Part shown: one piece after another, positions 1 through 44,313 of the stretch
How positions within the stretch are numbered: the stretch's first letter is position 1
How the letters are laid out: every line of letters begins with the position of its first letter
Assembly (NCBI GenBank): GCA_900016875.1
Contig: FCNR01000011.1
Coordinates: forward strand, 1-44,313
Source of the DNA: Eubacteriaceae bacterium CHKCI004
GTDB taxonomy: Bacteria > Bacillota > Clostridia > Lachnospirales > Lachnospiraceae
Reading direction: 5' to 3'
Length of the DNA stretch: 44,313 nucleotides
Made by a program: the position numbers and the translations under genes
The notes under the pieces: generated by a model
What the model was told of the DNA's origin: nothing
Databases searched by the model: none
The model's input: only the letters and a program-made list of their open reading frames with translations

Positions 1-2071
1 GTGTCCCTAAGTCAACGGTCACATTGTTTCTGGACACCACGATTTCAAACGGCGGGATAAGCTCAAAGCCTTTGTTGCCCTCACAGCGTAATTCCTCAAT
101 GATATAGGTATCGTAAATCAAAGCACCTTTGCTGTCGTCTGGCTCGCTTGTTCCAAACCAGATACCGTCCTCGCTGGTCTTTCCTGCATTGGTGTTGTGC
201 TTGTGGGAAGCCCAGTCGGAAGAAGTAGAGAACTGCCCGTTATCATCAGTTACGATAATGTGGCTCTCACCTGTGGTCTTGCTTGTGATCCTAAACGGAA
301 CTCCCGCAAGACGCTGGTGTGTGCCAGCACCAATCTTGACACCCTCCAGGTCGCCACGTTTCACTTGATTGTAAATGGAAGTGTCCGCACCTGTAAGGTC
401 AACGATTTTTCCGTCCTCTGTGATTTCAAATTCAATCGGTTTCGCACCGTCCGTCAGATAGCCCTCTGGAGCTTTGCTTTCCTCGATACGGTATTTTCCG
501 TAAGGTAACAGGTCGGCAGAAGTAGAAGCCACGCCCTCAATGTCGGTAAGGATTGTTTTTACCACCTCATTCTTGCTGTAAAGTTTTCCCTCGACAAGTA
601 CGGCATTGTCATTTAAGGAAATGATTTCAAATTCAGCGTCTTTCAAGGTCGCACTTCCTTGACCTTTGGTATCGCTGGTTTCTAAATCTCTTTTCTGGAT
701 TTTCACACCGCCACGGATAACCTTATCTGATACGGAAAACTGATTGCTTCCAGACAATACGGCAATGTCGCCGTCCTCGGTAATCTGTGTAAGGTACATT
801 CCCTTAATCTGTTCCTCGCTACCGTTTGCCTGCATATACGCACCGTCAAGAAGATAGCCGTTAGGAGCTTTTGTTTCCTCAACGGTCAGCGTTCCTAAAG
901 GAAGCACGTTCTTTCCGTCCTGTGTATAGAAGCTGTCCCCAGATACCTTGTATTCATCAGAAAGGCGGGAACCGTAATGGATAGTGCCGTCGCTGTCCTT
1001 TTCAGCGATTGTCTTTGTCACCCATGTTTTGGTAGGCTCACTAGGGAGATTGTCAGCGGTATAGTGTCCCACATAGAATTTCCATGTGAACTCCGCACCC
1101 TCTAGGGAAGCGTCGCCCTGTGGAGCGTCTTTCTGTGTTTCCATGTCAATCTTGAAAAGCTCGATAAGTGTGTCTGTGACCTTTGGCGTATCGGATACGT
1201 TCAAGGTCGCTGTCTTGCCAGCTTCCACATTTAAGGAATACACTGTATTGTCCACCTTGTAGCCAGCAGGAGCGGAAAGCTCTTTGATGTAGACTGTACC
1301 AGTCTTTACTTCCACGGTATCAGTGTTTCCGCTGTTATCCGTCGTAAGTGTGGCAAGCTGTTTTGTGCAGTCCTTATCAGAATAGACACCATAAGTCGCA
1401 CCAGCGATAGAGTAAAGCCCGTTCCCGTCGGTAATGCTGGCATTACTGGAAGTCTTTTTAAGGGTGGCATTTCCTACGGCAAGTTTCGCCCAAAACTGTC
1501 CAATGTCCTGTCCCTCGCCAGAGTAGATATAACCGCCACATTCATAGCGTCCCTTGTTCTCGCTGGCAAAGGCTTTCGCCCCAGCGTACACTTCGTCCTG
1601 TATCGCTTTTGGGATTTCATCATAGGAAGCTCTGACGTTATCGCATTGCCAGCCCAGATGAACACTCAATCTCTGCCATACGACGCACTGTTCAAGAAGA
1701 TAGACCTGTTTATAGTTCAATCCGCTGTGACTTTGTGTGTACTGCTTGACGTATTCCAGAGAGAGGGCAACATCTGAAATCTGGTCGTAACTCATGCGTG
1801 TGCTTGCGTCGGCTCTGGTCTTGTAGCCGTTCTTGAAGTTGGTGTTGATGTCTACACAATAGGCGGTTTCACCCTCAACTTTCATATAGCCCTCATTAAA
1901 TGTCGAACCGATAGAGCCGTCATTCATCACTTTTTCAATGATACCGACACGCTCGGCACTTTCTGTCCAGTATTGCTTCTCGGAAGCGTGGACTGCCGTT
2001 GTCGGCAAAGCGGTAACGATAGTCGCAAAGGCAAGGAAGCCCGTGGCTAATCGCTTCAATATCTTTTTCAT
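1..2071 (-). CDS. Thioester/Cna-B (SpaA-like) surface protein, C-terminus outside window
   Basis: About 690 residues are visible; the gene runs off the left edge. The start is the ATG at 2071-2069, preceded by AAAGGAG. Residues 1-29 form a signal peptide with cleavage near AVHAS. Residues about 30-200 look like a thioester domain: Cys72 in AYCVD and Gln128 in LEQCVVW match the Cys and Gln that cross-link in TIE-type adhesins. At least three Cna-B/SpaA modules follow, with the isopeptide-type motifs YIKELSAPAGY, VEETKAPNGY and IEESKAPEGY, and a fourth begins near the edge. Such proteins bind host or abiotic surfaces covalently and are common cargo of Tn1549-like integrative conjugative elements. 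A sortase signal would lie outside the window. The domain reading is firm; ICE membership is inferred. Confidence 0.85.
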   Translation of the reverse strand, partial: MKKILKRLATGFLAFATIVTALPTTAVHASEKQYWTESAERVGIIEKVMNDGSIGSTFNEGYMKVEGETAYCVDINTNFKNGYKTRADASTRMSYDQISDVALSLEYVKQYTQSHSGLNYKQVYLLEQCVVWQRLSVHLGWQCDNVRASYDEIPKAIQDEVYAGAKAFASENKGRYECGGYIYSGEGQDIGQFWAKLAVGNATLKKTSSNASITDGNGLYSIAGATYGVYSDKDCTKQLATLTTDNSGNTDTVEVKTGTVYIKELSAPAGYKVDNTVYSLNVEAGKTATLNVSDTPKVTDTLIELFKIDMETQKDAPQGDASLEGAEFTWKFYVGHYTADNLPSEPTKTWVTKTIAEKDSDGTIHYGSRLSDEYKVSGDSFYTQDGKNVLPLGTLTVEETKAPNGYLLDGAYMQANGSEEQIKGMYLTQITEDGDIAVLSGSNQFSVSDKVIRGGVKIQKRDLETSDTKGQGSATLKDAEFEIISLNDNAVLVEGKLYSKNEVVKTILTDIEGVASTSADLLPYGKYRIEESKAPEGYLTDGAKPIEFEITEDGKIVDLTGADTSIYNQVKRGDLEGVKIGAGTHQRLAGVPFRITSKTTGESHIIVTDDNGQFSTSSDWASHKHNTNAGKTSEDGIWFGTSEPDDSKGALIYDTYIIEELRCEGNKGFELIPPFEIVVSRNNVTVDLGT

Positions 2072-2101
2072 AGCTTTTAAAATTCTCCTTTCGTTTGGAT
2101 A

Positions 2102-2131
2102 TAGAAAAAGCCGTCCATTTCTGAACGGCTG
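2102..2131 (-). terminator. Terminator-like hairpin upstream of the surface protein
   Basis: AGCCGT (2109-2114) pairs with ACGGCT (2125-2130). Read on the minus strand, the hairpin is followed by TTTTCTAT. It lies about 30 bases upstream of the surface-protein start, so it either ends an upstream minus-strand transcript or acts as a leader attenuator. Confidence 0.5.
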
Positions 2132-2171
2132 GAAATAGAAAAGGAACGTCAATATCGGCGTTCCATAATCT

Positions 2172-2425
2172 ACTTGCGATATTCAATTTTTAGTTTATCA
2201 ATACTGATGTGCTGTACCATATCTTTGCAAATCTGGGATTTCTAACGTATCAAGGCTCATTCAATGGTAGTAAAATCGTAGTAATTTGAAGTATTTAAAC
2301 CCTTGAAAATGCTGATAGATACAGTGTTTTAGCGGACAATCAGATTTTTAGTTGGTTTTTGGATCTTGAATAAAATAGTGAAAACGAAATTTAAAAATGT
2401 TTATGAAATATTAATTTACAAAATA
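2172..2425. other. AT-rich strip with no convincing gene
   Basis: This stretch separates the surface protein from the MarR operon and is clearly more AT-rich than either neighbour. Only open frames of about 20 codons occur in it. It is a plausible place for the edge of the mobile element carrying the surface protein, but I see no recombinase gene and cannot point to an attachment site, because the other end of the element is not in the window. Confidence 0.3.
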
Positions 2426-2458
2426 ATAGTTGACCTCGCTACTATTTTGTGCTATAGT
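2426..2458 (+). promoter_or_regulatory. Promoter and candidate MarR operator
   Basis: TTGACC (2430-2435) and TATAGT (2453-2458) are separated by 17 bases. ATAGT (2426-2430), ACTAT (2441-2445) and ATAGT (2454-2458) form alternating inverted half-sites across the -35, spacer and -10. This is the layout expected for an autorepressing MarR protein, whose gene is the first one downstream. Confidence 0.65.
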
Positions 2459-2567
2459 TTCACACGCGAAAAGTTAGTTTGCAAACGTACAGGAAAAGCA
2501 TTGAAAACTGTGCGGAAAATATAACTAAAAATCCTGCACTTTTATATCAGGAGGGGTGTGAAAAGAA

Positions 2568-3038
2568 ATGTACGACAGCTTTTCCAGAATGGGACGCTGG
2601 GTCTCGATCTTTGACAGACTGATGAAAATGTACTATGACCATGGTCTGTCTGATTATGAAATCGGATGGGGACAGCAGTTTTATGTGGAATATTTGTATG
2701 AGCATCCTGGCGCTTCGCCTCAGGAGATGGTGGAGAGGTTCCGGGTGGATAAAGCAACACTTACAAAGACCATCCGGAAGCTTACCAAAGTGGGATATAT
2801 CCATGTGACCGGCGATGAGAAAGATCGCCGGATGAAGCACCTTTATCTGACAGAGAAGGCGATTCCGGCGGCAAGGCAGATTAAAAAAATTCATGCGGAA
2901 TTTTATCAGACGCTCCGGGAGGGAATCTCACCCGAAGCGCTGTCTTTGACAGAAGAGACTCTGCAGAAAATGACAGATAATATTAATCAGAAAGTATGGC
3001 ACAGAATGGAGGCACAACATGGACAATCTGAAAAATGA
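2568..3038 (+). CDS. MarR-family transcriptional regulator
   Basis: This 156-residue protein has the usual MarR length. The winged helix lies at about residues 40-105: HPGASPQEMVERFRVDKATL is the helix-turn-helix, followed by TKTIRKLTKVGYI, and DEKDRRMKHLYLT is the wing with its conserved D-x-R. N- and C-terminal helices would form the dimer interface. AGGAGG precedes the ATG. It overlaps the following MFS gene by 20 bases, so the two form an operon, the usual repressor/efflux-pump pairing. It probably represses its own promoter and is released by a small molecule. The gene is intact although the pump is broken. Confidence 0.9.
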   Translation: MYDSFSRMGRWVSIFDRLMKMYYDHGLSDYEIGWGQQFYVEYLYEHPGASPQEMVERFRVDKATLTKTIRKLTKVGYIHVTGDEKDRRMKHLYLTEKAIPAARQIKKIHAEFYQTLREGISPEALSLTEETLQKMTDNINQKVWHRMEAQHGQSEK

Positions 3039-4096
3039 AGAAAAACAGCATGCGGGAAAGCGGACAGGAAGCGTACTGCTCAATGACAGAAAGCGCGGCC
3101 TGATTTTTATATGTCTGATTGTATCAGGTACCGCATCGTCGACGCTGTCAACAGCCATGACCACGGCGCTGCCGAATCTGGTGGAATATTTTGGCGTGAA
3201 CACTTCCAGCGGACAGTGGGTGACCAGCGGATATTCCCTGGCCATGGGAATGGTGCTGCCGCTGACGGCGTTCTTGATCACACGTTTTCCCACAAAGAAG
3301 CTGTATCTGAGCGGGATTGCATGCTTTATTCTGGGGCTGCTGCTGAGCATTTTTACAACTAACTTTGGGGTGATGATGACGGGACGGATCCTGCAGGCCT
3401 GCGGCAACGGCGTTCTGATGTCGGCGGCGCAGGTGGTGATTCTTACCATCTATCCGGTGGAAAAACGGGGGACTATGATGGGAACCTACGGACTTTGCAC
3501 CACGGCCGCTCCCATCGTGGCGCCGACCATCGCGGGACTGCTCATCGACGCCTTTGGGTGGAAGTCCATTTTTTATGTAGTACTGGTTATCATGGCGGCT
3601 TCCCTGCTGCTGTCCTGCTTTGTATTTGAGGACGTGCTGGAACTGCAGGATAAGAAATTTGATGTGATTTCCTTTGTGGAGAGCATTGTGGCCTTTGGAG
3701 GCATTACCCTCGGTATTGGAAATATCAGCAGTTTCGGTCTGGTGAGCCTGGAGGCAGGCGCACCTCTGGGTGGCGGCGGCCTTGAATGTGATTCGGAACA
3801 TTTCCATAGGAAGCCTCATGATGCCGCTATTAACCTGGGGAACCAGTAATGTGGTGCCGCAGAAGGTGGCAGATGCCTCATCTCTGCTGACCTCCTTCCG
3901 GACCATAGCCGGCTCCATCGGATCAGCCGTTTTTGTGGGAATCATGACGGTGGTCAGCGCATCCTCCGCACAGACTTATGGGGATGCAGCCATGATGCAC
4001 GGCATGAACGTCGCCTTTTTCTGGATGGCAGCAGGAGCGCTGGTGCTGCTGCTGATCTCTGTTTTGACGACCGGAGGCTCCAGAGTGTCTTCCTGA
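3019..4096 (+). pseudogene. DHA2-type MFS drug exporter, internal deletion and frameshift
   Basis: From the ATG at 3019, about 249 residues read as the first half of a 14-helix EmrB/QacA-type exporter: a cytoplasmic start, SGQWVTSGYSLAMGMVLPLT, the RILQACGNGVLMS region, and TYGLCTTAAPIVAPTIAGLL. At about 3761-3770 the frame changes. The C-terminal segment LNVIRNISIGSLMMPLLTWG to the stop at 4096 continues in another frame. Members are usually 450-480 residues long; the two halves sum to about 355, so roughly 100-120 residues are missing. The old frame stops at 3849. The junction bases CCTCTGG read as P-L in both flanking frames, consistent with deletion between short repeats. The pump is unlikely to be functional. 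Confidence 0.85.
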
Positions 4097-4178
4097 AAAC
4101 GAAAAGCACGGTGACGGGGGAACAGATATACGGAAGTAAATAACGGAGTATAAAGTGAGAGGTACTAACGGCCACACC

Positions 4179-4212
4179 AAAGGAGACTTCTGTTTGAGGC
4201 CTCCTTTTTTTA
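4179..4212 (+). terminator. Intrinsic terminator after the MFS remnant
   Basis: AAAGGAG and CTCCTTTTTTT pair around a loop of about 15 bases and are followed by a T-run. It ends the MarR/MFS transcript. Confidence 0.75.
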
Positions 4213-4260
4213 TTATATAAAAGAAGAAAAATATTTTTTAATAAAATAAGGGAGGCAACA

Positions 4261-5313
4261 ATGAAGAAAATGTTATCGTTGGTTTTATCTCTCACCATTG
4301 CCGCGGCCTGCATGGGCTGTGCGGCCGCCGGGGAGAATACACAGAACAGCATGTCAGAAACAGGTGCGGCGGAGCAGACAACGCAGGAAATGATTTCCGC
4401 GGAAAATGAGACCGTGCAGACCACAGTAACCCGGGCTGCAATTCCCGAAACCCTCGCGCAGGTTCCGGAAGGATACGAGTTACCTGCCGACCAGCAGGGC
4501 TCCATTGAAAGGCTGGATTATACCACCTACGAATCCATGGGCTACGAGGAACAGTCCGAGGAGCTTGAGAAGACCGCGTATGTATACCTGCCTTACGAAT
4601 ATAACGAGGAAGAGCAATACAATGTTTTCTATCTGATGCACGGCGGGTGGAGCAATGAGACCACCATGATGGGAACCGACCGGTCGCCGTCAACGCTGAA
4701 GAACATCGTGGATCACGCCATCGAGGATGGCCGGATGCAGCCGATGATTATCGTCTGTCCGACTTACAATAATACAAGTCCGGATGACAGCTCCGATTAC
4801 GGTCTGGCGCTGCAGCTGACGGATAATTATCATAATGAGCTGATGAATGATCTGATTCCGGCGGTGGAGAGTCGTTACAGTACCTTTGCCGATGATACAA
4901 CACCGGAGGCGCTCACGGCTTCCAGAGACCACAGGGCATTTGGCGGATTCTCTATGGGCTCCGTGACCACCTGGCACACCTTCCAGTACTGCCTGGATTA
5001 TTTCCGGTATTTCATGCCCATGAGCGGAAGTCTCACTACGGACGGAGATGTCATGAACGAGATGGTGGAAGATGCCGGATACGGTCCGGAAGACTTTTTT
5101 ATCTTCGCCATGTCAGGCACAGATGATTTCGCCTACTCTTCCTTTACCCGGCAGATTGAAGCCATGGCGGCGGTTCCGGGCGGAAACTTTGTGGAAGCGG
5201 ACAATGAGCAGGAAGGTAATCTCGCCTACAGAGTCCAGGAAGGCGGAACACATTCCGGAGAATACGCGTCCCAGTACATTTACAATGGCCTCTGCTGGTT
5301 CTGGAACGAGTAG
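4261..5313 (+). CDS. Lipoprotein carbohydrate-esterase-like hydrolase (CE1/feruloyl-esterase fold)
   Basis: 350 residues. GGGAGG precedes the ATG. A lipoprotein signal ends in ACMGC, so Cys20 would be lipidated and the enzyme tethered outside the membrane. A Thr/Glu-rich linker to about residue 60 leads into an alpha/beta hydrolase. YVYLPYEYNEEEQYNVFYLM and HGG form the N-terminal strand and oxyanion region. GGFSMGS is the nucleophile elbow with its catalytic Ser, SGTDDFAY is a candidate Asp, and GGTHSGEY holds the probable catalytic His. The architecture matches CE1-type esterases (feruloyl or acetyl-xylan esterases) found as XynZ-like modules. The natural ester is unknown. It is the first of three lipoprotein hydrolases in the window. 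The gene appears intact. Confidence 0.85.
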   Translation: MKKMLSLVLSLTIAAACMGCAAAGENTQNSMSETGAAEQTTQEMISAENETVQTTVTRAAIPETLAQVPEGYELPADQQGSIERLDYTTYESMGYEEQSEELEKTAYVYLPYEYNEEEQYNVFYLMHGGWSNETTMMGTDRSPSTLKNIVDHAIEDGRMQPMIIVCPTYNNTSPDDSSDYGLALQLTDNYHNELMNDLIPAVESRYSTFADDTTPEALTASRDHRAFGGFSMGSVTTWHTFQYCLDYFRYFMPMSGSLTTDGDVMNEMVEDAGYGPEDFFIFAMSGTDDFAYSSFTRQIEAMAAVPGGNFVEADNEQEGNLAYRVQEGGTHSGEYASQYIYNGLCWFWNE

Positions 5314-5346
5314 CAGAATAGATAACAGAGAAGGGAGACATACAAA

Positions 5347-5820
5347 ATGAAACAGAACAAAAACAGACCTTACGTGGTCTGCCACATTTTAAGTGCGCTG
5401 GACGGCAATATCAGCGGTTCTTATTTTATGATGCCGGAACTGCAGCCGGTGCAGGAGGCCTTTGCCCGCATCCGCGCCGACTATCAGTGCGACGCGTATC
5501 TGGCAGGAGCGGTGACGGCGGCGTCCATCTATGCCGATGGATTCCTGGACGAGGAAGGGATAGAAGAGCTGGAAGCAGCGCGGATTTACCCTCGGGAGAC
5601 CTACGTGGCGGACCCTCAGGCGCAGCATTATGCGGTCATCATTGATACGGAGGGCAGCCTCCGATGGAACAAAGGGCACATAAAAAGAGCAGGTATGCCG
5701 GAGCTGCACATGATCGAGGTCCTGACAGAAAATGTACCGGCAGCCTTTTCTCTGCTGGACGTCCGGAAGGTGGAAGGCGACGGAATCTGGCTGCGGTATG
5801 TGCCGAAGAATCGGAGATAA
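5347..5820 (+). pseudogene. RibD-C/dihydrofolate-reductase-like protein with in-frame internal deletion
   Basis: 157 residues from an ATG behind AAGGGAG, 33 bases after the esterase. RPYVVCHILSALDGNISGSY is the characteristic first strand and substrate loop of RibD C-terminal-domain reductases, and YLAGAVTAASIYADGF is the next element. After HMIEVLTENV the sequence jumps directly to PAAFSLLDVRKVEGDGIWLR, which is the end of these proteins. Family members are usually about 230-240 residues, so about 80 central residues are missing, including the Gly-rich NADPH segment and the LIDELSL strand. The frame is kept, so a protein may be made but is probably inactive. Codon use resembles the neighbours, which suggests a recent loss. 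Confidence 0.75.
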
Positions 5821-5910
5821 TAAGGAATAAAAATCTATTCATGTATCGAATCGGAATGGTGATGTTTTCAGCAATATTTTTTAGTTTAATCAGATGCCCC
5901 CTCAGGAACT

Positions 5911-5937
5911 AAAAATCCTGGTGGGATTTTCTTTTTA
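5911..5937 (+). terminator. Terminator after the esterase/RibD-like unit
   Basis: AAAATCC and GGATTTT pair around TGGTG, followed by CTTTTTAT. It lies about 90 bases after the last gene. Confidence 0.65.
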
Positions 5938-5948
5938 TCTGAACAGCA

Positions 5949-5980
5949 AAAAAGCTCTTCCGTTATTGGAAGAGCTTTTT
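5949..5980 (-). terminator. tRNA-Leu terminator (symmetrical)
   Basis: AAAAAGCTCTTCC and its complement TGGAAGAGCTTTTT form a strong hairpin with T-runs on both strands. It sits directly after the 3-prime end of the tRNA and could also stop plus-strand transcripts. Confidence 0.85.
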
Positions 5981-5981
5981 A

Positions 5982-6064
5982 TGCCGATGGCCGGACTCGA
6001 ACCGGCACGGATTATCTCCGCTTGATTTTGAGTCAAGTGCGTCTGCCAATTCCGCCACATCGGC
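5982..6064 (-). tRNA. tRNA-Leu (anticodon CAA)
   Basis: On the minus strand the acceptor arms GCCGATG and CATCGGC pair, with discriminator A. The anticodon stem CTTGA/TCAAG encloses the loop CTCAAAA, giving anticodon CAA, which reads the UUG codon. A long variable arm (class II) and the T-arm GGTTCGAGTCC are visible. CCA is not encoded. The gene is single and complete. Confidence 0.95.
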
Positions 6065-6167
6065 TTATATTCTGTTCTGCATGTGAGAAGCAGAGAGAAT
6101 ACTTTAAACAAAAACATAGAAAAATATCACGCAGCTGTAACTGATGATTTTGCACATCAACTCTGAT

Positions 6168-6196
6168 ATACTATCATATCATAAAAATTCTGTCAA
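6168..6196 (-). promoter_or_regulatory. Promoter of tRNA-Leu
   Basis: On the minus strand TTGACA (6196-6191) and TAGTAT (6173-6168) are 17 bases apart. This would start transcription about 95 bases before the tRNA. The rest of 6065-6295 is AT-rich and holds nothing else I recognise. Confidence 0.6.
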
Positions 6197-6295
6197 TGAT
6201 TTTTTTGCTTTTACTTTCCTTTTTTATATCCTGTAAAAAATGCATTTTTTTGCCTGTTTATGAGAACAGAGATTTTTTCGCCTGTTTTTCCGCTG

Positions 6296-7699
6296 TTACC
6301 GGTGCAGCGTCAGCCGGAAAGGGGAAGATTCCTGTTTTTTGAGCGGAAAGGTTAAATGAACGGTAAACGCGCCCTGGCAGCGTTCCATATCCAGTCTGCC
6401 CCCAAGGAGATCTACCATTTTCTGAACATTTTTCAGGCCGATATTGTTGCTGTCCGCATCAGAATATTCTTTTCGTACAGTATTGCCGACAGAAATGTGC
6501 ACCTGTTCGGGAATGGTGCGGATGACACAAAAGATCCTGACAGGACTTTCCTTGTCGCCGTATTTGAGGATGTTGGAAAACAGATTGGTAAAAATCCTTT
6601 TCAGCATCAGGCTGTCGCTGGACAGTTCGGCAGATTCTTCCGGAAAATGGCAGTCCGTCCGGAAGCCGGCAAGTCGGATGTATTCGCAGTTTTCCCGGAG
6701 ATATTGCAGCAGAGTGTCGGTGGTAAGAACAGAAAACTCCGGGATTTCTTTTTCCTCGGAAACAAGCGCATATTCAAACATGCGGTCTGTGAGCTCCTGG
6801 ATATCTCCGGTTTTTTTCAGGCACCGGCGCAGATATTCTTCATGGATTTCCGGATTGCGGCGAAGCTGCATGACTTCCAGATAGCCCCGGAGAATCGTAA
6901 GAGGGGTACGCAGATCGTGGGAGAGAGCGGTGATCAGATCCTGATTGGCTTTCCGGCTCTCCTGTTCCTGTATGATGTTTTCACGCAGCGTCATCCGGAG
7001 ATGATCGAGTTCTCTGCCAAGAATGCCGATTTCATCGTTGCCCTGTACACTGATGGGATGCTCCAGATCGCCGGTGGACATACGGAGAATATCTTTTTCC
7101 ATGGAAATGATGGATTTCATTTTTCTGTTGATAAAGAACAGAAGCGCTGACAGAAACAGTACCACGCAGAAGATAAAGCAGAAAATGTAATAATAAAAAA
7201 TAAATTCTGCGTTGTGGTACAGATATACTTGAACGCTGTAATAACCGTTTTTAAAATGAAGGGAAAGTTCGACATATTCTTCCCCTATGTTATCAGTAAA
7301 ATTGGCAGACAGATTATAAAAGAAACTGCTGTGTTTATAAAAGTATTCCGGAAATCTTCCGGTGCGGTAGATACCATCGTCGGCGCCATAAATATACATG
7401 CCGGTATATTCGTCGCACAGATTGAAAAAGGGCGCAAATTCTCTCTGCTGTTTCAGATTATTTTCGGAGTCAGGCACAGAATATTCTTTTGCATGGTCAT
7501 AAAGATTCTGAAAAAAATCATCATGGGGTTCCGGAATAGATACTATTCCCATATGTCTTGCGGCATATGCGGCTTCCCATTTGTTCTGCCAGAGAAATTG
7601 AAATAATGAGAAACAGAGAACGCCGGTAAGAAGCAGGAGAAGGAAAAACTGATGACGGATTTTCAGGGATGAAATCCAGATGCCAATGTTTTTAATCAC
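6296..7699 (-). CDS. Sensor histidine kinase (VanS-like)
   Basis: 467 residues. I chose the GTG at 7699-7697 because a GGGAAAGGGG site precedes it and it overlaps the regulator gene by 8 bases. Residues about 11-31 are the first membrane helix (HQFFLLLLLTGVLCFSLF). An extracellular sensor of about 130 residues follows, then a second helix (FIFYYYIFCFIFCVVLFLSA), a HAMP domain, and HisKA with the phospho-accepting His in ALSHDLRTPLTILRGY. The ATPase domain has the N-box FTNLFSNILKYGD and the Gly-containing NNIGLKNVQKMVDLLGG. It would phosphorylate the adjacent OmpR-type regulator. The ligand is not evident, and a role in envelope stress or cell-wall sensing is only suggested by the YfhO neighbour. 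Confidence 0.9.
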   Translation of the reverse strand: MIKNIGIWISSLKIRHQFFLLLLLTGVLCFSLFQFLWQNKWEAAYAARHMGIVSIPEPHDDFFQNLYDHAKEYSVPDSENNLKQQREFAPFFNLCDEYTGMYIYGADDGIYRTGRFPEYFYKHSSFFYNLSANFTDNIGEEYVELSLHFKNGYYSVQVYLYHNAEFIFYYYIFCFIFCVVLFLSALLFFINRKMKSIISMEKDILRMSTGDLEHPISVQGNDEIGILGRELDHLRMTLRENIIQEQESRKANQDLITALSHDLRTPLTILRGYLEVMQLRRNPEIHEEYLRRCLKKTGDIQELTDRMFEYALVSEEKEIPEFSVLTTDTLLQYLRENCEYIRLAGFRTDCHFPEESAELSSDSLMLKRIFTNLFSNILKYGDKESPVRIFCVIRTIPEQVHISVGNTVRKEYSDADSNNIGLKNVQKMVDLLGGRLDMERCQGAFTVHLTFPLKKQESSPFRLTLHR

Positions 7700-8393
7700 A
7701 GCGATACCCCTTTCCCCAGATGGTTTTGATAAGAACCGGATTTTTTGGATCTTTTTCAATTTTTTTCCGCAGATTTCTGATATGTACCATGACCGTGTTA
7801 TTGGCGCCGTAATAATACGTCTCTTTCCACACAGTTTCATAGAGGTGTTCCGCGGAAAAAATCTGATGTCTGTGTGTGACAAAAAGAAGGAGAATAGCGT
7901 ATTCGGTATCAGTGAGGATCAGAGGATCTCCGTCCGCAAATACTTCTTGTTCTTCTTCATGAATTTCCAGATGGTGATATCTGAGAATTTTTTTGGATGA
8001 TGATGGATGTTCCTTACCTTTATAGACCAGATAGCGCCGGATTAAAGCCTTGCTGCGGCTGATTAATTCGTTATAGGAAAAGGGTTTGGCCAGATAATCG
8101 TCGCCTCCGCTCGAAAATCCCAGTGTTTTATCACTGTCCTGTGTTCGGGCGCTCAAAAAGAGCACTGGCGCGTTGCAGTTTTTCCGTATGGAGACACAGG
8201 TCTGGTATCCGTTTTTCCCCGGCATCATAATATCAAGAATAATCAGGTCAAAATCCTTTTCCATGGTGAGCTGCAGAGCTGTCTCCCCGTCTGCGGCCTC
8301 CTCAATCAAAAATCCCTCTCCTTCCAGGAGGACATGAATGATTTCTCTGATTTCAGGATTGTCGTCTACAATTAAAATTCGTGAGTGTTCCAT
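7692..8393 (-). CDS. OmpR-family response regulator (VanR-like)
   Basis: 233 residues starting MEHSRILIVDDNPEI, with AAAGGAG 11 bases before the ATG. The receiver domain shows the acidic DD pair, the phospho-acceptor Asp in LIILDIMMPGKNGY, the conserved LFLSART and the DDYLAKPF lysine. The C-terminal winged helix (residues about 135-230) ends in VMVHIRNLRKKIE and IKTIWGKGYRCD, typical of OmpR/PhoB. It is the first gene of a two-gene operon with the kinase and is divergent from the YfhO gene. The TTAAGAA repeats upstream are its likely targets, so it probably activates both directions. Confidence 0.93.
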   Translation of the reverse strand: MEHSRILIVDDNPEIREIIHVLLEGEGFLIEEAADGETALQLTMEKDFDLIILDIMMPGKNGYQTCVSIRKNCNAPVLFLSARTQDSDKTLGFSSGGDDYLAKPFSYNELISRSKALIRRYLVYKGKEHPSSSKKILRYHHLEIHEEEQEVFADGDPLILTDTEYAILLLFVTHRHQIFSAEHLYETVWKETYYYGANNTVMVHIRNLRKKIEKDPKNPVLIKTIWGKGYRCD

Positions 8394-8430
8394 CGTATTT
8401 CGTTCTCCTTTCCAGACCATTTTCCTGTCT

Positions 8431-8518
8431 ATTATACCGAAAATTAAGAAAAAACGGGGCTCTCTTAAGAAAAATTAAGAAATGATTTTGGGGTTTTTTA
8501 AGAATCCTCGTTTAGAGT
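8431..8518. promoter_or_regulatory. Divergent control region with four TTAAGAA repeats
   Basis: TTAAGAA occurs in the same orientation at 8444, 8465, 8475 and 8498, spaced 21, 10 and 23 bases, close to whole helical turns. A minus-strand TATAAT (8436-8431) serves the two-component operon and has no good -35. A plus-strand TAGAGT (8513-8518) could serve the YfhO gene. Tandem direct repeats next to weak promoters are the classical arrangement for OmpR-family activators. Confidence 0.6.
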
Positions 8519-8621
8519 TAGTCCCAAAATGGAAAGCTATGTGCGGACGCGTTTTTATCAGGAGAATGCATCAGTAAAATGCATACGGCCGCGCAGGATA
8601 GCTGCTGGAGGTGTAAAACAG

Positions 8622-11315
8622 GTGAAAATAGGACAACTGTGGATGAAAGGACAACCATGGATTGAGAGAAATAAAAATAGAAAATATTTATCGATTCTTC
8701 CTCCGCTGTTTCTTTTGCTGCTTACTGTATTTTTCTGCTGGCTGTTTTGCCTGCGGTTTGGCGTGTTTGGATCAAAAATTGACTGGATTAGCCAGCATAG
8801 CGTGATACCTGATTATTTCAGGCAGCAGTTTTATGACACCGGCAATTTTTTTCCGGAGTTTGCGGCCAATCTGGGAGCCGGACAAAATATTTACCATTAT
8901 TCTTATTACGGACTCTACAGTCCGGTCATTTTAGTTTCTTATCTTCTGCCTTTTGTAAAAATGTCAGATTATATGATGGCGGCGCAGTTCGTCTGCCTGG
9001 CGTCTTCTGTCATTCTTATGTATATCTGGCTGCAAAAACAGCAATTTAGAAGAAGTATATGTTTTGGTACGGCAGTATTATTTCTTCTGGCCGCGCCAAT
9101 GATTTTCCATTCTTATAATCAGATTATGTTTGTAAACTATATGCCGTTTCTTTGTATGGGGCTGCTGAGCGTAGACAGGTATTTTCAGTCAGAGGCAGGC
9201 GGACGAAAAAAAGGCGGTTTGCTGATTCTGAGTGTTTTTCTTATGATTATGACCAGTTTCTATTTCAGCATTGGAGGAATGCTTGTTCTGGGTGTTTATG
9301 CCGTTCACCGGTATCTGCTGGAATGCGACCGGCAGGGGCTGAGAATCACTGTTTTAGATTTTATCAAAGAAGGCGTGGGATTTGCCGCCCGTCTTATATT
9401 GGCCGTAATGATGAGCGGAGTGCTTCTCATTCCGACTTTGTATGCTCTGACAGGGAGAGGAAGTGGTACAAATGATATTTCCTGGAAAGAGCTTCTTATT
9501 CCGCAGTTTCATATCAAGGAATTTTGTTATACGCCGTATGGACTGGGGCTGACGACACTCGCTTTTACTGTGCTATTATCCGTGTTGTTCTTTAAAAAGC
9601 GGCACAATAAAATACTGGCAGGAAGCAGTTTGATTCTGCTGCTCATTCCAATGTTTTCCTGGATGCTGAACGGAGGTCTTTATATCAGGGATAAAGCATT
9701 GATTCCTTTTCTTCCGGTACTTTGTTATCTGATCGCTTTATATCTTCATTCTATGGAAAAAGTCAGAAAAACGAAGACGGAATTGTACTGGTATATTTGC
9801 CCCTATATATTGACTATAATTCTTATTGTCTTGCAGCGGGAACAAATCGGAGCAAACTGGCAGTTTCTGTTGTTTATGGCTGATGCTGTCTTTATGTTTT
9901 TATGCTTTTGCATTTTCTGCAAAAAGAGAAATGCGCTGGTGATTTTAACTCCGGCAATATGTTTCCTGATTCTGTTCGGAACCGTATGCCATCAAAAAAT
10001 GGACCGTGCGATCGATACGGAATATTATAAAGCGCTGACCGACAAAGAGATTGGAAGTCTTATAAAAGAAACATTAGATGGAGAAACAGGGATGTACCGG
10101 ACGGAACAAGCCGGCAGTTCAGATGAAAATGGCGCAAATATTAACCGTATCTGGACAGAACAACAATATATTTCTTCTATGTATTCTTCCGGATACCATC
10201 AAGGTTACGACAGTTTTCGAAAAGAAACTTTCCAGCTGGAACAGCCGTTCAGAAATTGTCTGATGCAGTCTTTTTCTTATAATCCTGTGTTTCAGAGATT
10301 AATGGGAATAAAATACATTTTATCAAAAAAAGACATATCAGGTTATGAGAAAGTGGGAGAGCAGGGAGATTGGAACGTTTATGAAAATAAATCCGTTTCT
10401 CCGGTCATTTACAGCACAGACCGTGTTATGACGGCTTCGGAATATGAGAAACTTGAATTCCCGTATAATCAGCTGGCACTGCTGTATTATGCCGTTGCAG
10501 ATAATAACGTGGCGGCTGATGAAGGCAAAGAATCTTATATCGGGGTACAGGAAGAGATACGGAAAGATGGAAATATTCAAGACATTTCTGACGAGTTTGT
10601 ATCCGGAATCAGTGAAAGCAGCTGGCTGAAAAAGAGTTCCGGAAGGATTGATATATCTGCAGAAGAGGAGAAAAAAATTTCGGTTTCTGTCCCTCAGGAA
10701 GAAAATTCGCAGGGAAAACAGGACGATGGACGTCAGAATGTGATTTTCATACAATTTAAGGTAAAAAATCTGCATCCGAATCAGGATATGTCCATCCAGG
10801 TGGGCGATGTAAAAAATACTCTGACAGCAAAATGTCACTATTATTATAATGATAATACTACGTTTTCTTTTGCAGTTCCGCTGGAGGAAGGCCAGGAAGC
10901 CGTCGAAATATCTTTTAAAAAAGGAGAGTATCAGCTGTCAGATATGCAGGTTTACCAGGGCAGCTTGCCGGCACAAAGCGGCCTGTATCAATCGGAATTA
11001 TCACTGGATAAGGATAAAACGAAGGGAAATGTCATCTCCGGCGAGATTACTGTGGCAAAAGCCGGATACTTGGTCACGACAATTCCTTATGAAAATAATT
11101 TTACCGTATATGTGGATGGAAAAAAGACAGAGACGAAGGAAGTTGATACGGCGTTTCTCGGATGCCTGATTGAGGAAGGCACTCATTCCATTGAAATCTT
11201 TTATCACGCGCCGGGATTGTCGGCAGGGAAAGCAATGTCACTGTCAGGCTGGCTTCTCTTTGCGCTTCTGTCTGGTATACAAGAATGGAGAAAAAGGCGG
11301 GAGCCCGCAGTATAA
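8622..11315 (+). CDS. YfhO-family multi-pass membrane protein
   Basis: 897 residues from the GTG at 8622, which follows GGAGGTG at 8607-8613. The in-frame ATG at 8529 has no ribosome site and adds 31 featureless residues. About a dozen hydrophobic helices fill residues 25-450, including FLLLLTVFFCWLFCLRF and FHSYNQIMFVNYMPFLCMGL. The long extracytoplasmic C-terminal part (about 470-870) contains YNPVFQRLMGIKYILSKKDI and YENNFTVYVDG, and one last helix precedes the stop. This is the layout of YfhO proteins, glycosyltransferase-C-like enzymes that decorate cell-wall polymers such as lipoteichoic acid with sugars. Its substrate here is unknown. Control by the divergent two-component system is likely. 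Confidence 0.85.
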   Translation: MKIGQLWMKGQPWIERNKNRKYLSILPPLFLLLLTVFFCWLFCLRFGVFGSKIDWISQHSVIPDYFRQQFYDTGNFFPEFAANLGAGQNIYHYSYYGLYSPVILVSYLLPFVKMSDYMMAAQFVCLASSVILMYIWLQKQQFRRSICFGTAVLFLLAAPMIFHSYNQIMFVNYMPFLCMGLLSVDRYFQSEAGGRKKGGLLILSVFLMIMTSFYFSIGGMLVLGVYAVHRYLLECDRQGLRITVLDFIKEGVGFAARLILAVMMSGVLLIPTLYALTGRGSGTNDISWKELLIPQFHIKEFCYTPYGLGLTTLAFTVLLSVLFFKKRHNKILAGSSLILLLIPMFSWMLNGGLYIRDKALIPFLPVLCYLIALYLHSMEKVRKTKTELYWYICPYILTIILIVLQREQIGANWQFLLFMADAVFMFLCFCIFCKKRNALVILTPAICFLILFGTVCHQKMDRAIDTEYYKALTDKEIGSLIKETLDGETGMYRTEQAGSSDENGANINRIWTEQQYISSMYSSGYHQGYDSFRKETFQLEQPFRNCLMQSFSYNPVFQRLMGIKYILSKKDISGYEKVGEQGDWNVYENKSVSPVIYSTDRVMTASEYEKLEFPYNQLALLYYAVADNNVAADEGKESYIGVQEEIRKDGNIQDISDEFVSGISESSWLKKSSGRIDISAEEEKKISVSVPQEENSQGKQDDGRQNVIFIQFKVKNLHPNQDMSIQVGDVKNTLTAKCHYYYNDNTTFSFAVPLEEGQEAVEISFKKGEYQLSDMQVYQGSLPAQSGLYQSELSLDKDKTKGNVISGEITVAKAGYLVTTIPYENNFTVYVDGKKTETKEVDTAFLGCLIEEGTHSIEIFYHAPGLSAGKAMSLSGWLLFALLSGIQEWRKRREPAV

Positions 11316-11414
11316 TTTTCTTTACATTTCCATACGGAAGTATTACCATAAAATGGCTGCAGGAAACTGCAGAATAAATAAAAGATCTGATGGAATCAGA
11401 AAGGAAAGATAGTG

Positions 11415-11996
11415 ATGACAGAACGTGAAAAAAGGGATCTTGGACTGTGGTACGACGCTAATTATGATGCGGAACTTCTTGAAGAACGTGAAAAGGCGGA
11501 GGAGCTTTGCTTTGCATTAAATCATACCGCTCCCCGGGAGCACGAGAAACAAAATAGAATAATAGGTGAGCTTCTGGCTCAATTTGGAGAGGGGAGCACC
11601 ATACTGGCGCCGTTTAATGTGGATTATGGATACAACTGCCGCATCGGTGATAATACCTTTGTTAATCATTACGCATATTTTATGGATTGTGCACCGATAA
11701 CTATCGGTAACTACTGCTTTATCGGTCCATACTGCGGTATGTACACTGCTATTCATCCGCTGGTGGCCGGGGAGCGTAATCAGGGACTGGAGATTGCCAA
11801 ACCGATCACTGTGGGAGACAATGTCTGGATTGGCGCAAATGTGACGATTCTTCCGGGCGTTACTATCGGAGAGGGAAGCGTCATCGGAGCCAAAAGCGTG
11901 GTGACCAAAGATATTCCTGCCAATGTTCTTGCCGTAGGGAATCCGTGCAGAGTCATCCGGGAGATTACCGAGGAGGACAGGATTGCGAGAAAGTAA
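11415..11996 (+). CDS. Sugar O-acetyltransferase (maltose/galactoside acetyltransferase family)
   Basis: 193 residues from the ATG at 11415, with GAAAGGA upstream. The N-terminal Mac domain (MTEREKRDLGLWYDANYDAE) is followed by a left-handed beta-helix of hexapeptide repeats such as ITIGNYCFIG, ITVGDNVWIGANVTILPG and VTIGEGSVIGAKS. TAIHPL carries the catalytic His that deprotonates the sugar hydroxyl. It transfers acetyl from acetyl-CoA to a sugar, probably in the cytoplasm. The length matches the family (about 185-205). It stands about 100 bases after the YfhO gene without a clear terminator, so co-transcription is possible. Confidence 0.92.
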   Translation: MTEREKRDLGLWYDANYDAELLEEREKAEELCFALNHTAPREHEKQNRIIGELLAQFGEGSTILAPFNVDYGYNCRIGDNTFVNHYAYFMDCAPITIGNYCFIGPYCGMYTAIHPLVAGERNQGLEIAKPITVGDNVWIGANVTILPGVTIGEGSVIGAKSVVTKDIPANVLAVGNPCRVIREITEEDRIARK

Positions 11997-12015
11997 ATGT
12001 GATGATACCTGTAAG

Positions 12016-12061
12016 ACGTTTCAGGCATAGCAAACTATACGTTTCAGGCATTTGCAACTTA
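12016..12061. repeat. Two tandem 23-base repeats upstream of the AKR gene
   Basis: Copy one (12016-12038) and copy two (12039-12061) both begin ACGTTTCAGGCAT and end in near-identical CAAACTAT/CAACTTA. The junction of the copies makes ACTATACGTTT (12034-12044), the same 11 bases found upstream of the AKR gene at 43086. Probably a regulator-binding array. Confidence 0.6.
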
Positions 12062-12138
12062 ATTCGATGAGATTTATAATAAAAATGATAAACAGAAGCG
12101 TATGAATATAATGCTTGAGGAAGTCAGGAGGATGAAAA

Positions 12139-13269
12139 ATGGTATACAGAGATTTTCAGGATTTGAAGTTATCGGCGCTGGGTATGGGCGCAATGCGTCT
12201 TCCGGTCATTGACGGCGATGACGCCAGAATTGACGAGGCGGCTGCAGAACAGATGGTTGCCTACGCCATGGAACACGGCGTCAATTATTATGATACGGCG
12301 TGGGGCTATCACAATGGCAATTCCGAGCTGGTGATGGGAAAAGCTCTCAGCAAATATCCGAGAGATAAGTTTTATCTTGCCACCAAGTTCCCGGGCTACG
12401 ACCTGTCCAACATGCCGAAGGTAAAAGAAATCTTTGAAAAACAGCTGGAAAAATGTCAGGTAGAATATTTTGATTTCTATCTGTTCCACAATGTGTGCGA
12501 GATGAATATCGACGCTTACCTTGATGAGAAATACGGCATTTTCGAGTATCTCATGGAACAGAAGAAAAACGGACGGATCAGACATCTCGGTTTCTCTGCT
12601 CATGGAAGCTATGATGTAATGAAACGTTTCCTGGACGCTTACGGCGAGCACATGGAGTTCTGCCAGATTCAGCTGAATTACATAGACTGGACATTCCAGG
12701 ATGCCAAGGCGAAAGTGGAACTGTTAAAAGAACATAATATTCCGGTATGGGTAATGGAACCGCTGCGGGGCGGTAAGCTGGCAACGCTGCCGGAGAAAGA
12801 AACAGCTGCTCTGAAGGCTCTGCGTCCGGATGAGGATATTCCGGCGTGGGCGTTCCGTTTCCTGCAGTCCATTCCGGAGGTGACCATGGTATTATCCGGT
12901 ATGTCCAACGTGGAACAGATGAAGGCTAATATCGAAACCTTTGAGACGGATAAACCGCTTAATGAGAAGGAGATGAGAGCACTTCTTTCCATTGCGGACG
13001 GTATGTTGAACGGCACACTGCCTTGTACTGCCTGCCATTATTGCGTCAGTCACTGTCCGAAGGGACTGGATATTCCGAATCTTCTGGAACTCTACAATGA
13101 GCACAGCTTTACCGGCGGCGGTTTCATCGCACCGATGGCATTGAGTGCGGTGCCGGAAGAGAAATGGCCGTCAGCCTGTATCGGCTGCAGAAGCTGTGAG
13201 AAGGTCTGTCCGCAGCAGATTAAGATATCCGAAGCCATGGCAGATTTTGCAGCGAAGCTGAAAGGCTGA
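12139..13269 (+). CDS. Aldo/keto reductase with C-terminal 4Fe-4S ferredoxin domain
   Basis: 376 residues; AGGAGG precedes the ATG. The TIM-barrel AKR part (about 1-280) has LGMGAMRLPV, NYYDTAWGYHNGNSE with the catalytic Asp and Tyr, KFPGY for the Lys, and FYLFHNV for the His. The C-terminal part has CTACHYCVSHCPKGLDIP and CIGCRSCEKVCPQQIKI, two Cys clusters for iron-sulfur centres. Such enzymes reduce carbonyl or unsaturated substrates with electrons from NAD(P)H and ferredoxin-like centres in the anaerobic cytoplasm; the substrate is unknown. It precedes a lipoprotein hydrolase, a pairing repeated at 39034-41273. It is close in sequence to the AKR at 40170, so they are paralogues. Confidence 0.92.
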   Translation: MVYRDFQDLKLSALGMGAMRLPVIDGDDARIDEAAAEQMVAYAMEHGVNYYDTAWGYHNGNSELVMGKALSKYPRDKFYLATKFPGYDLSNMPKVKEIFEKQLEKCQVEYFDFYLFHNVCEMNIDAYLDEKYGIFEYLMEQKKNGRIRHLGFSAHGSYDVMKRFLDAYGEHMEFCQIQLNYIDWTFQDAKAKVELLKEHNIPVWVMEPLRGGKLATLPEKETAALKALRPDEDIPAWAFRFLQSIPEVTMVLSGMSNVEQMKANIETFETDKPLNEKEMRALLSIADGMLNGTLPCTACHYCVSHCPKGLDIPNLLELYNEHSFTGGGFIAPMALSAVPEEKWPSACIGCRSCEKVCPQQIKISEAMADFAAKLKG

Positions 13270-13340
13270 TAATTTCGGCGGATTCTAACGGTGCAAAGAC
13301 GCTGATGATTCCGGCAGATGCCAATCGTACAAAGGCGCCG
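13269..13340. repeat. Imperfect 36-base tandem repeat overlapping the AKR stop
   Basis: Units 13269-13304 and 13305-13340 match at 26 of 36 positions by my alignment (core GTGCAAAGACGC versus GTACAAAGGCGC). The first unit begins in the AKR stop codon. Function unknown. The rest of 13341-13631, apart from the terminator, shows no gene. Confidence 0.5.
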
Positions 13341-13379
13341 GAACAAAAATATAGAATCATATAGTATACCTGTGTCTTC

Positions 13380-13406
13380 GACCCGGCGTTTTGCCGGGTC
13401 TTTTTT
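13380..13406 (+). terminator. Intrinsic terminator after the AKR gene
   Basis: GACCCGGC and GCCGGGTC form a perfect 8-base stem around GTTTT, followed by six T. Confidence 0.92.
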
Positions 13407-13631
13407 CGTCATAGGAGAGCAGTCAACACCTTCAGGTATACAGTTTTATAACACATCGAGAATTCTATTCCCGGAAAGATTCGGCTACAATACATTTGTA
13501 AGAAGAAATGAAAAGATAACCCGGGAATCGCCGGCGGCGCGTGAAAGAACGCGCAGCTGCAGCCCGGAATAATCAGAAAGAAAAGGCAGGAGGAAGAAGT
13601 ATCTGCGAAACTTTAAGAATTCGTGAAGAAT

Positions 13632-14654
13632 ATGAAAAATGTGATAATGATATCGATGATAATGATTATGACCGCTCTGCTCTGTGCCTGCGGAACCAGC
13701 GAGGCGCGGCAGAGCAGCGGAGAGCAGACAACGGAAGCGGCAGGGAATGCCACCGCCCAGGCGAACACTCAAACTGCGCTATTTACGCAGGACACCACAG
13801 TGGGAGAAGTCATCCATGACCCTGCTTTCGGGGATTTTGGCCGGCTGCTTTTCCCGGTGGACCGCTATATCAGCGAGGACATGACTTTGGCGGATATCAG
13901 CAGCAGCGATGTGTATGTCTGGTACTCCAATATTGACGCAGATAAGACCGTTGAGATTGTCAACGATCTGAAAACGAGAGCCGAAAACGGCGAGCAGGTT
14001 TTTTATAACATCTATTCGGATGATGAGATAGAAGAAGACGCGTCCAGGGCAGATACGGGATTCTTCTTTTTTAAGGGTGATCCGGGAGCAAAATTTGCCA
14101 TCATGAACGCAGGCGGCGGGTTTATGTATGTGGGAGCCATGCACGACAGCTTTCCTCACGCCCTTGAGGTAAGCAAAAAGGGCTACAACGCATTTGCTCT
14201 CATATACCGCCCGGATTACGCCTATGAAGATCTGGCGCAGGCCATTGCCTATATTTATGACCACGCAGAGGAGCTTCAGGTGGATAAAGAGGGGTACTCA
14301 CTCTGGGGCGGTTCCGCGGGAGCCAGAATGGCGGCGGAGCTTGGCAACGCCAGCTACGGTCCTGCCTATTACGGCAGACCGGATATTCCGCAGGCAGCTG
14401 CGGTCATCATGCAGTACACCGGCTACAGCGACGCTTCCCCGCAGGATGCGCCGACTTACGCCTGTGTGGGAACCAATGACGGAATCGCCAGCTGGAGAAC
14501 CATGCAGCGCCGTCTTGAGGCGCTGGAAGGCTATGGAATCCCGACAGAATTCCATGTTTATAATGGACTGAGGCATGGCTTCGGTCTGGGAACAGGCACC
14601 GTGGCGGAGGGCTGGATCAACGACGCGGTGGCCTTCTGGGAAGCGCAGATGTAA
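13632..14654 (+). CDS. Lipoprotein alpha/beta hydrolase
   Basis: 340 residues from the ATG at 13632; an in-frame GTG at 13623 would add three residues. The signal ends in LLCACG, giving a lipidated Cys. A Gln/Thr-rich linker is followed by two short conserved repeats (TVGEVIHDPAFGDFGRLLFP), then the hydrolase core. FAIMNAGGGFMYVG is the strand and oxyanion region, SLWGGSAGARMAA has the nucleophile Ser, YACVGTNDG has the probable Asp, and YNGLRHGFGLG has the His. It resembles esterase/acetyl-xylan-esterase-type lipases (BD-FAE/Aes-like). It would act on the outer face of the membrane. It follows the AKR gene behind a terminator, so it has its own promoter. It appears intact. Confidence 0.85.
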   Translation: MKNVIMISMIMIMTALLCACGTSEARQSSGEQTTEAAGNATAQANTQTALFTQDTTVGEVIHDPAFGDFGRLLFPVDRYISEDMTLADISSSDVYVWYSNIDADKTVEIVNDLKTRAENGEQVFYNIYSDDEIEEDASRADTGFFFFKGDPGAKFAIMNAGGGFMYVGAMHDSFPHALEVSKKGYNAFALIYRPDYAYEDLAQAIAYIYDHAEELQVDKEGYSLWGGSAGARMAAELGNASYGPAYYGRPDIPQAAAVIMQYTGYSDASPQDAPTYACVGTNDGIASWRTMQRRLEALEGYGIPTEFHVYNGLRHGFGLGTGTVAEGWINDAVAFWEAQM

Positions 14655-14729
14655 CGGGTAATATGACTCGCTTCCCGGCATACAAAAGATAAATACAAAT
14701 AAATACATGTCTTTGTTTTTCTTTCTTTA

Positions 14730-14767
14730 AAAAGGCTGTTGTACTGAAACGGTACAGCAGCCTTTTT
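14730..14767 (+). terminator. Intrinsic terminator after the hydrolase
   Basis: AAAAAGGCTGTTGTAC pairs with GTACAGCAGCCTTTTTT (one mismatch) around TGAAACG. The long stem and T-run make it strong. Confidence 0.9.
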
Positions 14768-14888
14768 TAAGGAGAACTTAAGGCTGCCTTATCCTTCTTT
14801 TAAGGGGCACGTGCTATTCTTTCTTCAGGAGCAAAAGTAATTCACGAAAATGCGATATGAATTCATCCGAAGGAAAGGAGGCACAGCC

Positions 14889-15818
14889 ATGAGCCAGTAC
14901 ATGATAGAAACCAATGATCTGACTAAAAAATATGGGGAGCAGTCGGGGGTGTTTGGAGCCAGCCTGCATATAAAGCCCGGGAGGATTTACGGGCTGCTCG
15001 GGAGAAACGGAGCCGGCAAGACGACCATCATGCGGATGCTTCTGGGGCTGACAGCGCCCACATCGGGGCAGATACGGATATTCGGGAAACCGCTGCCGGG
15101 CAATGAAACACGGATTCTTCCCCATGTGGGGAGTCTCATTGAGTCGCCGGGATTTTATCCGAATCTCACCGGCACGGAGAATCTGAGAATTTTTGCCAGA
15201 CTGCGGCGGATAAAGAATCCGGAGGCGATACGGGAAGCCCTTGCCCTCGTAAATCTGCCCTACAAGGATAAAAAACTGTTCTCCCAGTATTCCCTCGGCA
15301 TGAAGCAGAGGCTTGCCATCGCCCTTGCTATCATGCATGATCCGGATCTGCTGATTCTTGACGAGCCCATCAACGGCCTTGATCCCATCGGCATCGCGGA
15401 GGTCCGCGATTTCATACGGAAGCTTTGCCGGGAGAGAGGGAAGACCATCATGATCTCCAGCCACATTTTGTCGGAAATCGCGCTGCTGGCCGATGATATC
15501 GGCATCATCGACCACGGCAGACTGCTGGAAGAGGAGAGTCTTGAAAAGCTGGAACGAAAGAACAGCCGGTACATTTATCTGGAAGTGTCGGAACCGGAAC
15601 GGGCAGGAAATCTTCTGGCAGAAAGGCTGGCACTCCCGGCTGCGGACTATGAGGCAGACGGCGAGAACGGCCTGCACATTTACAATATGCAGGTGCAGAT
15701 TCAGGACATTCTCCCGGTTTTGGTGCAGAACGGCCTTTCCGTTTCCTGCGCGAAGATCTGCGAGGACACCCTGGAAGATTATTTTAAGAAGGTGACAGGG
15801 GGTGAGGGGATTGCCTGA
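14889..15818 (+). CDS. ABC transporter ATP-binding protein (bacitracin/lantibiotic type)
   Basis: 309 residues from the ATG at 14889 behind AAAGGAGG. Walker A is GRNGAGKTT, the signature motif is YSLGMKQRLAIA, Walker B is LLILDEPINGL, and the switch His lies in ISSHILSE. The C-terminal 90 residues are the variable regulatory extension seen in BcrA-type proteins. It energises the two permeases that follow; the gene overlaps the first by 17 bases. The set resembles BcrAB/LanFEG-type exporters that protect against antimicrobial peptides, but the substrate cannot be read from sequence. No dedicated regulator is adjacent. Confidence 0.93.
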   Translation: MSQYMIETNDLTKKYGEQSGVFGASLHIKPGRIYGLLGRNGAGKTTIMRMLLGLTAPTSGQIRIFGKPLPGNETRILPHVGSLIESPGFYPNLTGTENLRIFARLRRIKNPEAIREALALVNLPYKDKKLFSQYSLGMKQRLAIALAIMHDPDLLILDEPINGLDPIGIAEVRDFIRKLCRERGKTIMISSHILSEIALLADDIGIIDHGRLLEEESLEKLERKNSRYIYLEVSEPERAGNLLAERLALPAADYEADGENGLHIYNMQVQIQDILPVLVQNGLSVSCAKICEDTLEDYFKKVTGGEGIA

Positions 15819-16614
15819 ACTTCTTGTATGCGAGTTTATGAAGCTGAAAAGGAAGAAGCTCATTCCGGCCATTGTTGCCCTGTCAGTGCTGTTTCCTCTT
15901 TTGGTGGTATATGTGACAAAGTCCGGCATGAGCGGCGATATGAGCGCAGCCTATCTGCAGCAGCGGTTTGATTACTCCTACTCGTTGATGCTTTCTTACG
16001 GCCTGGTTCTGCTGGAACCCTGCCTGCTGGGTATTCTTGCGTCGCTTTTGTTTTTCCTGGAGAGAGATAATGACACATTCAAAAATATCCGGGTCATCCC
16101 GGTTACGACCACGAAACTGGTGCTGGCAAAGATTCTGGTTCTGCTGATCTACAGTCTGATCTATACGCTGGCAAATGTACTGTTCACCGTTTTGTTTACC
16201 TGGATTCTCGGGGCAGGGACAGTATATGAGCTGGGATTTAAGATAGGGCTTGCCTGCCTGTTCAGCGTGGGGATCACTGTCGCCTCTTTGCCGGTGATCG
16301 TGTGTATTGTATATTTTAATAAGACCTATTTGATCTCCATGTTGTTATCGTTTTTTTACGCGATATTGTCCTGGGGCATGCTGGCGGTGGTGTCCATGAA
16401 TCTTTCTCTCATACGGATCATCAACTGCTTTCCAATCCTATGTGTCATGAACTGGACCAGCGGGCTGCTGCTGCGGCACAGTCCTCAGAAGAATCTGGCT
16501 CCGGAAGCCTATGCCATGATTCCGTCGAATCCGGAGGCCTTTGCGGTGCTGGGCGTTACGCTGGCGGTCAGCCTGTTTCTGATCTTTCGGTTTTACAGGA
16601 GGTGGACAAGATGA
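15802..16614 (+). CDS. ABC transporter permease (ABC-2 type), first subunit
   Basis: 270 residues from the GTG at 15802, six bases after AAGGTGA and inside the end of the ATPase gene; a TTG at 15811 is an alternative. Six hydrophobic helices are visible, starting with LIPAIVALSVLFPLLVVYV and ending with FAVLGVTLAVSLFLIFRF. The N-terminal EFMKLKRKK is typical of LanF/BcrB-type permeases, which couple to the ATPase through a short N-terminal helix. Its stop overlaps the next start as ATGA, so the three genes are translationally coupled. Confidence 0.88.
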   Translation: MRGLPELLVCEFMKLKRKKLIPAIVALSVLFPLLVVYVTKSGMSGDMSAAYLQQRFDYSYSLMLSYGLVLLEPCLLGILASLLFFLERDNDTFKNIRVIPVTTTKLVLAKILVLLIYSLIYTLANVLFTVLFTWILGAGTVYELGFKIGLACLFSVGITVASLPVIVCIVYFNKTYLISMLLSFFYAILSWGMLAVVSMNLSLIRIINCFPILCVMNWTSGLLLRHSPQKNLAPEAYAMIPSNPEAFAVLGVTLAVSLFLIFRFYRRWTR

Positions 16615-17396
16615 AAGACTGTGTTGTTACGGAATTCTGGAAAATCAAACGGTATTCGGTGGTGAAGGCGGGAGCGGTTATGACGGTTCTTTCGGTATTC
16701 ATGGGATTTTTTTATTCCACGGCGAGTACCTCTGAGGGCTGGGATTTCTCCTATTATATTCATGAGATCATCAGTACCAACTGTACGTATTTTTTCCCGG
16801 TGATTATCATGCTCATGGCGGTTTTTCTGACGGCCCGGGAGAGAACGGATGACACGTTAAAATCCATCCTGACAATCCCTGTTTCCTACAGGAATCTGCT
16901 GACAGGCAAGCTGATTCTTCTGCTGTTTCTGACCGTGGCCTTCAGTCTCTGCAATATCGTCTTTGCCGTGATGGTCAACGGTTTTCTGGGCCTGCTGGGT
17001 ATGACGGTGCAGACGGTGGCCGCTGCTGCCGGGCGGATCATCCTGTCAAATGTACTGATCTACGTGGCGGTGCTTCCGCTGATCGTTCTCAATACATTTC
17101 TTCTGAAAATCAGCGTGTTCGGCGTGGCCTTCGTCTTTGTGTACGGCTATCTGGGAACCTTTGAGGGGCGGATCATGAACTGGTATCCTGTCAAGGCGGC
17201 GATGATCCTGTCAGACCCGTACTGCGGCAGCGGTTATGATTTAGGAGATTTCACATATCAGGCGCCGCCGGCGGCGGCCGTGCTGGCAATCTTTCTGCTG
17301 GCAGCTGTCCTGCTGCTTATGGTGTTGTCCGGACGGAACGGGCAAACGGAAGTCCGGGGCGGAAAAGGCGGGGCAGTATTAAAGAAGGGATGGTAA
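16611..17396 (+). CDS. ABC transporter permease (ABC-2 type), second subunit
   Basis: 261 residues from the ATG at 16611, preceded by AGGAGGTG. It is homologous in layout to the previous gene: the opening VVTEFWKIKRYS, then six helices such as YFFPVIIMLMAVFLTARERT and AAVLAIFLLAAVLLLMVLSG. Two different permeases with one ATPase is the LanFEG arrangement. It ends three bases before the -35 of the next promoter, so the operon ends here although no hairpin is obvious. Confidence 0.87.
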   Translation: MKDCVVTEFWKIKRYSVVKAGAVMTVLSVFMGFFYSTASTSEGWDFSYYIHEIISTNCTYFFPVIIMLMAVFLTARERTDDTLKSILTIPVSYRNLLTGKLILLLFLTVAFSLCNIVFAVMVNGFLGLLGMTVQTVAAAAGRIILSNVLIYVAVLPLIVLNTFLLKISVFGVAFVFVYGYLGTFEGRIMNWYPVKAAMILSDPYCGSGYDLGDFTYQAPPAAAVLAIFLLAAVLLLMVLSGRNGQTEVRGGKGGAVLKKGW

Positions 17397-17399
17397 CTA

Positions 17400-17428
17400 T
17401 TGACATTTCCCCTGACTTTTAGTATAAA
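17400..17428 (+). promoter_or_regulatory. Promoter of the cation diffusion facilitator gene
   Basis: TTGACA (17400-17405) and TATAAA (17423-17428) with a 17-base spacer, immediately after the ABC operon. It is close to consensus, so expression is probably strong. Confidence 0.75.
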
Positions 17429-17462
17429 AGAAAGAATGAAAAAAGAGACGGGGATGATTGTT

Positions 17463-18626
17463 ATGACGAACTTTTTGTTGCGATTGTTTGTGAAGGATTA
17501 TGATAATACGGAGTCGGCCGCCGTGCATTCCGCCATCGGTAAGCTGGCGGGGCTGACGGGGATCGTGTGTAACCTTTTGTTATTTCTCGGTAAGCTCACC
17601 GTGGGCTGGCTGGCCAACTCGGTGTCCATCATCGCCGATGCGGTCAACAACCTGTCGGACGCTTCTTCTTCGGTGGTGACGCTTCTCGGATTTAAGATGG
17701 CGCAGCAGCCGGCGGACGCCGAGCATCCATACGGCCACGCCCGCTATGAGTATCTGTCGGGCCTTGTGGTGGCGGCGCTGATCCTCATCATCGGCGTGGA
17801 TTTGGCGAAGTCCTCTTTGCAGAAGATCATCCATCCGGAGGCCGTGGAGTTTTCCATTGCGACCTTCGTGGTGCTGCTCCTTTCCATTGCGGTGAAGCTT
17901 TGGATGGCAGGATTTTTCGGCAGCCTTGGCCGTCGGATTCAGTCCACCACACTGCAGGCGACTTCTGTTGACAGCCGCAATGATGTGATCGCTTCTTCTG
18001 CCGTGCTGCTTGGCTGTTTTGCGGGCTATTTCTTCCATATTAATATCGACGGAATCGTGGGTCTTGCTGTGGCGGTGTTTATCCTGTATTCCGGTGTGGA
18101 TATCGCAAGAGAGACCATTTCCCCGCTGCTTGGCAAGCAGGCGGACCCGGAGCTGGTGGAGCGAATCAGTAATCTCGTGCTTTCCCATGAGAAGATCCTT
18201 GGCATCCATGACCTGCTGGTTCATGATTACGGCCCGGGACAGTGCTTTGCGACGCTGCATGCGGAACTGAGTGCGGAGGAAGACCCGCTGGTCTGCCACG
18301 ACATTATTGACGACATTGAGCGGGACGCACTGGAACAGATGAATGTGCATCTAGTCATTCACTATGACCCGGTAGTCCTTGATGACGCAGAGTGGAACGA
18401 GATGAAGGAGATGGTGGAGGAGATCATCGCCGGCCTCGATGCAAAGTTGTCCATGCATGATTTCCGGGTGGTGAGAAGTTCCAGACAGACAAAGCTCATG
18501 TTCGACCTGGCGGTGCCGTATTCCATGCGCCAGAAGCATAAGGAGATCAAGCAGAAGATTGATGAGGAGCTGTTTGCCAGAGATAAGCATTATCTGACGA
18601 TTATTGGCTTTGATGAAACTGCATAA
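17463..18626 (+). CDS. Cation diffusion facilitator transporter
   Basis: 387 residues. I chose the ATG at 17463 (MTNFLLRLFVKDY) with GGGG upstream; the ATG at 17454 is possible. Six membrane helices occupy about 25-210. Metal-site motifs are SIIADAVNNLSDASSS (helix II, Asp pair) and HPYGHARYEYLSG, with SVDSRNDVIASS in helix V. This N/D-D...D-D pattern is that of MamM/FieF-like Zn, Fe or Mn exporters. The cytoplasmic domain (about 215-300) has HDLLVHDYGPG and HLVIHYDPV. An extra C-terminal segment of about 80 residues is common in clostridial members. It would export a divalent cation in exchange for protons. The gene is intact. Confidence 0.9.
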   Translation: MTNFLLRLFVKDYDNTESAAVHSAIGKLAGLTGIVCNLLLFLGKLTVGWLANSVSIIADAVNNLSDASSSVVTLLGFKMAQQPADAEHPYGHARYEYLSGLVVAALILIIGVDLAKSSLQKIIHPEAVEFSIATFVVLLLSIAVKLWMAGFFGSLGRRIQSTTLQATSVDSRNDVIASSAVLLGCFAGYFFHINIDGIVGLAVAVFILYSGVDIARETISPLLGKQADPELVERISNLVLSHEKILGIHDLLVHDYGPGQCFATLHAELSAEEDPLVCHDIIDDIERDALEQMNVHLVIHYDPVVLDDAEWNEMKEMVEEIIAGLDAKLSMHDFRVVRSSRQTKLMFDLAVPYSMRQKHKEIKQKIDEELFARDKHYLTIIGFDETA

Positions 18627-18736
18627 ATATGAAGTGGTATAAATATAATAGTCCGCCCATATGTCAATTATGCATCCTGCGCATATCAAGACATTTAATA
18701 AAGGTATTAGACACAATAACATATCATATTTATAAT

Positions 18737-18778
18737 AAAGGTGTTTCCTGATTTGTTCTTTGGGGAACACCTCTTTTT
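18737..18778 (+). terminator. Terminator after the cation transporter
   Basis: AGGTGTTTCC and GGGAACACCT pair with one wobble around a 13-base loop, followed by CTTTTT. Confidence 0.8.
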
Positions 18779-18832
18779 GTTGTTATACCAAATATTTATA
18801 CAAATACATATTTATGTGTTTGTGCAAGGGAC

Positions 18833-18893
18833 GCCGGGAAGTTCTGTCATAAGCTGAAGCTATACACTGTGCCAACTGATCTGAACTTCCGGC
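18833..18893. other. Long inverted repeat, possible structured RNA
   Basis: GCCGGGAAGTTC (18833-18844) pairs with GAACTTCCGGC (18883-18893), with one bulged G and about 38 bases between. There is no T-run after it, so it is not an ordinary terminator. There is no gene in 18627-19115. Confidence 0.5.
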
Positions 18894-18925
18894 GGAAAAT
18901 GTTTTCTGTTACAATATGCATAACG

Positions 18926-18978
18926 CAGGGATATGTCTCTTATACATCATCGGAGACGCATATGAGGCATAATCCCTG
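18926..18978. other. Second inverted repeat in the same gap
   Basis: CAGGGATATG-T-CTC (18926-18939) pairs with GAGGCATAATCCCTG (18964-18978) with small bulges. It lies just upstream of the promoter at 18998. It could be an operator, a small RNA element or a decayed mobile-element end. Confidence 0.45.
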
Positions 18979-18997
18979 AAGTTATATGTTGTGTCCA

Positions 18998-19026
18998 TTG
19001 CTCCGGACGTTATGTCCATATATAAT
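18998..19026 (+). promoter_or_regulatory. Promoter of the lipoprotein/DUF4405 unit
   Basis: TTGCTC (18998-19003) and TATAAT (19021-19026) with 17 bases between. GTCC-N8-GGAC (from 18993) overlaps the -35 and could be an operator. Confidence 0.6.
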
Positions 19027-19115
19027 AGATTGTGAGTAGAAAACAACACAAGAGAAATAATACTCATGAAGGCGATTAAATACAAGAGAAATAGTACACA
19101 GGAAAGGACAAGAGT

Positions 19116-19355
19116 ATGGAACATGCAGTGAATCTTCATAAAAAAATGTTTTTGTTTTTGATGCCCTTATGCGGACTTATGTTTACCGGCTGTGAGAGTA
19201 CCAGCAGTTCGGAGGTGACCAGGCAAAAACCTTCTGCTTCAAACACCGTTTCATCCGAAGTTTTTGTTCTGGAAGAAGAGGATGACGGAGTGCAGAGGAT
19301 AGAGATCTCCGGGTATCTGGAGGGATATTATGACGGGGAGGAGATTTATTCATGA
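19116..19355 (+). CDS. Small lipoprotein of unknown function
   Basis: 79 residues from an ATG behind AAAGGA. A hydrophobic signal ends in LMFTGC, so Cys26 would be lipidated, leaving a mature peptide of about 54 residues. That peptide is Ser/Thr-rich, then acidic (VLEEEDDG), ending RIEISGYLEGYYDGEEIYS. I do not recognise a family. Its stop overlaps the start of the DUF4405 gene (ATGA), so the two products are likely made together and may interact at the membrane surface. Confidence 0.7.
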   Translation: MEHAVNLHKKMFLFLMPLCGLMFTGCESTSSSEVTRQKPSASNTVSSEVFVLEEEDDGVQRIEISGYLEGYYDGEEIYS

Positions 19356-20050
19356 AACAGCGAGGAAGAATGATCATCGATATCGCGATGACTGTCATGC
19401 TCCTTTGCCAGATGGCATATATGCTGGTGGGAGAAGACCTGCACGAGTGGGTGGGAACCGCGATGTTCGTGCTGTTTATCGCCCATCATGTGGTAAACCG
19501 CCGGTGGTACGGCAATCTTTTTAAGGGAAGATACACCCCGTTCAGGGTGATGCAGGTGATCGTCAATGTACTACTGCTGTTGGCGATGCTCGGTCTGATG
19601 GTCAGCGGAATCATCATGTCAAGAATTGTCTTTGATTTCCTGCCTATCGAGGGAGGAACCGCTTTTGCCAGAACCGTTCATATGCTGGCTTCCTACTGGG
19701 GCTTTATCCTCATGAGCATGCATCTTGGCATGCACTGGGGCATGGTCATGGGAATGGTGCGGAAGCTGCGGGGAGAGAACGGCGCAAACCAGGCGTCACC
19801 GTCCCGCACCGTGGTGCTCCGCCTGCTGGCTGCGGCCATCTCCGTGTACGGCGTCTATGCTTTTTTGAAACATAATATCGCAGATTATCTGTTCCTGCGG
19901 ACACATTTTGTATTTTTTGACTTTGAGGAAACGCTGCTGCAGTTTTTTGTAGAGTATATTGCCATGATGGGTCTGTGGGCGTGCGTTGCCTACTATCTTA
20001 TGAAGCTTCTGCAGAAATGTACAGCGGGGCGTAAAAGGCAGATAAAATAA
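19352..20050 (+). CDS. DUF4405 membrane protein (cytochrome b-like)
   Basis: 232 residues with about five hydrophobic helices. The first two thirds fit DUF4405: DLHEWVGTAMFVLFIAHHVV with the following RRWY, and VHMLASYWGFILMSMHLGMH. These regions place His residues in adjacent helices, as in b-type cytochromes that bind haem. The last third (about 150-225) is a further pair of helices. The family role is unproven; a membrane electron-transfer role is suggested by the His pattern only. It is translationally coupled to the lipoprotein. A truncated MoxR gene follows 18 bases later. Confidence 0.75.
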   Translation: MKQRGRMIIDIAMTVMLLCQMAYMLVGEDLHEWVGTAMFVLFIAHHVVNRRWYGNLFKGRYTPFRVMQVIVNVLLLLAMLGLMVSGIIMSRIVFDFLPIEGGTAFARTVHMLASYWGFILMSMHLGMHWGMVMGMVRKLRGENGANQASPSRTVVLRLLAAAISVYGVYAFLKHNIADYLFLRTHFVFFDFEETLLQFFVEYIAMMGLWACVAYYLMKLLQKCTAGRKRQIK

Positions 20051-20067
20051 AAGAAGGGGGAATCCGA

Positions 20068-20652
20068 TTGGAAGAACGGCGGGTGACGGTGGAGGGCGTG
20101 ACCAGGCCGGTGCCCGAGCCATTTCTTGTCATTGCGACGCAGAATCCTCAGGGAAGCGCCGGAACCCAGCTTTTGCCTGAGGCTCAGGTGGACCGGTTCA
20201 TGGTGAGTCTCTCTGTGGGATACCCGGATTATGACAGTGAGCTTGCCATGGTTCTCGGCGTCCGGGGAAAAAGCCGTGTGGAAGATATCGTGAGCGTGTT
20301 TCAGGGAGATACGCTCCGGGACATACAAAATGCCGTGGATCAGGTGCATCTGAAGGAAAATGTGGGGGACTATATTGTACGTCTCGTCCGTGCAACGAGA
20401 GAACACCCGGAGCTTAGCTGTGGCGGCAGTCCCCGGGCGTCTATCGCGCTGGTGCGTATGTCCAGGGCGGCTGCATTCCTTAATGGAAGGGATTATGTGA
20501 TTCCTTCGGATGTGGAAGAGCAGTTTCCATACATTATCCGGCACAGGATTACGCTGGATTCTGCCGCCCGGATGAACGGCAGGACGAAGGATGCGGTCAT
20601 TGGTGAGATTCTGCAGCAGACAAGGCGTCCTTCGATGGGGATCCGGCGATGA
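20068..20652 (+). pseudogene. MoxR-type AAA+ ATPase missing its N-terminal nucleotide-binding half
   Basis: 194 residues from the TTG at 20068, with AGAAGGGGG upstream. It begins at EERRVTVEGVTRPVPEPFLV, which is mid-protein in MoxR ATPases. ATQNPQGSAGTQLLPEAQVD is the sensor-1/arginine-finger region, and the lid domain follows with GGSPRASIALVRMSRAAAF. The usual length is about 310-320 residues; about 125 N-terminal residues with Walker A and Walker B are absent here, so it cannot bind ATP normally. Its stop overlaps the DUF58 start. MoxR, DUF58 and a transglutaminase form a well-known operon, and this copy has lost the front of its first gene. Confidence 0.88.
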
Positions 20653-21416
20653 AAAAGGCGGGATTTCTTCTGGTGACTGCCGCCACATGGTATCTTGCCG
20701 CCATGTACCGTTCGATTCCGCTGATGGCGCTTACTATAACGGAAGTGATACTTTTTCTGGGAATGTGGGTGCAGTCCTTTTATTTTAGATTTCGCGTCCG
20801 GGCCGGTTTTGGGCGGCAGCTGACAGTTTGCCGGAAGGGAGAAGAACCATCCTGTTCCATTTGGATAGAAAGCAAGGGCATCCTACCGGTGGGCGCTGTC
20901 AGTCTGCGGATGAAAGCATTTTATCCCGAAGGGAGCCGGAAAATCCGGATTAATCTTCTCGGAGGGACAAGGCGGCGAACCAGCCGGAAAGTGCGGCTTT
21001 CCATGGAGAAGCAGCAATGCGGCTTATTTTCCGTCCGTATGGAGAAAATATATGTGTATGATTATCTGACTTTGTTTCAGCGGAAACGAAAAGAAAAAGA
21101 GGAAATGCAGATCGCCATATTGCCGCGGGGGTATCCTCTGCGTATTGGCGAAGAGTCAGGATTTCGTCAGGAAATGCAGCAGTCCGTTCGGGATGCTGAT
21201 TTTCTGCCTGGAGCCAATATGGATGAGATCCGGCAGCTGCGGCAGAAAGAGGAGTGTGATATGCTGTTCCTTTCACTCTATCAGTGGGAAGATGAATTGG
21301 AAGAAGCCGTGCCTGATTACACGGAAGAGTTCTGTTTTGACGGAAACCTCAGGTTTTCCCGTTCCGGAAGGACGATTTGGCAATTTACGACAGAGTATTA
21401 TCAAAAGGAGGTATGA
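20649..21416 (+). pseudogene. DUF58 protein with internal deletion
   Basis: 255 residues from an ATG overlapping the MoxR stop. Two N-terminal helices and the beta-rich segment to about residue 175 are normal for DUF58. After DFLPGANMDEIRQLR the expected signature (the Y/R-x-G-D...HWK...A/S stretch that defines DUF58) is missing, and the sequence jumps to QKEECDMLFLSLYQW near the usual C-terminus. Family members have about 380-430 residues, so over 100 are probably lost, with the frame kept. The junction bases CGGCAGCTGCGGCAG (21231-21245) contain a direct CGGCAG repeat, suggestive of a short-repeat deletion. Confidence 0.72.
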
Positions 21417-21420
21417 TCCG

Positions 21421-23508
21421 GTGAAAATATATGGAAGAAAGAGGGGGAGCAATGTGGCGGCTGTCCCTTTTTCGCTGTTCTTTTTGCTAAGCGGTATATA
21501 CGGTGTTTATCTCATGTTTCTTGCAGTGCCGCAGCTGCGGTGGAACCGTGCTGCGGTATTCTTGCTGGCAGCGCTGCCAGCAATGCTGTTATGGTATCTC
21601 GATGGAAAAAAAGGAACAAATAGAAGGGGGCTTTTGCCGGCTGGGATAATCGTAGTGCCGATACTGATAGGAGCAGTTTTATTTTTTCACCCTTCCGTAA
21701 TCGGAGAAATCATCTCGGCCGCCTTGCAGACAGCTGGATTTGCAGAAGCGGGACAGACGGATGTGACCCGGGGCGTATTGATGATTCTATGGGCGGTTTC
21801 TTATCTGCTTTTTTTGTGGGAGTTTGTGTTTCGTGTACATTGGTTTCTGTATATTTTTATGAGCGTCCTTCTCCTGGCGGCCCCATTGATGGGAATCGTT
21901 CCGGGAAGCGGCGCTGTGCTCTGTATCGGAATTTTTCAGATTACTTTCTGGGCAGTACACACCCTGATGAAAAAGAGCCGGCAGGGAAAAAAGAGAAGAA
22001 AAGAAAATATGCAGTCTGCCATGAAAATCGGCGCCATGGTCATGGCGGCGGTGGCTGCGATTTTCTCAGTCTCGCTTTTTGTGGTGAGCCAAAGTCCGGA
22101 GTGGTTTTACGGTACGGCCTATGGGGCGGAAGGTTTTGTACAACAGACGGCAAAGCGTCTGAGCGGCTGGACCAATCAGCCGGAAGGAGGGACGATTAAC
22201 CGGGGAAATCTTTATCCTGCGGGTGTGGACCAGATTGAGATATGGGTCAGCGACGTACCGGGAGAAACTATCTATTTGAAAGGATTCAGCGGAGGCGATT
22301 ACGCAGGCGGTGAATGGGAACCGGCTATGGATGAGGAGCTTTTTATGCAGATGAATGAAAATAGCCTTCACTGGAGGTATTGGGAGGACAGCATCGCCAG
22401 CATGTTTTCTAACCTGTATTTTGAGATGAATCAAAATACAGTTCGTGATGAGCCGGTGGAGGAGCATATGCTGATGATACGCAATCTGGAAGATATTGAG
22501 GTTCAGCCAGTGGAGTATGAACCGTATTACAGTATACAAAATCGCTGGGGACGGTTTGGATATACTTTTCGTTTTTATGAGCGCAGTGAGATGGATATTG
22601 ACTGGGACAATATGAATCCGACCATGGAATCCGGAGCTTCCTGGTATTACGACATACAGCAGGCGTACCAAAGAGAGACGCAGACTGCTTACACGGCAGT
22701 GCCGGAGAATGTGGTTCCGCGTCTTGTGAGATTGTGCGCTGCCAATCCACAGGAAGATCTAAAACATATTACGGCGTTTATCCTGTATACCCTGCAGAAT
22801 ATGGCGACTTATTCCACTACGCCTGGCGTTACCCCGCTCAATGCGGATCCCGTGGAATATTTTTTGTTTGAGAGCGGGGAAGGCTATTGTCAGCATTTTG
22901 CATCGGCGGCAGTTCTGATGTACAGGCTCTATGGGATTCCTGCCCGGTATGTGACGGGATATGCGGTGAAACCATCGGATTTTGAAGAGGTAACGGATGG
23001 CGGTTACCGGGCGGTTCTCACTGACGCTTCCGCCCACGCCTGGCCGGAGATATTTATCGAAGATCTGGGCTGGACGCCGGTGGAAGTGACGCCTGCCGGA
23101 GAAGGGTATGATGCATTTGAGCCGCAGATGGATGAAGAAACTCTTCTGGATATCCAGGAACAACAGCAATGGAATTTGAGTGATCTTGTCGAGGATGCGC
23201 AGCCGCAGGAAGAACAGTCTCAGGAGGAATCGGGAGGAAATGTTTCCGTGGAGCCTGCGGCCGACTATCACGAGGCGTCCCCGGGATGGATTGCCTTGTT
23301 TCTCCTGCTTTTTGCCGGGACGCTGTATTACATTTACAGAGAAATGCAGAGGGCGGCGGACAGGCGTATGGATGTGCGGCAGGCGTTCGGAAGGCATGAG
23401 GCAGACGAAAAAGAAACGGTGTTTGCGAGGGAAATGTATAGGAGGACGTCAGAATATCTCTATGAGCATCTCAACGGAATAAGAAAAATATGGTTTAAAA
23501 TATATTAA
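21421..23508 (+). CDS. Membrane transglutaminase-like protein (TgpA-type)
   Basis: 695 residues from the GTG at 21421, four bases after the DUF58 stop and behind AAAAGGAGG. Six or so N-terminal helices (to about residue 220) are followed by an extracytoplasmic domain. The transglutaminase-like core has ESGEGYCQHFASAAVLMYRL (catalytic Cys), then RYVTGYAV, SAHAWPEIFIEDLGWTPVEV (catalytic His and Asp) and TPAGEG. One more helix (WIALFLLLFAGTLYYIY) precedes a short cytoplasmic tail. The tail, ending HLNGIRKIWFKIY, is shorter than I would expect, so a deletion there is possible. It works with MoxR and DUF58 in an envelope function that is not well defined; both partners are damaged here. Confidence 0.85.
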   Translation: MKIYGRKRGSNVAAVPFSLFFLLSGIYGVYLMFLAVPQLRWNRAAVFLLAALPAMLLWYLDGKKGTNRRGLLPAGIIVVPILIGAVLFFHPSVIGEIISAALQTAGFAEAGQTDVTRGVLMILWAVSYLLFLWEFVFRVHWFLYIFMSVLLLAAPLMGIVPGSGAVLCIGIFQITFWAVHTLMKKSRQGKKRRKENMQSAMKIGAMVMAAVAAIFSVSLFVVSQSPEWFYGTAYGAEGFVQQTAKRLSGWTNQPEGGTINRGNLYPAGVDQIEIWVSDVPGETIYLKGFSGGDYAGGEWEPAMDEELFMQMNENSLHWRYWEDSIASMFSNLYFEMNQNTVRDEPVEEHMLMIRNLEDIEVQPVEYEPYYSIQNRWGRFGYTFRFYERSEMDIDWDNMNPTMESGASWYYDIQQAYQRETQTAYTAVPENVVPRLVRLCAANPQEDLKHITAFILYTLQNMATYSTTPGVTPLNADPVEYFLFESGEGYCQHFASAAVLMYRLYGIPARYVTGYAVKPSDFEEVTDGGYRAVLTDASAHAWPEIFIEDLGWTPVEVTPAGEGYDAFEPQMDEETLLDIQEQQQWNLSDLVEDAQPQEEQSQEESGGNVSVEPAADYHEASPGWIALFLLLFAGTLYYIYREMQRAADRRMDVRQAFGRHEADEKETVFAREMYRRTSEYLYEHLNGIRKIWFKIY

Positions 23509-23559
23509 ATTTTTCTGCTGATAAAATGAAGGACAGATTAAAAAAATTGCAAGTCCTGG

Positions 23560-23588
23560 TTGACGGGACTAACTTAAGATGTTATAGT
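23560..23588 (+). promoter_or_regulatory. Promoter of the activase gene
   Basis: TTGACG (23560-23565), 17 bases, TATAGT (23583-23588). It gives an untranslated leader of about 155 bases. Confidence 0.75.
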
Positions 23589-23604
23589 GTCACTAGAACA
23601 AATT

Positions 23605-23722
23605 GGGGCTGTTTCACATTAACTTTGTTGATGTATACAGCCCCCTTATTAGAGTAAAAAGAACCCGGGAAGCAGGTAATAACAACAGGGAGATTCTGGG
23701 TATTCCGCCATTTGCTCCCGGG
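23605..23722 (+). promoter_or_regulatory. Structured leader with two hairpins before the activase start
   Basis: GGGGCTGT (23605-23612) pairs with ACAGCCCC (23637-23644), with an inner pairing CATTAAC/GTTGATG. CCCGGGAAGCA (23664-23674) pairs with TTTGCTCCCGGG (23711-23722). No T-run follows either hairpin. The second ends about 20 bases before the GAGG ribosome site. It could be a cis-regulatory RNA; it matches no riboswitch I know. Confidence 0.45.
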
Positions 23723-23751
23723 CATAATACATAAGATATTGAGGTAGAGAC

Positions 23752-26700
23752 ATGACAGCAGGAGAAAACAAATCACTAAAAGTCCTTCTTGTTGGCATTG
23801 ATATCGGGTCAACAACAACAAAGATCGCGGCCATAGATGAGACAGAGCATAAGATTTTGTATTCCGATTACCGAAGACATAACGCCAAGCAGCTGGAAAG
23901 CGTGTATCAGGCGCTTCTGCGGCTGCGGGGGAAGTTTGATGATACGCCGGTCCGGCTGATTCTGACCGGTTCCGGGGCGAAACCTGTGGCAGAAGTCCTG
24001 GATGTTCCGTTCATTCAGGAAGTTGTAGCGAATTCCATCGCTCTGCGAAAGGATTATCCTCATGTGCGCACTGCCATTGAGCTGGGCGGCCAGGACGCGA
24101 AGATTATTTTTTTCCACAGGGATGAGACGGACGGTTCTCTGAATGTATCAGACATGCGCATGAACGGAAGCTGTGCCGGTGGAACCGGAGCATTTATCGA
24201 TGAGATCGCTTCTATACTGAAGGTTCCGGTAGAAGAGTTCAACACATTGGCAGAAAAGGGAACTTGTGTGTACGATATATCAGGGCGCTGCGGCGTGTAC
24301 GCAAAGACGGACATTCAGCCTCTTCTCAATCAGGGAGTGGCGAAGTCTGATCTGGCGCTGTCTTCTTTTCACGCCATTGCGAAACAGACCATTGGCGGTC
24401 TCGCGCAGGGGCTTGATATAGAGAAACCGGTGGCTTTTGAAGGGGGACCTCTGACGTTCCACCCTACGCTGGTGAAAGTATTTGCCGAAAGATTGCATCT
24501 CTCGGAAGAGGATATCATACACCCGGCACGGCCGGAGATTATCATCGCCTACGGCGCGGCTCTGGCTCTGAGCGGCATGTTCGCTGACAGAACACGGCAG
24601 TATACGGCGGAAGAGCTTATTACTGCGCTGGAAGAGCACCGGGGAGGAAATCTTCCCGGACAGGAGGCGGCGGGCGTTCCGTTTTTTAATTCTCAGGAAG
24701 AGCGCCGTCAGTTTGAAGAGCGCCAGCGTCTGCCGGAGAACCGCGCGGCCGAGCTGCATGAGGGTGAGATTATCCACGCCTATCTGGGCATTGATTCCGG
24801 AAGCACAACCACAAAGTTTGTGCTGATGGATGAAGATGAAAACATTCTGGATTCTTTCTACGCCGCCAATGAGGGAGATCCTCTTCTGGTGGCGAAAAAT
24901 GCGCTGATCGCCATGCGGGAGCGTTACCGGAAGGCCGGGGTAAAGCTTGACATTATCGCCGCCGGAGCCACCGGTTACGGAGAGCTCCTGTTTACCAAGG
25001 CGTTTAATCTGGAGTGTCATGTGGTGGAGACCGTGGCCCATGCCCGCGCAGCGGAGAAATATGTGTCCGACGCGTCTTTTATTCTGGATATCGGCGGACA
25101 GGATATGAAGGCCATATGGCTGGATAACGGCATCATCACTAACATTGTGGTCAATGAAGCCTGTTCTTCCGGATGTGGTTCTTTCCTGGAGAACTTCGCT
25201 TCCTCCCTGCATATTCCGGTGAAGGAGATTGCGAAAGCCGCCTTTTCTTCGGAGAATCCGGCGGTGCTCGGCAGCCGCTGCACGGTTTTTATGAACAGCA
25301 GTATCATCACAGAGCAGAGAAACGGCAAGCAGCCGGCGGATATCATGGCCGGTCTCTGCCGTTCCATCATAGAAAATGTATTTACAAAAGTAATTCGTAT
25401 AGAAAATGTAAAGAGCCTCGGAGATAAGATCGTGGTGCAGGGCGGTACATTTCTTAACGACGCGGTACTGCGGGCCATGGAACAGTACATCGGCAGAGAG
25501 GTAGTCCGCGCGCCATATCCGGGCATCATGGGAGCCATCGGAACGGCGCTCCTTACAAAAGAGCGATTCAGGGCAGGCAATGGGAGACGGACTTTCATGG
25601 GTCTTGGCAAGCTGGATGATTTCACCTACACCCAGGAAGCCAACTCGCCTTGTCCGTTCTGCGGCAACCATTGTAAACGTACCATTATCCGTTTTTCCAA
25701 CGGCAATTCCTGGATTACCAACAACCGCTGTGAGAGGGGCGAGATTCTCGGCGACCCGAAGGACGGCAACGTCCGGCGGATGCTTCAGGAGAAACAGAAG
25801 CAAAAAGAGCAGGTGCCGAATCTCTTTGCTCTGCGGGAGAAGCTCCTGATGAAGGATTATCCTTATGAGGAGCTGGAGGAGAAGAAAGATGTGACCATCG
25901 GACTGCCGAAGGTGCTTTCCTACTGGGAGACGATGCCGTTCTGGCGCACCTTCTGGCGAACCCTCGGTTTTCAGATAAAGGTATCGCCGGACAGCACGAG
26001 AAAGATCTATGAGGACGGACTTTCCGCCGTAACCTCGGATACAGTCTGTTTCCCTGCCAAACTGGTGCACGGACATATCCGCGCGCTGGTAAAAAGCGGA
26101 GTGGACCGCATTTTTATGCCGTCCATCACCACCGTTTCCTCAGAAAACACCGAGGAAACCAGCCAGTCCATGTGCGCCATCGTCAAAGGTTATCCGATTG
26201 TCATCCGTAATTCCGACAACCCGGAGAAGAGGTGGGGGATTCCTTTTGACGCGCCGCTGTTTCACTGGTATACGCCGGAAGACAGAGACCGGCAGCTGAC
26301 CCATTATATGGAAGAAACCTTCCATCTGGAAGCGGAGACCGTGCGAAAGGCCATCGCCCAGGCGGACGCCGCCCAGAAGCAGTTCAGACAGGAATTATTC
26401 CAGGCCGGAAAGGCGGTCTGCGAGGAAGTGAAGCGCAAAGGCACGTACGCCGTTGTACTGGCGTCCCGCCCGTACCAAAATGACGCTCTGGTCAATCATG
26501 ATCTGCCGGAGATGTTCACCAGTCTCGGTATTCCGGTGCTGACGGCGGATTCTCTGGAGGAAGCGTCCCAGGTGGATCTTTCCATGAGCCGTCTGGATGT
26601 GGTCAATAACTACCATGCCCGAATGCTTTCCACAGCGATTCTGGCAGCCCAGAACGAGCATCTGGAGTATGTGCAGATCGTGAGCTTCGGCTGCGGCCAT

Positions 26701-28170
26701 GACGCTTACCTTTCCGATGAGATTATCCGGCTCATGAAAGAGATATCCGGAAAGACGCCATTGATCCTGAAGCTGGATGAGAGTGACATCCAGGGACCAC
26801 TGCGTATCCGTGTCCGCTCTTTCATCGAGACGGTTTCCATGCGTCATGAGCGCAAGGAACAGTTGAACGCCAAGGAGCTTCACGACCCGTATCCGGTGAA
26901 GTTTACGAAGAAGAACCGGAAGGAGAAGGTGGTGCTTGTGCCGAACACCTCCCACGCCTTCAGCCGAGTCATGTCGGCGGCTCTGTCCGGTCAGGGTATC
27001 CGGGCGGTGCCTCTTGCCATCGGAAGAGAGGACGCCATCCGTCTGGGAAAACTGTACGTACATAACGATATCTGTTTCCCGGCGCAAATCGTCATTGGCG
27101 AGGCGCTCTCTGCTTTAAAGAGCGGAAAATACGACGATAAAGAAGTCGCCATCGGCATGGGTAAATATATCGGCGACTGTCGTCTGACCCATTACAGCGC
27201 CCTGCTGCGAAAGGCTCTCGACGACGCGGGATTTGCAGATGTGCCGATTATCACCAACGATGACGTGGATTACCATAATATGCATCCGGGCTTTAAGATG
27301 AATCTTTTATCAGCCATGCGTATTGCCTTTGCCCTTCCAATGATCGATGTCCTGGAGGAACTTCTTCGGAAAATCCGCCCATATGAACTTGTAAAGGGAA
27401 GCGCCAATGAAGCATTTGAGAAAGCCATGGATGAAGTGATCCACGGTCTGCGTTATCACGGTATTCGCGGGGCAAAAAAAGGGTTTAAAAAGGCTATCGC
27501 TATCATGAAGGAAATACCGTATGACCGTTCCCATCCGCGAAAACAGGTGCTCATTGTGGGCGAGTATCTGCTGAACTTTCACCCGGGCGCCAACCATGAT
27601 ATCGAGGATTATCTGGAACGGAACGGCTTTGAGATCATTGAGGCCCGCATGACCGACGTCATCCGGAAGACCTACTTCTATCAGGACGCCCAGGTGCAGG
27701 AATACAAATTAAAGACTCCACTCGCCAAGAAGCTGTGGCTGCGCACGGCAGATAATATTTTCAACCTGGCTCATAACATGACCGACGCCATTGCCGTGGA
27801 GCATCCTCTGTATACTCCGGCCTGCCGTATGCAGGACATGGTGAAGGACAGCGATTCCATCATTCATCATACTTTTGATGCGGGAGAGGGCGTGCTTATT
27901 CCCGGTGAGATTATACATCATGCTAAACATGGCTGTCGTGCCTTTGTCATCCTGCAGCCGTTCGGGTGTCTGCCAAATCATGTAGTAGGACGGGGAATTT
28001 CAAAAAAATTAAAGGAAATGTATCCGGATGCCCAGATTCTGCCGTTGGACTACGATCCGGACGTAAGCTTTGCCAATATTGAGAACCGCCTCCAGATGCT
28101 CATTATGAACAGTAAGAGCGGAGAGGAAGAAACAGAAGAGAAGAAAGAGTCGCAGGCAAGCTTAAAATAA
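23752..28170 (+). CDS. Twin-domain 2-hydroxyacyl-CoA dehydratase activase with DUF2229 and dehydratase-like C-terminus
   Basis: 1472 residues; GAGGTAGAG precedes the ATG. Two ASKHA ATPase domains are in tandem. Domain 1 (about 12-300) has GIDIGSTTTK, ELGGQDAKII and NGSCAGGTGAF. Domain 2 (about 340-600) has GIDSGSTTTK, DIGGQDMKAIW and NEACSSGCGSF. The Cys residues in CAGGTG/GRCGVYAKTD and CSSGCG/SRCTVFMNS fit the 4Fe-4S cluster site of HgdC/FldI activators. A Cys motif, CPFCGNHCKRTII, begins the DUF2229 region (about 640-1000). The C-terminal third resembles dehydratase subunits (FGCGHDAYLSDEI, NDICFPAQIV). Known activators use ATP to push one electron into a dehydratase. No dehydratase or CoA-transferase genes lie nearby, so the partner is elsewhere or the protein acts alone. 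Complete gene. Confidence 0.92.
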   Translation: MTAGENKSLKVLLVGIDIGSTTTKIAAIDETEHKILYSDYRRHNAKQLESVYQALLRLRGKFDDTPVRLILTGSGAKPVAEVLDVPFIQEVVANSIALRKDYPHVRTAIELGGQDAKIIFFHRDETDGSLNVSDMRMNGSCAGGTGAFIDEIASILKVPVEEFNTLAEKGTCVYDISGRCGVYAKTDIQPLLNQGVAKSDLALSSFHAIAKQTIGGLAQGLDIEKPVAFEGGPLTFHPTLVKVFAERLHLSEEDIIHPARPEIIIAYGAALALSGMFADRTRQYTAEELITALEEHRGGNLPGQEAAGVPFFNSQEERRQFEERQRLPENRAAELHEGEIIHAYLGIDSGSTTTKFVLMDEDENILDSFYAANEGDPLLVAKNALIAMRERYRKAGVKLDIIAAGATGYGELLFTKAFNLECHVVETVAHARAAEKYVSDASFILDIGGQDMKAIWLDNGIITNIVVNEACSSGCGSFLENFASSLHIPVKEIAKAAFSSENPAVLGSRCTVFMNSSIITEQRNGKQPADIMAGLCRSIIENVFTKVIRIENVKSLGDKIVVQGGTFLNDAVLRAMEQYIGREVVRAPYPGIMGAIGTALLTKERFRAGNGRRTFMGLGKLDDFTYTQEANSPCPFCGNHCKRTIIRFSNGNSWITNNRCERGEILGDPKDGNVRRMLQEKQKQKEQVPNLFALREKLLMKDYPYEELEEKKDVTIGLPKVLSYWETMPFWRTFWRTLGFQIKVSPDSTRKIYEDGLSAVTSDTVCFPAKLVHGHIRALVKSGVDRIFMPSITTVSSENTEETSQSMCAIVKGYPIVIRNSDNPEKRWGIPFDAPLFHWYTPEDRDRQLTHYMEETFHLEAETVRKAIAQADAAQKQFRQELFQAGKAVCEEVKRKGTYAVVLASRPYQNDALVNHDLPEMFTSLGIPVLTADSLEEASQVDLSMSRLDVVNNYHARMLSTAILAAQNEHLEYVQIVSFGCGHDAYLSDEIIRLMKEISGKTPLILKLDESDIQGPLRIRVRSFIETVSMRHERKEQLNAKELHDPYPVKFTKKNRKEKVVLVPNTSHAFSRVMSAALSGQGIRAVPLAIGREDAIRLGKLYVHNDICFPAQIVIGEALSALKSGKYDDKEVAIGMGKYIGDCRLTHYSALLRKALDDAGFADVPIITNDDVDYHNMHPGFKMNLLSAMRIAFALPMIDVLEELLRKIRPYELVKGSANEAFEKAMDEVIHGLRYHGIRGAKKGFKKAIAIMKEIPYDRSHPRKQVLIVGEYLLNFHPGANHDIEDYLERNGFEIIEARMTDVIRKTYFYQDAQVQEYKLKTPLAKKLWLRTADNIFNLAHNMTDAIAVEHPLYTPACRMQDMVKDSDSIIHHTFDAGEGVLIPGEIIHHAKHGCRAFVILQPFGCLPNHVVGRGISKKLKEMYPDAQILPLDYDPDVSFANIENRLQMLIMNSKSGEEETEEKKESQASLK

Positions 28171-28222
28171 TATAGACAAGGATAAAGAAGCCGGGAGAAC
28201 CGGCAGAGATAGAAAGACAGAG

Positions 28223-28258
28223 AAAATGGGAGGAAATGTTTTGGTTTCCTCCCGTTTT
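28223..28258. terminator. Bidirectional terminator between convergent genes
   Basis: AAAATGGGAGGAAA and TTTCCTCCCGTTTT form a long stem around an eight-base loop, with A/T runs on both sides. It serves the activase and the minus-strand ATPase. Confidence 0.88.
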
Positions 28259-28266
28259 GATCTCGT

Positions 28267-30147
28267 TTATGCGGGGCTGTTCGCCCGCCATTTTAACAGA
28301 AATGCCGAGTTGACGATCACAAGAACAGAACCGGCGTTGTGTACCAGGGCGCCAACCACAGGATTTAAGATTCCTGTGATTGCAAGAGCGATCGCTGCAA
28401 AATTCAAAATCATAGAAAAGCTCATATTTAATTTGATAGTTGTCATCATTCGTTTTGACAGAGCAAATAAATGAGGGAGTTCTTTTACCTCATCATCCAC
28501 CAGAGCAATATCTGCCGCATCCACGGCGATGTCGCTGCCGATGCCTCCCATGGCAATGCCCACATTTGCTTTTTTCAGGGCCGGAGCATCGTTGATGCCG
28601 TCACCGATCATACAGACGGATGCCTGATTTTTTTGATAAGAATGGATCCACTGCAGTTTTTCTTCCGGCCGGCAGCCGGCATGTACTTCCCGGATGCCAA
28701 GCTGCCCGGCGATAGCTTCCGCGGCATTATCGTTATCACCGGTAAGAAGGACTGGCTGCACATCCAGCTTGTGCAGCTGTTGAATCATCGGTCCGGCTTC
28801 CGGACGGACTGTGTCAGATAAAACGATATAACCGGCAAATGTATGATCCGTGGCGAGATAAATGACGGTACATCCTTTGGACAGATATTTTTTCGTCTCT
28901 GTTTTTATGTTGTCAGGAATTGTTATCTGGTGCTGACTGAACATTTTTGTGTTTCCGGCAAGGACAGAAGTATTGCCTGACCGGGCAGAAACGCCCTGTC
29001 CGGGTATCATTTGAAAATCCCGGGCCGGGACAGGATCCTGTCCTGCATTTTTTTTATAACATTGGACAATGGCTTTGCCCAACGGATGCTCTGACAGGCT
29101 TTCTGCAGATGCAGCGAGGGAGTAGAGCTGCATCTTGGGAGCGTTTACGCTTTTTACAGCGATAACTTCCGGTGTTCCAAAAGTGAGTGTTCCGGTTTTG
29201 TCAAAGGTAATTTTTGATACATTTGCCAGACGTTCCAGCGTATCGCCTTCCCGCACAAGAAAACCGTGTCTGGTGGCATTGCCGATGGCGGCCATGATCG
29301 CAGTGGGAGTAGCGAGAACCAGAGCGCAGGGACAAAATACAACAAGAATGGTGACTGCACGGATAATCTCGCCGGAGGCCAGCCATGTAAGAGCGGCGGC
29401 AGTCAGTGCGATGACTACGATCCACGTGGCCCAGCGGTCTGCAAGTCCAACGATCTTTGCTTTCCCGGCGTCAGCAGATTGTACCAGCCGGATCATCCGC
29501 TGAATAGAACTGTCTTCCCCGACCTTTGAGGCCTTCATCAAAAAAGCGCCGAATTGATTGACAGTACCGCTGAATACTTCGTCGCCTTCCGCCTTATCGA
29601 CAGGTAAAGATTCTCCGGTCATTACGGCCTGATTAATGGAAGTCTGTCCGGACAGGATGATGCCGTCCACAGGAATGGTTTCTCCCGGAAGAACCCGGAG
29701 GACGTCATTGATCTTTACTTTTTCGGCGGGAATCATCTGTTCGCTGCCATCGAAGATGATCCTTGCTGTTTGAGGCGTCAGATGGACAAGTTTTTCAATA
29801 CCCGCCCGTGCTTTTGCCACGGTCAGTTCTTCCAGTAATCCTCCCAGCTGCATGATAAATGCCACTTCTCCGGCGGCAAAATCTTCTCCAATGAGAATGG
29901 AAGCGATCAGGGCAAGTGATACCAGAACATCTGCCTTGATATCAAAGGCAGTGACAAGTCCGATGACAGCTTCCAGGATAATCGGAATGCCACAGAGAAT
30001 AATGGCAATCCATGCCGCATCAAAAGGCAGGGGAAAAAGATCAAAAATACTGGCGAGAAGGGAAAGTCCTGAAATAATAAGGAAAATGACGTCCCGTCTT
30101 ATACCTCCCCAATCCAGCAAATGCTCTAACTTATTCATCAGTTTCAT
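28267..30147 (-). CDS. Heavy-metal P1B-type ATPase without N-terminal metal-binding domain
   Basis: 626 residues from the ATG at 30147-30145, with AGAAGG upstream. Order of motifs: helices, the actuator loop VMTGESLPVD, the metal-translocating FCPCALVLATPTA, the phosphorylation site FDKTGTLTFG, the P1B SEHPLGKAI, MIGDGINDAPAL, then two final helices with ALVHNAGSVLVIVN. The CPC motif marks a soft-metal exporter. The HN-x-GS helix-8 motif is neither a classical CadA nor a classical CopA pattern, so the metal is uncertain. The protein has no HMA or His-rich N-terminus. The promoter carries CsoR-type operators, which favours copper. No csoR gene or copper chaperone is adjacent. Confidence 0.9.
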   Translation of the reverse strand: MKLMNKLEHLLDWGGIRRDVIFLIISGLSLLASIFDLFPLPFDAAWIAIILCGIPIILEAVIGLVTAFDIKADVLVSLALIASILIGEDFAAGEVAFIMQLGGLLEELTVAKARAGIEKLVHLTPQTARIIFDGSEQMIPAEKVKINDVLRVLPGETIPVDGIILSGQTSINQAVMTGESLPVDKAEGDEVFSGTVNQFGAFLMKASKVGEDSSIQRMIRLVQSADAGKAKIVGLADRWATWIVVIALTAAALTWLASGEIIRAVTILVVFCPCALVLATPTAIMAAIGNATRHGFLVREGDTLERLANVSKITFDKTGTLTFGTPEVIAVKSVNAPKMQLYSLAASAESLSEHPLGKAIVQCYKKNAGQDPVPARDFQMIPGQGVSARSGNTSVLAGNTKMFSQHQITIPDNIKTETKKYLSKGCTVIYLATDHTFAGYIVLSDTVRPEAGPMIQQLHKLDVQPVLLTGDNDNAAEAIAGQLGIREVHAGCRPEEKLQWIHSYQKNQASVCMIGDGINDAPALKKANVGIAMGGIGSDIAVDAADIALVDDEVKELPHLFALSKRMMTTIKLNMSFSMILNFAAIALAITGILNPVVGALVHNAGSVLVIVNSAFLLKWRANSPA

Positions 30148-30171
30148 AAATGATACCTTCTTTCTTGCATA

Positions 30172-30223
30172 ATACCCATAGGGGGTATAGGTACAATATA
30201 CCCCTATAGGGTATATCTGTCAA
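30172..30223 (-). promoter_or_regulatory. Metal ATPase promoter with two CsoR-like operators
   Basis: On the minus strand TTGACA (30223-30218) and TATATT (30200-30195) have a 17-base spacer. TATACCCCTATAGGGTATA (30197-30215) fills the spacer and touches the -10. A second ATACCC-x4-GGGGTAT copy lies at 30172-30188. A/T-flanked palindromes of C and G tracts are typical of CsoR/RcnR-family repressors. Repression by occlusion is expected. Confidence 0.78.
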
Positions 30224-30580
30224 TGATGTTATTGAGTAATTTTTTGCAATAAGAAAAAGTTGAATTGTGTATAGATGAACATAATTGGTAAAGATACAGC
30301 AAAGAAAACATAAAACTATATTGAAGGGATAGCTCTCATGTGGTATGATTAACAAGGAAAAAACTGCAAAATCTTTTATTTATTTCTTGTAATCACTGAA
30401 GGTTTTCAAAGTTTTTTACATATTTGTAAGGTTTGTCCTTATTTTTCTCATAATTAAATGTTAAGTTAATATTAAATAATTATTGCTTTTGTGTGAATCA
30501 AGACACAATCCAGTAATTGCTAATCTTAAACAGCCATCAGACATCACACATCAATAAAAAGAAACGGAGGAAGATGAATT
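30224..30580. other. AT-rich gap upstream of the surface repeat protein
   Basis: About 350 bases with long A/T runs and no coding frame. It must contain the promoter for the gene at 30581, but several weak candidates exist and I cannot choose among them. Confidence 0.4.
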
Positions 30581-31462
30581 ATGACAAAGTTTAAGAAATT
30601 AACAATTGTGAAGAGAATGTTTGCAATGGCGCTTGCTGCGACCATGGCGTTTTCACTCTCATCAGTGCAGTTGTTCGCTAAGGAAAATGCTGACGTGCAG
30701 GTAATGCAGGACGGAATCTCTGTATATTCTGTGGATGAGACACAAGGCGGAGGGCAGACTGGTTCTAACCAGAGTGAAACCGATTCTTCCAATCAGGATG
30801 AAACCGGTTCTGCGGATAACAGCGGGACAACAACTGAAACAACAAGTGAAACAACAACTGCCTCTACAGAGGACAGCACAGCAACAACTATAACCACCGA
30901 GAATACGACTCCTACAACTCCGGCAGCAGAGCCGAAGCCTGTGGGAACAGTCATTACAGAAGGTATTTATGAATATAAGGTAACAAGCTCCAATACAGTA
31001 GAGTTAATGGGATTCGCCGGCGATGATGAGGCAACTTATGTAAAAGTTAAGAACCGGATTACATACGACGGCGTTACCTATGATGTAACTTCTATCGCAA
31101 TGAGAGCTTTCATGAAAGAGAGCAGCATTGAGAAAGTTCTTATCCGTAAAAATGTGACAGACATCGGAAAGAGAGCGTTCTTCCAGTGTAAGAATCTGGA
31201 GACTGTCCGCATTAAAACAGGAGCTAAGGTTATCCGTAAATGTGCGTTCAAGGGATGTAAAGCCCTGCGGGTTGTAAATATCCACTCTGCTGTTCTGGAA
31301 GATGTAAAGGCAAACGCATTCAAAAATGTGAATAGCAATCTTGTGATCAATGTATCAACGAAAGCAATCAGAAAAATGCTTAAGGCTTCCGTACCTTCTT
31401 ATATCACGATCAACAGAGCGTTCAATGCGCCTAGTACAAATTCAGGAAGCACCGCACAGTAG
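30581..31462 (+). CDS. Secreted BspA-like leucine-rich repeat protein
   Basis: 293 residues; ACGGAGG precedes the ATG. The signal peptide (RMFAMALAATMAFSLSSVQL, cleavage near LFAKE) is followed by a Thr/Ser/Glu-rich low-complexity linker (about 60-125) that looks wall-spanning or glycosylated. The C-terminal part has LRR_5 repeats: VTSIAMRAFMKESSIEKVLI, VTDIGKRAFFQCKNLETVRI, AKVIRKCAFKGCKALRVVNI and VKANAFKNVNSNLVINV. Such repeats occur in adhesins. No LPXTG motif or cell-wall-binding repeat is seen, so it may be secreted or held non-covalently. It has its own terminator. It is shorter than most BspA-like proteins, but I see no break. Confidence 0.85.
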   Translation: MTKFKKLTIVKRMFAMALAATMAFSLSSVQLFAKENADVQVMQDGISVYSVDETQGGGQTGSNQSETDSSNQDETGSADNSGTTTETTSETTTASTEDSTATTITTENTTPTTPAAEPKPVGTVITEGIYEYKVTSSNTVELMGFAGDDEATYVKVKNRITYDGVTYDVTSIAMRAFMKESSIEKVLIRKNVTDIGKRAFFQCKNLETVRIKTGAKVIRKCAFKGCKALRVVNIHSAVLEDVKANAFKNVNSNLVINVSTKAIRKMLKASVPSYITINRAFNAPSTNSGSTAQ

Positions 31463-31521
31463 TCATCAGGATGTGTGAAATGATGTGTGAAAGAATTTGA
31501 AAATGTTGATAAACATTTTCG

Positions 31522-31548
31522 GCCCGGCTTTTTGCCGGGCATTTTTAT
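31522..31548 (+). terminator. Intrinsic terminator after the leucine-rich protein
   Basis: GCCCGGC and GCCGGGC pair perfectly around TTTTT, followed by ATTTTTATTT. Confidence 0.92.
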
Positions 31549-31637
31549 TTCCGGAAAGCTGTTTTCTATGAAATAAAAATACGCCATGAAGATCGCACTG
31601 AGTCGAAAAAATACATTGGATAACAAGGAGAGAAAAT

Positions 31638-32597
31638 ATGAATGGACATTTTAAGAAGCATACAATAATTTTGGCGGTTTTTTGTGTGCTGGCGCTCACA
31701 TCCTGTTCGTCAGTTCCTGATACAATGCTGCCGGATTCAGGGAACATATCGCAGTATGACAGCGCTGCTGAAGTACCGGAGTATGATGGTGAGCCTTATG
31801 TGGAAATCAATGGTAATGAACCAGATTTTACGGAGGAAGAGCTGACGACAGAGGTATATGAAGAATACAGTGATCTCGATGAACTGGGCCGATGCGGAGA
31901 GGCGGAGGCATGTGTGGGGGAGGAATTGATGCCAACAAAAGACCGGGAGAGCATCAGCTCAGTAAAACCCACAGGCTGGCAAAATGAGAAATACGACAGC
32001 GTGGACGGCGGCTATCTCTATAATCGCTGCCATTTGATCGGATATCAGCTCTCCGGAGAGAACGCCAACGAAGAGAATCTGATCACCGGCACCCGCTACA
32101 TGAATACAGAAGGGATGCTTCCTTTTGAGGATATGGTGGCAGAGTATGTCCATGAGACGGAAAATCATGTGATGTACCGGGTCACTCCCGTTTTTGAGGG
32201 AGACGATCTGGTGGCCTCCGGCGTGCAGATGGAGGCGGAGTCCGTGGAGGACGACGGAGAAGGCATCAGTTTTAACGTCTATGTATATAATGTACAGCCG
32301 GACATTACCATCGACTATGCCACCGGCGATAACTGGGAGACCCCGGAAAACGAGAAAAATGCCGTGGGCGGCGGGGCTTCTGCCGCAGACACCGGAGAGA
32401 AAACCGGAGCCGGACAGTCTTCCTCATCACAGAATGAAGAACAGACATACATTTTAAATACCAACACCCATAAATTTCACCTGCCGGAATGTTCTGGAGC
32501 TGCCGACATCAAAGCGAAGAACCGGCAGGAGTATACCGGATCCAGAGAAGATCTGACCAGTCAGGGGTATGAGCCATGTGGAAGATGTCAACCATAG
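31638..32597 (+). CDS. Lipoprotein DNA/RNA non-specific endonuclease (DNA-entry type) with C-terminal CxxC module
   Basis: 319 residues; AAGGAG lies before the ATG. The signal ends in LALTSCSS, giving a lipidated Cys. Residues about 50-235 form the nuclease: GRCGEAEACV, then SSVKPTGWQNEKYD, and the catalytic region GGYLYNRCHLIGYQLSGENA, where NRCHLIG replaces the DRGH motif of serratia-type enzymes as in EndA-like proteins. NLITGTRYMNTEGMLPFE follows with the metal-binding Asn. A low-complexity linker leads to a C-terminal module (about 272-319) with THKFHLPECSG and YEPCGRCQP, a possible zinc site like the Ada metal-binding fold. It would degrade extracellular DNA or assist uptake. Confidence 0.88.
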   Translation: MNGHFKKHTIILAVFCVLALTSCSSVPDTMLPDSGNISQYDSAAEVPEYDGEPYVEINGNEPDFTEEELTTEVYEEYSDLDELGRCGEAEACVGEELMPTKDRESISSVKPTGWQNEKYDSVDGGYLYNRCHLIGYQLSGENANEENLITGTRYMNTEGMLPFEDMVAEYVHETENHVMYRVTPVFEGDDLVASGVQMEAESVEDDGEGISFNVYVYNVQPDITIDYATGDNWETPENEKNAVGGGASAADTGEKTGAGQSSSSQNEEQTYILNTNTHKFHLPECSGAADIKAKNRQEYTGSREDLTSQGYEPCGRCQP

Positions 32598-32653
32598 CAA
32601 TGAATGGATGAAAAAATAGCAAAGAATATTGAAAAGAAGTAAGGTGAAAGAGT

Positions 32654-33667
32654 TTGACAGTAAAAAAGAGGAAATGGTGGAAAGTCGCAGTTGTGATTTT
32701 GATCGCGGTTATTCTGGTGGTGTTCTTTCGTGACAGCTTTGCGGAAGGATTGCGGGAGATCCTGAAGGTTCCCGCCGAGACGGTGGTGTTCCTTCTCTGC
32801 CTGTCCATGGGATATTTTCTGGCGGAGGGAGGCATCATTGCCGTCCTTGCCAGATCGTACACAAATACCGTATCGTACCGAAGCGGCGTTGCCTGCGCTC
32901 TGTACTGCAGTTTCTTCCGGCTTATTACATTCGGTAGCGGCTCGGGCATTGCGGAAGTATATTATCTCAACCGGCAGGGCATGAAGGCGGCGGAAGCCAC
33001 TGGCATGAGTCTGGTGCAGTATCTGATACAGAAGATTACCATTTGTCTCATGGGCGCCGTCAGTTTCTTTTTCTGTTTCCGCTATGTGAGCCAGTATATC
33101 GGCGATTATCAGGGATATATTGCCCTCGCTGTGCTGATTACTATGGTGATTGGAGCGGGAATCCTCATGATCACTGTTTTTGAGAAGGGCAAGGATTTGT
33201 TATTTCATTATCTGAGCAAAGCGACCGCCGGCAAAGAGAGCTGGAATGACAAAGTAAAGAAGGCGGAAGGACAGGCGGATATCCTGCAGGACGGCGCGAA
33301 AAAGCTGTATCACAAAAAACATTGCCTCGCCTTAGCTTTTGTTCTGGACCTTGCCAAATATTTCTGCTGGTTCCTGACTCCCTACGTGTTGTACGGGGAT
33401 GAGGAACGGCTGACGCTCCTCGTTTCTCTGGTACTCATGGCTCTGGCGACCATGGTGGCCGGCGTGATCCCAACACCCAGCGGTTATGGTTCTCTCGATG
33501 CCATGATTATTCTTTTATTTTATCCGCTGCTGGGAGAAGCAAAAGCAGTTTCCCTGGTCATTTTGTACCGGGTCGTTGTCTCCCTGTTCCCGTTCCTCAT
33601 GGGGATGCTGGTGGCGGCGCGTCCGCTTCGGGAGCAGCGAGAGCTGGAAGCGGGACGAAAGAATTAA
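32654..33667 (+). CDS. YbhN/LPG-synthase-TM-like integral membrane protein
   Basis: 337 residues from the TTG at 32654 with AAGGTGA upstream. About eight membrane helices occur, with VYYLNRQGMKAAEATG and AGVIPTPSGYGSLDAMIILL in the positions of the conserved family motifs. It matches the flippase-like domain shared by MprF N-termini and YbhN (UPF0104), proteins that move lipids or lipid-linked products across the membrane. No synthase domain is attached, so a stand-alone transporter is likelier than lysyl-PG synthesis. Its last codons overlap the remnant XRE gene on the other strand, so its C-terminus may have been altered by that deletion. Confidence 0.8.
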   Translation: MTVKKRKWWKVAVVILIAVILVVFFRDSFAEGLREILKVPAETVVFLLCLSMGYFLAEGGIIAVLARSYTNTVSYRSGVACALYCSFFRLITFGSGSGIAEVYYLNRQGMKAAEATGMSLVQYLIQKITICLMGAVSFFFCFRYVSQYIGDYQGYIALAVLITMVIGAGILMITVFEKGKDLLFHYLSKATAGKESWNDKVKKAEGQADILQDGAKKLYHKKHCLALAFVLDLAKYFCWFLTPYVLYGDEERLTLLVSLVLMALATMVAGVIPTPSGYGSLDAMIILLFYPLLGEAKAVSLVILYRVVVSLFPFLMGMLVAARPLREQRELEAGRKN

Positions 33668-33763
33668 TTGGTCAAGAGATATGTTGAATACCGAACTCAG
33701 CATCAGCGCACTCTGGATATCCATATGATTGCGGTACTTTTTTATCTGTGTGCCAATCTCCAA
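33661..33763 (-). pseudogene. XRE-family regulator remnant
   Basis: Read from the TTG at 33763-33761 behind AAAGGAG, the frame gives MEIGTQIKKYR, which is the usual start of XRE helix-turn-helix regulators in clostridia. It then jumps to DIQSALMLSSVFNISLDQLI, which is the end of the same domain. The recognition helices (about 40-45 residues) and everything after DQLI are missing. The frame runs on antisense to the neighbouring gene. The divergent promoter region remains. Confidence 0.65.
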
Positions 33764-34272
33764 CGTTCTTTCTCCTTTCGTTTGTTGTCTGTGTTGTCTG
33801 ATTCGTTCTCTTGAACCAACGAAATCTTAACACTCAACAGACACGGTTTCTACCAAAAGAGTTTGACTTCGGCCAAAATTCCTCTGTCAAAGCCTTTTGA
33901 CAAGGCGTTTTAGCCCTGTTTCGAACAGAATTTATGCACAAATAACGTCTTTTCTGTCCATAATCTTTCCTATCAGTTTATTATAAATCCTCTCAACTTT
34001 CAACAGAAGCACATAATCCAAAACATGTCATTTACTGTCGCATAAGTTTTACTTATGAAATGCATCGAAAAAGGAAATTGCTCTTTTCATCCTGAAACGA
34101 TTACAATTACAGATGGCGCTGAGCTGAAAGGGTAAAATAGTTTATCTTCGAGGTCTGTTGCAGGAAAAGTTAAAATGGTTCATTCTCAGATGACAGCTAC
34201 GAAAAAATAACAATCAGTCTGCCTTGAAAAATGATGGCAGACGGATAAAAGGCTCAAAAAGGTTTTCAGAAA
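33764..34272. promoter_or_regulatory. Intergenic region with a perfect palindrome
   Basis: A 509-base gap without genes. CATAAGT-TTT-ACTTATG (34042-34058) is a perfect 7-3-7 palindrome, a good operator candidate for the SDR/flavodoxin/LysR cluster downstream. AAAAAGG stands before the SDR start. I see no clear terminator. Confidence 0.45.
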
Positions 34273-34968
34273 ATGTATGGAAGAAAAGAGGTTATGAAAG
34301 TGAAAAAAGACGTTATGATCTTAACGGGAGCCGGGCAGATTGGCATGGCCATTGCCCGCCGCATGGGATATGGCAAAAAGATTGTGATCGGTGATAAGAA
34401 ACTGGAAAATGCACAGAAGATTGCGGAGATCATGAATAACGCGGGCTTCGACGCGGAAGCCGTGGAGATGGATCTGTCCTCCCGGGAATCCATCCGGAAT
34501 CTCATCGCCCGGGCCATGGAATACGGCGATATCTCCATGCTGGTCAACGCCGCCGGCGTATCTCCGAGCCAGGCGACTGCGGAAGAGCTTTTACAGCTTG
34601 ATATTCTGCAGCTGGAAAATATCCGTGACACCCTCCATGCCTACCAGATGGCAAAACGCTGTAATGAAAAGCGTGTTATGGCAGAGGCTGTTAAATGGGG
34701 GAAACGGAACGCAAGAATTAATTCCATCTCACCGGGGATTATCGTGACTCCGCTGGCAGTGGATGAATTAAACGGTCCGCGCGGTGATTTTTATAAAAAT
34801 ATGTTCGCCAACTGTCCGGCAGGCCGTCCTGGAACCGCCGATGAGGTAGCAAATGCGGCGGAGCTGCTGATGAGCGACAAAGGAGCTTTTATCACCGGAG
34901 CAGATTTCCTCATTGACGGCGGAGCTACCGCGTCTTATTTCTATGGGCCGCTAAAACCGGAGAAATAA
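34273..34968 (+). pseudogene. Short-chain dehydrogenase/reductase with in-frame internal deletion
   Basis: 231 residues from the ATG at 34273. The Rossmann start ILTGAGQIGMAIARRMGYG and the AAGVSPSQA strand are present. After SPSQAT the protein goes straight to AEELLQLDILQ and the helix with YQMAKRC (the YxxxK pair). ISPGIIVTPLA and the C-terminal FLIDGGATASYFYG are normal. Related proteins are about 280 residues and carry a catalytic-Ser segment of the form VVISSQSG between these points. Here about 50 residues, with that Ser, are missing. The frame is kept, but catalysis is unlikely. It heads a set with flavodoxin and LysR genes. Confidence 0.75.
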
Positions 34969-35036
34969 AAAACTTGCCAATTACTGAAAAGCAAAATAAA
35001 ATAGAAAAAAAGAATGAATAGAAAAGAGGAATAAAA

Positions 35037-35555
35037 ATGGGTAAAGCATTAATCGTTTATTTCTCCAGAAAAGGAGAAAATTATTGGAATGGTAGTATGA
35101 AGAATCTTGAAAAGGGAAATACCGAGATTGTGGCTGAGATGATTGCGGAGCTGACTGGCGGAGAGCTTTTTGAAGTAAAAAGAATTACAGACTATGCCGC
35201 GGAATATCGCAAATGTGTGGAGGAAGCGAAGGAAGAATTCCAGACCGGCGTCCGTCCGGAGATTAAGACATTTAAGGAAAGTATTGATGATTATGATACC
35301 GTTTTTGTCGGCTTTCCAAACTGGTGCGGTACCATGCCGATGGTAATGTTTACTTTTCTGGAGCATTATGACTGGTCCGGCAAACGAATTTTCCCATTCT
35401 GTACCAATGAAGGAAGCGGCATGGGAAGAAGCGAGGACGACCTTAAGAAGAGTTGTCCGGGAGCGACCATAGGAAAAGGACTGTCCATTCACGGCGCGGA
35501 AGCCGCACAGTCCCGCGATAAAGTGGAGGACTGGGTGAAAAACACGCGGCAATGA
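35037..35555 (+). CDS. Flavodoxin
   Basis: 172 residues; AGAGGAAT lies before the ATG. KALIVYFSRKGENY is the first strand and phosphate loop (atypical Arg-Lys-Gly, common in clostridial flavodoxin-like reductases). Next are GNTEIVAEMIAELTGG, then DTVFVGFPNWCGTMPMVMFT (ring-binding loop) and FPFCTNEGSGMGRSEDDLKK. It binds FMN and carries electrons, or reduces quinones, in the cytoplasm. It is complete and the length is normal. It lies 68 bases after the damaged SDR gene and 31 bases before a LysR gene in the same direction, so they are probably co-transcribed. Confidence 0.9.
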   Translation: MGKALIVYFSRKGENYWNGSMKNLEKGNTEIVAEMIAELTGGELFEVKRITDYAAEYRKCVEEAKEEFQTGVRPEIKTFKESIDDYDTVFVGFPNWCGTMPMVMFTFLEHYDWSGKRIFPFCTNEGSGMGRSEDDLKKSCPGATIGKGLSIHGAEAAQSRDKVEDWVKNTRQ

Positions 35556-35586
35556 GCGCTGCATATGCAGACAGGAGGTGGTCTCA

Positions 35587-36480
35587 TTGCTGTTTCGGCA
35601 GATGAAATATTTTGCCGCCGTGGTGGACTGCAGCAGCTTTACAGAGGCGGCAGAGCAGTGTTACATTTCCCAGTCAGCCATCTCCCAGCAGATTCAGGCT
35701 CTGGAAAAGGAACTGGGAGTAACCCTGCTTCACCGGGAGAACCGGAGATTTTCCCTCACTCCGGCGGGAGAATATTTCTACAGTCAGAGCAGGGGAATCC
35801 TCGCGGAAGTGGAGCGTGTAAGCAAGGAAACCATCCGTATCGGACAGGACGATGAGCTGAGGCTCCGCATCGGGTATCCACGCTGTTACAGCGGTCAGGA
35901 GCTTTATCAGGCGGTGGCGGAATTTTCCCGTATATATCCGGAAGTGTCCATTCACATTGTTAATGGAACTCACGAAGAGCTTTATGATCTGCTGCGGTTC
36001 AGCGGTGTGGATCTGATCATCAACGATCAGCGTCGGGCGTTTTCTGACCGGTATGTGAATTATCAGCTTCTGCAGTGCATTTGCCATGCGGAAGTTTCTG
36101 CCGGCAGTTCCCTCTCTGAAAGGGAGTTTGTGGAGATTGACGACTTGAAACACATGAGCTGTATTCTGGTTGCCTCCAGAGAACAGCAGAACACGGAAGA
36201 AGAATATTTTAAAAATACGCTGGGCTTCGGCGGTAGCTTTCTTTTTGCGGAGAATCTGGAGGAAGGCCGTCTTATGGTGGCGGGCAACCGGGGATTCCTT
36301 CCTGTAGAGAGCGTCGGCACTCTGCCGCCTGCCGGCCCGGCCATACGGCGAATCCCCATTGTCCGGAACGGACAGCCTCTCCGTAGAAATTACTGTGTGT
36401 TCTGGCTCAAAGAACGGGGAAACTATTATATGGAAGAATTTGCGGCGATTCTGCGGGAACTGCTGTGCGTAGACTCGTAA
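35587..36480 (+). CDS. LysR-family transcriptional regulator
   Basis: 297 residues from the TTG at 35587, seven bases after AGGAGGT; an upstream in-frame GTG lies within that ribosome site. The N-terminal helix-turn-helix is LLFRQMKYFAAVVDCSSFTE then AISQQIQALEKELGVTLLHR. The co-inducer domain (about 90-297) begins LRIGYPRCYSGQELYQA. It probably controls the SDR/flavodoxin genes upstream and the dehydrogenase that follows one base after its stop. The ligand is unknown. The palindrome at 34042 is a possible binding site. Confidence 0.92.
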   Translation: MLFRQMKYFAAVVDCSSFTEAAEQCYISQSAISQQIQALEKELGVTLLHRENRRFSLTPAGEYFYSQSRGILAEVERVSKETIRIGQDDELRLRIGYPRCYSGQELYQAVAEFSRIYPEVSIHIVNGTHEELYDLLRFSGVDLIINDQRRAFSDRYVNYQLLQCICHAEVSAGSSLSEREFVEIDDLKHMSCILVASREQQNTEEEYFKNTLGFGGSFLFAENLEEGRLMVAGNRGFLPVESVGTLPPAGPAIRRIPIVRNGQPLRRNYCVFWLKERGNYYMEEFAAILRELLCVDS

Positions 36481-36508
36481 AATGAAAGAGGAGGAGTGCG
36501 GGAAAACT

Positions 36509-37513
36509 ATGAAAATATTACATATAGGAAAAGCGGAGAACATGAAACGATATCGTCCGGATACGGACTTTGCCGGGACGGTGGAAGTGGCCGAGATGAC
36601 CATGGGACATACGGCGGAGGAATACGCGGCGGCCATGCCGGATGCCGAGGTTATCGTGGCGGACGCCATCGCCGACGTGCCGGGTGCGCTCATGGAGCGG
36701 CTGCCGGAGCTTAAGATGATTCATTCGGAGGGTGTGGCCTATAACCGCATTGATGTGGAGGCTGCCTCGGCGCGGAATATCGCCGTGTGCAACTGTGCCG
36801 GCATGAATGCTTCCGCTGTGGCAGAGCAGACGATTCTTCTCATGCAGGGCATGCTGAAAAATGTTATAGCTAATGACCGGGCCGTGCGGGAAGGCAGGCA
36901 GATTCTCGTAAAAGAGCAGTATATGGCGGAGGGCAGTCTCAGAGAACTGGCCGATTGTAAGGTAGGACTTGTGGGTTTTGGCGATATAGGCAAGAGTACC
37001 GCGCTGCTTCTGGCGGCCTACGGCGCGGAAGTGTATTATTATAAGCGCCATCGTCTGGAAGCGGAGGAAGAAATGAAATACCACGCTATGTACCTGCCGC
37101 TTTCTGATCTTCTTGAGCTCTGCGACATTATCAGTCTTCATCTGCCGGTCACAAAGGACACAGAAAAAATGTGCGGCCATATGTTTTTTGAGCAAATGAA
37201 ACCGGGTGCTTATTTTGTCAATACATCCCGGGGCGAGTTGGTGGATGATGAAGCGCTGGCGGAAGCCTTAAAGAGTGGGAAGCTTGCCATGGCTGGGCTT
37301 GACACTCTCGATCATGAACCGGTACAAAAAGATCATCCGCTGTTAAATCAACCGGCGGAAGTTGCTGAGAAGATCTTCTTCACTCCACATATCGGCGGTA
37401 TCACTGCATCCAGTTTCCGCCGGGGTTATGCTATGATCTGGGAGAATCTGGAGCGGCTCTCAAAAGGGGAAATGCTGCTTCGGGTGGTGAACCGTCCGAA
37501 AACACTGTTTTAA
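36509..37513 (+). CDS. D-isomer-specific 2-hydroxyacid dehydrogenase
   Basis: 334 residues from the ATG at 36509 behind GAGGAGG; an ATG at 36482 lacks a ribosome site. The NAD-binding fold has GLVGFGDIGKSTALLLAAYG. The catalytic residues are Arg in NTSRGELVDDEAL, Glu in LDTLDHEP and His in FTPHIGG. The N-terminal substrate domain has EGVAYNRIDVEAA and CNCAGMNASAVAEQTI. It reduces 2-oxoacids to D-2-hydroxyacids, or the reverse, with NAD(H). D-2-hydroxyacids are substrates of hydroxyacyl-CoA routes like that served by the activase at 23752, but a link is speculative. The gene is intact. Confidence 0.92.
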   Translation: MKILHIGKAENMKRYRPDTDFAGTVEVAEMTMGHTAEEYAAAMPDAEVIVADAIADVPGALMERLPELKMIHSEGVAYNRIDVEAASARNIAVCNCAGMNASAVAEQTILLMQGMLKNVIANDRAVREGRQILVKEQYMAEGSLRELADCKVGLVGFGDIGKSTALLLAAYGAEVYYYKRHRLEAEEEMKYHAMYLPLSDLLELCDIISLHLPVTKDTEKMCGHMFFEQMKPGAYFVNTSRGELVDDEALAEALKSGKLAMAGLDTLDHEPVQKDHPLLNQPAEVAEKIFFTPHIGGITASSFRRGYAMIWENLERLSKGEMLLRVVNRPKTLF

Positions 37514-37576
37514 ATTCCCGAAGAGAAAACGGCTGCAGAAATGAAAAACTGTGCTGCTAAAATAAAAAATAGACAT

Positions 37577-37646
37577 AAAAAGAACTATTTGCGTTTTTTA
37601 ATGAACACATTTTTGATCAGAGAACTGCGCCGATGGTTCTTTTTTG
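37577..37646 (+). terminator. Probable terminator with two alternative stems
   Basis: GTTCTTTTTT (37636-37645) can pair with AGAAC at 37621-37625 or, more extensively, with AAAAAGAAC at 37577-37585. ACTATTTGCGTTT (37584-37596), resembling the AKR motif, lies in the loop of the long form. The rest of 37514-37824 shows only a TATAAT-like box near 37784. Confidence 0.45.
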
Positions 37647-37824
37647 TTTTGCAGTACATTTAGATGAGAGTATAGGAAAGATGAGCGGATATGGGCGGAA
37701 AGTCATCAGATTCCGCACCGGCGAAAACCACAGGGTATATACTCACTCAACTTATTGTTTCTTCAATCCTGCAAGCAATGGTTTTATAATATTATCATAC
37801 AGGATCAGGAAAGGAGAAATTATC

Positions 37825-38970
37825 ATGCAGAAATTTGTTTATGAATATGCAACGAAGGTTTATTTTGGAGAGGGAGCTGCTAAAGAATACCTGGCGGCGG
37901 AAGTTTCCGGATACGGAAAAAATGTCATGCTTGCCTATGGCGGTGGTTCAGTAAAGAAAAATGGTATCTATGATGAGGTAAAAAAATATCTGGAAGACGC
38001 AGGAAAGACGGTGACGGACTTTTCCGGTATCATGTCCAATCCAACCTACGCAAAAGTGCAGGAAGGTGCTGCGCTTGCAAAAGAAAAAAATATTGATTTT
38101 ATTCTGGCTGTGGGAGGCGGTTCCGTTATCGATTGCTGTAAGATTATTGCAGCGCAGGCAAAGACGGAAAAAGATCTGTGGGATATGGAAATGAATCAGC
38201 ATCAGTTTCCGACAGAGGTGCTCCCTATGGGAGCCATTGTCACTGCTTCCGGCACCGGCGCAGAGATGAACGGCGGCGCGGTGATCACCAATGAGGAAAA
38301 AGTCATTAAAGCAGGTATGGCGGCAGCCGCTCCGAGATTTGCCATTCTGGACCCGGCATATACCATGTCCGTACCAAAAATGCAGGTGATTTCCGGGGCA
38401 TTTGATACGTTAAGCCATGCCATGGAGACCTATTTTGGCAATTCTGACGCGGATAATGTATCCGATGATGTGGCTCTGTCCATTATGCGAAATACGGTTG
38501 TCAACATGCGGCGTCTTCTTAAAGACATCAACGATATTCAGGCCAGGGGCAATCTCATGTGGGATTCCGCTATGGCAGAGAACGGTATTCTGAAAGTCGG
38601 CAGAGTGACAGATTTTCAGGCTCACCAGATCGAACATCAGCTGGGCGCTTACACGGACTGTAATCACGGACAGGGACTGGCGGTGATTCATCCGGCTTAC
38701 TATCGTCATATCGTAAAAGATGCGGAAGAGAAGTTCAGGAGATTTGGAAAAGAAGTTTTTGATGTGGATTCTGCCGCGGAGAGCGTGGAAGCGCTGGCAT
38801 CCTTTATCAAAGAATGTGGTCTGCCTTCAAAAATGAGCCAGCTGAAATCTAAAACGGAGATCACGCCGGAGCTTCTGAAAAATGTGGCGGATACATGCAA
38901 TATTATCCCGTGTAATCCACGGAAGCTTGAAAGAAACGAAATCTATGAGATTCTGATGGAGTGTATGTAA
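37825..38970 (+). CDS. Iron-containing alcohol dehydrogenase (butanol dehydrogenase-like)
   Basis: 381 residues from the ATG at 37825, with AAAGGAG upstream. An in-frame upstream ATG near 37633 reads through a terminator and is rejected. FVYEYATKVYFGEGA is the typical opening of BdhA/YqhD-like enzymes. AVGGGSVIDCCKIIAAQA is the nucleotide-binding GGGS loop. TASGTGAEMNGGAV and GAFDTLSHAMETYF follow; metal ligands are expected at the His of LSHAME and in HQIEHQLGAYTDCNHGQG. It reduces aldehydes to alcohols with NAD(P)H, which fits the surrounding AKRs as aldehyde disposal. The gene is intact. Confidence 0.93.
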   Translation: MQKFVYEYATKVYFGEGAAKEYLAAEVSGYGKNVMLAYGGGSVKKNGIYDEVKKYLEDAGKTVTDFSGIMSNPTYAKVQEGAALAKEKNIDFILAVGGGSVIDCCKIIAAQAKTEKDLWDMEMNQHQFPTEVLPMGAIVTASGTGAEMNGGAVITNEEKVIKAGMAAAAPRFAILDPAYTMSVPKMQVISGAFDTLSHAMETYFGNSDADNVSDDVALSIMRNTVVNMRRLLKDINDIQARGNLMWDSAMAENGILKVGRVTDFQAHQIEHQLGAYTDCNHGQGLAVIHPAYYRHIVKDAEEKFRRFGKEVFDVDSAAESVEALASFIKECGLPSKMSQLKSKTEITPELLKNVADTCNIIPCNPRKLERNEIYEILMECM

Positions 38971-39033
38971 TCGTTTCAGGATGAATCCATACGACAGATC
39001 AGCATAATATTTTCGACGAAGTGAGGTGGAAAA

Positions 39034-39987
39034 ATGAAGCGGGCGATATTGTTTTGTTTAATGGCAGGTACGCTGCTGCTGGCAGCGGGATGCGGCGGCA
39101 CAGCAGACAATAAACAAAATATGGCGGAAGAAACCAGCGGAGCCAGTACGGCGGCCGGAGACAGCAGCTCAACAGCGGACGAGATCCTTACTGCGCCGGA
39201 AAGTACATCGACCGGCTCTGCATCAGACAGTACCGCCGCTGTGGCGGAAAACAGCTCAGCTTCCGTGACGGAAGGTACTGAAGAATATCGGGGATTTCTC
39301 ATGGATAACGTGCTTCATTCGGAGAATGATGGCGATATTCATTATCATCTGTATGTGCCGGACAGCTATGACGGCAGTGAGCCGTACGCCATTTTCTTCA
39401 CGCTTCCCGGATATGAGGGACTGTATTTTCAGGGCGTGGGGGAGAATCTTTACAGCGAGAACTTTGCCTTCACGGCACAGGAATATAATCCGAAGATGAT
39501 CGTTGTGGCTCCACAGCTGTCGGATTGGGGAGAGACCTCCGCTGACCAGACCATTGCTCTGGTGGAATATTTCCTCGCCAATTATAATATTGATGAGGAT
39601 AAAGTGTATGCGGAAGGATTTTCCGGCGGAGGCGAGACCATGTCGCTGGTGATGGAAAAACGTCCGGAGCTTTTTACTGCCTATCTCCAATGCAGCTCGC
39701 AGTGGGACGGCGACTATGAACCGGTGGCTGAGAGCCGGACGCCGGTCTATCTGGCGGTGGGAGAGAGCGACGAGTATTACGGACAGGAGCCTTCCCGGGA
39801 AGCCTATGAGAATCTGTACAATCTGTACCGGGAGCAGGGACTTTCCGATGAGGAAATCGGGGAACTGCTGGTGCTGGACGTAAAAGACGCAGAATATTTT
39901 GAGAGCCGTGGCATGACCAATCAGCATGGAGGCGGCGGACTTTTCGCCGAGGACGAAGATATCATGGGATGGCTTTTTGGCAAATAG
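39034..39987 (+). CDS. Lipoprotein alpha/beta hydrolase (PHB-depolymerase/esterase type)
   Basis: 317 residues; GAGGTGG precedes the ATG. The signal ends in LLAAGC, so the Cys in CGGT is lipidated. A Ser/Thr/Ala-rich linker (about 30-85) leads to the hydrolase. YHLYVPDSYDGSEPYAIFFT and LPGYEG form the first strand and oxyanion loop. VYAEGFSGGGETMSLV has the nucleophile Ser, YLAVGESDEYYG the probable Asp, and MTNQHGGGG the His. It is a relative of the hydrolases at 4261 and 13632. It immediately precedes the AKR at 40170, as in the 12139/13632 pair but in the other order. The substrate is unknown; it would act outside the cell. Confidence 0.85.
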   Translation: MKRAILFCLMAGTLLLAAGCGGTADNKQNMAEETSGASTAAGDSSSTADEILTAPESTSTGSASDSTAAVAENSSASVTEGTEEYRGFLMDNVLHSENDGDIHYHLYVPDSYDGSEPYAIFFTLPGYEGLYFQGVGENLYSENFAFTAQEYNPKMIVVAPQLSDWGETSADQTIALVEYFLANYNIDEDKVYAEGFSGGGETMSLVMEKRPELFTAYLQCSSQWDGDYEPVAESRTPVYLAVGESDEYYGQEPSREAYENLYNLYREQGLSDEEIGELLVLDVKDAEYFESRGMTNQHGGGGLFAEDEDIMGWLFGK

Positions 39988-40169
39988 CACATCGACGCCG
40001 ACCGCCGGGAGGGACTTCAGGAGCCGGAAAAAGAAGAGAGAATCGGTACGAATTATATCCGCTGATGAAGTGTTTTTACAAGCTATATTTGATGCTGCAT
40101 TGTTTTCACCGGTTATATTTGCCGGCACATTTTTTCCAAATATAAGATAAAAAGCAGAGGAGAGTAATT

Positions 40170-41273
40170 ATGATCTACAAAAAGTTTCAGGACATCAGCC
40201 TTTCCCGGCTGGGCATGGGCAATATGCGGCTTCCGGTCAGCCGGGGGCGGATTGACGAAAAGAGAGCGCAGGAGATCATCGACTACGCCATGGCGCAGGG
40301 CGTCAATTATTATGATACTGCTTACGTGTATCATTCAGGCGAGTCAGAGTCTTTTCTGGGGAAGGCGTTGAAAAAATATCCCCGGGACAGCTATTATCTG
40401 GCGACGAAGTTTTATGTGATGGCGAACCCGGATATAGAAAAGGTTTTTGAGGAACAGCTGAGAAAACTGGACACAGACTATATTGATTTTTACCTGCTTC
40501 ACTGTGTCAATGAGGAGACCTGCGACGCGTATATGAAGCCGGAGAGAAAATATCTTGATTTTCTTATGGAACAGAAGGCGAAAGGAAGAATCCGCCATAT
40601 CGGTTTTTCGTCCCACGGAAAGCCGGCGACACTGGAGAAATTTTTAAACTGGAGCGACTGTTTTGAGTTTGTGCAGATTCAGCTCAATTATCTGGACTGG
40701 ACCATGCAGGACGCCAAAAAGCAGTATGAGATCATCACAGAGCACGGACTGCCTGTGTGGGTCATGGAGCCGGTGCGCGGCGGAAGACTGGTGTCTTTGG
40801 GCAGAAAATACGACGATATGCTGCAGGCGGCGAAACCGGAATGGTCAGTGCCGGCGTGGGCTTTTCACTGGCTTATGAGCCTTGACAATGTGACTATGAT
40901 TCTGAGCGGCATGAGTGATATGGATCAGATCAGAGATAATGTGGCGACATTTGCCAAAGAGGAACCGCTGACAAAAGAACAGGCGATGCTTCTCATGAAT
41001 ATTGCGGCCGGTTATCAGTCGAAGCTGGCTGTTCCGTGTACCGCCTGCCGCTACTGCTGCGACGGCTGTCCGGCGGGCATTGATATACCGGTCTGGATGA
41101 ATCTCTATAATGAGCTTTCCCTCACAAAAGACAGAAAACGCTGGGAGGAAGCCATGAAGGCGGAGAACGGTCCGGTGGAATGTATCGGATGCGGCCAGTG
41201 TACCAGTCATTGTCCGCAGAGTATCGATGTGCCGGGATATATGGGCAAGCTTCTTGACGCAGCGCCGCTATAA
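40170..41273 (+). CDS. Aldo/keto reductase with C-terminal 4Fe-4S ferredoxin domain (second copy)
   Basis: 367 residues; AGAGGAG lies before the ATG. It is a paralogue of the gene at 12139. LGMGNMRLPVSRG opens the barrel. NYYDTAYVYHSGESES has the catalytic Asp/Tyr, LATKFYV the Lys, and FYLLHCV the His. The Cys clusters CTACRYCCDGCPAGIDIP and CIGCGQCTSHCPQSIDVP bind iron-sulfur centres. It follows the lipoprotein hydrolase by 182 bases that hold nothing recognisable and precedes the secreted Ig/flavodoxin gene by 34, so co-transcription with the latter is likely. It probably reduces a carbonyl or enoate compound. Intact. Confidence 0.92.
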   Translation: MIYKKFQDISLSRLGMGNMRLPVSRGRIDEKRAQEIIDYAMAQGVNYYDTAYVYHSGESESFLGKALKKYPRDSYYLATKFYVMANPDIEKVFEEQLRKLDTDYIDFYLLHCVNEETCDAYMKPERKYLDFLMEQKAKGRIRHIGFSSHGKPATLEKFLNWSDCFEFVQIQLNYLDWTMQDAKKQYEIITEHGLPVWVMEPVRGGRLVSLGRKYDDMLQAAKPEWSVPAWAFHWLMSLDNVTMILSGMSDMDQIRDNVATFAKEEPLTKEQAMLLMNIAAGYQSKLAVPCTACRYCCDGCPAGIDIPVWMNLYNELSLTKDRKRWEEAMKAENGPVECIGCGQCTSHCPQSIDVPGYMGKLLDAAPL

Positions 41274-41307
41274 TACAGATAAAAATGTAAAGGAGGTACA
41301 TGGGAAC

Positions 41308-42077
41308 ATGAAAATGAGAAAAGCGGCGGGATTGCTGCTGACCTTTGCGCTGGTTTTTGCCGCAGCTTTCAGCGACATGTCCGCGGAAATACAGGCAGCG
41401 TCAAGAATCCGTCTGAACCGGAACACGCTGACCATGACAAAGGGCGAGCGCTTCCGTCTCAGGGTGCGGAACCTTCCAGAAGGAGCCAGAGTAACCTGGA
41501 AGTCTTCCAATCGCAGGCGAGCTACCGTATCACAAAATGGCGTAGTGCGGGCCAGAAAGGCAGGAACCGTCACCATACGAAGCCGGGTACGTTTTGAGAG
41601 AGACGGAGAGAGACGGACGAGGACCCTTACCTGCCGGGTGCGCATCAACAAAAAATCTGCCCGCACCAATTCGCTGGTCGTATATTTTTCCATGCCGGAA
41701 ACAGATGAGAACACTTCAAATGTGGATGCAGCCACCGGCGCAAGCATCACCACATCCGGCGGTAGAACCATGGGAAATGTACAATATGCGGCGTCAGTAA
41801 TCCGGGAGCGTACCCACTCGGATATTTTCCGCATTCGTCCGCAGGTGGCATATCCAACCAGACATACTCCGCTTGTCAATCAGGCGTCCAGAGAGCAGGA
41901 TCAGGATGCCCGCCCGGCCATCAGAAACCGGCTGAGAAATCTGTCTCAGTATGACACGATTTATGTATGCTATCCAATCTGGAACCAGGTGCGACCGTAT
42001 CCGACGACGGTCTGTCCATTTACCGGGATAATATCGGACGCAGTCAGTCAAGGATTATCAACTGGCTGAATCAGTAA
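41308..42077 (+). pseudogene. Secreted Ig-like (BIG2)/flavodoxin protein with deletion and frameshift
   Basis: From the ATG at 41308, with AAAGGAGG upstream, a signal peptide (GLLLTFALVFAAAFSDMSAE) is followed by a BIG2 domain (SRIRLNRNTLTMTKGERFRL to RVRI). A flavodoxin-like domain then follows: NSLVVYFSMPETDENTSN, MGNVQYAASVIRERTHSDIF, SQYDTIYVCYPIW. Just after, near 41985, the frame changes. The annotated frame ends at 42069. In another frame, ATVSDDGLSIYRDNIGRSQS then RIINWLNQ and a stop at 42077 form the true C-terminus. The deleted part (about 45-55 residues) includes the second flavin loop. The bases GAACCAGG fit both flanks in their different frames. An extracytoplasmic flavodoxin is unusual; this copy is probably dead. 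Confidence 0.8.
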
Positions 42078-42915
42078 GGAAGTATTCCAGAAATTTATGA
42101 TATATTTTTTCCAAATCAGACGGATATGCCAGATAAAAAGTGACGCTGGCTTCCGGGTCAGATATAGGGATATTAACGCGGTTTGGAACTTCTCCTTCCC
42201 TCTCCATCACAAGATCTGTGATGAAAGAGGGAAGGGCGGATGCTCTGACCAGTTCCCCTAAAGCAGAGGCTTCCGTCTGGATGAGAAAGTGCGTGTCAGG
42301 CATTTCTTTTTCCAGAGCCTTTTTCCAGAAACCGATGCCGGAATATAAAAGCATAGTCTCGCCGTTCAAATCCCGGAGACGCAGCGTTTTGCTGCCGGAA
42401 AGGGCATGTGCCGGAGGCAGGGAGAAAAACAGATGCTCTTCCATGTATCTGCGGCACCGGATTCCATCTTCTTTCACTTCAAATGGAAGAAATATAAACT
42501 GATAAGTGCCGTCCAGCACTCCCTGAAGAAGCTTTTCCTCCTCCTTCATCTCTGAAGAAATTGTCATGGCAGGATACAGACTGGAAAGGGCAGGGAGAAT
42601 CTCCCAGAGCGGCATCGGAGCACAGGAGCCCACACGGATGGTCCTCCTGCTCAGATCAAAGGCCCGCAGATGGTCGATCATATCCTGTGACTGCCAGAGA
42701 ATCTTTCTGGCATAATCTACAGCCATTTCGGCGTTCTCATTCAGTTCAATTTTATTTTTATGACGGGTAAACAGTGGAACCTGCAGTTCAGCTTCCAGCT
42801 TCTGCATGGAACGGCTCAGAGCCGGCTGGGAAAGATGAAGCTTTTCCGCCGCCGCAGACAAAGTCCCGCATTCTGCCACGGTAATCAGCTGCTCCAGCTG
42901 GTGTAATTCAAACAT
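42058..42915 (-). CDS. LysR-family transcriptional regulator (divergent from AKR)
   Basis: 285 residues from the ATG at 42915-42913, with GGGAGGA upstream. The N-terminal helix-turn-helix is FELHQLEQLITVAECGTLSA then LSQPALSRSMQKLEAELQVP. The effector domain starts IRVGSCAPMPLWEILPALSS and is complete. It is divergent from the AKR at 43086, the classic LysR layout, and its 3-prime end overlaps the last 20 bases of the Ig/flavodoxin remnant. The shared control region contains a CTATA-N9-TATAG palindrome likely to be its site. It may also control the other AKR genes that carry the same core motif. Confidence 0.92.
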   Translation of the reverse strand: MFELHQLEQLITVAECGTLSAAAEKLHLSQPALSRSMQKLEAELQVPLFTRHKNKIELNENAEMAVDYARKILWQSQDMIDHLRAFDLSRRTIRVGSCAPMPLWEILPALSSLYPAMTISSEMKEEEKLLQGVLDGTYQFIFLPFEVKEDGIRCRRYMEEHLFFSLPPAHALSGSKTLRLRDLNGETMLLYSGIGFWKKALEKEMPDTHFLIQTEASALGELVRASALPSFITDLVMEREGEVPNRVNIPISDPEASVTFYLAYPSDLEKIYHKFLEYFLTDSAS

Positions 42916-42948
42916 AGACGATATCCTCCCTTCGCATATTTACTGTAT

Positions 42949-43049
42949 ATTGTACCATGCCCGCCGGACAACCGCAAGTTTACTATACGTTTTGGTTATA
43001 GTATTCTGACCAATCGGTATTGTACATTTCCCGGGAAAGCTCTTAGAAT
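42949..43049. promoter_or_regulatory. Divergent LysR/AKR control region
   Basis: Minus promoter for LysR: TTGCGG (42977-42972), 17 bases, TACAAT (42954-42949). Plus promoter for the AKR: TTGTAC (43020-43025), 18 bases, TAGAAT (43044-43049). Between them, TACTATA (42981-42987) and TATAGTA (42997-43003) form a palindrome with a nine-base centre containing ACTATACGTTT. This is a typical LysR recognition site upstream of the activated promoter. Confidence 0.72.
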
Positions 43050-43085
43050 GATTGGTGAGATCAAATAACAAAGGAGGCGAACAGC

Positions 43086-44012
43086 ATGGGAAATGTAAAA
43101 AGCAGCGCCGGGCAGAAAACGGACAGCATGGAAACCGGGGAAAATACTGGCACAGATGTTATGACATCTGTGAAGCTGCGTAATGGCGTGCAGATGCCTA
43201 TGGTTGGTTACGGTGTGTTTCAGATCACCGACGGGGCGCAGTGCGAGCAGTGCGTCGGGGACGCCATCGCGGCCGGCTACCGGATGATCGATACGGCGGC
43301 TGCCTATTATAATGAAGAGGCGGTAGGAAAGGCTGTCCGGGCTTCCGGCGTTGACAGGAAGGAGCTGTTTATCACCACAAAGCTCTGGGTACAGGACGCG
43401 GGCTACGATAGCACTCTGCGGGCCTTTGATGAATCCATGAAGAGACTGGGCCTTTCGCATCTGGATCTGTATCTGATTCATCAGCCCTTCGGCGATTATT
43501 ACAGCGCATGGCGCGCCATGGAACGTCTGTATCAGGAAGGCGCCGTCCGGGCCATCGGCGTCAGCAATTTTCCCCCGGAACGGCTGGTAGACCTGTGCAT
43601 GAATCAGGAGATACCGCCTATGGTCGATCAGATAGAGATTCATCCGTTCTTTCACCAGCAGGAGGCGGTGCGGGTCATGGGAAGCTACGGCGTGATTCCG
43701 GAAGCATGGGGGCCTCTATCAGAAGGACAGAAGGATATCTTTCATCATAAGACACTGGTAAAGATCGCAGAGAACCATGGCAAAACCACCGCGCAGGTTG
43801 TTCTCCGGTGGCATCTGCAAAGAGGAATCCCGGCGATCCCGCGGACAGTGCATAAAGAGCGGATGCAGGAAAACCTTGCCATCCGGGATTTCGTCCTGAG
43901 CGAGAAAGAGATGGAGATGATCGACGCTATGGATATCGGACACAGCGAGATCATCGACCACCGGTGCTTTTGTACGGCGAGACAGCTCAACAGCGTGAAG
44001 ATTCACGACTAA
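43086..44012 (+). CDS. Aldo/keto reductase (2,5-diketogluconate reductase-like)
   Basis: 308 residues; AAAGGAGG precedes the ATG. A 25-residue polar N-terminal extension is followed by the barrel: VKLRNGVQMPMVGYGVFQI, MIDTAAAYYNEEAVG (catalytic Asp, Tyr), FITTKLWV (Lys), LYLIHQPFGDYY (His), AIGVSNFPPERL and GKTTAQVVLRWHLQRGIPAI. Unlike the two other AKRs it has no iron-sulfur domain and belongs to the DkgA/prostaglandin-F-synthase branch. It uses NADPH to reduce aldehydes or ketones. It is controlled by the divergent LysR gene. A second copy of its promoter region lies directly downstream. Confidence 0.92.
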   Translation: MGNVKSSAGQKTDSMETGENTGTDVMTSVKLRNGVQMPMVGYGVFQITDGAQCEQCVGDAIAAGYRMIDTAAAYYNEEAVGKAVRASGVDRKELFITTKLWVQDAGYDSTLRAFDESMKRLGLSHLDLYLIHQPFGDYYSAWRAMERLYQEGAVRAIGVSNFPPERLVDLCMNQEIPPMVDQIEIHPFFHQQEAVRVMGSYGVIPEAWGPLSEGQKDIFHHKTLVKIAENHGKTTAQVVLRWHLQRGIPAIPRTVHKERMQENLAIRDFVLSEKEMEMIDAMDIGHSEIIDHRCFCTARQLNSVKIHD

Positions 44013-44020
44013 ACTGTGGG

Positions 44021-44092
44021 TTTCACTATGCGTTTTAGTTATAAAGTTCTGCTGAATCGGCATTGTACATTTGTTGGAAAAAGACGTACAAT
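44021..44092 (+). promoter_or_regulatory. Second copy of the AKR control region
   Basis: ACTATGCGTTTTAGTTATA (44025-44043) matches the operator at 42982. TTGTAC (44063-44068), 18 bases, TACAAT (44087-44092) matches the AKR promoter in sequence and spacing. Identity to 42980-43040 is roughly three quarters by eye. It should drive the gene starting at 44173. Confidence 0.7.
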
Positions 44093-44172
44093 GTGAACTG
44101 TCAGAAAGACATATGTCAGAAGTAATCAATAAGAATAATCACGCAGAATCATAAGCATAGGAGGAATTTATC

Positions 44173-44190
44173 ATGGAATTTATAACATGA
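44173..44190 (+). pseudogene. Start of a second AKR-like gene, cut after five codons
   Basis: ATAGGAGGAATTTATC precedes ATG GAA TTT ATA ACA TGA, giving MEFIT and a stop. MEFITL followed by NNGVKMP is a common opening of DkgA-type AKRs, and the promoter is a copy of that of the AKR next door, so this is probably the 5-prime end of a tandem AKR duplicate. The sequence after codon five is unrelated. Confidence 0.55.
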
Positions 44191-44313
44191 TATTGGGGTC
44201 AAAAGCCTGTCTATAGCACCTTGAAAAGTTCATATATTTTGTAGTAAATACAAGCCGAAATGCTTCTCTTGCTGTATAATAGAGCTATCCTAGAAAAGAA
44301 GGTAATCTTTATG
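44188..44313 (+). mobile_element. Possible left end of an inserted element
   Basis: From about TGATATTGGGG onwards the sequence is AT-rich, non-coding and unlike the AKR family. It carries TATAAT (44275-44280), a GAAGG site and an ATG at 44311-44313 that opens a gene beyond the window. A short non-coding end followed by a promoter and gene fits an insertion sequence or other element, but no transposase or terminal repeat can be seen. Confidence 0.35.

Follow-up and report, generated by a model that had tools for sequence, protein, structure and literature searches.

Bacterial gene breakage by clean deletion is already known, and published cases give an idea of what recent gene loss looks like. 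In Salmonella, 346 of 378 pseudogenes carried just one inactivating mutation, and the commonest class among these (141/346) was a deletion that took 20% of the frame or less (PMC2916853). In Streptococcus agalactiae, gene disruptions in the ST261 sublineage were ascribed to deletions in 76 cases, to insertions in 21 and to replacements in 19, and 136 of 193 indels of more than 4 nt were placed between repeats, with a median repeat of 8 nt (PMC3637634). A search of the literature on Anaerobutyricum pseudogenes returned nothing relevant.

We have analysed a stretch of 44,313 nt (the window; contig C41 of genome G000, positions 1-44313) in which an initial annotation had reported at least seven genes with blocks missing, seen as something apart from ordinary decay, which was expected to leave scattered stops. 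That expectation is contradicted by the part of the Salmonella data cited above (PMC2916853). We consider it very likely that the cut genes of the window are young pseudogenes, that is, the products of ordinary recent gene breakage by clean, RecA-independent block deletion in dispensable genes.

Results

Window and genomes compared

The window genome comprises 3.99 Mb in 86 contigs and is 99.98% complete. Contig C83 of G009, a genome of the same genus, is reverse-colinear with the window (29.3 kb aligned, 76.8% identity), and this reference is ∼20-30% diverged from the window genome. C83 carries, in colinear order, long forms of the MFS pump, MoxR, DUF58 and transglutaminase genes, and long forms of the last three are also present in G022. 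A long SDR gene lies on contig C20 of G009, and longer homologues were found for the RibD-like and flavodoxin genes; synteny is shown for none of these three. The window segments 33618-35587 and 37498-42128, which hold the SDR and flavodoxin genes, are absent from C83 at that place, and on this alignment both genes sit in variable DNA.

The contig end is occupied by a SpaA-type surface protein gene (1-2152, minus strand), copies of which, 94-95% identical, lie on contigs C58 (1-2000) and C14 (1315-3312); the repeat is probably where the assembly broke off. Positions 24213-28145 are 97.6% identical to contig C312 within G014, a genome of another species in the same genus, and C312 is probably a stray contig of the window's species in that metagenome bin. 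Contig C8 of the window genome encodes an Abi_2 protein and a TOTE conflict system primase-helicase (L116 3585-4574, 11167-14163), with transposases nearby.

Adjacent cuts in a single operon

One group of losses was found in a single operon, in which each of three consecutive genes is cut:
20068..20652, plus strand: MoxR AAA+ ATPase, 366 nt lost in frame directly after the start (AAA_3 profile and alignments)
20649..21416, plus strand: DUF58 protein, 270 nt lost in frame at 21242-21247 (alignment with G009 and G022)
21415..23508 (listed frame 21145-23508), plus strand: transglutaminase membrane protein, C-terminal tail without 153 nt at ∼23390 (tail kept in G009 and G022)

The MoxR gap falls at ∼20054-20085 and measures 352 nt by plain gap counting between blastn anchors, the register of the junction being set by a weak 58-nt alignment (64%). 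The AAA_3 profile is matched at positions 86-131 of 131 in the window and at 1-131 in G009, and the deletion thus takes the first, N-terminal two thirds of the domain. The DUF58 gap comes to 309 nt when counted in the same way; the G009 form itself has only a sub-threshold DUF58 match (E = 0.0034). The transglutaminase gene, which adjoins DUF58, is a further cut gene beyond the seven originally named. A second MoxR-DUF58-transglutaminase operon is intact on contig C20 of the window genome (311, 385 and 789 aa), and because of this paralogous copy the broken operon is plausibly dispensable.

Losses in four other genes

Alignment to longer relatives showed missing blocks in six of the seven genes named initially, namely MoxR and DUF58 together with the following four:
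3019..3849, plus strand: MFS efflux pump (EmrB-like), left piece (TIGR00711 matched at 6-208 of 485)
3770..4096, plus strand: MFS pump, right piece, in a different frame (blastn and tblastn against G009)
5347..5820, plus strand: RibD-like reductase, in-frame loss of ∼90 aa at ∼5735 (alignment with L206 and L207)
34273..34968, plus strand: SDR oxidoreductase (PRK06940-like), 165 nt lost in frame at 34575-34582 (NF005395 matched in two stretches)
41227..42077, plus strand: Ig-domain flavodoxin, ∼45 aa lost at ∼41982 (Pfam; alignment with five homologues)

In the MFS gene, 368 nt are absent in comparison with C83 of G009, with the junction at ∼3759-3778, and the reading frame is lost beyond it. 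The longer RibD-like homologues, L206 (from G026) and L207 (from G009), are RibD_C proteins by Pfam, and the window remnant has no Pfam match of its own. The full-length SDR protein of G009 has 277 aa and contains an SSQSG stretch, missing from the window protein, which we take to be the place of the family's catalytic serine. The Flavodoxin_4 match of the Ig-flavodoxin ends at profile position 89 of 155, and the C-terminus resumes in another frame (41982-42077).

The seventh gene found no support as a loss:
33602..33826, minus strand: possible XRE-type regulator fragment (translation only)

By eye, we presume this fragment to be a helix-turn-helix (XRE-type) regulator; neither Pfam nor a sequence search of the PDB lent support to a helix-turn-helix, and no relative was present among the loci fetched for comparison. 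A candidate further loss in YfhO, which at 9185-9223 is 153 nt shorter than in G009, was set aside, its polarity being doubtful and the extra G009 stretch being lysine- and arginine-rich; the stretch may be an insertion in G009. The confirmed losses are therefore seven: MFS, RibD-like, MoxR, DUF58, transglutaminase, SDR and flavodoxin.

The remnants are probably young, and most are in frame

The remaining codons had been described as normal, and this holds for the MFS, MoxR and SDR remnants, in which 0.66-0.78 of the differences from G009 fall at third positions, as against 0.69-0.81 in four intact genes; the DUF58 remnant gave 0.50 on a short stretch of 75 sites. Given the mostly normal codon pattern of the remnants, we place the deaths of the genes probably late in the divergence from G009. 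Judging from the missing domains and the disrupted frames, the cut genes would have lost their function.

The frame was kept in five of the seven confirmed losses, compared with one third expected (p = 0.045), the MFS and flavodoxin losses being out of frame. The excess may reflect selection against frame-shifted products, repeats in codon register, or the greater ease with which open frames are noticed, and it fits pure neutral decay less well. It is also what one would expect if the short forms were functional, selected variants and not dead genes, and the open frames of the remnants, together with the purine-rich stretch and TTG start that MoxR keeps ahead of its remaining codons, point the same way. 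However, two thirds of the MoxR AAA_3 domain are gone, the SDR lacks its SSQSG stretch, two of the losses are out of frame, and the relatives examined carry long forms. We consider functional short forms very improbable, and loss of function in young pseudogenes remains our reading of these genes.

Direct repeats at some junctions

The initial annotation had suggested recent deletions between short repeats. The recent date agrees with the codon data, and traces of repeats were seen at some junctions. In the G009 reference, the MFS block has the direct repeat CTCTGG at both ends (p = 0.010), the SDR junction shows a 19-nt imperfect direct repeat (p = 0.001) and the MoxR junction a weak 11-nt imperfect one (p = 0.061), while no direct repeat was seen in the reference at the DUF58 (p = 0.37) or transglutaminase (p = 0.17) junctions. 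Over these five junctions, scored at a fixed register in the reference and leaving out RibD and flavodoxin, whose homologues are too distant, Fisher's combined p was 0.0002; it becomes 0.0004 on inclusion of YfhO, for which the repeat alone gives p = 0.45. A comparable loss, of 194 nt at an 8-nt repeat, was found in a PNP_UDP_1 phosphorylase gene on control contig C15 (L162 17399-17409, corresponding to 77399-77409 of C15 in the window genome), with flanks 96 and 99% identical to G009.

Repeats at junctions are a known signature of RecA-independent deletion, as the S. agalactiae indel data illustrate (PMC3637634). We propose that single blocks of ∼130-370 nt were cut from dispensable genes, the rest of each gene being left untouched, without the need for RecA: direct repeats, short and in many cases imperfect, would have annealed to each other or caused replication to slip. 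The molecular route would be illegitimate recombination or replication slippage, and relaxed selection on the dispensable genes would account for the losses.

The losses are clustered in the window

We compared the window with three contigs of the same genome, C15, C7 and C12, that are colinear with G009. These controls contained four coding losses of at least 150 nt in 140.6 kb aligned (158, 194, 480 and 653 nt), counted where they touch a partly kept reading frame and left unpolarised; the 480-nt loss overlaps just 67 nt of a frame. The window has five such losses in 29.3 kb with the uncertain YfhO included, giving a rate ratio of 6.0 (p = 0.010), or 4.8 without YfhO (p = 0.034), p values that are optimistic since the window was picked because of its losses. 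The losses are locally clustered. The idea that a rate like that of the window would hold genome-wide does not survive this comparison: the density outside the window is ∼1/5 to 1/6 in the three control contigs, and we rejected a genome-wide deletion process on this ground, the gap comparison with G009 spanning ∼170 kb out of 3.99 Mb.

A second measure, which needs no reference genome, pointed in the same direction. Truncated Pfam matches were seen in 4 of 31 window proteins with matches (39 distinct proteins scanned) and in 1 of 33 control proteins with matches (40 of 99 listed proteins scanned; Fisher p = 0.16). The lone truncated control protein is an IS66 transposase, the cut-offs differed between scans, and contig C5 is the dnaA-gyrase region, which is rich in essential genes; this excess in the window is suggestive only. 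In the reverse direction, three losses are listed for G009, one of 163 nt and two larger ones, of 4519 and 11315 nt, that reflect differences in gene content. Beside the full-length SDR gene on C20 of G009, a damaged Fe-ADH gene (L130 9120-9725, 201 aa) lacks ∼58 aa internally, and the window copy (37633-38970) is full length; such losses therefore occur in the relative too. The clustering and the in-frame excess could together be read as a local deletion hot spot that favours in-frame losses and whose shortened proteins are kept rather than decaying, which we regard as scarcely likely.

Are the deletions real?

The alternative that an assembly or library artefact dropped internal segments, the cell having full-length genes, would mean that the public genome of the species is wrong at several genes. 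The fragmentation into 86 contigs, with a SpaA-like repeat that opens both C41 and C58 and sits at 1315-3312 of C14, is as seen in a short-read assembly and gives this alternative some room. Against it, a search of the assembly with the MoxR block and ∼168 of the ∼275 nt of the DUF58 block recovered only a MoxR paralogue and no copy of the lost MoxR block. The junction repeats, at 6-19 nt and mostly imperfect, would be too short for k-mer collapse. Further, the control contigs have four coding losses in a length nearly fivefold that in which the window has five, and three of the losses share a single operon, of which the genome keeps an intact paralogue. Clean junctions alone are no sign of an artefact, and we judge one improbable here.

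Independent sequences over the junctions were also sought. As a second strain, the near-identical C312 of G014 could not serve as a witness, since its match (24213-28145) spans no junction. Family searches of 397 genomes each, drawn from a larger group, in which no more than two candidates were scored in any genome (E up to 1e-80), returned no same-species contig over the junctions. No witness contig was found among 61 genomes for 18900-24500, 14 for 2400-12000 and three for 30000-44313, and exact-junction scans of viral contigs gave none.

Discussion

A series of truncated genes as striking as this can be no more than what is expected of recent gene loss in a bacterium, and the seven confirmed cases have counterparts in known systems. 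Like those of the window, Salmonella pseudogenes are young and marked by a single inactivating mutation, with deletions commonest; the losses there are mostly of at most 20% of the frame, whereas MoxR, the RibD-like gene and DUF58 have lost more (PMC2916853). In E. coli, illegitimate recombination has likewise been given as the source of small segments that vary, in a within-species comparison of microdiversity in which broken genes are not the focus (PMC2884548). A further case is the reductive evolution of S. agalactiae ST260-261, where gene disruption is led by deletions and repeats are found at indels. That work, however, covers many strains genome-wide, with an early phase of mostly small indels, while our comparison has a single genome for each species and is of a single region, from which larger blocks have been lost (PMC3637634).
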